In this document: in pieces, positions 1-64,000 of the stretch
Layout: every line of letters begins with the position of its first letter
Position numbering within the stretch: position 1 is the first letter of the stretch
Notes under the pieces: model-generated
What the model saw: the letters and a program-made list of their open reading frames with translations, nothing else
The model's database searches: none
What the model was told of the DNA's origin: nothing
From: a virus
DNA length: 64,000 nucleotides
Virus record (IMG/VR): IMGVR_UViG_3300007609_001168
Span: 1 to 64,000 of that record
Strand: one strand, 5' to 3'
Program-made: the position numbers and the translations under genes

Positions 1-502
1 GAGCTGGACTGGCTTCGGTCGGCTCACTGTCGGTACTTGTGTTTTCTCCACCTTGGTTACTACTTTGATCTCCGGCTCCGGGCTGGGTATCAGACTGCAA
101 CCAGTTAGGTAAAGGGCGGTTAGTATCACCGCCAGTATCTTCAATGATGCCGCGCCATAGTTTTGCTGTAGCGCCATTCATCTTCCCTTCTAAGGTTTCC
201 GCATCTCGCAATGCGTCTTGTACTAAATCTAATCTATTCAGCTTGCTTTGCAGTTCGTCGCCATATGCTTCAGCGGCCTGTAGGTCTGCTTGCAGTTGTT
301 GATTTAGTTCTTGAAATTTTGCCATGTCTTGTTGAAGCATTTCTATGCTGGCTTCTGATATTTCCACGGCTGTTTCCAATTTTGCGTTATTCTCACGCAG
401 TGTTGCTATTGTTGCTTGTGTGCTATCATAGTAATACTTGGCACCGTATGCAAAAGTACCAAGTATTCCTATTATGAATAATGCCGCATATATTTTAAGC
501 AT
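1..502 (-). CDS. i-spanin-like (Rz-like) membrane/coiled-coil protein, partial
   Basis: The frame is open from an ATG at 502 to the window edge, so the C-terminus is missing. The N-terminus (MLKIYAALFIIGILGTFAYG) is one hydrophobic membrane segment. It is followed by about 100 residues rich in Gln, Glu, Ala and Leu that look like a periplasmic coiled coil, then a Ser/Thr/Pro/Gly-rich tail. It overlaps the end of the upstream endolysin gene by 8 bases. A membrane anchor plus coiled coil directly downstream of an endolysin is the layout of Rz-type inner-membrane spanins, which disrupt the outer membrane during lysis. I did not resolve a partner o-spanin. The spanin call rests on topology and context, not on a family motif. 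Confidence 0.6.
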   Translation of the reverse strand, partial: MLKIYAALFIIGILGTFAYGAKYYYDSTQATIATLRENNAKLETAVEISEASIEMLQQDMAKFQELNQQLQADLQAAEAYGDELQSKLNRLDLVQDALRDAETLEGKMNGATAKLWRGIIEDTGGDTNRPLPNWLQSDTQPGAGDQSSNQGGENTSTDSEPTEASPA

Positions 503-959
503 TAATCCCTACTGAGTATTCTGTCTTGCCGTCAATGCGAGTTGCTGTTAAGCACTCTCCGCGGTTGTCACCGTCTGCAAGATATGAGACGTGAACCCAG
601 CCACTGTCAGGGATACCTGGAGTATAAAACTCAAGGATTAGCTGATCAAACTCTAGGTTGTCACGGATCCATTCTGCAAGCTCAGCATTTGGTACACCTG
701 GTACTTCAATGTCAGCCGCTTCGCCTTTGCAGTGCTGTGAACGTGAACTACCACCAACCGCTTCGTTAAGTTCTGGCGAACGATAGCCACTGTTGAGAAC
801 AGTAGGACCAAAGTGATCTCTTACCTTTTGCACAACATTTTCAAATAGTGCAACTGCGGCATCCAGGTGCTCGCCTTGTGGCGTATTGTCGATACCTTTT
901 CTTTCTGCTGTTTGACTTTTTGTGAATTCAGCCATTGTAAAATTTTCTGATAAACGCAT
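495..959 (-). CDS. Endolysin, peptidase M15 family (D-Ala-D-Ala carboxypeptidase-like)
   Basis: 154 aa, the usual size for a single-domain M15A phage lysin. The N-terminus (MRLSENFTMAEFTKS) matches the start of this family. The central region has SGYRSPELN and then a zinc-site stretch SQHCKGEAADIEV (an H-x6-D type motif), and later GWVHVSY, which supplies the second His ligand. The family cleaves peptide cross-links in peptidoglycan. The ATG is preceded by AAAAAGGAG at good spacing and overlaps the upstream stop as TAATG. The spanin-like gene follows immediately, making a lysis cassette. A late promoter motif lies upstream at 2190-2197. Confidence 0.9.
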   Translation of the reverse strand: MRLSENFTMAEFTKSQTAERKGIDNTPQGEHLDAAVALFENVVQKVRDHFGPTVLNSGYRSPELNEAVGGSSRSQHCKGEAADIEVPGVPNAELAEWIRDNLEFDQLILEFYTPGIPDSGWVHVSYLADGDNRGECLTATRIDGKTEYSVGINA

Positions 960-1672
960 TATGAGCTCCTTTTTAAAAACAGTTGTTTATCTTGATTTGT
1001 AAAAACAAATCCTTCCCCTACTTTTTGTATGTTATAATCTCCTAAAACTTTAGTTAGCCAAAACACTTCAGCCATTGCATCACTGTCAAGGCTAGGGCCT
1101 AAATTTTCAGAAAGATTACTTGATTGTTCTAGTGTTACTTCTATACCAAACGGTTTCACAATTTTAATTTTATCGCCTTCTAAAACAAGATCATCCATTA
1201 ATGTTTTATTAAAAAAGTTTTTGTATTCTTCAGTCTGTACCTGTAACATTTTCTCTGAATATTTTTCAGAACTGTTTGGAATGATTTGTTCTATATTTTC
1301 TTTTGTGGCTACAACCTTGTTTTGATTTTTGTGGTAGGTAAAATTCCAATCTTTGGTATCTGATAACAACGACACTCCTGAAAGCATATCTAATAAATTT
1401 TCGCTAAGATTTTTGTTTCTCTGAACCTCGACAAAAACGTTGTACCCGCCACTCGATATTTCACCACTGCTTACATCAGCATCTAAGACAAATTCATAAC
1501 CTTTTTCTAAAAATTCCATTAGGTCTTTAGCAGGGTCTCTGTCTTTAACAAAAAAATTTACAACACAAACATCCTGGTCTTCCCCCATTTTTGATTGAAA
1601 CATATCAATCTTTAAATCTGATGATACCAGTCCTTTAAGGTCGTGTTTTCGTAATCCTTCATTTAAATTCAT
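959..1672 (-). CDS. Conserved phage protein of unknown function
   Basis: 237 aa, soluble, rich in Lys, Glu and Asn, with no membrane segment or catalytic motif that I recognise. It is coupled to its neighbours on both sides: its start overlaps the upstream gene by 4 bases (ATGA type) and its stop overlaps the endolysin start. It sits between a late promoter motif and the lysis genes, so late expression is likely. A structural or assembly role would fit the position but nothing in the sequence shows it. Confidence 0.75.
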   Translation of the reverse strand: MNLNEGLRKHDLKGLVSSDLKIDMFQSKMGEDQDVCVVNFFVKDRDPAKDLMEFLEKGYEFVLDADVSSGEISSGGYNVFVEVQRNKNLSENLLDMLSGVSLLSDTKDWNFTYHKNQNKVVATKENIEQIIPNSSEKYSEKMLQVQTEEYKNFFNKTLMDDLVLEGDKIKIVKPFGIEVTLEQSSNLSENLGPSLDSDAMAEVFWLTKVLGDYNIQKVGEGFVFTNQDKQLFLKRSS

Positions 1673-2175
1673 GTTTCTAAATCCGATATTTCGTTAGACA
1701 TCTCGTCTTGTGCGGGTTGTATTTTTTCGTCCGGTAATTTGTCTTTCGGAGTGAATTCGGCGTATCTACCTTTTTGGATACTGCTCATTAGTTTCTTCGG
1801 CATAGAAATCTCTACCATCCAGACTGGAAACATATCAATCTTTCCTTTTCTAGTACCTGGACGAATATCGTCCGGCTTACGAATTTTTCTTACTTTTTTA
1901 ACTACGGATTCTGCAAATTTTACATCAATGTCGTATTGAAGCAATCTCATTCCACCTGCAGGATCTGGCATGTCTTCTTTAGGCCACATAAAAGTACATT
2001 TGACAAAATATTTACTATCATGAGGACCGGACACTAACTCTCCGTCTTCCCAGTTATCAAATACATAAAGATTTAGTTCGTCTAGTACACGTTCAAAATC
2101 TTTTAAGATATCGAGGTAATCGTTGGAGCTGTATAAATGTTCAATGTTAGCAATTATATCTTTGATATCGGTCAT
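1669..2175 (-). CDS. Conserved phage protein of unknown function
   Basis: 168 aa. It has a Trp/Asp-rich middle (NWEDGELVSGPHDSKYFVKC) and then a basic RKIRKPDDIRPGTRKGKID segment, ending in an acidic tail. I do not recognise the family, although the overall look is typical of conserved marine T4-like phage proteins. The ATG at 2175 is preceded by GGAG and, further up, by the late-type promoter motif ATAAATAC (2190-2197). It is therefore probably the first gene of a late transcript that runs on to the endolysin and spanin. Confidence 0.75.
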   Translation of the reverse strand: MTDIKDIIANIEHLYSSNDYLDILKDFERVLDELNLYVFDNWEDGELVSGPHDSKYFVKCTFMWPKEDMPDPAGGMRLLQYDIDVKFAESVVKKVRKIRKPDDIRPGTRKGKIDMFPVWMVEISMPKKLMSSIQKGRYAEFTPKDKLPDEKIQPAQDEMSNEISDLET

Positions 2176-2189
2176 GTTTTGTCTCCAAT

Positions 2190-2197
2190 GTATTTAT
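2190..2197 (-). promoter_or_regulatory. Late promoter motif (ATAAATAC)
   Basis: The minus strand reads CGATAAATACATTGGAG before the start at 2175. T4-type late promoters are a single TATAAATA box placed about 10 bases before transcription starts. The same ATAAATAC form recurs upstream of the giant fibre gene (21061-21068) and another fibre gene (63348-63355), which supports a functional role here. Confidence 0.6.
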
Positions 2198-2223
2198 CGT
2201 TGCAATAAAACATCGGAAACTTA

Positions 2224-2550
2224 TCATCCACCGGGATTTTTGCTGAATAATTGTGTTTTTTCTGGCATTTCGGAATATTTTTCGTATTCAGGTAAAGGAT
2301 CTTTTTCGTCTGTAATGTTCGGCCATTCCTGTGAAAAGTATAGATTGTGCTTATACCATTTGTCTTCTGCGTCGTCGGTTTGGTAGATTGCATCTTCAGG
2401 ACATTCTGGTTCACACACTCCGCAGTCAATACATTCTTCGGGATTAATTACCAACATATTTTCGCCTTCGTAAAAGCAATCCACTGGGCATACGGAGACG
2501 CATGTGGTGTGTTTACACATAATGCATTTATCATCAACTATATACGCCAT
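2224..2550 (-). CDS. fdxA: 7Fe ferredoxin (3Fe-4S / 4Fe-4S, FdxA type)
   Basis: 108 aa. All the cysteines of bacterial 7Fe ferredoxins are present: C9, C12, C17 and C21 followed by Pro, then C40, C43, C46 and C50 followed by Pro. The motifs CPVDCFYEG and [12 protein letters not shown] are hallmarks of FdxA. It is a soluble low-potential electron carrier. It starts at a TAATG junction with the sulfotransferase gene. A ferredoxin is an obvious reductant for the many radical SAM enzymes in this window, but that link is inferred. The C-terminal 55 residues continue past the core, as in other FdxA proteins. Confidence 0.95.
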
Positions 2551-3452
2551 TAAAACGGTCTCCGTTTGTATTTAAAATAATTATATAATTTCATATCGTA
2601 AGACTCTGCTTTTATTAATTTATCAATATCCGGTTGATTTAGAACATCATTTATGGTCCAATACTTTTCAACTAAATTTCCTGAGTTATTCCTGTTACTT
2701 TGCTCTATGAAATCTATTCCTGCGTAATTGCAAAAATCTTTTACGTTAGCGTCAAGCTTTTCTGTAGTTGTTATCCACCAAAATTCGTTAAAAAAAGTCG
2801 AAGCTAATTCGAACCAATCAACATTCTCCGGAGGGTTCCACATCCATTCAGGCCATGTTAGAGGTACTGCTCCTTTTTCGCTAATTCCAGCATCTGGACC
2901 AAATATATATTTAGGATGTCTATACCATGTATCGTTTTCTCGTTTTAGGAAATTTTTCACTATCCATTTACATTGTATGTTATGTTCGTAATAAATGTCC
3001 TGATACCATTCCCATAAACTATCATAATCTTCAGCTGTTTTTTTCTGTCTAAATGCGTTTTCATTCATTGAAGGTGTACACAGAGAAAATTGTTCTGGAT
3101 CTTGATTTAAAATTGCAATTTCGTGTCTGTAATTAAACGAACTTAAAAGTCTCTCTATAGGATTTCTTACAAACGTAATAATTCTAGGTTCTTTATTAAC
3201 TTTAAGCCATCTATGACTATTGCAAAAAGTGCTATGTCCGGTAATTAATTTTATTTTTTTTTGTTGTTCTGTGGTTCTTTTAGATAATAACGGAATATTT
3301 GCTTTAGCATATTCTAAGTCTGAAACTCCTTGAACATAATGATAGTGAGACAAATATCGATCATTGGTTCTATCGAGAAATCCACCGCTTGAATTTTCAA
3401 AATACGTTCCACCTGTTCGGGGAATATGAAAAAAAATATAAATTGGCTCCAT
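2550..3452 (-). CDS. Sulfotransferase family protein
   Basis: 300 aa, a full-length soluble sulfotransferase-like protein resembling the heparan-sulfate 2-O type. The 5'-phosphosulfate loop for PAPS is FHIPRTGGT (residues 8-16). The 3'-phosphate motif is [12 protein letters not shown] (residues 95-106). A TGHS stretch at 71-74 sits where the family has a catalytic His. Such enzymes move sulfate from PAPS to a hydroxyl on a sugar or peptide. The acceptor is unknown. It lies between the clamp loader and the ferredoxin, with a 1-base stop/start overlap at each side. It may belong functionally with the modification enzymes at 37-64 kb. Confidence 0.85.
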
Positions 3453-4366
3453 TACAATCTTGCTAATTTAATAAGTGTAGCCGCAAGATTGATTTCGGGA
3501 TCTGCAACCAGTGTGTGATCGACTAACCCTTGCTTAATAATTAAGACCGCTTTATCTTGCATTTCGTTATCTCCGAAAATTTCAATATTGTCATACAACC
3601 AGCGATACACTTCTTCCATTTCCTCAGCTCGAATCTTACCACACAGCAGTTTTCGTGCCTCTTGAATTTTGCCAGCCTTAAATAGTTCCACCATATCAAA
3701 TTTCCAATCTGCTTCGCCTTCGTCTCCTTTGCTAGGTGCATGTAAAACTCCGTCAGAAACATTTTGCTGAACCATATTAATGCATTTGCGAAGATCGGGA
3801 TACGCAACCTTAACATAGCTATCTAGCACATCAAGATCAAACTCTACATTTTCTTCTACAAGAATAGTTGCTACCCTTGCTGTAAATTCAGTTTGATCAA
3901 TCCTTTCGATGTGAAACCCTTGGCAACGACTGTGAATAGCAGGAATAATTCTGTTTGGATAGTTACAGGTTAAAATAAATCTAGCGGTTGCGTGATATTC
4001 TTCCATTACTCCACGCAGGGCCGCTTGTGCGTTTGGCGATAGATAATCAGCCTCATCGAGCAACACTATTTTAAAAGGACCAAACGGAATCATCTGCACA
4101 AAGTTGGTGATTTTGTCTCGAACATCGTCTACCGAGTTAGTGCGACTGGCATTAATTTCTAATACATCGTAATCTTCAATCCCCAGTTCATTTACAAGAA
4201 CTTTAGCCATTGTGGTTTTACCAATACCCGCCGAGCCGCTGAATAGCAAGTGCGGAATTGAACCGTCGTTAACCCAAGATTGAATCTGTTTTCTTTGATG
4301 TTCATCTTTGAACACATAGTCTTTAATTGTTTTTGGCCTATAAGCCTCTACCCATAATGTTTTCAT
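3452..4366 (-). CDS. 44: Sliding clamp loader AAA+ subunit (gp44-like)
   Basis: 304 aa. It begins like clamp-loader subunits (WVEAYRPKTIKDYV). Walker A is GSAGIGKT (44-51), Walker B is LLDEAD (102-107), and the clamp-loader signature SRC is at 146-148. The alpha-helical C-terminal part would form the pentamer collar. It opens the gp45-type sliding clamp and loads it on primer-template DNA using ATP. The gp62-type partner and the clamp itself are not in this window. It overlaps the preceding small gene by 4 bases and lies downstream of an early-type promoter (4562-4590). Confidence 0.95.
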   Translation of the reverse strand: MKTLWVEAYRPKTIKDYVFKDEHQRKQIQSWVNDGSIPHLLFSGSAGIGKTTMAKVLVNELGIEDYDVLEINASRTNSVDDVRDKITNFVQMIPFGPFKIVLLDEADYLSPNAQAALRGVMEEYHATARFILTCNYPNRIIPAIHSRCQGFHIERIDQTEFTARVATILVEENVEFDLDVLDSYVKVAYPDLRKCINMVQQNVSDGVLHAPSKGDEGEADWKFDMVELFKAGKIQEARKLLCGKIRAEEMEEVYRWLYDNIEIFGDNEMQDKAVLIIKQGLVDHTLVADPEINLAATLIKLARL

Positions 4367-4539
4367 AGTTTAGTTTCCGCTAATACAATAAGTGTTGGTT
4401 CTTTTGGAGATTCTTTTTTAATTTCTTCTTGCACAGGTTCTTCTTCTTTGAATCTGTCAAATTCTTTGTTTTCTGATAAAATACTGCTTTGCGCCCAAAT
4501 TGTAAAAAGACTTGCTACAATACTAAATGCTTCTGCCAT
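4363..4539 (-). CDS. Small protein with hydrophobic N-terminus, unknown function
   Basis: 58 aa. I use the ATG at 4539 because AGGAAAAG stands just before it; an in-frame start further up has no such signal. The first 20 residues are hydrophobic (AFSIVASLFTIWAQSSIL), and the rest is a Glu/Lys/Pro-rich tail. It could be membrane-anchored or secreted. It is the first gene after the promoter at 4562-4590 and overlaps the clamp-loader gene. Confidence 0.6.
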   Translation of the reverse strand: MAEAFSIVASLFTIWAQSSILSENKEFDRFKEEEPVQEEIKKESPKEPTLIVLAETKL

Positions 4540-4561
4540 TTTCTTTTCCTGTTTATAGTTT

Positions 4562-4590
4562 AGTATACATAATTTTTTATTTTTTGTCAA
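4562..4590 (-). promoter_or_regulatory. Early sigma70-type promoter (TTGACA-N17-TATACT)
   Basis: On the minus strand a perfect -35 box TTGACA (4585-4590) is separated by exactly 17 bases from TATACT (4562-4567). It precedes the small gene at 4539 and the clamp loader, and sits in the short gap after the stop of the radical SAM gene. Six such boxes with the same spacer occur in the window. Confidence 0.75.
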
Positions 4591-4596
4591 TATAAA

Positions 4597-5631
4597 TTAT
4601 TCTGTCTGAACCAGCTGTATCAAGTTTGAACTTTTAGAACAGTTTACTTCCGGTTGGCAATGACAGAAATCTGTTTGGCACGTTGTTGGAATAATGTCAG
4701 GATTAAACTTATTCTTAAAATTATCTTCGTAAATATTATAAAAATAATCTTTCTGATATAATAGATTACCGCATATACCTTGAATATTTCCTGTCTTTCC
4801 TATAAACAGAGTTTCTACTCCAACATTACAAGACCACCCTTTAAAATTATTATAGCCATTTATTACTAACCAATTTTCTTTAACTTTTTTAGTAAAATTT
4901 TTAAAATAGACAGTAGGACCGATGTATTTAGGTTCTTTAAGTTTTTCAACAAATAAATTGTATAATAATCCAGGATGCCTAGTTTTAGTTTCTAAAAATT
5001 TTTTTTGTTCTTCTGAATATTTTATATCAGGATGAAAAATAGGTCTGGCATTTATAGACCATCGGTATTTGCTCTTTTTTAAAATATCAATAAGGTTTAG
5101 ACATTTTTTCCAGCAGTTCGGATCCATGAGGACCAAACACCAAAGTGCTACTCGATTTTTATAGAGTATGTCGCCGACTTTTGAAATATGAGTCGGATCA
5201 ACCGATTCGTGATGTACACTAATACTTACATGATCTAAAAATTTACTATTATGCTTCCACCATCTGATAGACCTACTTCCGTTTGTTGTAATACTGATAG
5301 AACAATTAAACTTATCTTTAATACTTTTTGAAAACGGAATAAGATCTTTCCATAAAGTCGGTTCTCCTCCACCTATGTGAATAATAAATTTTTTCTTGTT
5401 TGCATTTTTAGAATAGTAATTTAATAGATGTTCAAAGTTAGGCAAAATTTTATCTAATTTTGGCCATTGCTGGGTTTTTCCGTTAAAATTATCAGAACAA
5501 TAAAAACACTTGTAGTTACAGAAATCGCTAAGAAAAATTTCAATGCGAAGAGTGTCTTTCGGCATATTTGATTTTATTCTAATTAGCTCATTGTTTTCGC
5601 CAGGTATTGTTTGTTTTGTGAATATATGCAT
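4597..5631 (-). CDS. Radical SAM enzyme with C-terminal cysteine cluster
   Basis: 344 aa. The radical SAM CX3CX2C motif is CNYKCFYC (C38, C42, C45), and GGGEPTL at 87-93 is the SAM-binding GGEP motif. The C-terminal third holds more cysteines (WSCNVG, ICGN, then CQTDFCHCQPEVNC), suggesting one or two auxiliary Fe-S clusters as in SPASM or twitch enzymes. The substrate is unknown. Its layout resembles the shorter radical SAM proteins of the 37-50 kb island. It stands alone here behind a perfect consensus early promoter (5660-5688), so it may be made early in infection. Confidence 0.9.
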   Translation of the reverse strand: MHIFTKQTIPGENNELIRIKSNMPKDTLRIEIFLSDFCNYKCFYCSDNFNGKTQQWPKLDKILPNFEHLLNYYSKNANKKKFIIHIGGGEPTLWKDLIPFSKSIKDKFNCSISITTNGSRSIRWWKHNSKFLDHVSISVHHESVDPTHISKVGDILYKNRVALWCLVLMDPNCWKKCLNLIDILKKSKYRWSINARPIFHPDIKYSEEQKKFLETKTRHPGLLYNLFVEKLKEPKYIGPTVYFKNFTKKVKENWLVINGYNNFKGWSCNVGVETLFIGKTGNIQGICGNLLYQKDYFYNIYEDNFKNKFNPDIIPTTCQTDFCHCQPEVNCSKSSNLIQLVQTE

Positions 5632-5659
5632 CTTTATCAGGTTTTTTAGATATAAAAGA

Positions 5660-5688
5660 ATTATATATGTAATTTATGTGAATGTCAA
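5660..5688 (-). promoter_or_regulatory. Consensus early promoter (TTGACA-N17-TATAAT)
   Basis: The minus strand has TTGACA at 5683-5688 and TATAAT at 5660-5665 with a 17-base spacer, a complete match to the sigma70 consensus. The -35 box lies inside the 3' end of the upstream gene. The only gene immediately downstream is the radical SAM gene starting at 5631. Confidence 0.85.
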
Positions 5689-6425
5689 ACGATATTTTTC
5701 TTTATATACTTCAAGACACGCTGTCTCATTTTGTATCTCTCGAAGTATTCGTAACAGTGTTCTAAACTTAGAATCTTGTTAAAGGGATATTTAATTGCAG
5801 TAAGTAATCCAGAGTAATCAGTTTCTTTGATTTCAGGCTCTTCAAATTCTATTAGCTTTACTCTTTCTGCGGTGTTCAGCCTAAAATAAGAAAGTGCATC
5901 ACCTTTTTTAATTTTAACTTCTCTAGTATTGGGTAAAAATTTAAAAGTAGGCTTCGCCGCCGGCCTATACCATTTTCCTATGTCGAAGCTTCCGCTGAAT
6001 GCTTGTGTTTTTCTCGTGAAATCGTTATCGTCATAGTAAGCAGGCAGTTGGGTTCCTATTAAACTTTTTTCAGAAAAATAAAGATACGAAAACCCTAGCT
6101 GGTGAATGCCGAATACTCCTTGCGGTGGTCCTAAAAACTGTTTTCCAATTTCTACATCGACATCGTCAATAATTAACCCGTCTTGATTAATTTTTATGCT
6201 TATGTCTATAGGACTTTTGATAACATATGTGTTTTTGATGTCATCCACTATAGCCGGACATTGAGAAACCGCCGGTCCGAAATAATCTTTATACTTGATG
6301 TGTTTTGCCAACTGCACCGGCTCATATAACAAAACTGGACTGATAAAAGATCTAGGATTATTGCCTAGTTTTACAATGTCATGCATACTAGGCATAAACC
6401 TAGTCCAGTATACATTAACGGTCAT
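5685..6425 (-). CDS. Conserved phage protein of unknown function
   Basis: 246 aa, soluble, no motif that I recognise. It begins MTVNVYWTRF and has aromatic and Pro-rich stretches (FLGPPQGVFGIHQLGFSYLYF) suggesting a compact beta-rich fold, then a basic C-terminus (KMRQRVLKYIKKN). Its start overlaps the GroES-like gene stop by 4 bases (ATGA type), so the two are translationally coupled. The 3' end contains the -35 box of the next gene's promoter. Confidence 0.75.
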   Translation of the reverse strand: MTVNVYWTRFMPSMHDIVKLGNNPRSFISPVLLYEPVQLAKHIKYKDYFGPAVSQCPAIVDDIKNTYVIKSPIDISIKINQDGLIIDDVDVEIGKQFLGPPQGVFGIHQLGFSYLYFSEKSLIGTQLPAYYDDNDFTRKTQAFSGSFDIGKWYRPAAKPTFKFLPNTREVKIKKGDALSYFRLNTAERVKLIEFEEPEIKETDYSGLLTAIKYPFNKILSLEHCYEYFERYKMRQRVLKYIKKNIV

Positions 6426-6748
6426 GAAGCCATGTAATAGTCGTCGGGGTTAGGGGCTTCGTGCGACATGCATAAAATATCTTCAATGTCTACTTTTTGT
6501 ATTTTAAGACCGTCGTCGATTTCTACAGATCTAGTCCATCTACCATGTTTTACTAAGATCCATTGCCCTACTTTAAATTCTTTTTGTTTAGGACCTACCG
6601 CATGAATTTTACACCAACGAGGTTTTATTCCATGCATTTTTCCGTTGTCGCTTGGAATAATTAATCCGTAAGATGTTACTGTGTCTTCAAAGTCCATTTC
6701 AGTAACTACGATGTTATCTTGGATGGCTTCAACAATTTTTTTAGTCAT
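6422..6748 (-). CDS. 31: GroES-like cochaperonin (gp31-like)
   Basis: 108 aa, close to the 95-115 aa of GroES and T4 gp31. It shows the Cpn10 pattern: a DNIVVTEMDFED start, a mobile-loop region with SYGLIIPSDN, then CKIHAVGPKQKEFKVGQWILVKHG, equivalent to the GroES stretch around V-G-x-G-x3-D-G-x2-V. Such proteins cap GroEL; gp31 is needed to fold the T4 major capsid protein. The match is by pattern, and the sequence is divergent. Confidence 0.7.
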   Translation of the reverse strand: MTKKIVEAIQDNIVVTEMDFEDTVTSYGLIIPSDNGKMHGIKPRWCKIHAVGPKQKEFKVGQWILVKHGRWTRSVEIDDGLKIQKVDIEDILCMSHEAPNPDDYYMAS

Positions 6749-6950
6749 TTTCTCTAACGTCTCTCGAATTGTTTTTATAATAATCTGCTAGAATTTCTTC
6801 TCTGGTTTTAACAATCTCGCCACCTGGACCGAGCATATCACCTCTTGCATTGACGTTCATGTTTCCAATAGCCGGAGTCTTTTCGTTTCTAAGTGCAAGT
6901 TTTTCGATATCAACTTCTTTACCGCGTAGACTTTTATATGTTCTACCCAT
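6741..6950 (-). CDS. Small conserved phage protein, unknown
   Basis: 69 aa, basic, beginning MGRTYKSLRGKEVDIEKLAL. It overlaps the GroES-like gene by 8 bases and shares one base with the upstream stop. There is no membrane segment or metal site. It resembles small conserved proteins of marine T4-like phages, but I cannot name a function. Confidence 0.65.
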   Translation of the reverse strand: MGRTYKSLRGKEVDIEKLALRNEKTPAIGNMNVNARGDMLGPGGEIVKTREEILADYYKNNSRDVREND

Positions 6951-7420
6951 TATATTTCTCCTTTAAAAAATTCACCTATAGGTAAATTGTATTTAATGCT
7001 GTTAATTTTGTGTAGATCTAACAAGAACAAGCAGTAAGATGCTACACTTGACCCTCGACCTACACCCCATACTATGTTATTTTCTTTTAGAGTATCTACG
7101 ATATATTTTACACATCTTAATACATCTATCATGTTATGCTTTTTATATAACTCAATTTCACCAGAGACCCTGTCAATTTCGGCTTGAGAAGAACACAATG
7201 AAAAAAGATGTTCTTCTATATCTAAATTCATAATATCGTTCGGAACGAACCAAGATTGATCTGGGACCAACTGTATGGGATCATAATCTAGATGTTTTTC
7301 TTCTATAATTTTGTTGTACTGATCCGCTACATCGTTATCAATATCTAAAAATTCTAGGGTACTCAATCCAAATTTAGTTATACTTTTTGCGTATGTTAAT
7401 TCTTGATTTTTAGTCAACAT
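6950..7420 (-). CDS. Small protein with C-family DNA polymerase (DnaE) palm-like motif
   Basis: 156 aa. Residues 118-150 (WGVGRGSSVASYC, then INSIKYNLPIGEFF) resemble the DnaE stretch that runs GRGSAAGSLVAYALGIT and then DP-x3-LLFERF. The rest of a polymerase (PHP domain, catalytic Asp motifs, fingers) is absent. As I recall, marine T4-like phages carry similar short proteins annotated as polymerase III alpha-like. It is unlikely to polymerise DNA alone; nucleotide or DNA binding is possible. It overlaps the next gene by 11 bases. Confidence 0.65.
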   Translation of the reverse strand: MLTKNQELTYAKSITKFGLSTLEFLDIDNDVADQYNKIIEEKHLDYDPIQLVPDQSWFVPNDIMNLDIEEHLFSLCSSQAEIDRVSGEIELYKKHNMIDVLRCVKYIVDTLKENNIVWGVGRGSSVASYCLFLLDLHKINSIKYNLPIGEFFKGEI

Positions 7421-7640
7421 TTATCAAATCATCTAAATCTTGTTCATCGGTATTTAATTTCTGTTTCTGATATCTTAGATTTCTTTCTTCTTTATAAATG
7501 TTAATGGTATTTTCGATTTGTGTCAAGAGCTCAGGCTTCCCTAATCTATGACTAATGTAATATTTTTTAGATAGGTCGGAAAGTTTGTCGTCGAGCTCTT
7601 GATCTGTAAGTTCTGATAAGTTGCCAGTTAGCGGATGCAT
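7410..7640 (-). CDS. Small conserved phage protein, unknown
   Basis: 76 aa from an ATG at 7640 that forms a TAATG junction with the upstream stop. The frame stays open further up to a TTG at 7694, which would add 18 residues (ATQFRQDFSKILRAIQL) and overlap the neighbour by 55 bases, so the start is uncertain. It is helical and charged, with KKYYISHRLGKPELLTQIEN and an acidic C-terminus. No function is evident. Confidence 0.6.
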   Translation of the reverse strand: MHPLTGNLSELTDQELDDKLSDLSKKYYISHRLGKPELLTQIENTINIYKEERNLRYQKQKLNTDEQDLDDLINVD

Positions 7641-8215
7641 TAGCTGTATTGCCCTAAGTATCTTAGAAAAATCTTGTCTGAACTGTGTTGCCAAACTTCA
7701 ACAAACACAGGATCGGTCTGCGAAGATACCTGCAAAGGATCAGGAAATCCTGAAGATTTCTTGTACTGTATACCACCAGACTCTACAAAATTGATATTAA
7801 CCGACGATCCAGCTCCGTACAGTTCAAGCATAATTCTGCCTACTTTTTCGGCCTGAACTTCTGATGCAGGTAGCTCTTGGAAATTCAATGATGTGTTATT
7901 TTGAAATCTCAAAATTTGATAACTACCGTTGGTAAAAGACACACTCAACGAAGTAACACCCTCATCTAGAACTTCTAGTTGTTCGAATACTGCATCTTTG
8001 CATCCTTGTAAAACCATATTTTCTTGAACGTTATCCGAATAATCATTGGATACGTCCAAACGGCTGGCATTTGTTTCAAGATCTGTTATCTCTGTTTTTG
8101 CACTGTTAAGGCTTTGCTTAATAGTGTTAAAGTTATCTCTGAAAACCTGTGTATCATTGTCTTCACCTGCTACAGGAAAGTTTTCATTGATGCTCAAATA
8201 ATTTATATCACTCAC
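7640..8215 (-). CDS. Structural protein, probably tail/fibre associated
   Basis: 191 aa. The first 40 residues (NFPVAGEDNDTQVFRDNFNTIKQSL) resemble the N-terminal domain of the fibre genes downstream on the map, with the DxxxFRDNFNxIK pattern, and a beta-rich body follows. It overlaps the 816-aa structural gene by 4 bases. A virion protein is likely from this shared motif and its place next to fibre genes. The exact location in the particle is unknown. Confidence 0.65.
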   Translation of the reverse strand: MSDINYLSINENFPVAGEDNDTQVFRDNFNTIKQSLNSAKTEITDLETNASRLDVSNDYSDNVQENMVLQGCKDAVFEQLEVLDEGVTSLSVSFTNGSYQILRFQNNTSLNFQELPASEVQAEKVGRIMLELYGAGSSVNINFVESGGIQYKKSSGFPDPLQVSSQTDPVFVEVWQHSSDKIFLRYLGQYS

Positions 8216-10662
8216 GGTAATTTTTCTCCACGTTGCGGGAATGCAAGGTATTTATTTCCAAAGTCCCCGTCCAATACATCAATTAGATATCTATCAGACT
8301 GAAAATCTATAGATTTAAAATCAAATTCATTTTCCCTAATTCTTGATATTATTTTTTCTGCGTTGCCTGGTTTAACATATGCAATTTCTAAACATTTTAC
8401 ATATCCGGGCTCGAAAGATTTGTTTGGCTGGATTGTTCTCATCCATAGCGGCAATTGATCCCTATATCTTTCACCTGACTGCTTTATTCTATCTCTCATA
8501 TTTTTAATACTGTTAGGAAATATTCGTTGATGATCAGAATCGCTGACCAAAGGAATATCACTGCTTATGTTGATAGCATCATAACTCACTAATATCTTGC
8601 TTTCAATTTGATTGGGTAGTTCGATAGTATCGCTGATAGAGATTCCATCTTTTTCAAATTCGTCTACCACTTCGACATATATTATTTCGTATAGAGTCTC
8701 TTGGGTTATTGGATCTTTTGCCACAGCAGATTTTAAATCCCCAAATCTTAATCTTTTGTTGTAATGATTTCTTGACATTGCCTGTACATAGGTTACAGCA
8801 TCAACACTTTCGATACCTCCGAACAGTAATACTCTGATTTGCGATCTCACACCGAAATTGGGATCGTTATATCTATACAGTTCGTCAATTGGAAATATAT
8901 TATTATTTGTTATAAAATTGTACCATTCTAGACGTTTTTCTTTTTCTTGTAATGCAACTAGATAAAGATTAGCAAATGTTTTATCATTTATATCAGTAAC
9001 GGTTAAAAAGAATTCTTTGGTTGCTTCGCGTAATCCAGCAAAATCGATGGCTTTGGCAGTGAATCTAAATACCCTATCAAAAGTTGTATTGCCTTCGTCG
9101 AATGTAGTCGTGAATACTTTTTCGTCGTTTACAGTACTGTAAAACCTTGTCAGCCCAGGTCCGTTATCGTCTGCATACTGTTTTACTTTGCCGGTAATCA
9201 ATCCAGGGCTTATCAGAGTCAACCCAGGCGGAAGTTCGCCGCTAACTATTTCGAACTTGGTTTGTGCGTTACTCTCTAGGTTATTTGCAATTATTTCTTT
9301 GTTAGAAATAGTATTCGGAACAATTGTTCCTAAATCCGAGTCGGATACAAACCGAATAGTACTTTCAATTTCACCGATTAGGTCTATGTTGAATGTTTTG
9401 TCAGCGGTAGCTACACCCTGTTGCCAGAACGACGGTTCGTCTGTGGGAATTTTTCCGTTGTGATTTTGTAATGCAATGTAAGGCAATCCGGAAAAATTAA
9501 CAATGTCGTTCTGAAAGTAGTTTGCGACTAAACTCCATGTTCCTCTAAAGTTATAGTCAATATTCGCAAGATTTACAGGAAAGTTAATGGCTCTTATTGT
9601 GAACTTATAATTTGTTTTAACCGCGCTTTGATATGGAACAACTCCGGCAATATTACCCGTGGTGTTATCTAAAGTTAAACCCGGTGGTAAGACACTTGCT
9701 GATCCGTCGTCGTTTACATCTAGGGTTTCGTATATAATTGTTCCAGGTAAACTCGGAGGATCATATGTTTCTAGTATTACGGTAACATAATTATTTGCTC
9801 TGACCAGCCCTAGATACGAAGCAGTGACCCAGAAAGGAACTCTGAATGCAGAGTTGTCTGCTCTAAATAAATTTGTATCAACCTGGATTAAATTGTTATC
9901 GGCCTGTAAAAATTCCTCAGTAACTACCCAAATTCTAAAAGGCCTTCTTACTTCGTTAACTCCGTCGCTCACAGCGACTATAAATGTGTAAAATTTACTT
10001 AACCTTCTTGGAACCTGTGTATCTTCGTTGTAATCGAACGTGACTGCATCATATAAAAAACTATCGAACCCATTGCTTTGAGCTTCGGGCTTATCTAAAG
10101 GAAGTGCATCGTATGATGCAGTATCGTATGTTCCGCTAAGGGTGTTAGAAGCAAGTACGCTGAACACGGGATCAGTGAATCCAACAATCCTTCCTGCAGA
10201 AGTAAGTTCCAGTCCCGGAGGAAGTGAGCCACCGCTGTCAATTAAGTAATAACTTAAAGTATCACCTGCGGATAGATCATTGTCAGTTGCTTCTAGTTGA
10301 AAATCTACACGGCTGTTATCTAAAACAAAATAATTATCGCCTGCACCTACTTGCAGGAACCCTTCTTCTGTTAACCACTTAGGTATGTCCGATCCTTCCA
10401 CTGCAAGGCTGAAAGTTCTATCTTTTATGTCTACGGTGTCGTTTGCTCTTACAACAAATGTATATTCTGTGTATATTCTTACTTCAGCAGGAGCACCTGC
10501 AATAATACCATTGTTAAACCGAAGACCTGCTGGTAGATCCCCTGCAATTAAGCTGTAGGTAACCACACCGTTGTCTGATTCGGCTTGGAGCGTGATTTCT
10601 ATAGCTTCTCTTTCTGTTAACAGTCCGAGATCACCTTTTGGTGTAATCCAGCTCAGTGGCAT
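8212..10662 (-). CDS. Virion structural protein with Ig-like repeats and a carbohydrate-binding-like segment
   Basis: 816 aa. Four copies of the putative Ig/cadherin-like signature (LP[AP]GL, 5-6 residues, then a G-x-I-x-G type end) occur near residues 43, 147, 325 and 477, as in bacterial and phage surface proteins of the He_PIG type. Residues about 374-420 (GTWSLVANYFQNDIV, GLPYIALQNHN, P, FW) resemble chitin-binding modules of the CBM5/12 type. It starts with MPLSWITPKG, a form seen in phage fibre or baseplate proteins. It lies 1 base from the next fibre gene. A role in the tail or its surface is likely. Confidence 0.75.
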   Translation of the reverse strand: MPLSWITPKGDLGLLTEREAIEITLQAESDNGVVTYSLIAGDLPAGLRFNNGIIAGAPAEVRIYTEYTFVVRANDTVDIKDRTFSLAVEGSDIPKWLTEEGFLQVGAGDNYFVLDNSRVDFQLEATDNDLSAGDTLSYYLIDSGGSLPPGLELTSAGRIVGFTDPVFSVLASNTLSGTYDTASYDALPLDKPEAQSNGFDSFLYDAVTFDYNEDTQVPRRLSKFYTFIVAVSDGVNEVRRPFRIWVVTEEFLQADNNLIQVDTNLFRADNSAFRVPFWVTASYLGLVRANNYVTVILETYDPPSLPGTIIYETLDVNDDGSASVLPPGLTLDNTTGNIAGVVPYQSAVKTNYKFTIRAINFPVNLANIDYNFRGTWSLVANYFQNDIVNFSGLPYIALQNHNGKIPTDEPSFWQQGVATADKTFNIDLIGEIESTIRFVSDSDLGTIVPNTISNKEIIANNLESNAQTKFEIVSGELPPGLTLISPGLITGKVKQYADDNGPGLTRFYSTVNDEKVFTTTFDEGNTTFDRVFRFTAKAIDFAGLREATKEFFLTVTDINDKTFANLYLVALQEKEKRLEWYNFITNNNIFPIDELYRYNDPNFGVRSQIRVLLFGGIESVDAVTYVQAMSRNHYNKRLRFGDLKSAVAKDPITQETLYEIIYVEVVDEFEKDGISISDTIELPNQIESKILVSYDAINISSDIPLVSDSDHQRIFPNSIKNMRDRIKQSGERYRDQLPLWMRTIQPNKSFEPGYVKCLEIAYVKPGNAEKIISRIRENEFDFKSIDFQSDRYLIDVLDGDFGNKYLAFPQRGEKLP

Positions 10663-10663
10663 A

Positions 10664-11218
10664 CTATGCTCCTGCCAGTATACCGAGATCTAAATCGATT
10701 CTACCGGGATTGTCTACTTTTCCAAAATCCACATTGTTTGAAATCAAAGAAAGCTGAGTAGGATAATCAATATCACCATCTAGCGGACCAAAATCAAATC
10801 TATTAATAATTTCATCTAGAGGAAGAATAGTATCTACAGTAATGACTGATCCCGATGCTGTGGTTTCAACATCGCTGCCGCCTTGTATAGTGACATTTAG
10901 ATGGTTGTCTGCCAATACAGAACCACTCTGTGTTATTAAACTTATAAATGCATCTGGCTGAGTGCTGTTGATTGTAATACTGGTATCCGAAGCACTAAGC
11001 TGAGTTTTTGTGCCTCCTAGCAGTCTTTTAAATTGTAAATCAGCACCATCTTTTTGGGCAAACACACCCTCGCCTGCGATTCCTAGGTTAGAAGCAGTAA
11101 CAGTAAGAGCCGCACTTATTTCAGTAAAGTTTGCATTTACTTTCTCGAATGCTGTGCGCAGGTCATCGCCTAGCCCGTCGTTTACTACATTTCCTAAATT
11201 AATTGTTTGAATTGCCAT
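10664..11218 (-). CDS. Fibre-type structural protein with shared N-terminal domain
   Basis: 184 aa from the ATG at 11218, which follows AGAGAGCG; a longer in-frame opening would start without such a signal and run into the upstream gene. The N-terminus (INLGNVVNDGLGDDLRTAF, then KVNANFTEI) is the domain shared with the genes at 11247, 12082 and 13785. The rest is Thr/Ser/Val-rich beta sequence, including SGSVITVDTILPLDE. It is probably a short fibre or an attachment subunit of the tail. Confidence 0.75.
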   Translation of the reverse strand: MAIQTINLGNVVNDGLGDDLRTAFEKVNANFTEISAALTVTASNLGIAGEGVFAQKDGADLQFKRLLGGTKTQLSASDTSITINSTQPDAFISLITQSGSVLADNHLNVTIQGGSDVETTASGSVITVDTILPLDEIINRFDFGPLDGDIDYPTQLSLISNNVDFGKVDNPGRIDLDLGILAGA

Positions 11219-11246
11219 TTGCACGCTCTCTTTATAGTATTTACCG

Positions 11247-12071
11247 TTATGTCCAAGTGTCTCCTGACCAAGCAACTCTTTTCCAAATGTTTGTGACGCC
11301 GTCGTAGTCATCTGTGCAATAGTAGATATAACTGCTATCAAAAGTAACTGCACCTTGTAGATCGCCATCTATGCCTATGCTTGTAGCGGGCGCACCTTGA
11401 CTAAATCTTGTATTATTAGGTAATCCGTTTGCTTGTATTTGACTTGCAACAATTGGTGCAAAGTCAACTAATAAATCACTTTCTGTAACTTGAACATCAC
11501 TAATAACACTGTAGGGGATAGTACCGTTCACACCGTCTACCAATAGTGTGCTGTCATCCGCAAACACACTACCTTCTAGATCGCCGTCTAAGCGATCGCC
11601 TTGTTGAATATAGTTTGATAAGTTTGGAGTATTTTGAATTTCGCTGTAGTCAACACCTGCGGCAGTAACAACATCTTTAATATCTGTGCCACCTATTTGT
11701 AAGTTACCACCTACTATGCTTAGTGTAGTTCCACCTAAGTCAATAGTACTACCACTTAGATATATGTCCTTAAATCTTTTAGTTGAACTGCCTAGACTGT
11801 ATTCTTCATTCACATTAGGAAATATGTCTCCACCTACAGTTAAGTTGCTGGTTATTGTGGTTGCTTGGTCTATAACTATAGCACTGCTGTCTGTTGTGGT
11901 AAGTGTGCTACCCGTAAATTCAAAAGCACCTAGATTAAGGGGAGCTTCATCTAATCCTAATGCAGTATATAACTCGTCGAAGTTGTCGTTGATTTTGTCA
12001 AATGCTATTCTTAACGGATCACCATTTCTAGCATTTGCCGACGTTCCTATGTTTACTGTTTGTTTTGCCAC
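11247..12071 (-). CDS. Tail-fibre-like structural protein
   Basis: 274 aa. The shared N-terminal domain (VNIGTSANARNGDPLRIAF, then KINDNFDELY) is followed by a beta-rich shaft with YSLGSSTKRFKDIYLSG and GSVFADDSTLLVDGVNG, two motifs that recur in other fibre genes of this window. The C-terminus (SYIYYCTDDYDG, WKRVAW) matches the C-terminal end of the 567-aa neighbour (STSIYYCIANW, WVKQDW), so the pair share a tip-like domain. A trimeric fibre is likely. Confidence 0.8.
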   Translation of the reverse strand: MAKQTVNIGTSANARNGDPLRIAFDKINDNFDELYTALGLDEAPLNLGAFEFTGSTLTTTDSSAIVIDQATTITSNLTVGGDIFPNVNEEYSLGSSTKRFKDIYLSGSTIDLGGTTLSIVGGNLQIGGTDIKDVVTAAGVDYSEIQNTPNLSNYIQQGDRLDGDLEGSVFADDSTLLVDGVNGTIPYSVISDVQVTESDLLVDFAPIVASQIQANGLPNNTRFSQGAPATSIGIDGDLQGAVTFDSSYIYYCTDDYDGVTNIWKRVAWSGDTWT

Positions 12072-12081
12072 TTATCGCTCC

Positions 12082-13785
12082 TTACCACGCACCTGTTGTG
12101 CCCCAATCTTGTTTAACCCATATATCAGCAGTGCCCGGTGCCGCCCAATTTGCTATGCAATAATAAATGCTTGTCGAATCTACAGCTACCATACCTGCTC
12201 TGTCACCGTCTGCACCTGTGCTATCAGTAGGAGGTATGCTCCCGATGACTAGATTTTTGATATTAGCAGTAGCGCCACCGTATAGTGTACCGTTGACATA
12301 CGAATCTAGTGTATTCAAGTCTTGCAATGCTTCAACATCATACGATACTATTCTTGTACTGCCAATAGTACTTGTACCGTTTTCGTAGTCTCCGACAATC
12401 TTACCATCCACACCATCTACTAACAGTGTGCTGTCGTCGGCAAATACACTTCCGGAAACGTCTGTGGTGATAGCAGAATTAAGACCTATAGTAATTGTTC
12501 CATCACTGTTTCCTGTGATGTTAACATTGTTATCGTTGTTTATTACAACAGTCTGTTCAAGCGGTACATTAAATGTAGTACTGTCATCGCCTACTGCATA
12601 TTTTGTATACAATACGTCTGTGTTTAAGGCAATTGTTAGATTGTCAGTTACTGCATCTGCGGTTAATGTAATTCCGGTGCCTTCTGTCAACACTAATGTA
12701 TCGGTAACCGCATCGGCTAATAACGGATCCTGACCTGCAACAGCAATGGAAGTAAATCCTACTCGTGTGTTGGTAATTGTTACACTGCCGGTGCTGGAAT
12801 CAACACTTATGCCGCTTCCTCCGGTTAAAGAAGTAACACCAGTATTCGATAAGGTAACACTGCCGGTCGAACCACTTACTGAAATTCCAGTTGAGCCTGC
12901 CAACGTTGTAACACCTGTATTTGTTATTGTTAAAACATCGCTGGCATCGTCTGTGGTTATGTTGATGCCATTGCCATTCGCAAAACTCAAGGTATCAGTT
13001 GCGCTATCAGCAACAATATCGTTTTGCCCTGCAACAGCAATAGTTCTAAAAGTAAATTGTACCACATTAGGTGCAGAGTTCGTTATGGTGATATCCCCAG
13101 TAACTGGATCCCTAGAACTTATAATAATTCCGCTACCTGCAGTGGCACTTACTATGCCGTCGTTTTGAATGGTTATACTGCCAGTGGATGAATCAACCGA
13201 AACACCTAGCCCTCCTGCTAAAGCAGTAACACCTGTATTAGTTACAGTGATATCACCTGTCGAAGAATCAACTCCGACACCGGTTGATGCGGTGAGGGAA
13301 GTAACCCCGCTATTTGTAAAAGTTATTGTGTTTGTGGAAGCTTCTGTAGCGATACCTACACCTGTTCCTACGAGATTTAGATCATCAGCAAATCCAGTTG
13401 CTTCTACATCGTCTTGCCCCGCAACGGAAACAGTTTTAAACGAACCTTCTGCAGGATTTCTTATTAGGTCTCCATCCACGGTTGCGTTCGCTGGAAGGTT
13501 TACTGACCCAGAACCGTTTATTGATATTAAAGCACCGTCGAGACTTATATAGTCGTCAACGAACAACTTAGACCACATTTTAATTTCGCTGCCTAAATCG
13601 TATGTGGACGCTTCCTTGGGTATTAGATCAGTGGTTAAAGAAGTTAAATCCACAGGATCGGAACTGTCTGTTCCTGCAATATTCAAATAAACTTCTGTAA
13701 AGTTTGCATTGATATCATTAAATGCCTGCTCTACTGTGCTCCAAATTAACGGTGGATTGTCTGCACTTATATTCCTTCTTGCCAT
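12082..13785 (-). CDS. Tail-fibre-like protein with tandem beta repeats
   Basis: 567 aa. The N-terminus is a variant of the shared domain (TVEQAFNDINANFTEVY). Residues 150-345 hold repeats of the type STG-x-[IV]-T-[IV]-x-N-x-G-V-T-x-L, about 30 residues each, as in beta-helical shafts. A second motif, VAGQ[DN] followed by D-x-L-x-[FL], occurs near 121, 251 and 349. GSVFADDSTLLVDGVDG and a C-terminal SIYYCIANW segment link it to the 274-aa neighbour. It is predicted to be trimeric and extended. Its ATG overlaps the stop of the giant fibre gene by 1 base. Confidence 0.8.
   Translation of the reverse strand: MARRNISADNPPLIWSTVEQAFNDINANFTEVYLNIAGTDSSDPVDLTSLTTDLIPKEASTYDLGSEIKMWSKLFVDDYISLDGALISINGSGSVNLPANATVDGDLIRNPAEGSFKTVSVAGQDDVEATGFADDLNLVGTGVGIATEASTNTITFTNSGVTSLTASTGVGVDSSTGDITVTNTGVTALAGGLGVSVDSSTGSITIQNDGIVSATAGSGIIISSRDPVTGDITITNSAPNVVQFTFRTIAVAGQNDIVADSATDTLSFANGNGINITTDDASDVLTITNTGVTTLAGSTGISVSGSTGSVTLSNTGVTSLTGGSGISVDSSTGSVTITNTRVGFTSIAVAGQDPLLADAVTDTLVLTEGTGITLTADAVTDNLTIALNTDVLYTKYAVGDDSTTFNVPLEQTVVINNDNNVNITGNSDGTITIGLNSAITTDVSGSVFADDSTLLVDGVDGKIVGDYENGTSTIGSTRIVSYDVEALQDLNTLDSYVNGTLYGGATANIKNLVIGSIPPTDSTGADGDRAGMVAVDSTSIYYCIANWAAPGTADIWVKQDWGTTGAW
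12750..13338 (-). repeat. In-frame degenerate repeats in the 567-aa fibre gene
   Basis: This region encodes the STG-x-[IV]-T-[IV]-x-N-x-G repeats of the fibre shaft. The DNA repeats are diverged but still readable, for example the recurring forms of aac-acc-ggt-gtt-act around 12855, 12910, 13240 and 13305 on the coding strand. Copy number may vary between related phages through recombination. Confidence 0.6.
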
Positions 13786-16700
13786 TATGATCTTCCTACT
13801 GCAACTTCTATGATTCCAACTTCGGTGGAATCATAATCTTGTAACGCTTTACCTAAAATTGTACCTACCTTTGCGTCTAAGGTTCTTGTAGCTACGCCTT
13901 GTATTTCAGATGTTGTAAGAAGATCACCTTTTTTGATTTTACCTACAACCTTGACCGGTACCCGTCCTTGTAATGCAATTAAGTTTTTGTGTCCAGGACA
14001 TCCGGAATTCATACTGTATGCAGAGCTGTCACTTACAACACCTGCTACCGCCGAATCTGAATATTTAGATCCAACAGTGACTTCCTTTTCCCCGCCAAAC
14101 ACAAGCACGGTGCCCACATCATACACTGTGTCGCCTTCGTAGTATTCAGCAAGATCGGCATAAGTAGCTTCAAATCTAGAACCGGTTGACAATGACCATT
14201 GTCCTTCAACGGTTCCGGTAGTTAACACGGCACCTGTGGTTAGGCTCTGTGCTGTAACTCCTGAACAAACAATAGGAGCATTGTTGATACCGTTTTGCTT
14301 TCTAAATATGTGTGTTTCGTTATCGTAGAACGTGTTTTTGTCAGCTACGTCGCCACCGTCTGACATTGTGATTGCAACGTTTCCTAGATAACCATATATC
14401 GCAATGGCGCCCGCACTACCTCCTGTGGAGAAAGAATCAGCAAAATCTCTACTGTCTATTTGTAGCTCTTGTGCATTGATGATCTCGGCCGCAAATCCAC
14501 CGGCTCCGTCACGCTTAACCAGTGTGTCTGCAACATTCAACGGGGATGAATCTACCATTTCATAGCTGTCGCCAATTCCGGTTCCCGTGTCGCCTGTGAA
14601 ACTGGATACATTCTTTCTGCGTATGAATCCTGTGCTGATAAAATTAGATTTTTTAAGAGCAAGACCTTCATTTACAATAGTTGAAAAACTCACTGCGGTC
14701 GGTGTAGCAGAAGATCCTGTGCTGTTGCCAATCACAGTATCTGCCGCTAACTTTTGTATTTTAGAAAGTGTAACACCGTTGTCTTTTAGGGTAACAAATC
14801 CGTCAGTGACCGTAAACTGGGTATTGTCAAACGAACTTACACCACTTGCCGCTTGCTTTTCAGCATCTGTGCCGGTAGGAGCACTTGCTCTGCCCGAAGC
14901 AAGCGTTAAATCTAATTTACTCTGTGCTATGTCTGCTGAAGAATTAATATCAGCGTCTACAATAACATCTGGCTGAATTTGGGCATCAATGGTTCCTAGT
15001 GTACTATCAACACCAAGCGCAATATCGCCCACAACTGTGGCATTAATGGTACCGTCACTGTCGCCTGTAAACACTAAAATGTCATTTGCATTAGGATCTG
15101 TAACGTCAAAGTTTGCAAAATTTTCGATAGTTAGTGACTGTAAATTAACGCCATCAGTTGGAGCTACAGGATCGGCAACATTTGTTAAACGATTATCACC
15201 GACGTTGAGATCATTTCTCATAGCCAACTGGCCACCAAGAGCCAAGAAACCACCGCCTGCTGGGATAATTTGGGATTCTAAAACAGGACCACCGGTGTGT
15301 GTTAAACCTAATCTTTTATCGATGTAGCCTCTTACTGCACTTTCTACAGGTACAGCATCCGCCGCGGCGTCTGCCATTGTGTCATCCACAGAGAATTCAG
15401 CAATAACCGCACCGCGTTTAAATCCTAAACCGTCTAATTGGCTTAATGCTAACGAAGCACTGAATGTAACACTACCAGTACCTTGGTCTACTTTAAAGAA
15501 AGGTCCTACAGAGAAGTTACCAAATTGGTCAGTTGATACAAAGAATACCCTTCCGTTGCTTCGTTCTTGAACCTGCGAAGTAGATACAGTTTCCCCATCT
15601 TCGTCTTCGTCGGTTGCGAATAACGGAGTAGCTCTAAAGTTGTTTACTGCCGGCCCGTATATTTCGTTTGGATAGTTAGTATCCGCATAAGAACCAGTAC
15701 CTATTTCCAGGAAATCGTGCGAAGTTGCACGAGTAAGTGAAATACGAATAGTCAATGTGCCTTCTGATTGGGTACTAGGTACACCTAATCCTGCTTTAAG
15801 AGTCTGCGAATCTGAATAAATTACAGCACTGGTATCTAAATTATTATTCAGAGTTAACACAGTATAGTCTGGATCTGTTGAGTCAATTCCGGTAACTTGG
15901 TAAGTTATCCCGTAATAGGTAAGTTCATAAGGAACTCCTGTAATACCTGTTTGGATTCTCAACGTATCGCCGTCGTTGATATTTTCGACAGCGATTTGAT
16001 TGGTCCCTTGGTCACCTATAACTTTACCAAATTCTACACTTGTTCCAGTTCCAGTAGTTTCTACCGAAGAAGATTCAATATCAAATACCACAGAACCGTC
16101 ACTGCTGCCTGTGGTTGCAACAGTGAGTGTGGTCGAAGTTGGAACATTGAGTACTGTAGGAGCAGTTCCTAGCGATCCGGTAACACTTACTGTACTTGTA
16201 GCGGGTCCCACAGTACCAGTTGCCGCACTGGCAAATGTAAAACTGTCGTTGTCGCAAGTTATAATTTCATAGGTTCCATTATACGCAACACCGCTTGAGA
16301 TAACAATTTCTTGACCTGGTAAGTACGGAGGTAATTTTCTTTTAGCAAAAGTTGCTGTTGCTGTTACTCCGTCGCCGTTGAGTGTTAGATCTGTAAGATC
16401 GGCCTTGGGAATTAGCTTGTCGCCAATACTGATATTTGAAGTATCTGATAAACCGGAAATTGTGTTTCCGCTCAATGCTCCGTTTATACCTATTAAAGTG
16501 CTGTCGATCGGAGCAACTGGACTTACAGAAAACTGATTCGATGTATAGTTTTGTGTGCTCACAAAGTAATGTGTATTCAGAGAAATTCCTGGCGGAGCCG
16601 AAACCGCTGAAAACTTAACAACATCGCCTATGCGTAACCCGTGTCCTGTAGCACTTATTACTCCCGGATTTGCAACAGACACTGTACACGCTGTAAGGCT

Positions 16701-19700
16701 TTCCGGCGTTTGGAACGGTTGAGAATCAAAAATGTTAAATTCTATGTAGTCATAGTTGCTTCTAAGCTGTGTTAAAGCCAACCCAAATGGTATAACAGTG
16801 TGTGTTCCTGACTGCGTTGCCCCTGAAGTATCAACAGGTGTTCCGTCTAAGGTAGTAGAAATTTTGAATTGGGTATCTGTTAGTCCATCTTCTAATACAT
16901 AATATACGGTGTTTCCATCTATTGGATCTGGTAAATCACCGTCAGTTAAAAATTGGATTTGATATCCGGCCTGCTGTCTGTGTGGAACTGTGGTAGTTAC
17001 AACCGCTTCTGAAGCAATAGTTATGCTTGATACTTCAAAATCATCAAAATCATATGTATCATCATAATCGGAGAAATCTAAAATACGATAAATGAAATTA
17101 CTATCGTTTAATACTAATGCTGTACTGGGTCTTGTACTGACATCGACAACATCCCCAGTTAACACAACATAACTGTTCTGACGTATCGAGATTCTAACTC
17201 CGTTGCTTACTGCGGCATTCAATCCGCCAGAAGAGCTAATATTAAGTTTACATAACTTCGTTGCTTCGTCTATCATTTCTACGGTAGACAAAGAATACCG
17301 TGTCAGCGAACCGTTTTGATTTATTTCAATTTCAGAACCTGGTAATGGCAGATAGTCGTCGTAAATTACATACAGTTCAATGCCTTCTCTTCGGTTTTCT
17401 GTAGTAGCATCTTCGTTTACAACCGTGGCGCCTTGAGATAATTCGTGATAAAGCGTAACTGGAACCGGTACTTCTAAAGGATCCGATCCTTCGGCTACGA
17501 GTGCGAAATTACCGTGTGCTGAACTACCACCGATGGATCTAATCTGTCCGCCGTTTAAACTATAATAAGAAATTTCATTATAGTATGTAAACATCGACAC
17601 TGCTTCCGTTAAGCCGCCGTTTGTTGCGATTAATCCATAACCTAAATCGTTAACCTGTGTGTAGTCGTTTGAAAGCATTGATCTGTTTCCAGGCATCAAT
17701 ACTTCAAACAATCTTCTAAAAGAAACTGTTCCAGTTCCTGCACCTGTTAACGTAAGAGGAGAACCACCGGGTATTACACTTACAGAAAATGTAGTGTCTC
17801 CTAAGTTAGCAGTAACCACATAATATTCTTGTCCGGCTGTAATTTCAGTCGGTAAAGTTCCAGTTGAACTAAATGTAATTGTTGCACCGATATCTAATTC
17901 GTGATCGGCCGAAGTTGTAAATACTCCAGGAGAACCCGGAGTAACAGTAACATTAATATCAGCAACTGGTCCTGTGTATGGAGTTCCTTCGTCTAAAACA
18001 AATTCTGCTGTAGATCCAACCGGGCTGTATATGAAATTTCTTACATAGTTAATTCTAAAAATTCTATCGTTTACAATAAAACTTGCAGGCAACTGAGGGA
18101 ATCTATCCAGTCCTGAAACCTGCATTCTGGTACCATCGCCGTCTAAGTCTTGTATAAGATTAAACTGAAGGTTACCTGTAAATCCATCTACAAACATCCC
18201 CCCTGCAAACGTTTTACTTCCTGTGGATCTAGAAAAACTTGCAGATTCTTGACAGTAAGGAGACTTAGCAAGGATTTGTCCTTCCGGATCCAACACCATC
18301 ATGAACCCGCCATGACCTTGCCCTGTGATTGCTCTGAGAATTACTGCATCGTTACACAGGAAAACATCTAACTCGTTGTTATCTTTTGGAGCGTTGGCAG
18401 CACCGGAATTACTTACAATGTCAATAATTGCATCAATTAAATCCCCTACAATTCCGTTATCGTCAGTAATAGTTCCGCCGCTCGTATATGAGTTTATTCC
18501 GTCGGCTGTTAGTGCGTTAACTGGTGTTCCTGAAGCTTCGTCAGCTGTGAGATCTTCTAATGTGTCGTATAGATACAATTTAGTAGGAGATACAACTTTT
18601 ACAAAATAATCGTTTCCGTTTAATTGGAATGATCCACCGACGTCGCCGATTACAACATTTTGTCCATCGGTGAAGTTATGGTTAGTTGCAGTTACAATTT
18701 CTAAAGGAATAGTAGCAGTATCTACATTTGAAATATTTACACTGCTTCCTCCAACCCCTGGCTCCGAAACAAACGCATTATCTACAATCTGTGGGAATGC
18801 GGCGCTTCCTAAGAACAGTTCTGTAATTGTGGTATTTTGCAGTATCAGTTGAATTAGTACATTAATTCTTTGAATTGCCGCTACTGTTTGACTCAACTGT
18901 GTTGTTATTGCAACTCTACCGCTGGCAGTATCGTTGTACTTGAGAGCCGCAGAGATTGTTCTTGCCTGGCCACCGTATTTCAAATCGAACACCAAAGAAT
19001 CTACAATTAATCCAACATCTCTTTTACATCTATCACTATCGTATTCGAAATCTAGATCGAAAGGATCAATGGCATTCTCCACCTGATAATCGATCCATGC
19101 AACAACTTCGTTCTGGATGAACTTTTTGTTTAATCTTATCAATTCAGCCGCCGCAGTATAATCTCCTTTGTTGTTAATTAAAGGATACACAGGCTGGGTA
19201 CTGTCTGTTAGATAATGATAACCGAAAGGTTGTGTAGCAATTGTATTGCCGTCAACGGTTAGCGGTCGTTTAAATTTTTGAAAAGCCCAAGGCGAACTGC
19301 TAGGTCCTACTCTTGGTCGAACAATCGTTCTTCTAAATTCGTTTCCTATAACAGCAACGTTTTGCGGAACTTTTAAAGGAAAATTTTCTTCGTATATTCC
19401 AGTTTCTACTAAAATAGAAATCTGAGTTTTCTTTGCAACATCACCGTATGATATTATTTCGTCTTCCTGAAATGCTCCAGATTTGATGTCCACATCAAAA
19501 ATTTCATTTCCGTCTGAATCTAGTGCGCCTTGATGTGCTAAAATTTGTGCAATAGCACCAGAAGTCTCGCCTCTTAGAAATAGTCCTTCTCTAATATCTC
19601 TGCCAGCAATTGCCGCAGGAGTATCTGTGGTTATGTCACCCGTAAAATCAGTTCTGTTACCGTCGGTTCTAAGCAAAAATCGCGGAAGATCCACAAACAA

Positions 19701-21038
19701 ATCAGGAGTTGAAACAAATCCGCTTCCACCGTCGGTAATTGTTACCGCTGTAATTTCTCCACCTACAACAGTGGCTCTACCAAATGCACCGGTTCCTGTC
19801 CCGTCGTTCGGTGTGACACGAACAGAAACAAGTCCGTAACCACTTCCTCCGTTTGTAACTTCGACGCTGGCTACTTTGTATGTGACATTAACCTGTGCAT
19901 TTGCGCCAATACTTTCGCTATCAGAAGTAGTCGTAAGTGCAGTGCTTCCCGGAACCACCGTATATCTACCTGTGCTGATAACTCTTAAACTAATAATTTG
20001 TCCAGGATTAGTTCTGGTTGCTAGGACTTCAAATCTGGCAGCTTCTTCGAAAGTACCACCGTCTAAAGTTAAAATATCGCCTGCTCTAAAGTTTACGCCT
20101 GGGAATGTTTCACTGAGTTCGACTGTGTCTACGCTCATAAACACTGTGCCGGCAAATCCAGTTCCGCTCGCCGGTGAAGAGTCAATGCCTGCTAAGGTTA
20201 CTGGAGTAGCACCGTCGTTGAAAGTTAAAACTTTTTTGTATGGTCCTATTTCGTCAGGAGCGTCCAACAGAATTTCTTCTGCTTTTTTAAGTGCGGCTTC
20301 TAATGTTCTATAAGCGTAAGCTAACGCCCGTCCTTGCAGGTCGTCGGCAAGGTCAGGACGATCGTCCTGCCCTGAAGTTGCAACATATAAATTAACCTGG
20401 CTACCAAAAGCAGAATTATCTACATATGCCTTAGTGGCAGCAACTAACCCGTTATAAGTAGTATCATCTTCTGCGATTGGACTTCTAGATAAGACCAAAG
20501 GCCCAGTCATGACTCCAGCTGCCGGATCGGTTTGCCCGGTAATAGGATCGATAGTATCAATACCCGCAAGACTTATTTTTCTATCTGCATACGCTTTATT
20601 GATTGCTTCATGTTCGTATTGCGGAACCAGCGGAGTATCGTCATCGCCTAAGTCAATAATTCTATACTGCCTCGCACCGGACTGCGCACTTAAATCCCCG
20701 CCTAGTTGCGGGTCGGGATCTCCTGATACCGCCGAAAACTCTGAATTTATGGTGATTTTTGTAGGATCGGTGGTTTGATCTAACGTGATACCTACACCCG
20801 GATCGAGTGCCTTAAACACAACACCGTCTTCGGTGCTGTTAACACTTAACACAGTATTTTCGAATCCTACAAATGTATCCGGAGTATCGCTTAGACCAAC
20901 GAATGTAAGTCTTTCTCCTAGACCTAACGAACTGTATAATTCTCTAAAGTTATCATTTACCTTACGAAACGATTCACGAATGCTATCGCCTGTTCCGTCG
21001 TTGCCGACCGTACCGATATCAATAATTTTTCTTGCCAT
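13785..21038 (-). CDS. Giant virion fibre protein (2417 aa)
   Basis: I chose the ATG at 21038: it follows AGGA with a 6-base gap and gives MARKIIDIG, in line with its neighbours, whereas a TTG two codons up lacks spacing. The N-terminal shared domain is IDIGTVGNDGTGDSIRESF plus KVNDNFRELY. Near residue 676 is the stretch DSDRCKRDVGLIVDSLVFDL, which I recall from large fibres of marine T4-like phages. Ser/Thr/Gly-rich beta domains follow. From about residue 2290 the C-terminus (ATYADLAEYYEGD, LVFGGEKEVTVGS) is a domain seen at the ends of many phage fibres, possibly a trimerisation or self-processing domain. No transmembrane segments. A late promoter lies just upstream. Confidence 0.85.
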   Translation of the reverse strand: MARKIIDIGTVGNDGTGDSIRESFRKVNDNFRELYSSLGLGERLTFVGLSDTPDTFVGFENTVLSVNSTEDGVVFKALDPGVGITLDQTTDPTKITINSEFSAVSGDPDPQLGGDLSAQSGARQYRIIDLGDDDTPLVPQYEHEAINKAYADRKISLAGIDTIDPITGQTDPAAGVMTGPLVLSRSPIAEDDTTYNGLVAATKAYVDNSAFGSQVNLYVATSGQDDRPDLADDLQGRALAYAYRTLEAALKKAEEILLDAPDEIGPYKKVLTFNDGATPVTLAGIDSSPASGTGFAGTVFMSVDTVELSETFPGVNFRAGDILTLDGGTFEEAARFEVLATRTNPGQIISLRVISTGRYTVVPGSTALTTTSDSESIGANAQVNVTYKVASVEVTNGGSGYGLVSVRVTPNDGTGTGAFGRATVVGGEITAVTITDGGSGFVSTPDLFVDLPRFLLRTDGNRTDFTGDITTDTPAAIAGRDIREGLFLRGETSGAIAQILAHQGALDSDGNEIFDVDIKSGAFQEDEIISYGDVAKKTQISILVETGIYEENFPLKVPQNVAVIGNEFRRTIVRPRVGPSSSPWAFQKFKRPLTVDGNTIATQPFGYHYLTDSTQPVYPLINNKGDYTAAAELIRLNKKFIQNEVVAWIDYQVENAIDPFDLDFEYDSDRCKRDVGLIVDSLVFDLKYGGQARTISAALKYNDTASGRVAITTQLSQTVAAIQRINVLIQLILQNTTITELFLGSAAFPQIVDNAFVSEPGVGGSSVNISNVDTATIPLEIVTATNHNFTDGQNVVIGDVGGSFQLNGNDYFVKVVSPTKLYLYDTLEDLTADEASGTPVNALTADGINSYTSGGTITDDNGIVGDLIDAIIDIVSNSGAANAPKDNNELDVFLCNDAVILRAITGQGHGGFMMVLDPEGQILAKSPYCQESASFSRSTGSKTFAGGMFVDGFTGNLQFNLIQDLDGDGTRMQVSGLDRFPQLPASFIVNDRIFRINYVRNFIYSPVGSTAEFVLDEGTPYTGPVADINVTVTPGSPGVFTTSADHELDIGATITFSSTGTLPTEITAGQEYYVVTANLGDTTFSVSVIPGGSPLTLTGAGTGTVSFRRLFEVLMPGNRSMLSNDYTQVNDLGYGLIATNGGLTEAVSMFTYYNEISYYSLNGGQIRSIGGSSAHGNFALVAEGSDPLEVPVPVTLYHELSQGATVVNEDATTENRREGIELYVIYDDYLPLPGSEIEINQNGSLTRYSLSTVEMIDEATKLCKLNISSSGGLNAAVSNGVRISIRQNSYVVLTGDVVDVSTRPSTALVLNDSNFIYRILDFSDYDDTYDFDDFEVSSITIASEAVVTTTVPHRQQAGYQIQFLTDGDLPDPIDGNTVYYVLEDGLTDTQFKISTTLDGTPVDTSGATQSGTHTVIPFGLALTQLRSNYDYIEFNIFDSQPFQTPESLTACTVSVANPGVISATGHGLRIGDVVKFSAVSAPPGISLNTHYFVSTQNYTSNQFSVSPVAPIDSTLIGINGALSGNTISGLSDTSNISIGDKLIPKADLTDLTLNGDGVTATATFAKRKLPPYLPGQEIVISSGVAYNGTYEIITCDNDSFTFASAATGTVGPATSTVSVTGSLGTAPTVLNVPTSTTLTVATTGSSDGSVVFDIESSSVETTGTGTSVEFGKVIGDQGTNQIAVENINDGDTLRIQTGITGVPYELTYYGITYQVTGIDSTDPDYTVLTLNNNLDTSAVIYSDSQTLKAGLGVPSTQSEGTLTIRISLTRATSHDFLEIGTGSYADTNYPNEIYGPAVNNFRATPLFATDEDEDGETVSTSQVQERSNGRVFFVSTDQFGNFSVGPFFKVDQGTGSVTFSASLALSQLDGLGFKRGAVIAEFSVDDTMADAAADAVPVESAVRGYIDKRLGLTHTGGPVLESQIIPAGGGFLALGGQLAMRNDLNVGDNRLTNVADPVAPTDGVNLQSLTIENFANFDVTDPNANDILVFTGDSDGTINATVVGDIALGVDSTLGTIDAQIQPDVIVDADINSSADIAQSKLDLTLASGRASAPTGTDAEKQAASGVSSFDNTQFTVTDGFVTLKDNGVTLSKIQKLAADTVIGNSTGSSATPTAVSFSTIVNEGLALKKSNFISTGFIRRKNVSSFTGDTGTGIGDSYEMVDSSPLNVADTLVKRDGAGGFAAEIINAQELQIDSRDFADSFSTGGSAGAIAIYGYLGNVAITMSDGGDVADKNTFYDNETHIFRKQNGINNAPIVCSGVTAQSLTTGAVLTTGTVEGQWSLSTGSRFEATYADLAEYYEGDTVYDVGTVLVFGGEKEVTVGSKYSDSAVAGVVSDSSAYSMNSGCPGHKNLIALQGRVPVKVVGKIKKGDLLTTSEIQGVATRTLDAKVGTILGKALQDYDSTEVGIIEVAVGRS

Positions 21039-21060
21039 GGCCAATCCTGTTTTATATGAA

Positions 21061-21068
21061 GTATTTAT
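21061..21068 (-). promoter_or_regulatory. Late promoter motif (ATAAATAC) for the fibre operon
   Basis: The minus strand reads CAAATAAATACTTCATATAAAACAGGA before the giant fibre ATG at 21038. The box lies 23 bases upstream of the start, leaving room for a short leader with the AGGA ribosome site. It probably drives the run of fibre genes down to about 5.7 kb. Confidence 0.6.
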
Positions 21069-21103
21069 TTGAAAATTTTAAAAGCCGAATGTTAAATAAG
21101 TTT

Positions 21104-21391
21104 ATGTATTTAAAATCTGAAAATATAGTTACAGAACATGTCAGAATTAGTAAATTAGGTAAAGAACACAGTTATTCGAGAAAAAAAACAGTGGCCTTTC
21201 TGGTTTGTGACAACTGCGGCAGTGATTTTCAACGAGACCTAAAACACATGGACAGGAAACGATTAAACAATAATTACTTTCATGTCTGTTCTAATTGCGA
21301 TGCAAAAAAGTTTGCAAGGCGCAAAGGTCTAGAAAGAAAGCAGATATGGGATATGCCAGCCAGTGCTGACATTCCCGTATCAAAATACTAA
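21104..21391 (+). CDS. Zinc-ribbon protein, unknown function
   Basis: 95 aa from the ATG at 21104; in-frame ATGs at 21089 and 21056 are possible alternatives, and none has a strong Shine-Dalgarno. Two knuckles, CDNCGSDF and CSNCDAKKF, are spaced about 30 residues apart and should bind one zinc. The flanks are very basic (YSRKKT, KKFARRKGLERK), suggesting nucleic-acid binding. It is one of the few plus-strand genes of this half, pointing away from the giant fibre gene and converging on phoH with a 7-base gap. Confidence 0.7.
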   Translation: MYLKSENIVTEHVRISKLGKEHSYSRKKTVAFLVCDNCGSDFQRDLKHMDRKRLNNNYFHVCSNCDAKKFARRKGLERKQIWDMPASADIPVSKY

Positions 21392-21398
21392 TAATTAA

Positions 21399-22085
21399 TC
21401 AAACATTTTCTTTGTAGAACATGGTTAATAATTGTTTAACGATATCCGATCTTACAACATCGTCTAGTGTAAATCTCACAATAGGACATGAAATTCCGTG
21501 TTTAACACACATGTCAACAAATCTTGTTAGTGCCATACCGTTTTTTACATCTGATTGATTTGGATCTCCCATAAGAACCAGTTTTGCGTTTTCTCCTATG
21601 CGTGTAGTAAGTGCTTTTAATTCTTCTAAATCTAAGTTTTGAGCTTCGTCGACTAAAATAATAGAGTTTTCAAAACTGTTTCCTCGTATTGTTTCAAGAG
21701 GTTGAATAACAATTCTTCTTTGTCGCAAATCACATTCAAATCTACCCTTACCCATTGCTTCTTCAAGAACAGAAGTTATTGGTTTGAGCCACGGTTCTAG
21801 CTTTTCTTCAACTGTTCCTGGAAAATATCCAAGTGACTTACCAGTAGAAATATTAGGACGAGTGATAATAATTTTGCTATATTGTCCTTTTAGGTACAGT
21901 TGCGCAGTTTTCATTCCTGAACAAAAAGTTTTACCTGTGCCAGCCGGCCCGATACACACAGTCATTACACTGTGTTCAATACTATCCAGCAGATATTGTT
22001 GCGTAGAATTTTTAGGTTGTATATGAAATGCCGCACTGCTGTTTAGTTCAATAGCGAATGACTCTTTTTTATTTTTTCTAGACAT
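21399..22085 (-). CDS. phoH: PhoH-like ATPase
   Basis: 228 aa, the single-domain size typical of marine phage PhoH. Walker A is GPAGTGKT (46-53), Walker B is IILVDEAQN, and the family signatures ITRPNISTGKSLGYFPGT and LVLMGDPNQ are present. These are P-loop ATPases related to superfamily 1 helicases. In phages their role is unsettled, with RNA or phosphate-stress functions proposed. The ATG follows GGGAG. A terminator hairpin lies only 16 bases upstream, so expression must come by read-through or from an unseen promoter. Confidence 0.95.
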   Translation of the reverse strand: MSRKNKKESFAIELNSSAAFHIQPKNSTQQYLLDSIEHSVMTVCIGPAGTGKTFCSGMKTAQLYLKGQYSKIIITRPNISTGKSLGYFPGTVEEKLEPWLKPITSVLEEAMGKGRFECDLRQRRIVIQPLETIRGNSFENSIILVDEAQNLDLEELKALTTRIGENAKLVLMGDPNQSDVKNGMALTRFVDMCVKHGISCPIVRFTLDDVVRSDIVKQLLTMFYKENV

Positions 22086-22100
22086 AGTTTCTCCCAGGGT

Positions 22101-22141
22101 AAAAAAGAAAAAACCCCACTGGCATTTACTACCAACGGGGC
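22101..22141 (-). terminator. Rho-independent terminator
   Basis: On the minus strand, CCCCGTTGG, a 9-base loop and CCAGTGGGG form a stem with a 2x2 mismatch in the middle, followed directly by TTTTTTCTTTTTT. It follows the 55-aa membrane protein gene and sits just before phoH. Confidence 0.75.
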
Positions 22142-22215
22142 TTATATTCTTTGTGATTGTTTTTGTACTTTAACATACAAAAAATATTTACCTGAAATGT
22201 TCGATCTTATACCTG

Positions 22216-22383
22216 TTATGCTTCTTTTTTCCAAAGAGTCCAAGCACCGTAAACTACAGCAATTAGACCTGCAAATTTAGCAAGGTTAGCCGCAAAAATA
22301 GCAACTAGACCCATAACGATTAGTCCTGCACCGTCCCAGGTAGTTCTTTCTTTAAGGCGTGATGTAATCCATGATTTAACCAT
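22216..22383 (-). CDS. Small membrane protein (55 aa)
   Basis: The ATG at 22383 is preceded by AGGAG and, a little further up, by an ATAAATA late motif (22403-22409). The product begins MVKSWITSRLKERTTWDG, then has a hydrophobic stretch from about residue 20 to 50 (LIVMGLVAIFAANLAKFAGL and on), which fits one long or two short membrane segments, and ends KKEA. No family is recognised. Clear start signals and the following terminator support it as a real one-gene unit. Confidence 0.75.
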   Translation of the reverse strand: MVKSWITSRLKERTTWDGAGLIVMGLVAIFAANLAKFAGLIAVVYGAWTLWKKEA

Positions 22384-22402
22384 TTTGTTTCTCCTGTGCC
22401 TA

Positions 22403-22409
22403 TATTTAT
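22403..22409 (-). promoter_or_regulatory. Late promoter motif (ATAAATA)
   Basis: The minus strand reads TTTACAATAAATATAGG, 19 bases before the start of the 55-aa membrane gene. It lies in the short divergent gap between that gene and the plus-strand gene at 22441. Confidence 0.5.
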
Positions 22410-22440
22410 TGTAAATATTTGTCCTTAAGGAGAATAAAAC

Positions 22441-22758
22441 ATGTTTGGATTTTTAAAGAAACTTTTCGGTTCAGAAGAATCATCGCTCTATACTAAACCA
22501 GAAAGCGAAAGCAGGGTAGGCATTGACAAACCCAAAGTCACTCCTACCATTGAAGAACCAAAAGCAAAACCTGCACAGACAAAACAAGAACAGCCTAAAA
22601 AGCGTGGTCGTAAGAAAGCCGGTATTACAAAAACCGATCTTAACAAAATGACCAAAGACGAGTTAGAAGCTTACGCTAAGAAGGAACATAAAGTTGATCT
22701 TGACAAGCGTAAGAAGAAGGCAGATCTTGTTGAGGAAGTGTTGAAGCTTGCGAAGTAA
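22441..22758 (+). CDS. Basic SAP/Rho-N-like protein, unknown function
   Basis: 105 aa. It begins MFGFLKKLFGSEES and has a Pro/Lys/Glu-rich linker with a basic patch (KKRGRKKAG). From about residue 64 it ends in a short helical module (LNKMTKDELEAYAKKEHKV, then KKADLVEEVLKL) resembling the SAP or Rho N-terminal fold, which binds nucleic acid. The ATG follows AAGGAG. The last 83 bases overlap the convergent uvdE gene. Confidence 0.7.
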   Translation: MFGFLKKLFGSEESSLYTKPESESRVGIDKPKVTPTIEEPKAKPAQTKQEQPKKRGRKKAGITKTDLNKMTKDELEAYAKKEHKVDLDKRKKKADLVEEVLKLAK

Positions 22759-23770
22759 ATTCTTCGTAGAGCTTCGCGCTCGCTAAGTTTTTCATCTTTG
22801 CTTCCACCATAATGTCTGAGTATTCCCAAAACTCCTTTGCCCACGCATTACAGGCTGTATTCCACATATAGTCTGAGTGGGCACGGAGTTTTTGCTTTTT
22901 ATATCCCCATTCTAACAGTTCTGACATATCTGGCTTTTTATCAGTAGGATGAAGATTAAGTAAATCTTCTCTGCTTAATGAGTAATGAATTACAGGACGA
23001 ACACCGCGCCAGCTGTCTATTATACGCTTATATTGATCTGATTCGGGTGTAATGTAATGTCCTTCACGGACCCATTCATGATGTATATCCAGCACGAGGG
23101 CAAGGTCGTCGGCAAGTTCGAGGCTGGCGTCTGTTCCCCAGCACATTTCGTCGTTTTCGATTGTGATAATGTTTCGTGCTTCTGACGAGAGTCTTGGGAG
23201 GACTTCTTTGATACCTTGTGGCCCTTTTCTACCCGATATGTGTACATTGCATTTAAAGTCTTGAAACGATCGACCGTAGCCCATCCATCGTGCCATATCA
23301 GCATGATATTCAAACTCCTCGATACTTCTATTTACTATATCTTCACTTTCGCTACTAAGTACAGTAAACTGACCAGGGTGAAAAGATAGACGCACGTCAA
23401 GATCGCGAGCAAGATCCCCAACCCTTGCAAACGCTCGTTCGCAATAGTCGCGCACGTCGCTACGCTTCCAAAAGTAGCTCCAACTGCGTTCAGTATAAAC
23501 AGGAAGGCAATCACTCCCCAGCCGAACCATTCTAAGCCCATCGGGCAAACCTCCTACATATTCTATCAGATTGTAATAACTTTGAATGTTATGCTCCATC
23601 AACTCCCAAAGACGTTGTTCTGCATCTTCTTGAGTTTGACGATTAAGCCATGCAACAGTTGTGCATCGAGTATTGAGTGGACGCTGAATTTCTTCTAGCA
23701 CTTTCTTTTTCTGATCTTGATCAAGGTGCATGTATTTGCATGCAAAACCAATACGTTTTTTCATAGCCAT
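22676..23770 (-). CDS. uvdE: UV damage endonuclease UvdE/UvsE
   Basis: 364 aa. It begins MKKRIGFACKY, as the family does, and keeps RLGSDCLPVYT, LSFHPGQFTVLSS, NVHISGRKG, TIENDE, LVLDIHHEW and HYSLSRED, which hold the His, Glu and Asp metal ligands of the TIM barrel. It nicks DNA 5' of UV photoproducts. After KMKNLASAKLYEEF, where homologues usually end, about 27 extra residues follow, and exactly this tail overlaps the convergent gene. A second Met two codons in is an alternative start. It has its own early promoter (23777-23805). Confidence 0.95.
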   Translation of the reverse strand: MAMKKRIGFACKYMHLDQDQKKKVLEEIQRPLNTRCTTVAWLNRQTQEDAEQRLWELMEHNIQSYYNLIEYVGGLPDGLRMVRLGSDCLPVYTERSWSYFWKRSDVRDYCERAFARVGDLARDLDVRLSFHPGQFTVLSSESEDIVNRSIEEFEYHADMARWMGYGRSFQDFKCNVHISGRKGPQGIKEVLPRLSSEARNIITIENDEMCWGTDASLELADDLALVLDIHHEWVREGHYITPESDQYKRIIDSWRGVRPVIHYSLSREDLLNLHPTDKKPDMSELLEWGYKKQKLRAHSDYMWNTACNAWAKEFWEYSDIMVEAKMKNLASAKLYEEFTSQASTLPQQDLPSSYACQDQLYVPS

Positions 23771-23776
23771 AACATT

Positions 23777-23805
23777 AGTTTACATTGAAAAAACAGGGTT
23801 GTCAA
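23777..23805 (-). promoter_or_regulatory. Early sigma70-type promoter (TTGACA-N17-TAAACT)
   Basis: The minus strand has TTGACA at 23800-23805 and TAAACT at 23777-23782 with a 17-base spacer. It overlaps the 3' end of the upstream gene and ends a few bases before the uvdE start, so the leader is very short. Confidence 0.7.
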
Positions 23806-24331
23806 CATAACTAACCCCTATTCCTATTGTTTTTCTGCTACCGTTTACACTAAACCATCGATGTTCAGTATCGGAAGTATTACGCCAGCATATTAGTCTG
23901 TTATGTTTATACGGAAACGATAACGTTATTCCTTCGTTGTTTCTTGCTTCAAAGTAGCCACCGGGTTTCTGACCTAAGTAAAGCATCATATGATACTTTT
24001 TTTCAGGAAGATCGGTATGCCAATCTCTTGCCAGTCGCATCTCGTGATCAACATAATCTCTAAATGCAATATGATTCAACCTTGTGGACTTTTCGTATTT
24101 GTCGTTAAAAATAATATCTAAAGTTGTAATCAGTTCTTTCTCTCGTTGAACGTAGTTTACATCGTAAAACTCTTTGAAAACACCATTAAGATCTGGATTT
24201 TTTAACTTTCCGCCTTTTACTGGAAAATTATCTCTCATTGTGTCGGCTACTACTTGCGGAAGTACATTTTCTATAAGAATCATCGGCCACGGTAAATCAA
24301 ATTTTGTGTAGGAGTTCTGTAAAATATACAT
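23780..24331 (-). CDS. 2OG-Fe(II) dioxygenase-like protein
   Basis: 183 aa. The facial triad is readable as H105-x-D107 (DWHTDLPEKKYHMMLYLG) and H157 (EHRWF), with R166 (SRKTIG) as the 2-oxoglutarate anchor. Between them GGYFEAR is the usual turn of the double-stranded beta helix. Such enzymes hydroxylate or otherwise oxidise a peptide, nucleotide or small molecule. It is separated by 1 base from the glycosyltransferase gene and lies in the same transcript as the QueD-like gene. Its substrate is unknown. Confidence 0.8.
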   Translation of the reverse strand: MYILQNSYTKFDLPWPMILIENVLPQVVADTMRDNFPVKGGKLKNPDLNGVFKEFYDVNYVQREKELITTLDIIFNDKYEKSTRLNHIAFRDYVDHEMRLARDWHTDLPEKKYHMMLYLGQKPGGYFEARNNEGITLSFPYKHNRLICWRNTSDTEHRWFSVNGSRKTIGIGVSYVDNPVFSM

Positions 24332-24332
24332 T

Positions 24333-25028
24333 TCAATGCCAGTTTTCGATTACAATTTTATCTTTAACTTCGTGTGGTTTAGGCTCACCGTGAAATACCA
24401 GTACAGCACAGTGTTTGTGTGGTTGGACATCATCTCTAACAGTTTTAAAAGAACGTTTATTCGCTTTATACAGCAATTCACTGCGATCTCTAACTTCCCA
24501 TTTGTAGCTCTGGATCCATTGATCCGGCCAAAAACAGATTTGATTTTTTGCAACCTGCCATATCCAATCTTGATCTCCGTGTAATCTCTGTGCTTGTTTC
24601 TTGTCTCTTATAAAATTATCAAAGATATGGTTATGATGACCAGCCATCCAGCTCATAATACTGCTATTGAGTACATTCCATTTAGGATTAAACTTTCGAT
24701 TGAAATCGCGAATACCATAAAATCTGTCTCCGCAGTTGTCATAGAGTCTGGTAAGTGCTCCGACTATGACCACGTCCAGGTCAAAGTATAACATTCTACC
24801 TTCTAGACCTAGATTTTTATCAAATAAATGTACTTTATGCCACCACGCTTTTTTATATTTTTGATTTTCTAAAATTAAAAGTTCAACACCTTCAATCGGA
24901 GTAGGATCGTCGGTAATACAATAAAATTTATACGGTCCGGTGATATTTCTCGAAACCATATTTCTTAATCGTTCTACATATTCTATACCGTATAACGATC
25001 CTATTCTAACACAGATAACATTTATCAT
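24333..25028 (-). CDS. Glycosyltransferase (GT-A fold, GT8-like)
   Basis: 231 aa. The ATG at 25028 forms a TAATG junction with the QueD-like gene and gives MINVICVRIGSLYG. The metal-binding DxD is in MLYFDLDVVIVG; KFYCITDD comes before it, and FNPKWNVLNSSIMSW and HGDQDWIW come after, as in nucleotide-sugar-dependent GT-A enzymes. It would transfer a sugar from a nucleotide donor. Donor and acceptor are unknown. It is coupled to a 2OG oxygenase, so both may act on the same target. Confidence 0.8.
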   Translation of the reverse strand: MINVICVRIGSLYGIEYVERLRNMVSRNITGPYKFYCITDDPTPIEGVELLILENQKYKKAWWHKVHLFDKNLGLEGRMLYFDLDVVIVGALTRLYDNCGDRFYGIRDFNRKFNPKWNVLNSSIMSWMAGHHNHIFDNFIRDKKQAQRLHGDQDWIWQVAKNQICFWPDQWIQSYKWEVRDRSELLYKANKRSFKTVRDDVQPHKHCAVLVFHGEPKPHEVKDKIVIENWH

Positions 25029-25612
25029 TAAATTTGTAATCTCTTTAATGCTTCTTCGGGTGCTTCCCAATCCCAACGAGATTTCATCGGAAGTGTTTGT
25101 TCACTTGGCATTTTACGTTGGGCATCGGTCTTAGCGGTGTCTTCATCTACTTCTACCATTGCATCGTTGCGTTCGTGCTCATACACGCGAACACGTTCTA
25201 CATAACAGCGACCTTGTGTAAGTTTGTAGATATAATGATTAACATGTTCCCAAATAAACAAACTGCTCATTTCCATACTTACTCCGCTAGGTAACACTCG
25301 AAGTGTTCCTAACAATCCTCCGGTGTCTGTTAGCGAATCTGGAATATTATTTAATCTTGGATCATCTGCTGGTAATACAGTTACATGATCGAAGTAGTAT
25401 TCCAAAAATTCTTTCACAGGCTTTAACCCGCCGAACGGAACAATCCATCCATGCTTGTCAATGTCGCCTGCGAATGTAAATTCCACTGAACGATCGTAAC
25501 CGTGTACCTGAGCACAGTGTCCGGGTGTACCGTCTTCGTTTGTATCAAACCATTGTGCATGGCCACATGGTAAATTTTTAAATACTTTAGTTGCTTTTAC
25601 TTTTATACCCAT
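25028..25612 (-). CDS. QueD / 6-pyruvoyl-tetrahydropterin synthase-like protein
   Basis: 194 aa. The family pattern is clear: an FKNLPCGHAQWF start with H18 as a zinc ligand, C33 as catalytic Cys, then VHGYDRSVEF. In canonical members this last motif is HGH, so the second His is Tyr39 here. SMEMSSLFIWEHVNHY and VRVYEHE resemble the later active-site elements. The family makes 6-carboxytetrahydropterin on the route to 7-deazaguanines such as preQ0 and preQ1, or other pterins. The C-terminal 40 residues are extra. A strong AGGAGG site and a structured leader precede it. The altered zinc site makes activity uncertain. Confidence 0.75.
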   Translation of the reverse strand: MGIKVKATKVFKNLPCGHAQWFDTNEDGTPGHCAQVHGYDRSVEFTFAGDIDKHGWIVPFGGLKPVKEFLEYYFDHVTVLPADDPRLNNIPDSLTDTGGLLGTLRVLPSGVSMEMSSLFIWEHVNHYIYKLTQGRCYVERVRVYEHERNDAMVEVDEDTAKTDAQRKMPSEQTLPMKSRWDWEAPEEALKRLQI

Positions 25613-25686
25613 CTCTTGCCTCCTGGTGAGTAAGTTTGACAGGCGGCAGAATATTTAATGAGGGATGACGCCTAAGACCTCTACGT
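25613..25686 (-). promoter_or_regulatory. Candidate riboswitch leader (preQ1-I-like pseudoknot) upstream of the QueD-like gene
   Basis: The minus-strand RNA starts AGAGGUCUUAGGCGUCAU and continues CCCUCAUUAAAUA. GAGG (within 25678-25682) pairs with CCUC (within 25660-25664). The loop bases AGGCG (25669-25673) can pair with CGCCU downstream (25641-25645), giving an H-type pseudoknot. The same CGCCU lies in GCCGCCUG (25640-25647), which can instead pair 7 of 8 with CAGGAGGC (25618-25625), hiding the ribosome site AGGAGG. The P1/loop sequence looks like class I preQ1 riboswitches, and the next gene is QueD-like. Structure and function are predicted only. Confidence 0.5.
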
Positions 25687-25689
25687 TAA

Positions 25690-26334
25690 TTATAAAGCAT
25701 ATTTAACATATTTGCAATAGGTATTATTAAAATCTTGTATAGGCATAAACTCGCTGTTGCGAAACTGCCATTCTTTTGGCATATTCCAACGAGGGTGATT
25801 GACTATAATAAATTTTTTAGATTTGTACAGTTTGATTACTTTTGATATTTGATAAGTCCAGTAGCTAGGATCAACCGGTCTAGAACCTGGATCTGCATAA
25901 TTTTTGGTTCCTTTGAATAGATTGTTAACTTTGCCTCTATTACTGTAAAGATCAAACCCTAACAAAAATATTTCATCTGCATTTATTTCTTCTTGTGCCG
26001 CTAATAACACTGCATAAGGCCCACTACCCCAGTGAAACGGATCGTCTGGACGTTTTGAAGGAGTATAAGGAACATCTGGTACAGTATGTATTCTTTTGTC
26101 TTTCATTACTTTTCTGTAATAATGATACCATCGGTCTCTGACATAAATTTTACTGTGTTCTGCATTTAAATGATCGATAGCTTCTTCGACCATTCTTTTG
26201 TCACAGCAAACTAGATGGTCTACATAATCGTATCTGAATATTGCATTACAGCCTATTATGGTTTCGAAGTTTAAATCTGATAAAAGGATACCTGCGCGAC
26301 TTTCGCCGTTTCCGGCTACAAGAATTTGATTCAC
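25690..26334 (-). CDS. MptE/DUF115-like protein (tentative)
   Basis: 214 aa from a GTG at 26334, just after the upstream stop and 7 bases past GAGG; an upstream start would overlap the fibre gene by 77 bases. The N-terminus (NQILVAGNGES) is a beta strand plus glycine-rich loop. GCNAIFRYDYVDHLVCCD, GSGPYAVLLAAQE and IFLLGFDLYS follow, a layout like DUF115/MptE proteins, some of which phosphorylate pterin precursors while others act in surface glycosylation. Assignment is by general pattern. It lies just upstream of the QueD-like gene. Confidence 0.55.
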   Translation of the reverse strand: MNQILVAGNGESRAGILLSDLNFETIIGCNAIFRYDYVDHLVCCDKRMVEEAIDHLNAEHSKIYVRDRWYHYYRKVMKDKRIHTVPDVPYTPSKRPDDPFHWGSGPYAVLLAAQEEINADEIFLLGFDLYSNRGKVNNLFKGTKNYADPGSRPVDPSYWTYQISKVIKLYKSKKFIIVNHPRWNMPKEWQFRNSEFMPIQDFNNTYCKYVKYAL

Positions 26335-26335
26335 A

Positions 26336-27211
26336 CTATCCTCTTTCTTTAATTTCCCCGAACGGATACCAGCTTCCAGGAGTTCCAGCTCGTAGGCAAA
26401 CCCATCCGACATTTCTTCCTACACTTGGATTTGCATTCCAGATAATGTCTCCGACTGTGTGCGTTCCTGTCTTAGGTGGTGCTTCAGCATATTTGTGTAA
26501 ATGATTATGAATTCTAACAGGACCGTTAACGTGAAGATCAACATCTGGGTCTGAATTTTTAACACCAATAGCAAGTTTTCCGTTTAGGTTAACCTTGATA
26601 GGATTAGTGTTAACATTTCCTAGCTGAATATCACCGTTTGCTGAAACAGAAATTCGCGGAGTGTCGTCTGTTACAATATGAAAATCCGAACTGGCAAATG
26701 TACCTACCATTCCTGATAGATCTTCGGAAGTACCTAACATAACTTCCACGCCCATTTCTGCAATAGAAAGAGCCGCGTTCGGTTCGTCTGTGCCTAGTCC
26801 TAATCTGTCAACGGATGCATTGTAAAACAAATATTGATTGATGTTTAACCCGCCGTCGACTGTGAGTCCTTTTAATCTTCCTAGTTCTCTTAGATTACTT
26901 TTGGTAATGCTATTTCCTAAGCTATCTTCTGTAACAACAGGAACATTATTAATGCTGTAGTGTCGATCTTTTGCTAGATCTAAGTTTTCTGTACTGAAGA
27001 ATCTGTCAGGTTTTGCAGATAAAACTAACTGTTTAGTATAACCGTCGCCACTAAACAATAAACCTTTTCCGTAGTTAGGTTGTTTCTTCTTGCTTTTGAA
27101 TTCAAGATGATTAAGATCTGACCAAACTACATCTGTGGCTTCTTTGTTGACACTAAGCTCAGTGAGTGCCTGGGATATAATATCAATCGGATTAGGAGTT
27201 TCTTTGCTCAT
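26336..27211 (-). CDS. Fibre-type structural protein
   Basis: 291 aa. The central part has DRLGLGTDEPNAALSIAEMG, LAIGVKNSDPDVDLHVNG and similar turns typical of beta-stranded phage fibre repeats (the LGIGTxxPxxxLxV type). The C-terminus is NVGWVCLRAGTPGSWYPFGE. A full T4 late box TATAAATA (27217-27224) abuts the ATG with no good ribosome site between them. It is isolated from the main fibre block and may be a whisker or accessory fibre. Confidence 0.7.
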   Translation of the reverse strand: MSKETPNPIDIISQALTELSVNKEATDVVWSDLNHLEFKSKKKQPNYGKGLLFSGDGYTKQLVLSAKPDRFFSTENLDLAKDRHYSINNVPVVTEDSLGNSITKSNLRELGRLKGLTVDGGLNINQYLFYNASVDRLGLGTDEPNAALSIAEMGVEVMLGTSEDLSGMVGTFASSDFHIVTDDTPRISVSANGDIQLGNVNTNPIKVNLNGKLAIGVKNSDPDVDLHVNGPVRIHNHLHKYAEAPPKTGTHTVGDIIWNANPSVGRNVGWVCLRAGTPGSWYPFGEIKERG

Positions 27212-27216
27212 ACTCT

Positions 27217-27224
27217 TATTTATA
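27217..27224 (-). promoter_or_regulatory. Late promoter, exact T4 box (TATAAATA)
   Basis: The minus strand reads CTTATAAATAAGAGTATG, so the box ends only 5 bases before the ATG at 27211. If transcription starts at the usual distance, the message would be leaderless or nearly so. Confidence 0.6.
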
Positions 27225-28401
27225 AGACTTTGAGAAGAATTGTGTCCTCATTTAATCTGCCAGTAAGCTTGATGTCCACAGCATTGATATCATCCATAAA
27301 CTTACGAAGTGCTACCTTACCTGCTGATTTAAATTCTGCAAGTTTCTCTTCGGGTTTACGCAGAGTTTTTTGTATACTCAGTGTTTCGCTAAAGTTTGTA
27401 ATACTGGTTCCTTTAACACCTAACTTTGCTCCCGTATTGTAAGGGTCGTCTACGACATATTTTCCAAGTTTACGTGTCTTTGTATTGTAGACCCATAGTT
27501 CATTCGCTGTAAGCACTTTTACAGGGTCTACGGATACCAATTTAAGCGGAGCGTGTTCCTTCATATACTTTAGCTTTTCTACAATTTTTTCTGCAGGTTT
27601 AGATCTACGGGCTTTTGGCTTGCGTTGTGCCTTCTGAGATTCTTGTAGCATAGTACATGCAGAATCTATTTCTTCATAAAACGCAATAATGTTTTTGATT
27701 GCTTTTTTGCTTAAATGTGCATATGCTTCTTTTAACTGTTCGTCGGCACCTGCAAGCACTTCTCGCATTTCTTCCAACTCGGGAAGGTGCATATCTTTGA
27801 TTAGTCTTGCATGACCCGCCTTGGCTTCTGCTTTTGTTAGTATAGTTTTCGCAGAAAACTTCTTTACGTCATAATTTTCAGGATCTGCAAACAGTTTTTC
27901 TGCTTCAGTATCTAACCCATAATTCATACTGACAGCAGTTTCCCAAGTGCGTTGCTGAATAGTTTTTACAGGTGCTTCTGGCTTTGCTTCTTCAGCTTCT
28001 ATAATTTTCTCACCTTTTGCAATAGCCGCGTCGACTAAATTCTTTAGACTTTCGCTTACTGGTTTTACTGTTCCATTAGTGCCGTCGAGTGCTTCCCAAT
28101 ATTCTTTGTGACCAGGATGAATATCAGGCATTCCCACATTTAAGCATTTTGCTAACACACCCGCATAATGAAGTCCGTCTGTGCCTTGGCTACGAACCGC
28201 TTTAATATCTTCCTTGGTGTACCCATTGTCTTTCATCCAGTCGTATACATCAGGCATGAGATCGGAAGCTTTTTTCTCAATACGATAATAATCCAATGCT
28301 TGTTGTCTTACACGATTATATTCTTCACCGCTTAGTTCTAGTGCGTTCTGAAACTTAGGCAACGATGTAGTTTGTTTTTTGGGGCGTGTCTTAGTGGTCA
28401 T
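27220..28401 (-). CDS. Conserved phage protein of unknown function
   Basis: 393 aa, soluble and strongly helical, with Lys/Glu/Ala-rich stretches, a basic segment QKAQRKPKARRSKPAEK near residue 260, and a beta-rich C-terminal domain (ELWVYNTKTRKLGKYVVDD). Aromatic residues are few. The ATG follows AGGAATAG. The upstream gap contains AGTATAAATGC, which resembles the late box. I do not recognise the family. The basic middle suggests DNA contact or a scaffold role, without proof. Confidence 0.75.
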   Translation of the reverse strand: MTTKTRPKKQTTSLPKFQNALELSGEEYNRVRQQALDYYRIEKKASDLMPDVYDWMKDNGYTKEDIKAVRSQGTDGLHYAGVLAKCLNVGMPDIHPGHKEYWEALDGTNGTVKPVSESLKNLVDAAIAKGEKIIEAEEAKPEAPVKTIQQRTWETAVSMNYGLDTEAEKLFADPENYDVKKFSAKTILTKAEAKAGHARLIKDMHLPELEEMREVLAGADEQLKEAYAHLSKKAIKNIIAFYEEIDSACTMLQESQKAQRKPKARRSKPAEKIVEKLKYMKEHAPLKLVSVDPVKVLTANELWVYNTKTRKLGKYVVDDPYNTGAKLGVKGTSITNFSETLSIQKTLRKPEEKLAEFKSAGKVALRKFMDDINAVDIKLTGRLNEDTILLKVL

Positions 28402-28451
28402 TTCTATTCCTGTTTAAAAACTATATAGCATTTATACTTGGAAGAATAATA

Positions 28452-29087
28452 TTAGTCAAGTACTTTGACATAATTTAGTTGAGTAGTACCATCTGCTCGT
28501 CGATTTTTGACTTTGCCCTTAACAGAATACGGCATGCCGTTCTCTAGACTTTCGCGATACCAAAAGTCCATGATCTTGTTTTCTGTGCGAGCCGTAATGC
28601 GGAACTTGTCATAGTAAACTGAATAGCGACAGGCTTCGACAATAATCTCTCCGCGGAAGTTGTCTGTTTCAACTACAGTAGACGCTCGCTTCTTCTGGTC
28701 AATCTCACGCTTCTCTTGATCCACGCGATAAACTTTAGGAAGACAACTAACAATACTGCATTCGTATTGTGTTCTGTATGAGATTTCATCGTTGGAAATA
28801 ACTGTCAACACAGTTTGCTGAAAGTCGTTGAGTTTGCCCGCAAGCTGAAGCATTACATAGCCGCGGAAGTGTGTGAGCATTTCTTTAGCGGTGGTACGAT
28901 CAGTATCAGTGACTGTGAGTGGATCAACGCCACGACAGTGATCCATAACCATATACTTGTTTGCTCTGCGTAATAATTTATGTTCAGAGGCGTCGCCATA
29001 CTCGGGATGCTTAACATAGCCACCGTTGACGCGATCAGCGGCGATTGCTACAGCCAGTGCTTCGAGTGTTGGAAAAGTTTGTGACAT
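28452..29087 (-). CDS. Conserved phage protein of unknown function
   Basis: 211 aa from the ATG at 29087, which follows GGAGCGAACA. The N-terminal half is helical with DHCRGVDPLTVTDTDRTTAK; the C-terminal half reads like a small beta domain (FRGEIIVEACRYSVYYDKF, SVKGKVKNRRADG). No catalytic motif is clear. It is a single-gene unit behind an early-type promoter (29120-29148), so an early role in DNA metabolism or host takeover is possible. Confidence 0.75.
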   Translation of the reverse strand: MSQTFPTLEALAVAIAADRVNGGYVKHPEYGDASEHKLLRRANKYMVMDHCRGVDPLTVTDTDRTTAKEMLTHFRGYVMLQLAGKLNDFQQTVLTVISNDEISYRTQYECSIVSCLPKVYRVDQEKREIDQKKRASTVVETDNFRGEIIVEACRYSVYYDKFRITARTENKIMDFWYRESLENGMPYSVKGKVKNRRADGTTQLNYVKVLD

Positions 29088-29119
29088 TGTTCGCTCCAAT
29101 GGTTAACCTAACTTTTATT

Positions 29120-29148
29120 ATGTTAACTTCTATGGGAGTATTTGTCAA
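29120..29148 (-). promoter_or_regulatory. Early sigma70-type promoter (TTGACA-N17-TAACAT)
   Basis: TTGACA lies at 29143-29148 and TAACAT at 29120-29125 on the minus strand, 17 bases apart, inside the 3' end of the upstream SGNH-like gene. CATAAT, 3 bases further on, could also serve as the -10 region. Confidence 0.6.
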
Positions 29149-29872
29149 CCAAAACAGAATTAGACTCTATATGATCGGCAAGATATTGAGCCAAAAACAA
29201 TTGTCCGTCGTGATTAAAATGTTTGCAATATCCTTTGTTGAATCCGTTACTTTCTAAAAAGTCGCAAGAGTTTTGATCGTCCCCAAAAGAAATCCAACGG
29301 CGATTGTTTAGTTGTTTTCCGTATGTTGATTCGAAATTAATGTTATCTAACGCACAAAAGAAGTAATAATCAATGCCGCGATCTTTTAAAAAACTTTCAA
29401 ACATAATTAATTGCTGTTGAAATATTTCTTTTTCAAAATCGTAACAATGGGAATATTTGTAATACAGCGTCATGAAGTCTTTGAGTGATTTCTGTTGTGT
29501 GTCCCCATCGTGCGGGTTCGTAGCCAATACCCAATGTCCGAATTTTTTCTCGGTGCCAGACACACCACCTCCCAGAAGACCTTTTGGTGTTCTATCAAAG
29601 AAACTGTGATGCCAGGTAAATTCGTTTCTAGTGTGTGTAGTCCAAGCAATAATAACAGGACCTGAAAATTTAGGATTGTTTATAAGATATTCTAGTGTTG
29701 TTCGGATAATTCTTTTATTACTGGCTCCGCCAAGACTTAAATTAATAACCTTTTTTGCGTTAAGAATATTTCCTAGTTTTGATGCCCAAGATCTTTTTAG
29801 TTTACTAGATCGAAACCAATCGTTTTCGTAATCGCCGGCGGTATGAGAACACCCATTTACTAAAAGATTCAT
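29123..29872 (-). CDS. SGNH/GDSL hydrolase-like protein
   Basis: 249 aa. The N-terminus MNLLVNGCSHTAG matches block I of SGNH hydrolases with Ser9 as nucleophile; LSLGGASNKRI supplies the Gly and Asn of blocks II/III. The C-terminal block usually has D-x-x-H; here HFNHDGQLFLAQYL is degenerate, so hydrolase activity is uncertain. Related phage proteins exist without known function. Two more members of this type sit at 37015 and 39712 in the radical SAM island. Esterase or deacetylase activity on a glycan or lipid would be the default guess. Confidence 0.7.
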   Translation of the reverse strand: MNLLVNGCSHTAGDYENDWFRSSKLKRSWASKLGNILNAKKVINLSLGGASNKRIIRTTLEYLINNPKFSGPVIIAWTTHTRNEFTWHHSFFDRTPKGLLGGGVSGTEKKFGHWVLATNPHDGDTQQKSLKDFMTLYYKYSHCYDFEKEIFQQQLIMFESFLKDRGIDYYFFCALDNINFESTYGKQLNNRRWISFGDDQNSCDFLESNGFNKGYCKHFNHDGQLFLAQYLADHIESNSVLVDKYSHRS

Positions 29873-29943
29873 TGCGTTCTGCTTTCTAAACGGCTGGAAA
29901 TATTTTTTAGCATACTAACTCCTACCTTCTTGCCGAATATATT

Positions 29944-31173
29944 TTAAGCCGCTTTAGCTTCAACGTCTCGCTCGTAGATAACTGTTTGTCCGAAAGGCGA
30001 CTGTGCATGTTCGTTGCCTTTTACAATAAACAGTGTATCGCAATAGTCTTCGTCACCCCACTCTCCCCACGGGTATCCGTCAGTGAACATAATCAGCTTC
30101 TTAGGCTGGATGTCATTTTCTTTCATGTATTCCCAATTTACCATGAAGTCGGTGCCGCCACCGCCCATAGGTTCGTAGTTCAACATGTCGTCACCGTCAT
30201 CGTGGCTGAAACTCTGATGATTGTACACTTCGGTGTCGAAGCACCAGATGTCAACTTTATAGTCTTCATACTGATCCATGATGCCTTTGATCTCTGACAA
30301 GAATGTGGTAGCATCCGCATCTGAAATGGAACCTGACATATCAATAGCAACACAAACGTCGATAGTTTCGTCGTTTCGCATGCCTGGTAAAATTGCACCA
30401 GTGTGCCAACTTTTCCGATTAGGAAAACTGAAAGAATAGTCGTTGCGAATAATGCTTTGAATATTCATACGTAACACTTCACGCCAATCCATTTTCGGTT
30501 CAGTTAGATCTTTAATCATGCGCTGAATTTGTCCAGGTACTTTTCCAGCACCTGCCGCCTGAGCACTTTGAATCATTGCTTCCTTGATTTCATCGCGGAT
30601 TTGTTGCGCTTCTTCTTTAGAAATTGCTGGGCGACCCTTACCGTCTTTTCCTTCATTTTTTCCTTTACCGTTATCACTTTCTGTTTCACCTTCTTTAAGG
30701 TGTTCGTCCAGGACATCTCCTAACTGCTCTAACAGTTCTTCCATTGAAATTTTTTCAGCTTGTTCGAATAGATCGTCGTAGATTTCTTCCCAAGCCCAGC
30801 CGCGATATTTATGATCTTGGCAGATTTCAACTTCGGTGATTTTGTCTCCGATTTTTTCATCTACAAGAATTTGATTCACAGCGTAATCTTGTGCAATATT
30901 GCTTAACATACGATCACGTGATCCTACACGCGAAATATGATCAAAAATGCAATGACAAATTTCGTGACCAAATAGGAATTCTAATTTTTTTACAGATAGT
31001 TTTTCGACAAACTCTGTACTATAATAAAAATTACGACCGTCTGTAGCGGCAGTCGGACACCAATCGGAACTTTCAATCAGCTTCATCCGTGTTGCCATAT
31101 TACCAAAAAATGGAGCTTTTAATAAAAGACCAACGCGAGCAGTTGTAAGTTTTTCAATGATAGGATCTTGCAT
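29944..31173 (-). CDS. VWA-like metallopeptidase-type protein (MoxR partner)
   Basis: 409 aa. The N-terminal half has a zincin motif HEICHCIFDH (HExxH at 70-74), the middle is a Gly/Lys/Asp linker (about 160-185), and the C-terminal half is a VWA-like domain with the metal-site sequence DMSGS (278-282), GGGGTDF and FTDGYP. This matches the DUF2201/COG3864 type. Such proteins usually work with a MoxR AAA+ ATPase, which is the next gene upstream. Roles of the pair include remodelling or metal insertion into a target complex. It has its own early promoter. Confidence 0.85.
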   Translation of the reverse strand: MQDPIIEKLTTARVGLLLKAPFFGNMATRMKLIESSDWCPTAATDGRNFYYSTEFVEKLSVKKLEFLFGHEICHCIFDHISRVGSRDRMLSNIAQDYAVNQILVDEKIGDKITEVEICQDHKYRGWAWEEIYDDLFEQAEKISMEELLEQLGDVLDEHLKEGETESDNGKGKNEGKDGKGRPAISKEEAQQIRDEIKEAMIQSAQAAGAGKVPGQIQRMIKDLTEPKMDWREVLRMNIQSIIRNDYSFSFPNRKSWHTGAILPGMRNDETIDVCVAIDMSGSISDADATTFLSEIKGIMDQYEDYKVDIWCFDTEVYNHQSFSHDDGDDMLNYEPMGGGGTDFMVNWEYMKENDIQPKKLIMFTDGYPWGEWGDEDYCDTLFIVKGNEHAQSPFGQTVIYERDVEAKAA

Positions 31174-31203
31174 GAATTCCCCCTAATTTCACACTATACA
31201 TAT

Positions 31204-31232
31204 AGTATATATTCGCTGTTTATATTTGTCAA
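31204..31232 (-). promoter_or_regulatory. Early sigma70-type promoter (TTGACA-N17-TATACT)
   Basis: TTGACA at 31227-31232 and TATACT at 31204-31209, 17 bases apart, lie between the terminator-like hairpin (31243-31261) and the VWA metallopeptidase start at 31173. Confidence 0.8.
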
Positions 31233-31242
31233 TCAAAAGAAT

Positions 31243-31261
31243 GGCGGGCGCGATGCCCGCC
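31243..31261 (-). terminator. Terminator-like hairpin after the MoxR gene
   Basis: GGCGGGC, a 5-base loop and GCCCGCC form a perfect 7-bp GC stem. On the minus strand it is followed by ATTCTTTTGATTG, a weak T-rich tail. It lies 22 bases past the MoxR stop and just before the next promoter. Confidence 0.6.
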
Positions 31262-31283
31262 ACTTGAGCAAGGAGCAGGGGGT

Positions 31284-32357
31284 TTACTCCATTGCGCTCA
31301 AGACATACTTGCCAAAACGCTCGTGGAACTCGTCAAAGCTTTTTAACTTCGATGCGTCGAGCGGCAAATTATAGTTAGTGAGTGCAGTTTTTGCCCCCAT
31401 TACCACAAGTTCTGTAGGAAAGTTATCCATCATATAACGGAAGAAGTTATCAGCCATGTCATTCCAGCCTTTAACTTCTTTATCTGCACGATCTTTAAGC
31501 TCGTAGCACAAAGATACCGTTAGCGAATACATTGCAGAAATTTCACTAACTTTTAAGTCTTTGGTTTTTCCGTCCAGGATATCATCCGGCTTTGGTAGCT
31601 TGCTGGCGACTTTTCGATGCGCCATAAACTTCACAGCAAGTCCGTCTCCGATCGCACCTGAAACTAACGTAGTTAGTGTTTCGTTGTCAACTTCTTCATC
31701 TTGCAGAAGATCGCTGACAAAGCTCCACGAACGTGGTGTAGCAAAACTCTTGCTAGAACCTTTTGGATCGAAGTCGTACAGGTCTTGTTTAGCAAAACCT
31801 ACATAACCAACAACTTCTGGATGAACATTATTTAGAGTAGCCCAATCCTGCCAATCTTCAAAATCCACTTTCATTTCAACGTGAACGAATCGGTTAGCCA
31901 ACGGTGCTGGCATGCGGAATGTTACGCCTTTATCGCCATCGCGGTTGCCTGCCGCAACAATGTCAACTCCGTCGGGCAGTTTATATGTGCCAACTCGGCG
32001 GTTAAGGATCAGCTGATATGCCGCCGCTTGTACAGCAGGTGGCGCTGAGTTTAACTCGTCTAAGAAAATAATAGCAGTGCTATTCGGATCAGTAGGAAGT
32101 TCCGCAGGCGGAGCCCAAGTCATTGTGTTTGCGTTTGAATCAAAGTATGGAATACCTTTGATGTCTGTTGGCTCCCAAAGTGCAAGGCGAACATCGATTA
32201 CTTCACGCCCGGTATTATCACCGATTTGTGCCACAATCTCTGACTTGCCAATGCCCGGCGGTCCCCAAAGGAACACTGGACGGCGAACTTTAATTGCAAA
32301 ATGAATTGCTTTCATTGTAGCTTTAGGACCAACTTGTCGAATATTTGCGTCTGACAT
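31284..32357 (-). CDS. MoxR-type AAA+ ATPase
   Basis: 357 aa. Walker A is WGPPGIGKSE (31-40), Walker B is IIFLDELNSAPP, and sensor-type sequences AAGNRDGDKG and PAPLANRFVHVEM follow. The length is normal for MoxR-family ATPases. These act as chaperones with a VWA-domain partner, here the gene at 29944. It has a separate promoter upstream (32387-32415), and its SD is AAAGGGGG. Confidence 0.9.
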   Translation of the reverse strand: MSDANIRQVGPKATMKAIHFAIKVRRPVFLWGPPGIGKSEIVAQIGDNTGREVIDVRLALWEPTDIKGIPYFDSNANTMTWAPPAELPTDPNSTAIIFLDELNSAPPAVQAAAYQLILNRRVGTYKLPDGVDIVAAGNRDGDKGVTFRMPAPLANRFVHVEMKVDFEDWQDWATLNNVHPEVVGYVGFAKQDLYDFDPKGSSKSFATPRSWSFVSDLLQDEEVDNETLTTLVSGAIGDGLAVKFMAHRKVASKLPKPDDILDGKTKDLKVSEISAMYSLTVSLCYELKDRADKEVKGWNDMADNFFRYMMDNFPTELVVMGAKTALTNYNLPLDASKLKSFDEFHERFGKYVLSAME

Positions 32358-32386
32358 AAAACCCCCTTTGTTGTCAACGTTCTATT

Positions 32387-32415
32387 ATAATAGTGTCATT
32401 GATCTTCGTTGTCAA
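32387..32415 (-). promoter_or_regulatory. Early sigma70-type promoter (TTGACA-N17-TATTAT)
   Basis: TTGACA at 32410-32415 and TATTAT at 32387-32392, spacer 17 bases, upstream of the MoxR gene. The -35 box overlaps the last codons of the gene at 32396. Confidence 0.7.
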
Positions 32416-32896
32416 CCACTATCCAGCCAATTTTCTTTAGATCTTCTCGAATTTCGTCAGTGACTACACTTTCGGCAACATAACCGATCTTTGTGCCACC
32501 GTCTTCTACCGGATCACTCATTATTCCTGAGCAATACCAATCTATATAGTCGCCCTCGCCTCTAATCTCTGCGACAATGCCTCCTGCACTGCGCCACGAA
32601 CAACTCCATGTTTGATTTTTTAAGATAGGAATTACATCTAATTTTTGAAATTCGTTATTACAAAAAGCCGCATATAGATTCTGTGCATATAACGTAGAAG
32701 TCTGCACCTTGTCGGTGAACCATTCTGCGGTCATTATATCCCACTCGAGATTGTTTTCACGCTGAGCGTCGTTATCAAAACGATGCTGGTGTAGATTGTC
32801 AAACCCTTCATACATTTTTATGTGATCCGGATTAGGGTCCTCGCCACTGCGTTCACAGCGATTGAGATATCGTTGTAGATTAGTTTTTCCAGACAT
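32396..32896 (-). CDS. Conserved phage protein of unknown function
   Basis: 166 aa from the ATG at 32896 (MSGKTNLQRYLNRCERSGED), preceded by AAGGA; an in-frame start further up would overlap the neighbour much more. The C-terminal half is rich in Trp and Cys (WSCSWRSAGGIVAEIRGEGD, WYCSGIMSD) and could be a small beta domain. It overlaps the upstream gene by 17 bases. No function is recognised. Confidence 0.65.
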   Translation of the reverse strand: MSGKTNLQRYLNRCERSGEDPNPDHIKMYEGFDNLHQHRFDNDAQRENNLEWDIMTAEWFTDKVQTSTLYAQNLYAAFCNNEFQKLDVIPILKNQTWSCSWRSAGGIVAEIRGEGDYIDWYCSGIMSDPVEDGGTKIGYVAESVVTDEIREDLKKIGWIVVDNEDQ

Positions 32897-33614
32897 CGGC
32901 GAAGTATCCTTTACCGTTGGTGTCTCCACCCCAGTTGTCAACTTCTTCGCCGTCGTATTCGATAGAAGTCACAGTGTCTTCTCCGTTAAGGTATTCAACT
33001 ACATAGATCTTTAGTTTGCGTGGATCAAAAGCACCTGTAGTATGTACAACACCTTCGAAGAAACATCCTTTTTCTGATGAATACATTTGAGCGATGTATT
33101 CTGCTTCAGGGTGTTCGTCGCAACAACTGTATTCGTTGATCTCAGTGTATTCCTCACCGCTTTCTTCGTACACACGATCGACAAGCTCTTGTAGATCCTC
33201 ATTGGCAATGACTTCTTCTAGTACCGACCCGCCATATTCGTCGTCCTCTACTTCTTCTACGGTGATGTATGCGTAATCATAATTTACACCATATGTATGC
33301 TCAAATTCTGTAGGAGCTTCGTACCAAGGACTGTGGAGAACTTCATCGCCATCTTCCCATTTTAGGAAATCTGCTTCAGGTGGAACATCTTCAATTTCAT
33401 CAAAGTCGAAGTCACCATCTTCAGCACTTACCATATAGTGTACGAGATCGCCGTCACCGTTTTCTTCTTTTACAGCCTTCCAAAAGTCATGTGCTTCCTT
33501 GCTGATACTCATGTAGGCTCCTTCGCCGCCATACCCACTAATCGAAATACGATAGTATCGATCCGGACGCTTGATTGCGTCTACCAGTTCTTCTTTTTCT
33601 TGATCAGTTGCCAT
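32880..33614 (-). CDS. Acidic conserved phage protein, unknown
   Basis: 244 aa with a strikingly acidic composition: runs such as DFDFDEIEDVPPEAD and VEEVEDDEYGGSVLEEVI. The N-terminus is RYYRISISGYGGEGAYMSIS. Cysteines occur in a YSCCDEHPEAEY patch. A DNA-mimic or host-protein inhibitor role could be imagined from the charge, but there is no direct support. It sits within a tight minus-strand run of unknowns. Confidence 0.7.
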   Translation of the reverse strand: MATDQEKEELVDAIKRPDRYYRISISGYGGEGAYMSISKEAHDFWKAVKEENGDGDLVHYMVSAEDGDFDFDEIEDVPPEADFLKWEDGDEVLHSPWYEAPTEFEHTYGVNYDYAYITVEEVEDDEYGGSVLEEVIANEDLQELVDRVYEESGEEYTEINEYSCCDEHPEAEYIAQMYSSEKGCFFEGVVHTTGAFDPRKLKIYVVEYLNGEDTVTSIEYDGEEVDNWGGDTNGKGYFADVWKN

Positions 33615-33813
33615 TTTTTATTTCCTCTTTATAGACGCGGCGTAGCCACCATTTGTATTTGTTAAAATAAATTCCTAGATCGTAGTCACAAGGCTTACCT
33701 GTGTAATCGTATACTTCACTTTTATGCTCTAACCACTTGTTATTCAACCAGGCACGAAAACCTTTTACCGTTTTCATATAATCTCCCGCAGTAGTAAATT
33801 TAAGATCGTTCAT
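33604..33813 (-). CDS. Small conserved phage protein, unknown
   Basis: 69 aa from the ATG at 33813, which follows GGAG and the upstream stop. It is aromatic and basic, with FRAWLNNKWLEHKSEVYDYT and NKYKWWLRRVYKEE. It overlaps the downstream gene by 11 bases. No recognised domain. Confidence 0.6.
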   Translation of the reverse strand: MNDLKFTTAGDYMKTVKGFRAWLNNKWLEHKSEVYDYTGKPCDYDLGIYFNKYKWWLRRVYKEEIKNGN

Positions 33814-33815
33814 TG

Positions 33816-34520
33816 TTAACTCCACAACGATGTGTAGTATTTGCCAAACAAGCGGAAACCGTTCTGCTTGCGATCCATGTAGGCTTGCCAACCTTCGCGA
33901 TCCCACTCGCTGGTATCGTTAGGGCCGCGATCCATTCGAAAGTATTTGGCATCTTCTTCAGCAACTTCATTACTGTCTTCGTCAACAGGTGTCCACTCTA
34001 TATCGTGTGTACCACTCCAGAACTTGCCTTCTGCTTCGTCATAATCTTTTGTGTGTTCTGAGAACGCCCAAATCATTTCGTCTAATACCCAATCCCAACG
34101 CTTGAAGAACAGCGCATCGGTGGTGCCATCTGTCTTATACTGTTCTACTTCCAGTTTGCCCGGTCGCAGATTTTCTGGCACATCTTCTGGATCAACATTG
34201 GGAGCACCCTGCTTATTGCGTTTGAGATCTATCAGCATTGGCAATACGATGTGTGCCAGTGTGTCGTCAGCGTTCCAAGTATCCCACGGATCAAGTTTTA
34301 CGTTTACACGGCGACGGTCCTGCCAACTTTGATACTGTTGAGCCAACCATATATGACCGCGGCCCAACCAAGTATCCGCATACCATTCTCCGGCATTGTG
34401 GACCCACTCTGGACTATCTGGCAATCCATATTCATCTTCGGTTTTTGCCCAGAAGAAAATCTTTTCCATTAACTGATATGGCCCAAACCAGGTTGGATAT
34501 TTTTTAATCTTTACTTTCAT
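33816..34520 (-). CDS. Conserved phage protein of unknown function
   Basis: 234 aa, very rich in Trp, Asp and Tyr (YPTWFGPYQLMEKIFFWAKT, WADTWLGRG-like, WDWVLDEMIWAFSEHTKDYD). It has the look of conserved T4-like phage proteins that bind a partner through aromatic surfaces. No catalytic motif or membrane span. It overlaps the next gene by 17 bases. Confidence 0.7.
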   Translation of the reverse strand: MKVKIKKYPTWFGPYQLMEKIFFWAKTEDEYGLPDSPEWVHNAGEWYADTWLGRGHIWLAQQYQSWQDRRRVNVKLDPWDTWNADDTLAHIVLPMLIDLKRNKQGAPNVDPEDVPENLRPGKLEVEQYKTDGTTDALFFKRWDWVLDEMIWAFSEHTKDYDEAEGKFWSGTHDIEWTPVDEDSNEVAEEDAKYFRMDRGPNDTSEWDREGWQAYMDRKQNGFRLFGKYYTSLWS

Positions 34521-34752
34521 TTGATTGTATCCAGTCTTTAAATTCTACACAGAATTCTTTGCCGTGTAAATCATTTTCAAAATAAAATGTGTGTTGATAA
34601 ACATCCGTATAAGATTCCATGCTCCACTGCCACCTTTCGCAGTGTTTCCTGCACCAATCTTTACATTGTATGTCCAAGTCACTGTGAATGTCAACCTGAT
34701 ATGCATGTGGTTTCCAGCGATTTTTGTATTCAAAAATTTCCTGAGGCGTCAT
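34504..34752 (-). CDS. Small conserved phage protein, unknown
   Basis: 82 aa, beginning MTPQEIFEYKNRWKPHAY. It contains CKDWCRKHCERWQW (three Cys and one His in a row) and a later Cys, so metal binding is conceivable. Overlaps with both neighbours support translational coupling. I do not recognise a family. Confidence 0.6.
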   Translation of the reverse strand: MTPQEIFEYKNRWKPHAYQVDIHSDLDIQCKDWCRKHCERWQWSMESYTDVYQHTFYFENDLHGKEFCVEFKDWIQSNESKD

Positions 34753-34895
34753 GTTTTTTCCTGCAATTCGGATATATCTACAGTTTCATCTTTATTGTTC
34801 ATTTGAAGATTCTGTACTTGTTCTTCAAGTTTTACAACTTTTTGTTGCAATTTACGGATCATTTCTCTAAGTTTAAAATAATCTTGATCAGACAT
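34749..34895 (-). CDS. Small coiled-coil protein
   Basis: 48 aa from the ATG at 34895 after a GAGGAG site. The middle (LREMIRKLQQKVVKLEEQV) has a heptad pattern of a short coiled coil. It overlaps the thyX stop by 8 bases and the downstream gene by 4. Function unknown; a dimerising adaptor is possible. Confidence 0.6.
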   Translation of the reverse strand: MSDQDYFKLREMIRKLQQKVVKLEEQVQNLQMNNKDETVDISELQEKT

Positions 34896-35574
34896 TATCA
34901 ATATACTCCTCGGCCAACGGAAAGATTTCTGTAATGACCTGTGCAACTGCGTTGGCAATTTCCATGTGTTCTTTTTGTGTGCCATTAGCCGCACGTAATT
35001 CAATATAGTGGATCCAACTACGCAGTGTACCGTTCATGTACATTCGACTAACAGTTAACCCTTCAGGAAGAACAGCGCGAGCTTGTTCTTTGGCAATACC
35101 ATTTTCAATTGCCCATTTATACGCCCGGCGAGCTTCGATGATAACACGCTCTTGTGCTAACGCCCATTCTGTTTTTAATTCTGTATCGTATCGACTGTCT
35201 TCGTCTAATTCGATTGAGTTCTGACGGTTTTGCTTGTCTTGCAATCGAGCTTCTCGAATTTCAAAGTCTAGGTCCTTTGTCGGATCAGCATACCGTTGGC
35301 TGAACTCTTGGAAACTGAAACTGCGATGTCGTAGAATCTGTCTAGCAATATCACGAGTTGTCTCAATCTCTAGGCAAGCAGACACCATTTCAAACGGCGA
35401 CCAATGTTTATGTTTTGCCAAGTAGTTGAGTAGGCGAGCAGAGGTCTCTGAATTATTCTGATTTGATGGATTAGATACTCGAGCCGCGTAGGCAATAAGA
35501 TCCTGTACATCATCTATTCCTTCTTGTAAAAATTCTTTGCTGGGTTGTGAATAACTTACTAATTTAACTTTCAA
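34888..35574 (-). CDS. thyX: Flavin-dependent thymidylate synthase ThyX
   Basis: 228 aa, full length. The ThyX signature RHRxxSxxxxSxRY is present as RHRSFSFQEFSQRY (82-95), with SPFEMV before it and ARAVLPEGLTVSRMYMNGTL after. The enzyme makes dTMP from dUMP with methylene-tetrahydrofolate, FAD and NADPH, which supports phage DNA synthesis. It is coupled by overlap to the MazG-like gene upstream, giving a small nucleotide-metabolism unit. Confidence 0.97.
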   Translation of the reverse strand: MKVKLVSYSQPSKEFLQEGIDDVQDLIAYAARVSNPSNQNNSETSARLLNYLAKHKHWSPFEMVSACLEIETTRDIARQILRHRSFSFQEFSQRYADPTKDLDFEIREARLQDKQNRQNSIELDEDSRYDTELKTEWALAQERVIIEARRAYKWAIENGIAKEQARAVLPEGLTVSRMYMNGTLRSWIHYIELRAANGTQKEHMEIANAVAQVITEIFPLAEEYIDNV

Positions 35575-35872
35575 GATCTGCCTCCTTTACAAATACGCCG
35601 TCTATCATTTTTCCCTTTCGATCTTTGATATCATTCCATGCACAGTCAAGGCATTCTGCAATAGAAAGATTGTTTCTTTCGGCAATGTTAATCAAAACAA
35701 CCATCATGTCGCCTATATCATCTTTGATATCTTTGCCTTTACAGATATTATCAGATAGTTCGCCTGCTTCTTGAATCAGTTTCATGTATTGATCTTTATC
35801 AGTAGCACCGTCAATTAAATTACGATCGTGATGCCATTGTCTGATGTAGTCTATGTATTGTTGTACGTTCAT
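35564..35872 (-). CDS. mazG: MazG-like nucleotide pyrophosphohydrolase
   Basis: 102 aa, the size of single-domain MazG/MazG-like enzymes. The metal-binding helices are EAGELSDNICKG and KDDIGDMMVVLINIAE, matching the E-x2-E and E/D-x2-D pattern. These enzymes hydrolyse NTPs or dNTPs to monophosphates; in marine phages they are thought to tune nucleotide pools or alarmones. Overlaps with thyX and a 2OG gene show an operon. Confidence 0.85.
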   Translation of the reverse strand: MNVQQYIDYIRQWHHDRNLIDGATDKDQYMKLIQEAGELSDNICKGKDIKDDIGDMMVVLINIAERNNLSIAECLDCAWNDIKDRKGKMIDGVFVKEADLES

Positions 35873-36432
35873 TATTTCTCCGTTATAATATCAAAATTCA
35901 CAGCGCACCTAGGGTTTTTTATAGGTATACCTCCACTATGTAATGTTAATCCGTCAAAAATTACCAATCTTCCTTTTTTAGGAGAGACTGTTTTTATAAT
36001 TTGTTCTTTTTTGTTATAAAACACTGTGTCACCTTCGGAATCATTCACATAGTATAACACAACTGTATGATCGAAGTCAAAATCTGTATGAGGATCCATT
36101 GTCGTTCTTTCGGTTTCATATGGCATTATAAGGAAAATTCTTCCTAGGATTATTTGTTGTAATGATTTATTAATTTTATTGCAAGCGATTCTAGGCAATA
36201 TTGAAAAATTTTCAAGATGCTGGGATTGTTGTGTGCTTGACTTCAAAACATGGGTGAAGCTTATAGGATCGCGATCTTCTTCTTTTCCGGTTGATTCATA
36301 TTTTACCTTAAAATCTATTGTAGGAAAAATTTCCCCTTCGTCGGATCTTCCAAAAACCTGCATACAAAAATAGTTTTGGAGATATTCGGGAACAGCGTCA
36401 TCAAAAACTTTTATTTTATCAAAACTATTCAC
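35872..36432 (-). CDS. 2OG-Fe(II) dioxygenase
   Basis: 186 aa. H115-x-D117 (MDPHTDFDFDHTVVLYYVN), H165 (LTLHSGG) and R175 (NPRCAVNF) give a complete facial triad plus 2OG-binding Arg, with GDTVFYN between them, as in prolyl-hydroxylase-like phage oxygenases. It lies between the MazG-like gene and an unknown, with 1- and 8-base overlaps. The substrate is unknown; cofactors should be Fe(II) and 2-oxoglutarate. Confidence 0.85.
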   Translation of the reverse strand: MNSFDKIKVFDDAVPEYLQNYFCMQVFGRSDEGEIFPTIDFKVKYESTGKEEDRDPISFTHVLKSSTQQSQHLENFSILPRIACNKINKSLQQIILGRIFLIMPYETERTTMDPHTDFDFDHTVVLYYVNDSEGDTVFYNKKEQIIKTVSPKKGRLVIFDGLTLHSGGIPIKNPRCAVNFDIITEK

Positions 36433-36811
36433 GGTTTAATGCGTCCCAAACTTTTTCTTTTTGTAAAAGTTCTTGTTCGAGCTTACGATATTCGTCTCCA
36501 ATTTTTTTAAGTTGGTTCCATTTTTCTTCTAATTCCGGACTAGGTTGCAGTATGTTCAATCTTTCTTCTACCCGAGCCATAAACTCCTTAAGGCTTTGCT
36601 CTCCCATTTTGATATCACCGTCGTTGTGGATCTTGATATCACCTTGACTTACATCAATACCTGGATTGAAAGTGTTGAAATCGATGTTGCTGAAATCAAA
36701 ACTGTAGTCGTCGGACACCGTAATGGTATCAACCGAGTCTACAGCAAACGTGTCTGTTGTATATTGTATTCCTGACACATCCAGTGTTATTGTATTATCA
36801 TCGTCGTTCAT
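36425..36811 (-). CDS. Conserved phage protein of unknown function
   Basis: 128 aa in two halves. The first 65 residues are Asp/Thr/Ser/Ile-rich beta sequence (ITLDVSGIQYTTDTFAVDSV, GDIKIHNDGDIKMG). The rest is a coiled-coil-like helix (LEEKWNQLKKIGDEYRKLEQ). The ATG follows AGAGGTAGAAC, right after the tRNA-like gene. It may oligomerise. No function is recognised. Confidence 0.65.
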   Translation of the reverse strand: MNDDDNTITLDVSGIQYTTDTFAVDSVDTITVSDDYSFDFSNIDFNTFNPGIDVSQGDIKIHNDGDIKMGEQSLKEFMARVEERLNILQPSPELEEKWNQLKKIGDEYRKLEQELLQKEKVWDALNRE

Positions 36812-36826
36812 GTTCTACCTCTTGTA

Positions 36827-36941
36827 TGGTGTGGTCGGTAGGGTTCGAACCTACAAGTATCTGAGGCTACACCTTCGATACCGTCCCGCATCCTACAGTG
36901 TAGGAATTTTGGAGCTTTGCCAAAAATTTGCTCACGACCAC
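36827..36941 (-). tRNA. tRNA-like gene, 115 nt, encoded CCA, anticodon not assignable
   Basis: The ends are textbook: a 7-bp acceptor stem GTGGTCG/CGACCAC, discriminator A and CCA at 36827-36829, and a T arm GTAGG-TTCGAAC-CCTAC. A 3-bp D stem AGC/GCT with a 14-base loop containing GG fits class II tRNAs. The middle does not: the best hairpin TCCTAC-ACT-GTAGGA has no U33, and six extra bases precede it. A second hairpin (GTATC/GATAC with AGG/CCT) looks like a long variable arm. It could be a divergent Ser- or Leu-type tRNA, a decayed one, or a tRNA mimic. A promoter directly precedes it. Confidence 0.65.
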
Positions 36942-36948
36942 ATACTAT

Positions 36949-36975
36949 ATTATAGCCTTTTTACAGTTCAGTCAA
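36949..36975 (-). promoter_or_regulatory. Promoter for the tRNA-like gene (TTGACT / TATAAT)
   Basis: TATAAT (36949-36954) lies 8 bases before the first base of the acceptor stem, so transcription should begin at or near the tRNA 5' end. TTGACT (36970-36975) is the likely -35 box, with a rather short 15-base spacer. Confidence 0.55.
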
Positions 36976-36986
36976 CTAACTCCTGA

Positions 36987-36994
36987 TTAAATAC
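36987..36994 (+). promoter_or_regulatory. Late-type promoter motif (TTAAATAC) for the plus-strand radical SAM operon
   Basis: The plus strand reads CTGATTAAATACTTTGTTCGCAAAGGTG before the ATG at 37015. It matches the TAAATAC core of the other late motifs. AAAGGTG is the ribosome site. It would drive the nine overlapping genes from 37015 to 46834. Confidence 0.5.
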
Positions 36995-37014
36995 TTTGTT
37001 CGCAAAGGTGTCCA

Positions 37015-37719
37015 ATGAGAATAGTAGCTTTCGGTGATAGTTTTACAAATGGCCTTATAAAATTACCTAAAAGATACACACAAGAAGAATCTCATCAAAA
37101 CAGTTTTGTAAACAAAATGTTTCAGTCTAGTAAAATATTTACTGATTATTCAAATTTAGCCGACAACGGTTGTGGTAATAGACAGATAGCATCTAAGATT
37201 TATAAATGTTTACTTGAAAAGAAAATCAGCAAGAACGATTTTGTATTTATTGGATGGTCTAGTTTGACTAGAACAGCATTATGGGACAACGAATATTATA
37301 AAACTCCTGATAACAATGTTGTTGATTATAAACAGTTGATTTATGATACAGAATCTAGTATACTTAGTACACACATGATACTGAAATTACAAGGAATCCG
37401 ACACTGCATGATACAAGCGTTTCATGATTATTCAAGCCAGACAGACATAAAATATCTGCTAGAAAAGAATATCAATTTCCCGTGTTGGATAAATTTTCAA
37501 AAAAACAATAACACCCTTATGGATATATGTATGTTGAGATATTTGAGCGAGGCAAAGTTCAAAGATATCAAAAATCATCATAAAGAAAAATATGTTCAGC
37601 ATACAAAATACCTTGCAGAATGTTATCATCCTAACGATGCAGGGCATAGATTAATAGCAGAAACACTGAGACCCATTGCGGAAATATATGCTACTACAGA
37701 TAAAAGTTTAGAGTATTAA
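37015..37719 (+). CDS. SGNH/GDSL hydrolase-like protein
   Basis: 234 aa. Block I is GDSFTNG (7-13) with Ser9, NGCGNRQIA supplies the Asn block, and the C-terminal HPNDAGHRLIAETL carries a proper D-x-x-H catalytic pair (D208, H211). Of the three SGNH-like proteins in the window, only this one keeps all the expected residues. Such enzymes remove acyl or acetyl groups from esters or glycans. It opens the nine-gene plus-strand operon; the next gene, a radical SAM fusion, starts 8 bases after its stop. Confidence 0.75.
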   Translation: MRIVAFGDSFTNGLIKLPKRYTQEESHQNSFVNKMFQSSKIFTDYSNLADNGCGNRQIASKIYKCLLEKKISKNDFVFIGWSSLTRTALWDNEYYKTPDNNVVDYKQLIYDTESSILSTHMILKLQGIRHCMIQAFHDYSSQTDIKYLLEKNINFPCWINFQKNNNTLMDICMLRYLSEAKFKDIKNHHKEKYVQHTKYLAECYHPNDAGHRLIAETLRPIAEIYATTDKSLEY

Positions 37720-37727
37720 GGATAGAA

Positions 37728-39719
37728 ATGCAAAGATACAAAAAAGAAATTGCCAGAGTAACATTAGTCGAACCCGAATCCGGCGACTACTTAGATCTTT
37801 ACTTCAGGCTTTATGACATTTCTATCACAAACAAATGGATTCATAATTTTAAACAACTAAAATCAGGACCGCATAGCTTCAGAGAAAAAAATGTATTTCT
37901 AAGGTCTTACAATCGTAGCCTATTGGATGATATTAACGAGTGTATAGAAAAAATTAATAACTTTTATGACAGACCTTTAGAATCTATAAACAATCTAACC
38001 GAAGAATCGTTAAACTATCTACACGAATGTTATGAAATTTACGGTAAAAGACTAAATGAACATTTAGAAAAAAGATGGTGGGATAGCGCATACAAAAAGA
38101 TTTCCGTAAACGACCCGGAAGCAATGGTCTGGCCTGGTAGATCATTTAACGAAGATATGCATTTTTCGTTTATCAAATTAAATGAACTCATTCATAAATC
38201 GGAATTTGCCGACGAAAGACGTTCTCCAGGAGCAATTGTTCTCGGCAGTTTCAATAAAAGAACAGACCATATTCTAGAAAGAGACGATTATTTAACAATA
38301 ACTCCTTTTCTGAATTTCGGAGATTTCTGTCTTGGTTACAATACTCTCGGAAAAAATCTTCAACACATAATATTAGATAATGACGAAGATGCTGTGGCCA
38401 GAAATGCAATTGTTCCGCAACAAACATGGTCCGATGAGTTTTATATCCATCTAAAGTCCGACGAAACAAAACCTGATCATCTAATAGGTTATAAAGAAAT
38501 GTGGGACAATTTAAAAATCAAAGGATTCCAGTTCGGCAACTTTATTGCTAATAAAGAAGGATATATCAAACTAGGGGAAATGATCCCTGAGCAAAGAGCG
38601 AAACTCTACAAAAACGATCACACTCTTATTGATTTTAAAAAATACACAGACCTACAAGATATAACATTGATTTCAACCGATGAATACAAAACAGGAGTTC
38701 GTTTCCCGGAGTTCAAGAAACCTTATAAGAAACAAGGAAAAGAGATCGTAGCTGTAGATACTGATAATGTTGTAATGATTACATGGATATTAAATAATAT
38801 TTGCACCTACAGTTGTAGATATTGTCCTCCAAATTTACACAACGGAAAAAACTACAGATACGAGTGGGAAGATATAGAGCCATTTGTGTCCCATTTACTT
38901 AAATTTTATCGAGGAAAGAACATTGAATTTAATTTAAGTGGTGGCGAACCGACACTTAGTCCCTTTTTTCCTATGCTGGTTAAAAAAATTTACGATAGCG
39001 GAGCGTATGTAGGTATAACCACAAATCTCGCAAGAAGTACTAGATTTATAAAAGATAATTTTAAATATTTGAAATTTGCGTGTTGTAGCTTCCATCCTTA
39101 TTACGAATTTCAAGACGAAAAATATAAAGAGTTTTTAGAGAAAATTAAGGAATGTGCAAACCATTGCCATACAACAGTCCGGGTTATGATGGACCCGTTA
39201 CACTGGGATCAAACAGTGGAATTTGTAGAAACTCTAAAAAAATTAAAGTGCTGTAAAGTAGAAGTAGTATATATTGATAATCAGTACGGCAGTACACACA
39301 AACAGCTGATTGACATAAGTTATACGCCAGCCCAAATAGAATATATCAAAAACTTCGAACCTTTTCAAAAATTTGATGCAAAATGGAGTAAATCTGAATT
39401 ATGGTCGCCAATGCCTACGAAAGGTGATGTAATTTTTTCCGACGGTTCTAGAGAAGAGTTGGGAACTGCACAAAAATATATTAATAACGGTCAGGCAAAC
39501 TTTTTCAATTACTCGTGCGATATAGGTAAGAATAGTTTGTTTATTGGCCCAAATGGTGAGGTCAGAAAAGGAAATTGTTTGGTCGGAGGAAAAATTGGAA
39601 CTGTTGAGAATTGGAGAGGAATAGACTGGAACGATCTCAAGCAATCAATAATTTGTAATTCATTGTGCTGCCATTGCGGCGCAGATGTTGTAATCTCCAA
39701 AAGGAAACGCAATGCGTAA
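37728..39719 (+). CDS. Radical SAM enzyme fused to a large unknown N-terminal domain (663 aa)
   Basis: Residues 1-340 have no recognised domain; part of it (ITPFLNFGDFCLGYNTLGKN, about 191-210) is glycine and aromatic rich and could be a substrate-binding fold. The radical SAM core follows with C359, C363, C366 (CTYSCRYC) and SGGEPTL at 404-410. The C-terminus has further cysteines (YSCDIG, GNCLVGG, CNSLCCHCGAD), suggesting an auxiliary Fe-S cluster as in its neighbours. It overlaps the next gene by 8 bases. The fusion is almost twice the size of the other radical SAM proteins here. Confidence 0.85.
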   Translation: MQRYKKEIARVTLVEPESGDYLDLYFRLYDISITNKWIHNFKQLKSGPHSFREKNVFLRSYNRSLLDDINECIEKINNFYDRPLESINNLTEESLNYLHECYEIYGKRLNEHLEKRWWDSAYKKISVNDPEAMVWPGRSFNEDMHFSFIKLNELIHKSEFADERRSPGAIVLGSFNKRTDHILERDDYLTITPFLNFGDFCLGYNTLGKNLQHIILDNDEDAVARNAIVPQQTWSDEFYIHLKSDETKPDHLIGYKEMWDNLKIKGFQFGNFIANKEGYIKLGEMIPEQRAKLYKNDHTLIDFKKYTDLQDITLISTDEYKTGVRFPEFKKPYKKQGKEIVAVDTDNVVMITWILNNICTYSCRYCPPNLHNGKNYRYEWEDIEPFVSHLLKFYRGKNIEFNLSGGEPTLSPFFPMLVKKIYDSGAYVGITTNLARSTRFIKDNFKYLKFACCSFHPYYEFQDEKYKEFLEKIKECANHCHTTVRVMMDPLHWDQTVEFVETLKKLKCCKVEVVYIDNQYGSTHKQLIDISYTPAQIEYIKNFEPFQKFDAKWSKSELWSPMPTKGDVIFSDGSREELGTAQKYINNGQANFFNYSCDIGKNSLFIGPNGEVRKGNCLVGGKIGTVENWRGIDWNDLKQSIICNSLCCHCGADVVISKRKRNA

Positions 39720-40416
39720 AATTTTAAATTTTGGTTGTAGTCATACCAACGGTGCAGAGATTGACGAACCGTGGTCGGGAGAAAGACCCGATCTAGCTTA
39801 TGGCGCTGTTCTTTCAAAGATGATAGATTACAAAGTCGAGCAGATATGCGGGAATGGTTGGAGTAACCAATGGATAATTAAAAATGCGTTCAATGCGTGT
39901 TTAGAATACATTGATAATAAAGATAAGCCGTTTATTCTCGTCGGATGGACATCAGTTGAACGAATGCCGTTGCAGTTTGCTGGTCAAGGCACAGTTTATC
40001 ATGCAACAACAAATTTACCCCCAGAACCTAAATATTATCCTGTTAGGAATTATGAAAGAATACACAGTACACTTTGGGGTTCTTCTGTTAACAAACCTGA
40101 AATGACTGAAATGCGATTATCTAATATATTAGGGTTCCAATCTTGGTTGAAAGAACATAATTTTCCATTTTTATTTTTCTGGGCCGTTAATAGTGCTGAT
40201 ACTAAAGTGCTAGAAAAATATAGCATGTGTTTTGATCCTTGTAGATTTTATGAACCAATTCAACACGATGAGTCTTACTGGAGATACTATCTTAATAATT
40301 ACTATGATAAGTCTAAAAGATGGGCAAAACATGCACCTGCGGAGTTCCATAGGCACTGGGCACATAAGCTTTATACGTATATTTGCAAACACAAGTTGCT
40401 GGATCTAAATGTTTAG
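39712..40416 (+). CDS. SGNH-like protein (degenerate)
   Basis: 234 aa. It begins MRKILNFGCSHTNGAEID, block I of SGNH hydrolases, and has CGNGWSNQWI and VGWTSVERM, like the neighbour at 37015 (IGWSSLTRT). The C-terminal His/Asp block is unclear (EFHRHWAHKLYTYI). Common descent with the 37015 gene is likely. It may have lost hydrolase activity or use other residues. It is embedded between radical SAM genes with 8-base overlaps on both sides. Confidence 0.65.
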   Translation: MRKILNFGCSHTNGAEIDEPWSGERPDLAYGAVLSKMIDYKVEQICGNGWSNQWIIKNAFNACLEYIDNKDKPFILVGWTSVERMPLQFAGQGTVYHATTNLPPEPKYYPVRNYERIHSTLWGSSVNKPEMTEMRLSNILGFQSWLKEHNFPFLFFWAVNSADTKVLEKYSMCFDPCRFYEPIQHDESYWRYYLNNYYDKSKRWAKHAPAEFHRHWAHKLYTYICKHKLLDLNV

Positions 40417-41905
40417 CATATCGAAAGGAACATTAAATTTAGATCATCCTGCTTGTAAAAGCCAGATTGATTTCTTTGCGGGACAAAATTTTAACAAAGT
40501 GAATATTGATAACTTTTGTTCAGGCCACTACGATCATAGAATTGCCAAGCACTTTTATTTTTCAGTCCACCCGGCAGATCTCCCAATTACAGTTCTTGTA
40601 TACGGAGAACAAATCCTAAATATACATCCCGGAACTTCTAGGGTGCTTGCATATTATCTATCTGATAAGAAAAAAATTCCTGCAATATTTTTACAGGTTG
40701 GTAGCATGAAAGAATTAGAATTTGCAGAAAATGTTCAATCTATTACTGAAAAAAACGAACTTACCTTGGTCAATCAAAACGACAAGCCGAATAAACATTT
40801 TTGGCAAATAAATGTTATTGACCAAGAATACTATAAAAAGATCGAAAACGAAAAACAATTATCAAAAAAGTTTAAAGAGTTTTTTTATAGTTGTTTAGAT
40901 CAAAACTCTGTAGATACTTTAAAAAAAGAATATCTAAAAAATAATCAGAAAAAATTCTGGAAACTGTGTTCACAAATTGCTAGAGAAAATTTTAACAAAA
41001 AGTTAGCAATTAAACCTCAAAGAACCGGAGCGTGGCAATACAACAGTGATTTTCATTGGAATGTATTTTTTAAAAACTATGATGTTTTTTTGGTAGAGAT
41101 GTTACCGAATGCAATGAGTGAATTCATAGCCCATCCTAATGAGATAGAAAGTCAAAGTCGCTGGATTAAAAAATACAAAGATACTGAAAGAAAATTTCCT
41201 GAAATTTTTATAAACTACGAGCTAGACGAGTTTGTCAAAGATTACACAGAAATTTACGATTGTTTAAAATCGGAAAATCATAAAATAGCCGATTTGGTAG
41301 ACAACAAGCTCTGGATGAACTGTAAAGGATATGAATATATAAAAACCATACAAAGTGTTTATAAACATGGTGGCATTAATTATAGTTCTAGCATACTAAC
41401 AAACATCTGCGGAGAACGAAACTTTAAGTATCATCCTGGAAGGCATTTATCGTTTGCCAAGCGATTTATAGGACAACCGGATATTCATTTTCTAACAATT
41501 AAAAAGCAGGATCGCGAATGGTTAGATCAGTATGACAAAGTTAAAATTATAACCCAAATAGAAACCAAGAACCAAATTTTAGAAAACATGCCTAAAGAAA
41601 TGACAGATGTCAGCACATGGCTTCAGGGAACTTTTCCTGTATATACGTGGCCGTTTGTGAACGGAGAAATTAAACTGCCTACTACTGAATGGGGAGATTT
41701 AAAAGATGACTGCGGCTATACTGTGATAACTAAATCTGGAAAAGAAGAAAATATGAAAGTGTTTACTGAATACGCAAAAATTTTAAAAAACACTGATTTA
41801 CAGAATCTGTATAAAGGAAAAAAGAAAAACCATAAAAAGCTAAATGAAAGATATCTGGGGTTCCTGTTGAACAATCAAGAAGGTGACGAATTTGAAAAAG
41901 GTTAA
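40409..41905 (+). CDS. Large island protein of unknown function
   Basis: 498 aa, no recognised family and no Fe-S motif. The N-terminal region has GHYDHRIAKHFYFSVHPADL and LNIHPGTSRVLAYYLSDKKK, with several His and Arg that could bind a ligand; the middle is Lys/Glu-rich and helical; the C-terminal part has TWLQGTFPVYTWPFVNGE. Tight overlaps (8 and 14 bases) place it within the radical SAM operon, so it probably serves the same pathway, perhaps as a carrier, transferase or substrate-binding subunit. Confidence 0.7.
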   Translation: MFSISKGTLNLDHPACKSQIDFFAGQNFNKVNIDNFCSGHYDHRIAKHFYFSVHPADLPITVLVYGEQILNIHPGTSRVLAYYLSDKKKIPAIFLQVGSMKELEFAENVQSITEKNELTLVNQNDKPNKHFWQINVIDQEYYKKIENEKQLSKKFKEFFYSCLDQNSVDTLKKEYLKNNQKKFWKLCSQIARENFNKKLAIKPQRTGAWQYNSDFHWNVFFKNYDVFLVEMLPNAMSEFIAHPNEIESQSRWIKKYKDTERKFPEIFINYELDEFVKDYTEIYDCLKSENHKIADLVDNKLWMNCKGYEYIKTIQSVYKHGGINYSSSILTNICGERNFKYHPGRHLSFAKRFIGQPDIHFLTIKKQDREWLDQYDKVKIITQIETKNQILENMPKEMTDVSTWLQGTFPVYTWPFVNGEIKLPTTEWGDLKDDCGYTVITKSGKEENMKVFTEYAKILKNTDLQNLYKGKKKNHKKLNERYLGFLLNNQEGDEFEKG

Positions 41906-42857
41906 GTTTGAAAGGGTTAACTTAGAATTAGTCGGCGGCTGCAATTATACCTGCCAGATGTGTCCTCAAAGTACCGGCAGAGGAAAAGAGTGGACTAAAA
42001 AACTGCCTTTCGAATTATTCGAAAATATTTTAGATCAATTAGACGGTAATCCATTAATTGGACTACACGGTTCAGGAGAACCTACATTGATTAAAGATCT
42101 TCCTAGATACGTTGAAATCTGTAAAAAAAGAAATTATAAAGTGTTCATTAATACCAACGGTTTTAAATTGCACGGAAAATTTATGGAAGACGTAATTAAT
42201 GCAGGAATAGATTGGATAAGGTTTAGTGTTGTAGGATATAATTCTGAGACTTATAAAGATTGGATGGCGGTAGACAACTTTAATAAAATTGTAGAAAACA
42301 CCATAGAGACTTCCGAGTATATCAAAATAGTTAATTCGCACTGCAAACTTTTAAGTTATCATTTAATACTTGACTCTAACAACATAGATTATGAGATTGA
42401 TCAATATAGAAAAAACTATATAGAGAAAACCGGTACACACGGGTACATATGGAAAATGCATAACTGGAGTGGTAATTACCAGCCGTTATATTTAAGAGAT
42501 CCGGCAAAGCGTAAAACCTGCGGCAGACCGTGGGCACCTGATATCACAATCAGGGCCGGAGGCATAGATAAGTTACACGGTGCTGTTGTTCCTTGTTGTC
42601 AAACAATGGGTCCTCCTAACGAAGCAAAAAGTGTTCTCGGACACGTTGAAACTGAAACAATTGACGAAATATGGAACGGACAATTATATCAAGAACTGCG
42701 TGATGCACATTCCAAAGGTAATTTTGATTCAATTGACTATTGTAAAGACTGCGATCTTTTATATCAAGAAGATGAAAGTTTAATATGGAGTAATGCACCG
42801 GGAGCTTTTGACGGCAAGTTAATAGGAACTGACGTAAATCTAAAGGATTTTATATGA
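41892..42857 (+). CDS. Radical SAM/SPASM-type enzyme
   Basis: 321 aa from a TTG at 41892, which has AGAAGG at 7-base spacing; a GTG 9 bases upstream overlaps that site and is less likely. The motif CNYTCQMC gives C17, C21 and C24, followed by GSGEPTL (60-66) as the GGEP variant. Near the C-terminus TCGRPW, VVPCCQ and YCKDCD supply the cysteines of a SPASM-like auxiliary cluster region. SPASM enzymes often modify peptides or handle sugars. Substrate unknown. It overlaps the next gene by 4 bases. Confidence 0.9.
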   Translation: MKKVKFERVNLELVGGCNYTCQMCPQSTGRGKEWTKKLPFELFENILDQLDGNPLIGLHGSGEPTLIKDLPRYVEICKKRNYKVFINTNGFKLHGKFMEDVINAGIDWIRFSVVGYNSETYKDWMAVDNFNKIVENTIETSEYIKIVNSHCKLLSYHLILDSNNIDYEIDQYRKNYIEKTGTHGYIWKMHNWSGNYQPLYLRDPAKRKTCGRPWAPDITIRAGGIDKLHGAVVPCCQTMGPPNEAKSVLGHVETETIDEIWNGQLYQELRDAHSKGNFDSIDYCKDCDLLYQEDESLIWSNAPGAFDGKLIGTDVNLKDFI

Positions 42858-43855
42858 CAGATTTTTCAAAAATTCCTTTTGAAGATATAATCAAAGTCGG
42901 ACAGAGAACATTGCTAGATCGTCCATTATTTACTGTTAGTTGGATTCTTGGTAGATTCTGCAACTACAATTGTAGTTACTGCTGGCCATATGCCAGAAGC
43001 TCAACTCCGGATCATTTCGATCTCGATGTTTATCTAAAAGGAATTGACGAAATTAAACGGCAAGCGAGAAAGAACGGATTCACTGAATTTCACTTTAGTT
43101 TTAGTGGAGGTGAGCCCACTGCATACAAACAGTTTAATAAAGTGCTAAAACATTATTCTGAAGATGCAGACCCTGAATACCAAAGCTTGCACATGACCAC
43201 AAACCTTTCTCCTGCAAAAAAATGGTGGGAGAAGTTTGTAACAGACACATATAAATTACAGAGAAAAAGTATAACAGCAAGTTTTCATGCCGAACATGCA
43301 GATGAAACAGAGTTCGGTGATAAATGTCTTATGCTTATGGATGCAGGAGTATTTGTAACTATAAATCAAGTTATGGTTCCTGAACTGTTTGACGAATATT
43401 ATGAAAGATGCCAACGGTTTTTTGCTAGAGGAATCAATGTAACGTTAAAGCCTCAAAGCGATCCAACAGCAAGTTATATAGTAGGCGGATATACAGAATA
43501 TCAGAGAAAGATACTGCAAGAAAATTTTCCGCAAAAAATTCCATCGAAATATAAGAGTGATATACCTCTATTACAAATCGAGTTAGAAGATAAATTTTCT
43601 AATAAGTTTTACTTAGATCAAGCAGAACGATTTAACGCTTTTGATTTTAATAAATTCCAAGGTTGGTCTTGTAATTCTGGTTATCAAAGCTGTATAATTA
43701 GAAGTAATGAAGTAAAAAGAAGCTATTCATGTCACGATGAATCGTTAGGAACACTGACAGACGGATTTGAGTTGTTTGCTAATTCAAAAGTTTGTATTAC
43801 TCCGTCGTGTGTTAGCAGTGCAGATAGTAAAATACCTAAGGTTAAACATGTATAA
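42854..43855 (+). CDS. Radical SAM enzyme
   Basis: 333 aa. CNYNCSYC (C36, C40, C43) and SGGEPTA (84-90) are clear. Later cysteines (WSCNSGYQSC, YSCHDE, and a C-terminal pair) suggest a further Fe-S site. Its organisation resembles the radical SAM genes at 4597, 46831 and 47873, with a WSCN- or WFCS-like Cys motif after the barrel, so these may form a family of paralogues. It starts at an ATGA overlap. Confidence 0.88.
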   Translation: MTDFSKIPFEDIIKVGQRTLLDRPLFTVSWILGRFCNYNCSYCWPYARSSTPDHFDLDVYLKGIDEIKRQARKNGFTEFHFSFSGGEPTAYKQFNKVLKHYSEDADPEYQSLHMTTNLSPAKKWWEKFVTDTYKLQRKSITASFHAEHADETEFGDKCLMLMDAGVFVTINQVMVPELFDEYYERCQRFFARGINVTLKPQSDPTASYIVGGYTEYQRKILQENFPQKIPSKYKSDIPLLQIELEDKFSNKFYLDQAERFNAFDFNKFQGWSCNSGYQSCIIRSNEVKRSYSCHDESLGTLTDGFELFANSKVCITPSCVSSADSKIPKVKHV

Positions 43856-44837
43856 ACTAAATGAAATTAAAGAAATACATTTAGAAACAACATCTAAGTG
43901 TCAAGCAAGATGTCCTATGTGTCCTCGCCGTTTAAATGGAGGATCTATTAATCCATTAATAACGCTAGATGAAATTTATCTGGACGATTTTAAAAAATGG
44001 TTTCCGGTACATTTTCTTCAAAATTTAGACCGACTGTTTATGTGTGGAAATCTAGGTGATCCGGTTGTTGCTCAAGATACACTTGAAATTTTTCAATACT
44101 TAAGAGAGATTAATCCGGATATTCAATTGAGCATGCATACTAACGGAAGCGCAAGAACCAAAGACTGGTGGCACAAATTAGCACTTGCTGATGTTGAAGT
44201 AACCTTTGGCATCGACGGGCTAGAGGATACACACAGTCTTTACCGCATAAACACAGACTGGGCTACTATTATTAAGAATGCACAATCTTTCATTGATGCA
44301 GGCGGGAAAGCAAATTGGCACATGTTAGTGTTTAAACATAACGAACATCAGATTGAAAACTGCAAGCAATTAAGTTTAGAGTATGGATTCAAATACTTTA
44401 GTATAAAACACACCAGTAGGTTTAAAGAAAATAAGTTGCACGTGATAGACGATGCTGGTAAAACTGCTTATAAAATTTATCCTACCCAAAAAAGTCTAGA
44501 CATGATACCTAAGGTAACACAATTCTATACCGATCAAAGTCCGTGTATTAAGTGTAAGGCTAAACAACAAAAACAAATTTATGTTTCAGCAAACGGAAAT
44601 ATAGCTCCGTGTTGTTGGCTAGATATGCAATACAAATTACATATACAAGATACCAGGATAGACTATATGGATAAAATAGAACAGTTTCCTAACCTTAGAG
44701 AAATGTCAATTGAAGATATATTTTCCTCTGATTATTTTAAAAGCATTGAAAAAACTTGGGCAGATGATCCGTTGTTAGAATGTTCAAAACAATGCGGTAG
44801 TTTCGATAAATTACAGGAGCAATTCGTTGAAAGTTGA
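43848..44837 (+). CDS. Radical SAM/SPASM-type enzyme
   Basis: 329 aa from the ATG at 43848, 8 bases inside the upstream gene and preceded by AAGG. CQARCPMC gives C18, C22 and C25. The GGEP position is replaced by CGNLGDP (about 64-70), a common variant in SPASM enzymes. CIKCKAK, IAPCCWLDM and CSKQCG near the end give a SPASM-like Cys set. It is followed, with an 11-base overlap, by a methyltransferase-like gene that may act on the same substrate. Confidence 0.88.
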   Translation: MYKLNEIKEIHLETTSKCQARCPMCPRRLNGGSINPLITLDEIYLDDFKKWFPVHFLQNLDRLFMCGNLGDPVVAQDTLEIFQYLREINPDIQLSMHTNGSARTKDWWHKLALADVEVTFGIDGLEDTHSLYRINTDWATIIKNAQSFIDAGGKANWHMLVFKHNEHQIENCKQLSLEYGFKYFSIKHTSRFKENKLHVIDDAGKTAYKIYPTQKSLDMIPKVTQFYTDQSPCIKCKAKQQKQIYVSANGNIAPCCWLDMQYKLHIQDTRIDYMDKIEQFPNLREMSIEDIFSSDYFKSIEKTWADDPLLECSKQCGSFDKLQEQFVES

Positions 44838-45432
44838 TATACAAGATGTTCTGTTTTGGATGGACGCTATTCGTAACAGCGATGATCGTTATCGCACACT
44901 TGAAAGTTTTTGGAAAGGGCAGGTTAATAGTAAAATTTGGCTGATTGAAAATCTGCAGAAATTTCAAGATCAGAAATGGGAACACATTGTTATTCACGGT
45001 GGCTGGAACGGTGTATTAGCCAGCCTTATTTTCAACAGCGGCATAGAAGTAGATAGAATAACCAGTGTTGATATAGACCCCGGCTGTGAAGAAACAGCAT
45101 ACACTATTAACAAGAGATACGAAATGACGGGCAGATTTCGTGCGGTAACCGCTGATATGTGCAAATACTCTGAACCTGCTGATGTTATCATTAACACCAG
45201 CTGTGAACATATTACTCAACCACAGTATTATGATTGGCTACACAACCAAAACGATGACAGTCTTTATGTTTTACAAAGTAATAACTATTTTGATTTGAAT
45301 GAGCATATAAACTGTAGTGAAGATTTAGTACAGTTTGTTCAAAAGTCCAAACTTCGGGTTGTATTTTCAGATAGATTACAACTGCCTAAATACGACCGTT
45401 ACATGATTATAGGAAAGAAAAATGACAGATAA
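44827..45432 (+). CDS. SAM-dependent methyltransferase-like protein
   Basis: 201 aa from a TTG at 44827 following CAGGAG. A Rossmann-type layout is visible: IVIHGGWNGVLASLIF as motif I (GxWxG form), ITSVDIDPGC as the acidic strand that holds the SAM ribose, then VTADMCKYSEPADVIINTSC. The short C-terminal part ends YDRYMIIGKKNDR. It could methylate a product of the neighbouring radical SAM enzymes. The call rests on fold pattern, and the substrate is unknown. Confidence 0.7.
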   Translation: MKVDIQDVLFWMDAIRNSDDRYRTLESFWKGQVNSKIWLIENLQKFQDQKWEHIVIHGGWNGVLASLIFNSGIEVDRITSVDIDPGCEETAYTINKRYEMTGRFRAVTADMCKYSEPADVIINTSCEHITQPQYYDWLHNQNDDSLYVLQSNNYFDLNEHINCSEDLVQFVQKSKLRVVFSDRLQLPKYDRYMIIGKKNDR

Positions 45433-46834
45433 ATTTTGGTATAACCCTAAGGACACTGAGTTAGGAAAATATCAAAGAGAAATAGAAAGTGTAGCCGGAA
45501 CACCTTCATTTTGTATATTGCCGTGGATACATTTTGCAACCCGTCCGAATGGTGATATGAGATTATGCTGTTCTGCAAATGCAAGTGGAGCAGGCAATGA
45601 TCATGAAGTAGGACTTGTAAGAATGGAACATGGCCGCCCTGCTAACTTCGGGCGAGAAACTCCTATGGAAGCATGGAATAATGAATACATGCGCAGTGTG
45701 CGCACCACAATGCTTAACGGAGAAATACCTAACAGTTGCCGCAAATGTTTTGAAGAAGAAAAAGTGGGTGTTGTTAGCAAACGTATATGGGAAACTGGAA
45801 CTTGGCACAGAGATGGGGTAGATATTCCAGAACTTATTAGACAAACAACCGAAGACGGCATCGTTCCTGAAGAACTGGTATATTTAGATCTACGACTAGG
45901 GCATACCTGCAATATTAAATGTGTTATGTGTTCACCTCATGACAGTTCTCGCTGGGTTAAAGATTGGGAACAACTTATTCCAGTTTTACAAGTTGACAAT
46001 GTAAAACAACAGATGCAGTGGGATCGATCCGAGTTTAACAACAAGTGGCACGAGAAAGATACATTTTGGGAAGAAATGTATCGTCAAATACCAAATCTAA
46101 AACAGGTATATTTTGCCGGCGGTGAACCTCTAATGATCAAAGAACACAAAGAGTTCATTGAAGAAATAGTACGTCAGGGATATCAAGACAAGATTTTGTT
46201 AAGATATAACTCCAATGGACTATTAGTAGATGAAGATTTAATTAAGTTATGGAGCAAGTTTAAAAAGGTTAAGTTTGCAGTAAGTATGGATGCAGTTTAT
46301 GAAAGAGATGAATATATACGCTATCCTACAGATTGGAATACTGTTGAAAAAACTCTGAGATTGTTAGACGATACTCCGGATAATATACAAACAAGTTTAG
46401 CAACAGCAATACAAATATTCAATGTAAAACACCTACCTGACTTTATGAAGTGGAAGGTAGAAAGCGGATTTAAAAAACTTAATCTAGGTAACGTACCTGG
46501 CGGAGTACAAATGGGCGGCGGCTTAGTAAACATGCATTTATTGTACATTCCTACATTCTTAAGCATACAAATACTACCAAAAGAAGACAAGCAAGAAGTT
46601 CGAGAACTGTATATGGATTTTAAAGACTGGCTCTGGAAAAACTATAGACAGGATGACGATTTCTGGAAAGTCAATCCTTATGGATGGCGTAGATGGGAAG
46701 CAGTAATGAACCATATGGATGCAACTGACAATAGCGATCAACTACCAGGATTTAAAGAATATGTGAATAAATTAGATGCTATCCGCGGACTGAATGCAAA
46801 ATCAGTGTTTCCGGAAATTGCTCATCTTCTCTAA
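45422..46834 (+). CDS. Radical SAM enzyme with N-terminal twitch domain
   Basis: 470 aa. Before the core, residues 31-109 hold C31 (FCILPWIHF), C49 C50 (DMRLCC) and C106/C109 (SCRKC), an N-terminal twitch/SPASM-like cluster site. The radical SAM motif CNIKCVMC (C163, C167, C170) and AGGEPL (232-237) follow. This order (twitch first) is a distinct family of radical SAM proteins. A second member lies at 48756. It closes the plus operon and its end overlaps the convergent gene by 4 bases. Confidence 0.88.
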   Translation: MTDKFWYNPKDTELGKYQREIESVAGTPSFCILPWIHFATRPNGDMRLCCSANASGAGNDHEVGLVRMEHGRPANFGRETPMEAWNNEYMRSVRTTMLNGEIPNSCRKCFEEEKVGVVSKRIWETGTWHRDGVDIPELIRQTTEDGIVPEELVYLDLRLGHTCNIKCVMCSPHDSSRWVKDWEQLIPVLQVDNVKQQMQWDRSEFNNKWHEKDTFWEEMYRQIPNLKQVYFAGGEPLMIKEHKEFIEEIVRQGYQDKILLRYNSNGLLVDEDLIKLWSKFKKVKFAVSMDAVYERDEYIRYPTDWNTVEKTLRLLDDTPDNIQTSLATAIQIFNVKHLPDFMKWKVESGFKKLNLGNVPGGVQMGGGLVNMHLLYIPTFLSIQILPKEDKQEVRELYMDFKDWLWKNYRQDDDFWKVNPYGWRRWEAVMNHMDATDNSDQLPGFKEYVNKLDAIRGLNAKSVFPEIAHLL

Positions 46835-47880
46835 ACAAGCGTTTGAAAAACTTCCCAATCTTTTGCCTTTGGCACACACATTCCGCAACCGCATCTATCA
46901 TTAGGACAAACAATTGTTTTATCTTTGTGTTCATGTGCATACTGTAAGATTGCGTCAGTGTCACTGAGATTTCCTATGGGGCCCCGACCTTCCGAGTGCA
47001 GTGCTTTACAAGTTTGGTGATGATAAACTTCGCCAGTCTGCTGATCTATATGTAAAAAGTAACGATTAACACTGCAAAACCACCCTTTGAAATGAGTATC
47101 GATATGGGTAATGTCTTGCCACTGGCCGTTTTTTATACCTTTCATACACCTACCTCCACAGCAGGTTCGTCCTAATTCAGTGCCCTGCTTATCAGTTTCA
47201 TTGGGCGCCGAGATTCCTAGGTAATTAAAATACCATACTTGCTGTTCTGGAGAGTAATCATGGCTGGTTCTGCGAGGTGTACCGTCGGTGTCTAAAAACC
47301 ATCCTTGTCTTGATATGTTACCGTCACCGATCGGTCGGGGCTGATGCTTTATACCTAGTTCTTTTAACTCGTTACATACCTCTACACATTCATCAAAATA
47401 ATCAACATGCATCATTACGTTGACTTGTAACCAAATACCTTTTTGATATAATAGTCTTATATTTTCCAAAACCTGTTTCTTCAGTTTATCATCTGCTTCG
47501 GCATGATAACTCACAGTTACGCCTTCAAATATTTCTGCAATTCTTTCTGTGTTCTTCGGATGCCACGCTCCGTTAGTAGTTAAACTTAACCTAAACCTGT
47601 CTTCGTTATTCTTAATGTATTCAGCAAAATCCCAAAACGCAGGATTAACGGTGGGCTCACCTCCAGTAAAATTAATATTCACTAAATGACTATATATCTT
47701 AGTGTATTCTTTTACGAACTCAAATGTTTTCATTAGTGTTTCGTAAGGCTGTGGCTTACTATAATTATCGTGTCTTGTCGCTTCGCAGTATGAGCAATCA
47801 TAATTACAACGTCTTCCCGTGTCCCAGGTAACCATAATTCTTTCTGGATTAGTCAAATCAACCGCATCTATCTTAATCAT
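46831..47880 (-). CDS. Radical SAM enzyme
   Basis: 349 aa from the ATG at 47880 after AAAGGAAACCC; it overlaps the upstream gene by 8 bases. CNYDCSYC (C25, C29, C32) and TGGEPTV (72-78) are clear. The C-terminal part is very Cys-rich: GRTCCGGRCMKG, WFCSVN, QTCKALH, IVCPNDRCGCGMC. This suggests two auxiliary clusters. Last gene of a three-gene minus operon of radical SAM enzymes. Confidence 0.9.
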   Translation of the reverse strand: MIKIDAVDLTNPERIMVTWDTGRRCNYDCSYCEATRHDNYSKPQPYETLMKTFEFVKEYTKIYSHLVNINFTGGEPTVNPAFWDFAEYIKNNEDRFRLSLTTNGAWHPKNTERIAEIFEGVTVSYHAEADDKLKKQVLENIRLLYQKGIWLQVNVMMHVDYFDECVEVCNELKELGIKHQPRPIGDGNISRQGWFLDTDGTPRRTSHDYSPEQQVWYFNYLGISAPNETDKQGTELGRTCCGGRCMKGIKNGQWQDITHIDTHFKGWFCSVNRYFLHIDQQTGEVYHHQTCKALHSEGRGPIGNLSDTDAILQYAHEHKDKTIVCPNDRCGCGMCVPKAKDWEVFQTLV

Positions 47881-48763
47881 GGGTTTCCTTTGAAAGTGGA
47901 ATATCGGCCGCACATGTGCACCAATTTCTAGTGCAAACTATCCATTCTCTAGGTGGCTCAAAACTGCCGTTATAAATATTTCCCAAGCTACCGCCCACTC
48001 TGCAAGTAGCGCGATGTACTTCGCCATCCCAGTTAATCATCAAGCTTTCAATACCAGCAGAGCACTTCCACCCATTAAATCGATTTAGATGATTTTTAAT
48101 TATATCGTTGGCATGATAAGTTTTACCCGTATCGTCTACACAGTTAGGACGAACTGTAGAGTTTGTAGAAAGTATCCACTCTAAATCATTGCCTTCGTAT
48201 CTTAAGTCGTCAAACGTGTCGTGATCGCCTTGTGTCCACCGTATTCTTCTAACAGCCACGGGTATGTTTTCTTCGTCAAGTTCTTCGTATGCTCGTTTAA
48301 CAAGATCCATGTGTTCATGATGAGCCATTAAATTAACCTGAATAGGTTTACCGAACCATTTGCCTACCATGATAATGTTTTGTAAAGAACGTCTCCAGAG
48401 ATTGTTATCGAAGTGTAAACTGAATACATAATGATTAACAGGTTGTTCGCAATACCATCTGCCATCACGAGTTCCGTTTGTTGTTATGTTTATCCAGTCA
48501 ACTCTTTGATTTAAGTGATCTAACAGTTCTTCGATATTAGGGTGAACACAAGGCTCTCCACCAGTAAGGCTAACGCGAATAGGTTTGTCTAATTCACAGA
48601 GCGCATCAACGGCATCGGTCAACAATTTAATATTTGTGTGAGGAGAAACATTGTCGTGAATTTCCGAAGGACAGTATGCACAGTCTAAGTTACAACGTTT
48701 TCCAATATTCCATTCTACTTTGATAGAATTTTGATGATCATAGATACTGGTAAGGCTACGCAT
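47873..48763 (-). CDS. Radical SAM enzyme
   Basis: 296 aa, the shortest of the set. CNLDCAYC (C24, C28, C31) and TGGEPCV (67-73) are present. The end has WKCSAGIESL, ATCRVGG and CTRNWCTCAAD, very like the C-terminus of the 663-aa fusion (GNCLVGG, CCHCGAD), so the two share an ancestor. It overlaps neighbours by 8 bases on both sides. Confidence 0.9.
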   Translation of the reverse strand: MRSLTSIYDHQNSIKVEWNIGKRCNLDCAYCPSEIHDNVSPHTNIKLLTDAVDALCELDKPIRVSLTGGEPCVHPNIEELLDHLNQRVDWINITTNGTRDGRWYCEQPVNHYVFSLHFDNNLWRRSLQNIIMVGKWFGKPIQVNLMAHHEHMDLVKRAYEELDEENIPVAVRRIRWTQGDHDTFDDLRYEGNDLEWILSTNSTVRPNCVDDTGKTYHANDIIKNHLNRFNGWKCSAGIESLMINWDGEVHRATCRVGGSLGNIYNGSFEPPREWIVCTRNWCTCAADIPLSKETHD

Positions 48764-50024
48764 ATTTTTTAAACTCTGGATTGATACTAAAAAAATCTTG
48801 ATTTCGGGTTACATCTAATTTAAGATTAAAATCTATGCAATCTTGCCAATATTCACTTAAATCATTTGCCTGTAAAAAGTTTATATTATCTTGTATTTGT
48901 TGAAGTGTTACCTGCTCTAATAGTTTATGTTGTTGTACCAAAGGATATTCTAATACTTCAGTTTTCATTTCCTCTAATCTGTCTACAATTCTTTGTTTTA
49001 GTTCTTGTGGTAATGTTTGAGCACTTAATGATCTAGGATAATTTACTCGGTGAGAGTAAAACACAATACCCATTTCGTTTATAAAGTAATCGATAACTTT
49101 ATCAATCTGCATAATATTGTTTGATTGCACAGTAAATGCACCTACCACTCTACTAACATTAGGAAACGATTTAAATACCTTTATGTTTTCTTCTATTTCC
49201 GAAAACTTGCCATTGCCTCTAATATATTCATAAACATCGTGTATTCCGTCTATGCTTACGTTTACAGCAATGCTTTTAAACTTAGGCCAATAATCGTGTA
49301 TTGTGCGTCCACCTTTGATGCCTAGTGTTGTTCCGTTAGTAGCGTATTTTAATTCTATCTGATCGCCATACTGTGCCAGTTTATCGAGAATCTTATAATG
49401 ATATGGATCCATTAAAGGCTCCCCTCCTGCAAATTCTACTCGTCTAAAATACGGCAATAGTTTTTCGAACGAGTCCCACCAGTTATCTGAGTTATCAAAA
49501 GGCCCAATATATTGACCCGGAGTGTCAACTAATGCATCTACTGTGGGAATAAGATAGTTATTTTCTTTTTCGTAATGACTTCTTATCGCTCCCCAATCTT
49601 TCCAGCTGGTACTATCGAGAGGGTTACACATGCGACATTTTAAATTGCAAAGATTATTAAGCTTAATTTCCATAGTAGGAAATTCAAACGGCATTGTGTA
49701 ATCGTCGTTTAAAGCGTTTAGTGCGTCTGGGTATAAGTTGATACGTGCTTCGGGTATAACGCCCGCTGTGTGACGCTGTCGTAAGCTTTCGACACCCTGA
49801 TCCTCTAGGTCAAAGCACGGTTTACATACATCTGGACGTTCGCCATTTAGTACCTGCCTGCGAACTTCTCGCATAGTTTCGTTATTCCATGCTTGTTCTA
49901 AACTTTCTTTTTGGATCCAGCCGACGGGTTGGCTACGGCAGCATACTTTGATAGCACCGTCTTCTCGTGTAGCAAGACCTGTAAAAGGATGCATGCAGAA
50001 TGTGCAACTATCTTTTATATTCAC
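48756..50024 (-). CDS. Radical SAM enzyme with N-terminal twitch domain
   Basis: 422 aa from a GTG at 50024. N-terminal cysteines C7/C10, C28/C29 (KVCCRS) and C67/C70 (VCKPC) form a twitch-like cluster site. The core motif is CNLKCRMC (C126, C130, C133) with AGGEPLMD further on. It parallels the gene at 45422 in layout. No Shine-Dalgarno is seen; instead a CTAAATAA motif (50029-50034) sits 4 bases before the GTG, suggesting a leaderless late transcript. First gene of a three-gene radical SAM operon. Confidence 0.88.
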   Translation of the reverse strand: MNIKDSCTFCMHPFTGLATREDGAIKVCCRSQPVGWIQKESLEQAWNNETMREVRRQVLNGERPDVCKPCFDLEDQGVESLRQRHTAGVIPEARINLYPDALNALNDDYTMPFEFPTMEIKLNNLCNLKCRMCNPLDSTSWKDWGAIRSHYEKENNYLIPTVDALVDTPGQYIGPFDNSDNWWDSFEKLLPYFRRVEFAGGEPLMDPYHYKILDKLAQYGDQIELKYATNGTTLGIKGGRTIHDYWPKFKSIAVNVSIDGIHDVYEYIRGNGKFSEIEENIKVFKSFPNVSRVVGAFTVQSNNIMQIDKVIDYFINEMGIVFYSHRVNYPRSLSAQTLPQELKQRIVDRLEEMKTEVLEYPLVQQHKLLEQVTLQQIQDNINFLQANDLSEYWQDCIDFNLKLDVTRNQDFFSINPEFKKYA

Positions 50025-50028
50025 AAAT

Positions 50029-50034
50029 TATTTA
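50029..50034 (-). promoter_or_regulatory. Late-type motif (TAAATA) abutting the GTG start
   Basis: The minus strand reads GTACTAAATAATTTGTGAATA. TAAATA ends 4 bases before the GTG at 50024. It is one of three sites in the window where such a motif leaves no room for a leader. Confidence 0.4.
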
Positions 50035-50062
50035 GTACCTGTATTGTTAGATAAGTACGTTT

Positions 50063-50740
50063 ATGATAACACCAGCTGGCTATGTTTGCAACAAAGAAAA
50101 GATTGAAAAATTATGCACTTTGTTAGACAATCTGGATTTTCCACTCTGTTTAAACGAACCATCAGGAAACTTTTTTTATGATCCTTGGATTATTAAAGAA
50201 GAATTTAAAAATACAATTTTTAATGAAGTACTGTCGACACTAGAAACTACAACAGGACAAGCAAGAATTTTAAAATTAGAAGCAGGTAGATGTTATAATG
50301 TCCATGCAGATATTGATGATAGGTATCATCTAAATTTATCTGGAGAAGTTAGTTATCTTGTAGATGTTGATAATGAGCAAATGTTTAGAATGTATACAGA
50401 CGGAATTTGGTATCAAATGAATGCAGGTAAGAGACACAGTGCTATAAATTTCGGGAGGGGATATAGGTATCAACTTGTGGTGCGTCATGTATTACATAAT
50501 CCTGTGTTAAACGATCCTGTCAATGTAAAGATAATTTCGCATGAACCTACTACAGATGATACTAGATATGTATTTGATAACTATATTAGTTCCTGGTTAA
50601 ATGAAAGTTGTAAACAACAAAAGATAATGAACTTCGAACCTAATGTTAACGAAGTAAAATTCAGTACGGAAAGAAATCACATTGATAGTCTTAAAAAAAT
50701 TTTACCAGAAACCTTGGAGATGATTTTATATGATCAATAA
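50063..50740 (+). CDS. Aspartyl/asparaginyl beta-hydroxylase-like protein
   Basis: 225 aa. The core ARILKLEAGRCYNVHADID carries H81 and D83, QMNAGKRHSAINFG carries H125, and R135 follows in GYRYQLVVRH. The order R-x-L-x3-G-x3-x-H-x-D and later H and R is that of the aspartyl/asparaginyl hydroxylase family of 2OG oxygenases. It would hydroxylate a peptide or amino-acid side chain. It heads a three-gene plus operon and overlaps the kinase-like gene by 11 bases. Confidence 0.8.
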   Translation: MITPAGYVCNKEKIEKLCTLLDNLDFPLCLNEPSGNFFYDPWIIKEEFKNTIFNEVLSTLETTTGQARILKLEAGRCYNVHADIDDRYHLNLSGEVSYLVDVDNEQMFRMYTDGIWYQMNAGKRHSAINFGRGYRYQLVVRHVLHNPVLNDPVNVKIISHEPTTDDTRYVFDNYISSWLNESCKQQKIMNFEPNVNEVKFSTERNHIDSLKKILPETLEMILYDQ

Positions 50741-51419
50741 TACAGGCTGGGAGTATGTTCGAAAGTATGTTGACAAAGGTGATAGATTTCAACTTAGCTC
50801 GACAAATGTTCTCTATACACCTACAATAAATCCGGAAAAAACTATGATGTGTATGCATTATATAGTAGACACAAACTATATGATCGGAAGTTGTGTTCCT
50901 AGAACAGATGAAATGCTACAATATTGGTTTGAAAGAGAATTAGGATATCTCGAATTATTTCAGGGAAAGTCCTGGTGTCCTAACATTTACGATGTAGATT
51001 ATGAAAACAAAAAAATATTAATAGAATATAATAAAGAGAGTTTAAATTTTCCAGTCTATGTCGAGGAAAGATCTTTGGATAAAGAATATCCTAATTGGAA
51101 AGCAGATCTCTTTAATATTATTAATGAGGTTTATCAATTAGGATATTATAAAGCATCAATTTATCCACACTGTTTCTTTTATACAAACGAAGGAAAAATG
51201 AAAATGATTGACTACTATGCAACTGTTCCAAGAGACGATTCTCTTATTCACAAAAGCATTATCGAACCTATTATAGGAGTCGACTCTGAGCAACGATTTA
51301 TAGAAGTTAAAAACGGAGAATATTTTGAAATGGCAAATCACTTTAAAAACTCTCTTAAAACCTGGATCAAGTGGCCCGGAGATCCTCTTCCGGAATTTTG
51401 TGAAAAGATTTTTCAGTAA
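50730..51419 (+). CDS. Kinase-like protein, paralogue of 57515
   Basis: 229 aa. It aligns along its length with the gene at 57515: NVLYTPTINPEKTM against NLIYTSLINKEKTM, FERELGYLEL against WEREVKYLKL, and YPHCFFYTNEGKMKMIDYYA against HPSSYFIVNGKLKSINYFF. The last block resembles the H-x4-N-x-L-x8-x-IDF catalytic stretch of aminoglycoside-phosphotransferase or LPS-kinase folds, with Asp kept here (MIDYY) but the catalytic HxD/N pattern weak. It may be a sugar kinase, a pseudokinase or a binding protein. It lies between two 2OG-type genes. Confidence 0.5.
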   Translation: MINNTGWEYVRKYVDKGDRFQLSSTNVLYTPTINPEKTMMCMHYIVDTNYMIGSCVPRTDEMLQYWFERELGYLELFQGKSWCPNIYDVDYENKKILIEYNKESLNFPVYVEERSLDKEYPNWKADLFNIINEVYQLGYYKASIYPHCFFYTNEGKMKMIDYYATVPRDDSLIHKSIIEPIIGVDSEQRFIEVKNGEYFEMANHFKNSLKTWIKWPGDPLPEFCEKIFQ

Positions 51420-51443
51420 GTTAACGATAAGGGTGTGAGTATA

Positions 51444-51989
51444 ATGCAAAATTATGTTAATGCTGATTTTTTTAAATTTGAATATGATTGGTCAGGCCTG
51501 CTTGATAGTATAAAAGATTTTGAGGGTGTTCCAAATACTCCAGATCCAAGTATTTGGAAAATGGAAATTCCTGCTTACAGCGAAATTAAAAAAACTTGGG
51601 AAGAAGCTAATTATCCTGATAGTCATATAAAATGGATTAATTTTTACCCCGGGCAACATTACACAGAAGAACTAGATAAGTTATTGTGCAATCACTTTAA
51701 CATAGGATATAGAAGATCGTGGATAAGCAAAATAGAACCAGGTTATAGTGCTCCGTGGCACTGGGACGTAGAAGACGATCCGGAAGACTACGATGGACCT
51801 TTACGTTTGAGTATTTTTATAAATGATTGTGAACCCGGACATATTTTCATATTAGGCAAAGAAGATGTTTTTTATAATATGAAATCAGGAGATGGAATTT
51901 TTTGGAAAAGATTTAACGAATATCATATTGGCATGAATGCCGGCTTAACTTCTAAATATATGTATCATTTAAAAGCAAAAATTATTTAA
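51444..51989 (+). CDS. 2OG-Fe(II) dioxygenase-like protein
   Basis: 181 aa from the ATG at 51444, with AAGGG 10 bases upstream; a GTG at 51435 is too close to that site. H106 and D108 are in APWHWDVEDD, and H161 is in FNEYHIGMN. GHIFILG lies between them, with the layout of the neighbours at 52520 and 53044 (GHVFVFD, GHMFIVE). The 2OG-binding Arg is not obvious; Lys171 (SKYMYHL) may stand in its place. It overlaps the convergent SDR-like gene by 8 bases. Confidence 0.7.
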   Translation: MQNYVNADFFKFEYDWSGLLDSIKDFEGVPNTPDPSIWKMEIPAYSEIKKTWEEANYPDSHIKWINFYPGQHYTEELDKLLCNHFNIGYRRSWISKIEPGYSAPWHWDVEDDPEDYDGPLRLSIFINDCEPGHIFILGKEDVFYNMKSGDGIFWKRFNEYHIGMNAGLTSKYMYHLKAKII

Positions 51990-52527
51990 CACTTCTCCAT
52001 TTTTTATATCTTACATCGTTTATTTCATCTACAAATATTAGAGGAATATCAAAATCCGCCTTCAAAATCCAATCTATAGTTTGCACAATTTTGATAGGAT
52101 CTATTTTTACATCTTCTTCAGGCCCGTACCTTTGAAATCCGCTGGTAATAATATGTGTGGTTTTAATTTTCTCTGAAGCAAGACTCCAACTGGTATTTCG
52201 TATGTCCAGTTTTTCTTGATGAGTTACAGGATCTACCCACGCAAATTCTTCAAACTCTAATACACTGCCGATTGTTATGATATGCCCTTGCGTCCATACG
52301 TCAGCAACATCTCGTATTACTCGTTCTTGAAACCCATATTCGATTTGGGCATGGTTGATAAACACATCGTAGTCTTGCACTTTATCTAAAAATTCAGCAT
52401 AATCGGAATCTACAGTAAGGTCAAGATTTTGACTCTTGCTTACAAAATCAATATCGGAGTAGTATTCTGATAGACATCTAGCAATACCTCCGTGGCCGGG
52501 CCTACCAGTGCAGATTATTTTAGTCAT
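51982..52527 (-). CDS. Short SDR-like Rossmann protein
   Basis: 181 aa. MTKIICTGRPGHGGIARCLS is a strand plus a TGxxGxGG-like dinucleotide loop. DVFINHAQIEYG fits the NNAG-like region, and IITIGSVLEFEEFAW the region around the catalytic Ser, but a YxxxK motif is not clear (SLASEKIKT follows). It could be an NAD(P)-dependent reductase or epimerase of reduced size. Last gene of the seven-gene operon from 57481. Confidence 0.6.
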   Translation of the reverse strand: MTKIICTGRPGHGGIARCLSEYYSDIDFVSKSQNLDLTVDSDYAEFLDKVQDYDVFINHAQIEYGFQERVIRDVADVWTQGHIITIGSVLEFEEFAWVDPVTHQEKLDIRNTSWSLASEKIKTTHIITSGFQRYGPEEDVKIDPIKIVQTIDWILKADFDIPLIFVDEINDVRYKKWRSVK

Positions 52528-53044
52528 GCAGTGTTACCTGTAAAGTATATCTAGGAATGTAACTAACATTAACACAGGCATGCACACATTCTGGATCACT
52601 CCATTCGTAGATATCTCCTGCCCGATAATTTGCGGCCATAAAATCATCGAACACAAACACATGCCCCGGGATGTAATCCTGTAAAAACATTGAGTATCTT
52701 ACAGGATTATCCACATCTACGAGATGAGGGTCAATATGCATGGTCTGCATCTGTCCGGGAAGCAGTTTAATAAACCACCAATGACAGTGTTTTCTAGTTT
52801 TAGGCAGTTCAGGAAGTGTCACTGGAAAATTTTTCATATCTTCTGACATTAAATTAAACTGTTGAAAATAAGGAGTTCGTGATTCGAAGAACGGTCTAGC
52901 CATTTCTCTGAAAGTGTCTAGGGTTGAGTGCCCTGTCCAACGTTCGGGTTGCCATACAGGCACGGTATCTCCTGTGTGTTTTTCTAAATGAGTAATTATT
53001 TCTGGTGTTACCCATTCTTTTTCATTTTTAATAAAATCAAACAT
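52520..53044 (-). CDS. 2OG-Fe(II) dioxygenase-like protein
   Basis: 174 aa. H103-x-D105 (QTMHIDPHLVD), GHVFVFDD, H155 (PECVHACVN) and R165 (IPRYTLQV) make a full triad and 2OG anchor. It is clearly paralogous to the next gene: WWFIKLLPGQM, MFLQDYIPGHVFV and YRAGDIYEW match WWFVKMFTGGF, MPLQDHIEGHMFI and YSAGDLFEY there. Tandem duplication with divergence is likely, so the two could act on successive positions of one substrate. Confidence 0.8.
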   Translation of the reverse strand: MFDFIKNEKEWVTPEIITHLEKHTGDTVPVWQPERWTGHSTLDTFREMARPFFESRTPYFQQFNLMSEDMKNFPVTLPELPKTRKHCHWWFIKLLPGQMQTMHIDPHLVDVDNPVRYSMFLQDYIPGHVFVFDDFMAANYRAGDIYEWSDPECVHACVNVSYIPRYTLQVTLHD

Positions 53045-53559
53045 TATTCATAAACCGCGAAGTTAAATGTGTATCTAGGAATCTCTAGATTTATGTTTAG
53101 CGCACTGTGTCTAGCATCTGGATTATACTCAAACAAGTCACCTGCGGAATAGGTTTTTAACAATTCTCCTTCGACAATAAACATGTGTCCTTCGATGTGA
53201 TCTTGTAATGGCATCCAGAATCGTCTCGCTTTTTTTACAGTATTTCCGTCTCGGGGAGCATGATCACTATGAAACGGAATAAAGCCTCCGGTGAACATTT
53301 TCACAAACCACCAATTAATGCGTCCGTTGATTTCTACTGGTGGCATCACTGTAAACGGAAAATTGTCCGGCTCGAAACTATGCCATAAAGCATCTTTGCC
53401 GAATCTTTTTATTTTTGTCAGTGTTGTTTGATTTTTAGAACCATATTCCTCGGGATCCGACCTTGGATGGCTGTACCCTTTGTTAGATTCTATATATTCA
53501 AGCCAGGCAGGGTCAATCCATGTAGCGTAATTTCCGATAAGTTTCATTTTATTCAACAA
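53044..53559 (-). CDS. 2OG-Fe(II) dioxygenase-like protein (tandem paralogue)
   Basis: 171 aa from a TTG at 53559 that has AAGGA 8 bases before it; an ATG four codons in is the alternative. H97-x-D99 (IPFHSDHAP), GHMFIVEG, H151 (DARHSALN) and R162 (IPRYTFNF) form the active site. Sequence blocks are shared with the gene at 52520. It overlaps the upstream gene by 11 bases. Confidence 0.8.
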   Translation of the reverse strand: MLNKMKLIGNYATWIDPAWLEYIESNKGYSHPRSDPEEYGSKNQTTLTKIKRFGKDALWHSFEPDNFPFTVMPPVEINGRINWWFVKMFTGGFIPFHSDHAPRDGNTVKKARRFWMPLQDHIEGHMFIVEGELLKTYSAGDLFEYNPDARHSALNINLEIPRYTFNFAVYE

Positions 53560-54133
53560 AATAATCCTTAAAAATTATCAATGCTTCGTCCCAGTATATA
53601 TAAGGTTCACAAGAATTGCTAGGTTTTAAGACAAAACATAATGTCCACCTACCTAAAGTTTTGTTAGGGTTGTAGGTGCTATGCATTTGTCCGACATTCA
53701 ATAACGAAGGTCTATTAGTGTTTGCTTCGTATACTAATTCACACTCGTCCTCATCGCCGCGTAAACAATTATCTTGCCTAGATTCTATTTCATAGCCCTT
53801 ATTTACTGTGTGGTTATCTACATTATCTCTCGGCGAAGGACAATGCCACCATCTAGTAACACCCTCATCTGCTCCCCAAGTTACATTAATTTTAACATGA
53901 TTGTCGATTATCGATTCGTCACAATGTATGGGCAACGACCCCATTGGAGGAGTATAAAAAGCTTCAATGTTTCCTATACCTATGCCAAAAGTTTCTAGCC
54001 ATTTAACTACATCTTGATCACAATATCCTGGCATTTCTATATGTTTTTCTTCGCTAGAATAAAAAGAATCTAAGTTAGTAGGCTTTTTAATTTCAAATGG
54101 CAAATTTAAATATCTATGAAAAGTGTTTTCCAT
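53549..54133 (-). CDS. 2OG-Fe(II) dioxygenase-like protein
   Basis: 194 aa. H70-x-D72 (LPIHCDESI), H151 (GQMHSTYNP) and R162 (GRWTLCF) fit the facial triad and 2OG Arg. An unusually long insertion lies between the first and second His and contains many Asp, Arg and Cys residues (about 95-135). It is more distant from the tandem pair downstream. It shares 1 base with the upstream gene. Confidence 0.72.
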   Translation of the reverse strand: MENTFHRYLNLPFEIKKPTNLDSFYSSEEKHIEMPGYCDQDVVKWLETFGIGIGNIEAFYTPPMGSLPIHCDESIIDNHVKINVTWGADEGVTRWWHCPSPRDNVDNHTVNKGYEIESRQDNCLRGDEDECELVYEANTNRPSLLNVGQMHSTYNPNKTLGRWTLCFVLKPSNSCEPYIYWDEALIIFKDYFVE

Positions 54134-54939
54134 TAATAAGTCTCTAAATGATCTATTCCTAGTTTTTTACGAAACTCGTCGGTAAATCTTCCGTCGATGC
54201 GCAGACCATAACTTTGTTCCATAGTTCGTTCGCCACCGTGCCAATCTTGATCATTCCACCAGGCTGCTCTAGTGTTTAAGTAGATCTTGTTCTTTTCTTT
54301 CGGATCCCACAAATAAAAAGATTTTTTTGTGTTAGGACGAATATGTATAAATTCATTTCGATGTGGGTATTCTACATTAACACCGTTTTTCGCGTCCAAG
54401 TCTCTATGTTCAAAAGGAATTCCGTCGTGTTCGCAATGAAAGAAAATAACACGACCTATATGTCCGAATATATTTTCTTGTTTAAGTTTTAAAACCCAAT
54501 CTACTACACTAGGAAAAAAATGTGCTTCCTCTGTAAGTTGTCTCTCACCAGGGCGATCGTCCCAATCACCCTCTTCCCAGAGAAAGTAATAAATGTAAGG
54601 ATCATACGCACCCATCGCCATCTTTAAGTAGCGTGTAAATAAGTTACGCTGTTTGTAATCCTTAAAGTCAGACGGCCATAATTTCATACCTTCGGACTTA
54701 ACAGGATCATGATCCGGAAGTTTCATAAAGTCATTCATTGCTTGATAGATAGGAGTCCAGTTAATTTTATAGCTCATATCGTCGAATGTAAAACCAGGCT
54801 CCATCCAAGTACCTTCTTTAGCAAACTCACGTGCTAAAGCAAACCCTTTATATATTTCTGGTTGCAATTTATCAAACCCATCCATGTCAAGATATGGTTC
54901 TATATTAAAATAAGGTTGACTGTTAATTCCTCTTATCAT
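54133..54939 (-). CDS. 2OG-Fe(II) dioxygenase-like protein, larger form
   Basis: 268 aa from the ATG at 54939, which forms an ATGA junction with the upstream stop. The active site is H178-R-D180 (PFEHRDLDAKNG), H234 (DWHGGERT) and R247 (YGLRIDG). The N-terminal 150 residues are an extra helical, Trp-rich domain (WEEGDWDDRPGERQLTEEAH). It lies directly after the cobalamin-type radical SAM gene, so it may process that enzyme's product. Confidence 0.7.
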   Translation of the reverse strand: MIRGINSQPYFNIEPYLDMDGFDKLQPEIYKGFALAREFAKEGTWMEPGFTFDDMSYKINWTPIYQAMNDFMKLPDHDPVKSEGMKLWPSDFKDYKQRNLFTRYLKMAMGAYDPYIYYFLWEEGDWDDRPGERQLTEEAHFFPSVVDWVLKLKQENIFGHIGRVIFFHCEHDGIPFEHRDLDAKNGVNVEYPHRNEFIHIRPNTKKSFYLWDPKEKNKIYLNTRAAWWNDQDWHGGERTMEQSYGLRIDGRFTDEFRKKLGIDHLETY

Positions 54940-56420
54940 GGTTTCCAATCTAATTTTTTTCTTTTGTATTCGCTTACATGATTATTTATGAATGGAGATT
55001 TGTCATTATATTTTTCCAAACGAATTATTTCTTTAATGTCATTTGTTTGATACTGAACTAATCCTGTAGGTGCACTAAAACCTGTGGTTATAAAATACTT
55101 TGGATAGACAGTTTCATAAAAATTGTCTAAAATTTCTATTGCTTGGAGCTGATCCATGCCATCGTGCTCCCAGATACTCATAGATTCTAGCGACGGGAAG
55201 TAAGTTGTTAACACATGGTCTGAAACTTTTTTTGATTTTTTAATCATTTTTCTGCGTCTAAGTCCGTACTTTTCTAAATTTTTAGAAAATGCACTAAGAT
55301 TTGTCATCGGAGAGTTATATTCTGGGACTTCTAAATACCAACTTGTAACACTCTGTCCTTTCCAATTGCTCTTACACCAATTTATTCCATCTGCAAAGGT
55401 TTCTGGTGTTTCCTTAGGAAGCCCGCATATTAAACTAATAGTTCCCCTGTATATATTATGAGGTTCGAAGTAGTTTCTTGCATCTATTAGTCCTTGTTTA
55501 AGTTTGTCAGGTTGCATTCCCTTGCCAATAATTTTTCCTGCATTATGATTAAAGGTTTCAATTCCATAAAAATGTCCACCTAACCCTAACGATAACATGT
55601 CTCCCCACAAATCTCTTTGGTTTACCAATAAATCCCCTCTCATAAAAGCCATGAACCATGGATCAAAATCTAGATCATTGACCGCTTCTGCATACTTTAT
55701 TATCTTTTCTCTTCTGTCGTTAAATGTCTCGTCTGCAATCGTATAATTCTTAACTCCATATTCGTTATAATTAAAAAGCAATTCCTCTTTAAAGTCATTA
55801 GCAGTTCTCGAAACATCGTCCTTTACTCCCAGTATAGGAAAATTACAAAAATCGCATTTAAACCTACATCCTCTAGATGTTTCTATTGTTAACATTTCAT
55901 AAGACTCTATGAAGTCTCTTTTCTGATAATTTACACGATAGGACGGCATATTCCATGCAGGAAAGTCACGTAACGCCTTTATAATTTTCTTCCCATTAGA
56001 ATCTTCTAATTGAAATCTGCCATCAATTATGGTGTTTCCTGTGATATATTTTAACAATTCTAAAACAGCATATTCGCCAAAACTATCTATCCAGTAATCT
56101 ATATTTTCAGCCGGCGTGAGCAAACAACCTTGACCTCCTATCATTGTAGCAATTCCAGGATAGGTTTTTTTAAGCCATGCAGTAAATTTATTTGCAGAGG
56201 AAGTCCAGTAGCTAATAAAAGAACTAAACCCAAAAAACTTAGTATTAGGTCCTACTCGACTCTTTACAAGTTCTTGTAATTCTTCTTGTGTCCACTCGCT
56301 ACAAAAATCTATAACTTCAACATCCCAATCATACGATCTTAAAAAGGTGGCAATTCGATGGGCTCCGTTACCCCGTTCGATACGTTCTTTTCTGTAACTA
56401 AAGATTAGTCCGTGATACAC
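54936..56420 (-). CDS. Radical SAM enzyme with B12-binding-like N-terminal domain
   Basis: 494 aa. Residues 1-150 form a Rossmann-like domain of the B12-binding type (RIATFLRSYDWDVEVIDF, ATMIGGQG), but no DxHxxG cobalamin motif is seen, so base-off B12 may bind without a protein His, or not at all. The radical SAM motif is CRFKCDFC (C185, C189, C192), preceded by TIETSRG as usual in this class. Such enzymes often methylate unactivated carbons or rearrange rings. The long C-terminal region (about 330-494) is lineage-specific. ATGA junction with the 2OG gene. Confidence 0.88.
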   Translation of the reverse strand: MYHGLIFSYRKERIERGNGAHRIATFLRSYDWDVEVIDFCSEWTQEELQELVKSRVGPNTKFFGFSSFISYWTSSANKFTAWLKKTYPGIATMIGGQGCLLTPAENIDYWIDSFGEYAVLELLKYITGNTIIDGRFQLEDSNGKKIIKALRDFPAWNMPSYRVNYQKRDFIESYEMLTIETSRGCRFKCDFCNFPILGVKDDVSRTANDFKEELLFNYNEYGVKNYTIADETFNDRREKIIKYAEAVNDLDFDPWFMAFMRGDLLVNQRDLWGDMLSLGLGGHFYGIETFNHNAGKIIGKGMQPDKLKQGLIDARNYFEPHNIYRGTISLICGLPKETPETFADGINWCKSNWKGQSVTSWYLEVPEYNSPMTNLSAFSKNLEKYGLRRRKMIKKSKKVSDHVLTTYFPSLESMSIWEHDGMDQLQAIEILDNFYETVYPKYFITTGFSAPTGLVQYQTNDIKEIIRLEKYNDKSPFINNHVSEYKRKKLDWKP

Positions 56421-57481
56421 TACATCATCCTGTATTTTTCAGGAACAATATCTAATAACGGCATTGCTTTATTTACAAGTCTGTCTCTTAGCAATACTTG
56501 ATGGACAAGGGGAGAAGTAGGGTATCCTGGAAGCATGTCCGCCCAAGATTCGGTTTGCGTTTCGTTAAGGTCAATAGTTCTAAGATCGGGCCACTGAATT
56601 AATTTTACCATTACTCCATTTATTTCTACAGGATAGTGTGCTCGGATTCCTTTGTCGGGCCTTGGAACAAAAGACCATCCCATATTGTTAGATATCTGTT
56701 CCGACCGACTAACTAATTCACTCATAAACATTTTTTCGTGATCAGGACATCGACCTATATCTGTGCCTACCCGAATTCTATACATATCACAGTAGCCTTT
56801 ATCTGAGTTAAACTGCTGTATTTCTTGTAGACAGTATTCTAATTGATCAAAACTTTCTAGTGTATAACTAATATTTTTAATCGGTAATCCGTGTATCAAG
56901 CAGTTTTCTAAACCCGCTATTTGTTTTTCTCTTACCTTCGGGCCTTGATAATCCGGATGATTAAGTCCAAATGTGAAATACACATTATCAAATTTGTCGA
57001 ATTGACTAATGTAATCGATCTTAGAGAGGCGCACTCCGTTAGTGAGTATTATTATATGACGGTTACTGATGAAATTAATTCTTTGAATCAACTCGGGCAA
57101 ATCATCTCGCACTGTAGGTTCTGCACCCATGAGCACTACAGCATGTTGGCGAGGCATGACGTTGACTTGATCTAGTATCTGTTCAATGCTAGGATCGGAA
57201 CTGTAATTGTCTGGCAATTGGTAACAATGCGGGCATGCTAAATTACAGCGATTTGTAATATCTAAACATACCGCATTATAAAATTTCTGTAAATCTCTTT
57301 TGGGATAATTATAATTTAGGTAAAAATCAGCATCTTTTTCTACAAGAAAAGTTTCAGTTCCGTGATCAGGACAAGTTTTTCTGATCCATACAGCATTATT
57401 CTCTACAAAAATTTTTGCAGGAATGTGTTTATAGCAATGGGTGCAAAGAGATAATGTTTCAGAGTTTGTCATAATAAGCAT
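56420..57481 (-). CDS. Radical SAM enzyme, COG1964-like (zinc-ribbon N-terminus)
   Basis: 353 aa. The N-terminus LSLCTHCYKHIPAKIFVENN, then RKTCPDHGTETFLVE, is the Cys-rich lead-in typical of the MJ0619/COG1964 family, which includes tetraether-lipid synthases. The core is CNLACPHC (C79, C83, C86). GGEP appears as LMGAEPTVRDDL, an Ala for Gly change. COG1964 members usually are longer at the C-terminus; this form is short. The ATG overlaps an ATAAATA motif and lacks an SD; a second ATG at 57472 fits a leaderless message better. First gene of a seven-gene operon. Confidence 0.8.
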   Translation of the reverse strand: MLIMTNSETLSLCTHCYKHIPAKIFVENNAVWIRKTCPDHGTETFLVEKDADFYLNYNYPKRDLQKFYNAVCLDITNRCNLACPHCYQLPDNYSSDPSIEQILDQVNVMPRQHAVVLMGAEPTVRDDLPELIQRINFISNRHIIILTNGVRLSKIDYISQFDKFDNVYFTFGLNHPDYQGPKVREKQIAGLENCLIHGLPIKNISYTLESFDQLEYCLQEIQQFNSDKGYCDMYRIRVGTDIGRCPDHEKMFMSELVSRSEQISNNMGWSFVPRPDKGIRAHYPVEINGVMVKLIQWPDLRTIDLNETQTESWADMLPGYPTSPLVHQVLLRDRLVNKAMPLLDIVPEKYRMM

Positions 57482-57488
57482 ATTTATT
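57481..57488 (-). promoter_or_regulatory. Late-type promoter motif (AATAAATA) at a start codon
   Basis: The minus strand reads TTACCAATAAATATGCTTATTATGAC. The box overlaps the first ATG and lies 8 bases before the in-frame ATG at 57472, about the distance at which T4 late transcripts begin. It would drive the operon down to 51982. Confidence 0.5.
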
Positions 57489-57514
57489 GGTAAGTATTTT
57501 GCTAAGGATTGTTT

Positions 57515-58198
57515 ATGACATACGAATATTACTATAACGATGTTCCCGGTATGGGATTAACTCGTAATAATCTTATCTATACAAGTTTAATAAACAAAGA
57601 AAAAACTATGTTTGTTCAATGGTATTATAATGATACAGGATATCATTTCGGCCAGAACGAAGTTGTAGATCCTGCAAAAATGAATGAAAAATGGGAACGT
57701 GAAGTAAAATATCTAAAGCTAATGACGGATCACTTTCCTCAGCATGTCCCAAAAATATATAGGATCGACTATGCAGAAAAGAAAATTTTTCTACAAGTAG
57801 ACGGTACTGATTTTTGGAATCAAGCGGCTTGCGATCAAAAAAACTATAACGCAGTATTACCAAACTGGCAAGAGCAAATGCTTGAAATTATACAAGCACA
57901 TAAAAGTCTAGGTTTGCACAAATATTCTATGCATCCCTCGAGCTATTTTATTGTTAACGGAAAATTAAAAAGCATCAACTATTTCTTTACCTATCACAAA
58001 GATGAAGACATAATAAGTATTAAAGAAGTAGAAAGCCATATTCACAGTAATCGCCAGGCGGAAATGAAAAAACATCTAGCAACACTTGGTATAGAATGGA
58101 ACAAGCCGCAACCTTGGACGGTTATGGACAAACTGTGTTGGAACAGTTTCAGAACAAACTATCCCGAAGACTTTATTGAAAGGGCACTCGATGTATAA
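57515..58198 (+). CDS. Kinase-like protein, paralogue of 50730
   Basis: 227 aa from the ATG at 57515, six bases after AAGGA. It aligns with the gene at 50730 over most of its length. The kinase-like catalytic block is HPSSYFIVNGKLKSINYFF, where the metal-binding Asp of the IDF element is Asn, so if the fold is right this copy is probably a pseudokinase. It is followed, with an 8-base overlap, by the acetyltransferase-like gene. Confidence 0.5.
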   Translation: MTYEYYYNDVPGMGLTRNNLIYTSLINKEKTMFVQWYYNDTGYHFGQNEVVDPAKMNEKWEREVKYLKLMTDHFPQHVPKIYRIDYAEKKIFLQVDGTDFWNQAACDQKNYNAVLPNWQEQMLEIIQAHKSLGLHKYSMHPSSYFIVNGKLKSINYFFTYHKDEDIISIKEVESHIHSNRQAEMKKHLATLGIEWNKPQPWTVMDKLCWNSFRTNYPEDFIERALDV

Positions 58199-58742
58199 AA
58201 TTGTCACATATTCCGACGAACTAGATTTGCGAGAATTTTATGCAGAAGCCGAAAAGAAGGGTTTTGTGAATAACTCCACAAAACACATGCTAATAGATTG
58301 TTTTCGCAACGAACGAGAAAGTCAGACTTGGATTCTCTATTATAACAATCGAGCAGTAGGTAGTGTTGCCGCACACTCATTCGACGAAATGGGGAAGAAC
58401 TCATATCGCATTGCCGCACGGACTTGTGTATTTACAGATGCAATACCTACACCTACCCTTAGAACACGAAATCAAATAGTAACACAACAACATGCTACTG
58501 GACAATTTTTAATTCCTGCATGTATCGAATGGGCGGGCAGAGAAAATAATTTATACATCACCTCAAACAATCTAGAAGGCGGAAGCCAACGGTTGGTACA
58601 TAATGTTTATTTTCCCGCTATGGTTAAAACAGGGCAGGCCGAAGAAATATGCGAAATGGAGTATAGGGGAACCTGGCAAAGTGTTTGGCGCTTAAATGTA
58701 GATAGATTTTACGAAGAATTAAACAAATATCCTAGATGGTGA
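58191..58742 (+). CDS. GNAT-like acetyltransferase (tentative)
   Basis: 183 aa from the ATG at 58191, six bases after AAAGGG. Strands such as TWILYYNNRAVGSVAAHSF and YRIAARTCVFTDA resemble the beta2-beta4 core of GNAT enzymes, with a later helix and the conserved-looking IEWAGRENNLYITSN. A clear acetyl-CoA loop (R/QxxGxG/A) is not seen; ATGQFLIPACIEWA is the nearest. It could acylate an amine on a sugar or peptide. The end overlaps the convergent hydroxylase gene by 11 bases. Confidence 0.5.
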   Translation: MYKIVTYSDELDLREFYAEAEKKGFVNNSTKHMLIDCFRNERESQTWILYYNNRAVGSVAAHSFDEMGKNSYRIAARTCVFTDAIPTPTLRTRNQIVTQQHATGQFLIPACIEWAGRENNLYITSNNLEGGSQRLVHNVYFPAMVKTGQAEEICEMEYRGTWQSVWRLNVDRFYEELNKYPRW

Positions 58743-59325
58743 TATTTAAATTATAGATATTGTCAAATTCTTCAGTGTTACATATAATAATAACATGAAC
58801 TCTGGTATTATGGCCGCAGTTTACTGTACCATGCATTTGTTTAACATCAAGAATATATGCACTACCGGGATACATATGATCAAATCCGTCTTCAGTTGAC
58901 CACCATTGTGTTTCGTCAGAATAAATCGGAATATGTATCTTTATCTTATCTTTTTGATCAGTGTGCGGTGTTACAATTGTGCCAGGTGGTGCTACGGCTA
59001 CTATACTTCTATGGGCGGTATAAAAAGAATCGATTGCTTTTGCCGCCCAGTCTACACAACACCCAGTTTTTTTGTACAGTGTATAATCGTCAATTTCATT
59101 ATTTTCAAACGCATGATACTCTCTGTTAATATCTTCGTATATAGTTTGCAATCCCCAGCCGTAAGCCTTATCGTCCGCCCAAGGATTTTCGCAAGCGCAT
59201 CCGCCTAGTCCAACCCATTTTTGATCTTGAAAATCAGTAACCAACCGATCATACCATGCACGAGCTGAATCTATATCTATTTTTAAATTAGGAATTTCTG
59301 TAATAACTTTTCTTTTTTCTTGCAT
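58732..59325 (-). CDS. Aspartyl/asparaginyl hydroxylase-like 2OG oxygenase
   Basis: 197 aa. VAPPGTIVTPHTDQKDKIKI carries H121 and D123; KQMHGTVNCGHNTRVHVII carries H165 and R175; MYPGSAYILD lies between. This fits the hydroxylase subgroup seen at 59893. An N-terminal Cys-rich part (GLGGCACENPWADD) is extra. It is separated by 1 base from the short fibre-like gene upstream. Confidence 0.8.
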   Translation of the reverse strand: MQEKRKVITEIPNLKIDIDSARAWYDRLVTDFQDQKWVGLGGCACENPWADDKAYGWGLQTIYEDINREYHAFENNEIDDYTLYKKTGCCVDWAAKAIDSFYTAHRSIVAVAPPGTIVTPHTDQKDKIKIHIPIYSDETQWWSTEDGFDHMYPGSAYILDVKQMHGTVNCGHNTRVHVIIICNTEEFDNIYNLNITI

Positions 59326-59326
59326 A

Positions 59327-59896
59327 TTAGTGTAAATCTATCCAGGATCCGTTAGCATAACCTTGGAACTTATCTATATCTTCGTTATAGATGATCATTC
59401 CGTTTTTAGGCTCAATTTTATTTATAGTTTCGTTGTTTTGTTTTACACACTGAAATATTTTAGATTGTAGAGCACCGTCTTTGTTAAACCGCCAGACTCG
59501 GTAATCATTAGCATATTCGCCTTCTCCGTCGCCGGCATTGACAAGGATATTCAGATTACTTGCCGGTGCCGGATGATTTATGTTTGCAGATTCATCTACT
59601 TGCGGAACTAACGTTGCTATACTTTTAGCAATATCTCCATCATCTTGTTCAAAAAAAGTAGTGAAGCTCATATTCATTCCGTAATCGCCCGGGCGAAGAA
59701 CTTTAGGATCTTCTGTAGAACCTCTTACTGTGTGTATATCTAATTTTGGTTTACTGCCACCGTTGTAAACACCTGTAAATCTTGCAACAACATTGCCGTT
59801 GGTTTGTATCTTTATTGCACCTTTCTTATCTACAATAACTCTATGTCCAACATCATCAAATGATGATATTAAAATATTTTCTCCATTATCCTTCAT
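59327..59896 (-). CDS. Short fibre-type protein sharing a C-terminal module with the 445-aa fibre
   Basis: 189 aa. Nearly its full length aligns with the C-terminal 170 residues of the gene at 61978: PAPASNLNILVNAGDGEGEY and ANDY, then NGMIIYNEDIDKFQGY and SWIDLH, against NAPASNLAFSISAGDGEGDV and ANDY, GMVIFNSDTQKYQGY and GWINLH. It lacks the N-terminal attachment domain. It may be a free copy of a fibre tip or a chaperone-like domain. It lies between two hydroxylase genes with a 4-base overlap upstream. Confidence 0.7.
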   Translation of the reverse strand: MKDNGENILISSFDDVGHRVIVDKKGAIKIQTNGNVVARFTGVYNGGSKPKLDIHTVRGSTEDPKVLRPGDYGMNMSFTTFFEQDDGDIAKSIATLVPQVDESANINHPAPASNLNILVNAGDGEGEYANDYRVWRFNKDGALQSKIFQCVKQNNETINKIEPKNGMIIYNEDIDKFQGYANGSWIDLH

Positions 59897-60546
59897 GTTA
59901 GCACCTCAGAGTTATGATAAGAGCCGGAAATATTTTGATTCTCACATGCGGCATTTAATTTTTCCTTCCATTCGTTAGTTGAATCGAATCGGTGAATTAT
60001 TAAATGATAACGATCCTCGTTGCTATTGTTATAAACAGAATGTGGATAATGTATGTTCATGACATAGGTATTTCCAGGCTTCATATACAAAGATTCGCCG
60101 TCTCCCCACTTCCAAAGACATGTTTCGGGATTGCTTAAACTAATATTTGTATTATCAAGCAATGGAACACTCGAATCAGTATGTTCGGAAATATAGCCTC
60201 CTGCTTCTAAAAGCATAAATCTAACTCTTCCTAGTAAGTTACTAGGAAAATAATTTTTAACAAAATCAACAGTTTTAGGACAATATTTAGATAATTCAGT
60301 CCAGTGCATATCATTTATTACTTCGTCAATACTGTTATAACCATAGTCTTTCCAATGACCCGACTGCTGGTGCCGCCACCCGTGAAGAACTAAACTTCGC
60401 CATCCTTTATGATCATAACTTCCCGGACGGTGCGTCACGAAATGTGTTTTCAATGCTTTTGCTTCTTCTAACATGCTAATGTGGTCTACATCGATATCTA
60501 GAATAACATGTTTTGCATTTGAAACAAAATAATCTTTACTAATCAT
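59893..60546 (-). CDS. Aspartyl/asparaginyl hydroxylase-like 2OG oxygenase
   Basis: 217 aa. RVRFMLLEAGGYISEHTDSS contains H122 and D124; MNIHYPHSVYNNS holds H169, and R179 follows in EDRYHLIIH. NTNISLSNPETCLWKWGDG is the usual strand between. This is a good match to the aspartyl/asparaginyl beta-hydroxylase fold. AAGGATAAGG precedes the ATG. It is the first gene of a three-gene minus unit with the short fibre protein and a second hydroxylase. Confidence 0.85.
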   Translation of the reverse strand: MISKDYFVSNAKHVILDIDVDHISMLEEAKALKTHFVTHRPGSYDHKGWRSLVLHGWRHQQSGHWKDYGYNSIDEVINDMHWTELSKYCPKTVDFVKNYFPSNLLGRVRFMLLEAGGYISEHTDSSVPLLDNTNISLSNPETCLWKWGDGESLYMKPGNTYVMNIHYPHSVYNNSNEDRYHLIIHRFDSTNEWKEKLNAACENQNISGSYHNSEVLT

Positions 60547-60585
60547 TATGCCTTATCCTTGAACTATATTTAATTAAATAAATTC

Positions 60586-61986
60586 ATGCTACAAAAAATA
60601 CCAACCTCTCAACTAAAAAAACCTATTCTAATTTGTATACATGATATTTTAGACACCTGTTCATCTGATTGGTCGAAAGAGATTGCAAAAAATTTATCAG
60701 ATTATATGATAAATCGATTTCTAAATAACGGCTATGATGTGTGTATAGGAACAGACGAAAACGAGTTATTAGCACAACCAACCGATCAGTATACTCATGC
60801 AGTAGTCATTGCTTCGGGAACAAGTCCTAAGCTGTCTGACAGAATAATTTATGCTATCGAAGACAAATGCAAAGAAGACTTTTATATCGCAGGACATGTT
60901 TTAGACAGAAAAGAAAAATATTTTGAATTACATCATCAGTTTTATATTATCAACTTGTCGACACACAAGGATCTTGGGTTTCCTTCTTTGGGTGAAGAAT
61001 CGGAAGTAGAACATGTAAGAATTCAACCTATTTCGAATAGTGAAGATGAATATATATCGCAAGAATTATGTTTGGGAGATTCAAACACCTTATATAAAGG
61101 AACCATGCATGGTTGGAATATTTTAAACACTGCTCTTATAAACAATAAAAAAGTAATAGACCTCGGTAGTGATATTAGAAATAACAAACGATATTTTTAT
61201 TATGAATACGATCATGTATTTTTGAGAGAATCTACCGAACTGTTTTACAATCAATTTCTTTTTAATAACATAGTAGTTCCGTTTAACAGTGACGAATTGA
61301 GAAACAATATAGATAAAGACGGTCCTATAGAACAATATATTACGTTAGGCACCGGAATTAACTGGGTAGAAAATTTACATCTAATCGGTTTCAGTGAAAG
61401 AACAGAAGTGTTTTTTACCGACATAAATCCATTAGTGTTACAGTTTATGCAACGAATGGTCAACGACTGGGACGGAAAAGATTATGTTGATTTTTATCTC
61501 GAACAAGATTTTTTACTGCCAAATCACATCACTTATGATTACGATAATTTTATTGCACAAGCAAGGACCCAATGGAACAATTTCCTCAATAAAGTGGATA
61601 ACTGGCAAGAAAAATGGAACGCTGTAAAAAAATTAAAGTTTCATTTTATCTCGATAGATTATATGAGTGATTACAATCTAGACTGGTTCGAAAATGATAA
61701 AAACACTGTTTTTAACGCAAGCGATATGTTCGATCACATACCAGGAGTGTTCCAGCAAAGTATGAAGTATAGAATAGCGGCTGAAAATCGATTCCTAAAC
61801 AAATTAAAGGAAAAAGACTCGAATATTTTCTTGTTATGGAGCAGTCGATCAGCAGGTGCATTTATACCTAAGACATGTCGTTCGTCTTCTGGTGTAGTTT
61901 CTAAGATAGATTTGATTGATATAAACGAACTAATTCGTCCTTATTGGCATAAGGACGATTGGAATGTTCTTAGACCTTTAGTGTAA
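60586..61986 (+). CDS. Island protein, possibly methyltransferase-like C-terminal part
   Basis: 466 aa. The N-terminal half (KKPILICIHDILDTCSSDW, THAVVIASGTSPKLSDRI) looks like an alternating beta/alpha fold. From about residue 245, QYITLGTGINWVENLHLIGF then EVFFTDINPLVLQFMQRMV resemble a SAM-binding G-loop followed by the acidic strand, so a methyltransferase is possible. No family is recognised. No Shine-Dalgarno is seen; TTAAATAAATTC stands before the ATG. It is a single plus-strand gene whose end overlaps the 445-aa fibre gene by 9 bases. Confidence 0.65.
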   Translation: MLQKIPTSQLKKPILICIHDILDTCSSDWSKEIAKNLSDYMINRFLNNGYDVCIGTDENELLAQPTDQYTHAVVIASGTSPKLSDRIIYAIEDKCKEDFYIAGHVLDRKEKYFELHHQFYIINLSTHKDLGFPSLGEESEVEHVRIQPISNSEDEYISQELCLGDSNTLYKGTMHGWNILNTALINNKKVIDLGSDIRNNKRYFYYEYDHVFLRESTELFYNQFLFNNIVVPFNSDELRNNIDKDGPIEQYITLGTGINWVENLHLIGFSERTEVFFTDINPLVLQFMQRMVNDWDGKDYVDFYLEQDFLLPNHITYDYDNFIAQARTQWNNFLNKVDNWQEKWNAVKKLKFHFISIDYMSDYNLDWFENDKNTVFNASDMFDHIPGVFQQSMKYRIAAENRFLNKLKEKDSNIFLLWSSRSAGAFIPKTCRSSSGVVSKIDLIDINELIRPYWHKDDWNVLRPLV

Positions 61987-63315
61987 ATTTATCCAGCCAG
62001 GAGTGCCGTTAGATACTCCGCCACCAGCAAGACCTGTATCATCTACATATCCCTGATATTTTTGTGTATCTGAATTAAATATTACCATTCCTGCAAGAGG
62101 AGTAATACTGGAAATTTTTGATGCGTCTTGCTCTGCATATTTTACAATTTTAGATTCAAAAGCACCGGTATAGTACATGGTAAACTGATGGTAATCGTTT
62201 GCTACGTCGCCTTCACCGTCGCCTGCACTAATTGAGAAAGCTAAATTAGATGCCGGTGCATTATCCGATGCTGTTGCAGAAGAGTCCATCTGACTTAGAA
62301 GACTTGCCAAACTCTTTCCGATATCATCTCCAGCACTATCGAAATAAGTAGAAAATACAAGTTGGCTGGTCACGTCGCCCGGGCTTACTGTTGCAGGACT
62401 TTCAAATGATCCGCTTACAACATGTAATTGTATTTTCGGAATTGACCCACCGGATTTAAGTCCGTTTATACGTAAAACCTGTTCTCCTTCCGATCTAATA
62501 AAGGTACCTTGTGTTGTATCAACAAATACTTTACCCAACCCACCGGCGTCTTGAATGCTTGAAGTTACAAGACTTCCTGTCAACGTGCCGTCTATTGCAT
62601 CAACTATGGGTGTGCTATCGTCGCGGAATACAGAACCAATTACATCACCATTTAGTGTACCATTAAATGTTGCTGTAGCAGAGTCCACAACTAAAGTGCT
62701 ATCGTCACCGACGATATTAATATTAAAGTTAGTCCCGTTAACAATTTCTGCTCCGGTGCCAATTGTTGAGCCGCCTATTGTGGATCCTGCTGGCAAGTTC
62801 ACAGCAGTACCTGTCGATGTTATCGTTGCATCACCTAAAAATAGACTAGATCCGCTTAGATACAAGTCTCTAAATTTATTGCCAGATGTACCTAGATCAT
62901 ACACGCTGTCTGCGGCTGGCACAATGTGTGATCTAATTGTGCCGTTCAAGTTAAACGAACCTAAAACACCATCTACCAAGATCTGCGAGTCGTCTGCAAA
63001 TACTGAACCTTTAAAGCCGTCTGCACCTATTACACCTTGATAATTAGAAAGATCTTGACTTACTGTGGCAACAACTTTGTTTAGAACATCGTCGTAAGCA
63101 AAACTAACACCTTCGTGATCGCTATGAGATGTGAATAAATCCGCAGAAGCATCTTGTGCTTCTTCAGCGGTAAAATTGGCAGCCGCAATTCCTCCTGCGG
63201 TTGATCCGTTACCTATAAAAAGTTGTTCTAATTGAGTATCCCAAATCAGTTCACCTTCGACGGGTGTGATTGCATTTCTGTCTGCGGTAGGACCTCTTCT
63301 AATTTGTAAAGGCAT
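61978..63315 (-). CDS. Tail fibre protein with Mtd-like N-terminal domain
   Basis: 445 aa. The N-terminus (PLQIRRGPTADRNAITPVEG, ELIWDTQLEQLFIGNGST) matches the small attachment domain of phage tropism determinants of the Mtd N-terminal type. The shaft has motifs shared with the 11-13 kb fibres: GSVFADDSQILVDGVLG, YDLGTSGNKFRDLYLSG, and GSVFRDDSTPIVD. The C-terminal 170 residues are shared with the short protein at 59327. A late box (63348-63355) precedes it. Probably a receptor-binding fibre. No reverse transcriptase is nearby, so no sign of diversity generation. Confidence 0.82.
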   Translation of the reverse strand: MPLQIRRGPTADRNAITPVEGELIWDTQLEQLFIGNGSTAGGIAAANFTAEEAQDASADLFTSHSDHEGVSFAYDDVLNKVVATVSQDLSNYQGVIGADGFKGSVFADDSQILVDGVLGSFNLNGTIRSHIVPAADSVYDLGTSGNKFRDLYLSGSSLFLGDATITSTGTAVNLPAGSTIGGSTIGTGAEIVNGTNFNINIVGDDSTLVVDSATATFNGTLNGDVIGSVFRDDSTPIVDAIDGTLTGSLVTSSIQDAGGLGKVFVDTTQGTFIRSEGEQVLRINGLKSGGSIPKIQLHVVSGSFESPATVSPGDVTSQLVFSTYFDSAGDDIGKSLASLLSQMDSSATASDNAPASNLAFSISAGDGEGDVANDYHQFTMYYTGAFESKIVKYAEQDASKISSITPLAGMVIFNSDTQKYQGYVDDTGLAGGGVSNGTPGWINLH

Positions 63316-63347
63316 ATCGTAATGACTCCAGATAAGATTGTTACAGA

Positions 63348-63355
63348 GTATTTAT
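63348..63355 (-). promoter_or_regulatory. Late promoter motif (ATAAATAC)
   Basis: The minus strand reads TATGATAAATACTCTG, 33 bases before the fibre ATG at 63315. It is identical in core to the motifs at 2190-2197 and 21061-21068. Confidence 0.6.
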
Positions 63356-63918
63356 CATATATACTCTATATCTGCCGCGATTACAAATCGATTTTCTGAG
63401 CTGGTATAAATGCCCGGTCTGTGCCAAACACTGCTTGGATATATCAACCAGGTATGCGGCTGAGGTTTAACATACACAGTATTTTCAAATTTCTCGCCAT
63501 CGAGACTCATCTCGGTGCCCGACAAATCATAATCCGTAACATCGTCTGGTATGTGAGCATAATATATTCCAGACAGCATGGGAGTGGTTTTATGCTGATG
63601 GTGATGCCATAGATTGTTGCGATCTTCTGCGGTTTCTTTATTGGTCATAAAGCTCCAAGCCATCAAGTTAGATATCTTTGCTTCTCTGCCTAAATACATA
63701 AAGACCGCAAACATAAAACTCATTCGGTATTTCAACCACACAGGCTCCGACCGTGCAAAAATATTTTCTTCGGTTTGAAACCTTGGGGAATTTTTAAAAT
63801 AACCGCCAGCGTCTATTATGTTCTTAACAATTTCGCATGCTGTTTGATCGTCCTGTTCAGTAATGACCGAACTGAAGTCGAATTTTCTAAAAAGATCGTC
63901 CTGTTCTATAATATTCAT
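63355..63918 (-). CDS. 2OG oxygenase-like protein with altered metal motif
   Basis: 187 aa. The region NNLWHHHQHKTTPMLSGIYY, then HTWLIYPSSVWHRPGIYTSS and NRFVIAADI resembles 2OG oxygenases of the type found in marine phages, with H166 and R177 as second His and 2OG Arg. The first motif is HxH (H105, H107 or H107, H109) rather than HxD. The Fe ligand set may therefore differ or the enzyme may be inactive. It directly follows the partial gene at the right edge. Confidence 0.6.
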   Translation of the reverse strand: MNIIEQDDLFRKFDFSSVITEQDDQTACEIVKNIIDAGGYFKNSPRFQTEENIFARSEPVWLKYRMSFMFAVFMYLGREAKISNLMAWSFMTNKETAEDRNNLWHHHQHKTTPMLSGIYYAHIPDDVTDYDLSGTEMSLDGEKFENTVYVKPQPHTWLIYPSSVWHRPGIYTSSENRFVIAADIEYI

Positions 63919-64000
63919 TTACATCCTAAAATATTCAAAATAGTCCTTGACCAATGCTTTTTCTCTGTCTCTATTTTCGTAAATCCAGTGCTTGGTCAAT
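63919..64000 (-). CDS. Partial gene at right window edge (C-terminus only)
   Basis: The last 26 codons and stop of a minus-strand gene are visible; its start lies outside. The residues read TKHWIYENRDREKALVKDYF and end EYFRM. Its stop touches the start of the next gene (ATG then TAA on the map), in the style of the tightly packed operons here. Function cannot be told. Confidence 0.5.
   Translation of the reverse strand, partial: LTKHWIYENRDREKALVKDYFEYFRM

Follow-up and report, generated by a model that had tools for sequence, protein, structure and literature searches.

An island of radical SAM genes

What does an uncultured marine T4-like bacterial virus do with a densely packed set of radical-chemistry enzymes? 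The window, the 64,000-nucleotide stretch analysed here, covers positions 1 to 64,000 of a 67,471-base record (IMGVR_UViG_3300007609_001168), in which a Pfam search finds 11 radical SAM genes (PF04055), all above the cut-off. Ten lie within positions 37,728-57,481, in the island, and one at 4,597-5,631 (Table 1). The island ten were re-confirmed above the Pfam cut-off by hmmscan, and the CX3CX2C motif can be read in the translations of all eleven, just as an earlier note on this DNA had counted and read them. The NCBIfam NF033640 cut-off is passed by the two N-terminal-twitch proteins, at 45422 and 48756; the other eight island radical SAM proteins scanned pass no NCBIfam cut-off, NF033640 included, and the scan ties none of the enzymes to a substrate. 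The protein at 56420-57481 scores 98 bits against the tetraether lipid synthase Tes model (NF045702, cut-off 450) and likewise falls short of the TrsS cut-off, and the assignment of 54936-56420 as a cobalamin-dependent radical SAM methyltransferase fails at the B12-binding cut-off (20.3 against 32.1 bits).

The second enzyme class is less sharply defined. The earlier note counted nine 2OG-type oxygenases in the island and eleven in total. HxD...H...(R) motifs are indeed visible by eye in nine island proteins (50,063; 51,435; 52,520; 53,044; 53,549; 54,133; 58,732; 59,893; and 63,355, with an H-rich variant), and two further proteins outside the island, at 23,780 and 35,872, are 2OG-like by motif only. 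However, only two of the nine pass a Pfam cut-off for this class: 59,893 (Asp_Arg_Hydrox) and 63,355 (2OG-FeII_Oxy_5). One more, 54,133, is supported as a 2OG oxygenase by its predicted fold: the titles of the 50 structural matches listed name 2OG or other non-heme-iron oxygenases (Z 8.8-9.8), for a model of middling quality (pLDDT 67) with low Foldseek TM-scores of 0.24-0.40 by query length. Cluster HMMs tie 51,435, 52,520 and 53,044 together. An abundance of 2OG oxygenases is ordinary in a phage: in the cultured phage Mosig, ten or more genes carry 2OG-type or Asp_Arg_Hydrox annotations.

The remaining names in the earlier note fared unevenly. One of the two SGNH proteins passes a cut-off (39,712, DUF6071) and the other does not (37,015). 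For the methyltransferases, 60,586 stays below the Methyltransf_19 cut-off, and 44,827 lacks a Pfam hit but has a homolog in Pelagibacter phage Mosig (29% identical) that is annotated as a putative methyltransferase. Support for the SDR, kinase and acetyltransferase names is weak, with no match over any cut-off; sequence searches of the PDB were uninformative for 24,333 and 25,690, and for 57,509 they gave weak kinase matches only.

Table 1. Features of the window discussed in the text (positions in the window; fractions are dereplicated loci containing the family)
Position	Strand	Feature	Basis
2224..2550	-	ferredoxin FdxA	NF045490 135.8 bits, cut-off 135
4597..5631	-	core C4, radical SAM	PF04055; C4 HMM 401 bits
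37015..37719	+	SGNH-like	Lipase_GDSL 17.8 bits, below cut-off
37728..39719	+	663-aa protein; N-terminal domain C22-like, C-terminal radical SAM C4-like	PF04055 34.4 bits; cluster HMMs
39712..40416	+	SGNH-like, DUF6071	PF19547 35.6 bits, cut-off 27
40409..41905	+	498-aa protein	only Epimerase match, below cut-off
41883..42857	+	C26, radical SAM/SPASM	PF04055 and SPASM over cut-off
42854..43855	+	core C5, radical SAM, CNYNCSYC	PF04055 46.0 bits; 13/13
43767..44837	+	core C2, radical SAM, SPASM-like C-terminus; start probably near 43848	PF04055 and SPASM over cut-off; 13/13
44827..45432	+	core C1, methyltransferase-like	no Pfam hit; 13/13
45422..46834	+	core C0, N-terminal-twitch radical SAM, hallmark gene	NF033640 391 bits, cut-off 170
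46831..47913	-	C14, radical SAM	PF04055 56.3 bits; 7/13
47873..48763	-	core C3, radical SAM	PF04055 41.4 bits; 13/13
48756..50024	-	core C6, second N-terminal-twitch radical SAM	NF033640 334 bits; 13/13
50063..50740	+	C9, aspartyl-hydroxylase-like 2OG oxygenase	Asp_Arg_Hydrox 16.1 bits, below cut-off; 12/13
50730..51419	+	C11/C17-related, kinase-like by eye	C11 HMM 127 bits; no Pfam hit
51435..51989	+	C10, 2OG-like by motif	cluster HMMs
51982..52527	-	SDR-like by eye	C27 HMM 28 bits; no Pfam hit
52520..53044	-	2OG-like by motif	C32 HMM 124 bits
53044..53559	-	C32, 2OG-like by motif	cluster HMMs
53549..54133	-	C30, 2OG-like	motif alone
54133..54948	-	C15, 2OG oxygenase by fold and motif	predicted fold; 7/13
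54936..56420	-	radical SAM, weak B12-binding-like N-terminus	PF04055 44.4 bits; B12-binding 20.3 bits
56420..57481	-	C39, radical SAM with HMPTM zinc ribbon	PF23545 and PF04055 over cut-off
57509..58198	+	C17, kinase-like by weak similarity	PDB kinases at E 0.17; 7/13
58176..58742	+	C18, acetyltransferase-like by eye	nothing over cut-off; 5/13
58732..59325	-	aspartyl-hydroxylase-like	Asp_Arg_Hydrox 22.2 bits, narrowly under cut-off 22.6
59327..59896	-	fibre-tip-like, resembles C-terminus of 61978-63315	translations; no Pfam hit
59893..60546	-	C42, aspartyl-hydroxylase family	Asp_Arg_Hydrox 56.2 bits
60586..61986	+	methyltransferase-like, C12-related	Methyltransf_19 below cut-off; C12 HMM 316 bits
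61978..63315	-	fibre-like, Mtd_N-like start	Mtd_N 24.1 bits, cut-off 26.3
63355..63918	-	2OG-FeII_Oxy_5 protein	PF13759 35.8 bits, cut-off 27

A seven-family core recurs across related viruses

Do these genes belong together? The hallmark protein C0 has 161 viral relatives, the best 80 of which are 80-100% identical to it, and no relative among solved structures at E ≤ 0.001 in a profile search. From 81 loci with C0, 23 had at least 7 kb on each side and 13 remained after dereplication at 97% C0 identity, the twin of the window (L002) having been removed beforehand. The HMMs used to assign the families came from these loci themselves, and the ORFs were called mechanically. Six radical SAM families and one methyltransferase-like family (C0-C6) occur together in 13 of the 13 loci. 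Within the loci, C0, C1, C2, C3, C5 and C6 span 7-16 kb in shuffled order. C4 adjoins C0 in 11 of the 13; in the window it lies about 40 kb from C0, yet it is kept.

Locus order and accessory genes vary widely, as they would if unrelated single insertions had piled up in a variable island. Such an origin, which the earlier note had named as its own refutation, fails because the seven families co-occur in each of the 13 loci; we regard it as largely refuted and scarcely credible. A chimeric or bacterial stretch is likewise not favoured: the radical SAM genes recur in the 155-kb virus record G001, shifted throughout by 11,662 bases, and 16 records, the window's own and 15 related ones, each have 6-15 PF04055 matches at E ≤ 0.001, counts that are not a prevalence because the related records were picked through C0.

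Part of the core is also found in relatives of predatory bacteria. In two MAGs of Bacteriovoracaceae and Halobacteriovoraceae, homologs of C0, C1, C2, C5 and C8 lie within about 11 kb (L095) and 8 kb (L096), and C0 is about 46% identical between the viral record G010 and L096. A PP-loop protein is present in both, passing the QueC cut-off in L096 and recognised by eye in L095, and L096 has an Asp_Arg_Hydrox-like gene below the cut-off. Unlike in the viruses, C3, C4 and C6 are not the best matches, and further N-twitch paralogs stand in their place; the two genomes hold 28 and 25 NF033640 matches at E ≤ 0.001, and in either genome nine of them pass the cut-off. The bacterial copies adjoin further glycosyltransferase-like genes (by eye), apparently away from phage genes. 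Since the core recurs in viruses and partly in these bacteria, it looks like a real pathway; the multi-step biosynthetic pathway suggested by the earlier note is well supported by this co-retention of predicted enzymes.

How widely is the cassette distributed? Between G010 and G013, the identities are 80.6% for C0, 82.5% for gp23 and 72.4% for gp20. The near-equal conservation of C0 and gp23 raised the possibility of a lineage-wide gene set, and a capsid-based test argues against it. Among the best 80 of at least 598 gp23 relatives, 12 lie on contigs of at least 42 kb (about 1.07 Mb in total, with two contigs reaching 176 and 210 kb). A C0 ortholog is absent from all 12 (the profile scores at most 81 bits), and as the contigs are fragments, single absences prove little. 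PF04055 matches occur on six of the 12 at E ≤ 0.001 and on four over the cut-off. The cassette is patchy: the gp23 lineage includes carriers, and 0 of the 12 long contigs has the hallmark gene.

Partner genes and a proposed product class

Next, we considered the company that the core keeps. A GT-A-type family (C8 or C36; C8-type proteins also match C36) is present in 12 of the 13 loci and a PP-loop ATPase in 11. The C8 model (pLDDT 84.6) matches GT-A enzymes including SunS, ThuS, TarP and B4GALNT1 (Z 10.5), although the TM-scores by query length are about 0.2-0.4 and same-fold nucleotidyltransferases score nearly as high; we count the predicted GT-A-like fold of C8 as shown by this model. Among the relatives scanned, single ones carry a gene of the UDP-glucose-dehydrogenase type and one for a class-III aminotransferase. 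Neither the GT-A nor the PP-loop partner is present in the window phage: searches for C7, C8 and C36 found nothing in the window, in L001 or in the examined stretches of its near-twin G001.

Despite these absences, we tentatively favour, at somewhat below even chances, the island as an exchangeable cassette of marine T4-like phages for a radically modified sugar-containing group with a surface-related role; we infer the product class, acceptor, timing and benefit. The six core radical SAM enzymes would perform radical rearrangements, couplings or methylations of a precursor, and its tailoring would fall to the core methyltransferase and to the 2OG oxygenases, which vary. In most relatives, the GT-A-type glycosyltransferase would add sugar transfer and the PP-loop ATPase would add ATP-driven bond formation. 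The product, an unusual sugar-containing group, would finally sit on the surface, its acceptor being either the host envelope, for receptor masking or superinfection exclusion, or the phage fibres. A bolder version, which we rate as unlikely, is a complete natural-product-style pathway, partly shared with predatory bacteria, whose product, a radically rearranged glycoconjugate of a new class, would be mounted on virions or the infected-cell surface and control attachment.

A ribosomally made peptide whose precursor is encoded elsewhere is another candidate product. The island radical SAM proteins weakly match many RiPP maturases, and TAT-signal-like small proteins are seen by eye in both bacterial clusters, but no RiPP maturase cut-off is passed. 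Intergenic DNA makes up 167 of the 26,904 island bases, so that a stand-alone precursor gene there must overlap other genes. We consider this product improbable.

Phages do hypermodify nucleic acids, and several island radical SAM proteins weakly match a PHROG of QueE-like proteins. A modified DNA base or tRNA is nevertheless very unlikely as the product: the QueE-type matches are far under the curated cut-offs, the core keeps company with GT-A-type, aspartyl-hydroxylase-like and fibre genes, and part of the set is also found in the bacterial MAGs.

The authors of the CP220 and CPt10 report proposed, in the portion available, that such genes boost host metabolism (PMC2853527). In favour of this, metK, ahcY and sdhB are present in G001 along with a serine hydroxymethyltransferase gene, and a ferredoxin gene is present in the window. 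However, metK and ahcY occur together in only one of 17 records (G001), many of which are fragments, and no known metabolic pathway is recognised in the core; auxiliary metabolism is accordingly a rather remote prospect. The same count does not make SAM self-supply a general feature.

Fibre genes, ferredoxin and promoter-like elements

Does the setting of the island point to the virion? Two fibre-like genes lie within it, and four other records show short fibre-like matches (46-134 aa) at a distance of about 4-14 kb from it. The argument from proximity is weakened by the fact that a phage has several such genes. FdxA is a possible electron donor to the radical SAM enzymes.

TTAAATA or ATAAATA stands upstream of four of the nine transcription-unit heads in the island, as against a fraction of 0.14 at random positions, in a test that is partly post hoc, the relaxed late-promoter motif having been refined on the same upstream sequences. 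Two of the four heads share one divergent gap, and only the fibre gene at 63,315 has the strict ATAAATA. In the window as a whole, the strict motif is depleted (12 found, 28.8 expected) and CTAAATA is at chance (17 and 16.6). The island is perhaps expressed late.

The virion or receptor-binding role put forward in the earlier note is thus circumstantial, drawing on the fibre genes, the promoter-like elements and a GT-A partner found in relatives but not here. The fibre genes and promoter-like elements would also suit direct modification of virion proteins, in which the radical SAM and 2OG enzymes alter fibre side chains by hydroxylation, methylation or cross-links, with no separate sugar product. 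SPASM domains and twitch radical SAM proteins, common among peptide-modifying enzymes, are present, as are aspartyl-hydroxylase-like proteins. Direct modification, however, needs no GT-A-type, sugar-dehydrogenase or aminotransferase partners, which the relatives have, and the partial bacterial copies lie apparently away from phage genes. We judge it an unlikely alternative to the sugar-containing group.

Found in each of the 13 dereplicated loci of sufficient length, the seven-family core offers a clearly bounded target, a single pathway with a product to find. The pathway could give substrates to N-twitch radical SAM enzymes, and it would show whether phages make specialised surface-recognition molecules. 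Our literature search found no study on the function of this cassette, and a further one, on the glycosylation of virions, yielded no papers.

Comparison with known systems

Vibrio phage K566 has four nearby N-twitch-like radical SAM proteins (six PF04055 matches, four over the cut-off), but these are not the C0-C6 set and lie near nicotinamide-salvage genes. In Mosig (EXVC030M), the interval from VrlC to the fibre genes contains C1- and C2-like genes together with Asp_Arg_Hydrox, carbamoyltransferase and aminotransferase genes. Of its two PF04055 matches one passes the cut-off, and its C5 score is weak; a search of Mosig for C0 and C6 relatives found none. Mosig and CP220 both have comparable clusters with VrlC or baseplate genes on one side and fibre genes on the other, which we counted for the favoured reading. 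The radical SAM genes of G019 lie outside the VrlC-neck interval, which counts against it; in G000 and the examined stretches of G001, no homolog of the gp14 neck genes was found, and the only VrlC match is one of 42 aa inside the long fibre gene. The pelagimyophage host recognition cluster is described, in the portion of the report available, as a large variable island with fibres, glycosyltransferases and radical SAM cassettes (PMC7029224).

How exceptional is the richness in radical SAM genes? The earlier note held that known phage hypermodification systems do not match it. To our knowledge, this may hold for those systems; it does not hold for phages at large. According to the available text of their 2010 report, the radical SAM proteins of the Campylobacter phages CP220 and CPt10 number 11 and 12, with a differing cluster of five radical SAM genes and a putative glycine amidinotransferase; that text proposes a role for the clusters and gives no test (PMC2853527). 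In CP220 (NC_027997), two genes of the cluster bear a nucleotide-diphospho-sugar transferase note, and the cluster is placed downstream of a baseplate lysozyme gene and upstream of a tail-fibre gene, with other genes between. The host and habitat of CP220 differ from those of the window phage, and their proteins are only remotely similar, BLAST pieces being about 22-31% identical; among 14 CP220 proteins compared, none matches C0, C6 or C1. The annotated amidinotransferase of CP220 is matched by C33, a family seen in seven clustered loci (a count that is not dereplicated and includes overlapping and near-identical loci) and absent from the window, L001 and the examined G001 stretches. The two systems share many radical SAM genes in one variable cluster, ten of them in our island, and three CP220 radical SAM proteins match the C2 HMM. 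The pathway could also explain the radical SAM clusters of the Campylobacter phages.

Radical SAM genes of the island

The window is a portion of a 67,471-base virus record (G000), and we read the phage as T4-like; clamp-loader-like, PhoH-like, ThyX-like and long fibre genes are present among its translations. Neither G000 nor its 155,508-base near-twin, G001, gave a match to the gp23 model. The radical SAM (rSAM) genes recur in G001, all shifted by 11,662 bases, and the hallmark N-twitch rSAM protein of gene 45,422 (family C0) is identical in the two.

The 30 genes of the island leave a total of only 167 intergenic bases. All ten rSAM genes that the earlier note had claimed here exceed the PF04055 cut-off, as does an eleventh elsewhere in the window (11 of 11). 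Two island proteins match the N-twitch model NF033640, one rSAM protein carries an HMPTM zinc ribbon, and one has a weak B12-binding-like start. The nine 2OG-type assignments are less certain: two exceed Pfam cut-offs and one is supported by fold, while the others are motif readings or weak scores. An abundance of 2OG genes is nothing unusual in phages of this kind; the cultured Pelagibacter phage EXVC030M (Mosig) is an example.

Several further genes were also observed. A sulfotransferase-like protein scores 21.4 bits, just below the Pfam cut-off of 22, and a full sdhB gene occupies an equivalent relative position in two virus records. In G001, metK, ahcY and serine hydroxymethyltransferase genes exceed their NCBIfam cut-offs, and GroEL, GMP reductase and ClpP-type genes are present too; a search of 16 other records, which include many fragments, gave no match to metK or ahcY.

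Coordinates of the features discussed
Feature	Record or locus	Position
Gene-dense island	window	37,015-63,918
Eleventh rSAM gene	window	4,597-5,631
Sulfotransferase-like protein	window	2550-3452
sdhB (succinate dehydrogenase iron-sulfur subunit)	L001 (G000)	6572-7279 (66572-67279)
sdhB	L083	2234-2941
metK (SAM synthetase)	L085 (G001)	5672-6769
ahcY (adenosylhomocysteinase)	L084 (G001)	2248-3534
Serine hydroxymethyltransferase	L083 (G001)	4387-5562
GroEL	L084 (G001)	7147-8745
GMP reductase	L084 (G001)	5378-6568
ClpP-type	L086 (G001)	1674-2291
Second rSAM match group	L090 (G010)	9900-17700 (~114.9-122.6 kb)
N-twitch rSAM gene cluster	L093 (Vibrio phage K566)	13962-20698

A conserved core without fixed order

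A viral scan with the C0 protein gave 161 relatives, and 80 loci with 80-100% identity were kept, whose ORFs were clustered and then assigned to family profiles. Including the window, 81 loci carry C0; in 23 of them the gene is flanked by at least 7 kb on each side, and dereplication left 13. Mapping co-occurrence in related genomes, as the earlier note had proposed, places C0, the methyltransferase-like C1 and the rSAM families C2-C6 together in 13 of 13. They are accompanied by the aspartyl-hydroxylase-like C9 (12/13), a GT-A-type protein of family C8 or C36 (12/13) and a PP-loop protein (11/13). Gene order and strand are shuffled, with C0-C4 adjacent in 11, C1-C2 in 10 and C3-C6 in 8 of the 13 loci, and the window retains C4 despite a separation of ~40 kb. 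A set kept without fixed order is what a pathway predicts, and the case for C0-C6 as a pathway is strong. In the 159-kb record G010, a second group of rSAM matches lies downstream of a 1,699-aa gene, and its genes belong to none of the larger ORF clusters.

Inheritance or exchange

Is the core inherited along with the virion genes? The identities between G010 and G013 suggested so: the core shows 80.6% for C0, 69.8% for C6 and 42-64% for C1, C2, C3 and C5 (C4 was outside this comparison), and the virion genes show 82.5% for gp23, 76.0% for gp21, 72.4% for gp20 and 52.1% for gp25. An independent test contradicts this: among 12 long contigs from that gp23 lineage, fragments that together span ~1.07 Mb (several genome lengths), none contains a C0 ortholog. 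Therefore, the cassette is probably patchy and exchanged, with C0 strongly constrained.

Part of the core also occurs in two MAGs with bacterial names. C0, C1, C2, C5 and C8 homologs lie within ~11 kb on a 103-kb contig of a Bacteriovoracaceae MAG and within ~8 kb on a 329-kb contig of a Halobacteriovoraceae MAG, in both cases accompanied by PP-loop proteins and, in the latter, by an Asp_Arg_Hydrox-like gene below cut-off. We take both contigs as chromosomal, because the genes around the clusters appear bacterial on inspection by eye and the gp23 model matched nothing in either genome. NF033640 has 28 matches in the first genome and 25 in the second, nine over cut-off in each; small TAT-signal-like proteins, recognized by eye, flank both clusters.

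In two further MAG contigs the rSAM clusters are denser still. Contigs G019:C1 (L098, L115-L118), G018:C81 (L097) and L094 are filed as Chloroflexi, Acidimicrobiaceae and a Thermoplasmata archaeon. G019:C1 looks like phage DNA inside a bacterial bin; its gp23 is 62% identical to that of Mosig, and portal and terminase are present. L094, a 3.5-kb fragment of the rSAM core, resembles phage DNA, and for L097 the same is only a guess.

GT-A-type partners and probable sugar chemistry

The C8 model (pLDDT 84.6) matches GT-A enzymes, with SunS, TarP and ThuS as the top Foldseek matches (TM-scores ~0.2-0.4 by query length) and B4GALNT1 as the top match in a second structure comparison (Z 10.5). Because nucleotidyltransferases of the same fold score close behind, glycosyl transfer is a likely, not a certain, role for the modelled C8. 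C36 was pooled with C8 since C8-type proteins also match its profile, the fold basis being the C8 model. The partner scan covered ten proteins. A UDP-glucose-dehydrogenase-type protein and a class-III aminotransferase, both from relatives, exceed Pfam cut-offs; the sulfotransferase-like 2,550 falls just short of its cut-off, and the other seven, which include C33 and the window proteins 24,333 and 25,690, have no Pfam hit.

Family profiles detected neither a GT-A-type nor a PP-loop partner in the window, L001 or the fetched G001 stretches, so the sugar-chemistry reading, which we hold with moderate confidence, rests on the relatives. The window's 24,333 and 25,690, glycosyltransferase-like by eye and without database support, might stand in for the missing GT-A partner.

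Fibre proximity and late-promoter-like motifs

Fibre-like genes lie within the island, and short matches to the window fibre proteins occur ~4-8 kb from rSAM genes in G002, G005 and G013, and 14 kb away in G010, whose second rSAM group is ~5 kb from a long-fibre-like match. In Mosig and Campylobacter phage CP220, similar clusters have VrlC or baseplate genes on one side and fibre genes on the other; the G019 cluster is not so placed. Nearness to fibres is weak evidence because genomes have several fibre genes.

The late promoter is NATAAATA in cyanophage S-PM2 and TATAAATA in T4 and KVP40, according to PMC2984593. W-TAAATA precedes four of nine island heads (random placement, 0.14) and three of eleven non-island heads (0.21); among the four, strict ATAAATA occurs only at fibre gene 63,315. 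These are hints of late expression, no more.

We propose, at somewhat below even odds, that the core enzymes would form one exchangeable pathway yielding a radically modified sugar-containing group, and that its product would be mounted in a surface role, for which we infer the acceptor and the benefit.

Comparison with known systems

The closest published case is that of Campylobacter phages CP220 and CPt10, with 11 and 12 rSAM proteins; they differ in a cluster of five rSAM genes plus an amidinotransferase, in which the authors saw a metabolic module that can be interchanged and is probably not essential (PMC2853527). Distant matches to C2 and C33 occur among the CP220 proteins. The pelagimyophage host recognition cluster includes radical SAM cassettes, and its glycosyltransferases were suggested to alter the surface against co-infection (PMC7029224). 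The accessible portions of these two papers name no product. Vibrio phage K566 carries an N-twitch rSAM gene cluster of its own, partly annotated as hypothetical. Apparently new in this analysis are a core of seven families that stays fixed, its spread across many viral contigs, and the occurrence of part of it in relatives of predatory bacteria.
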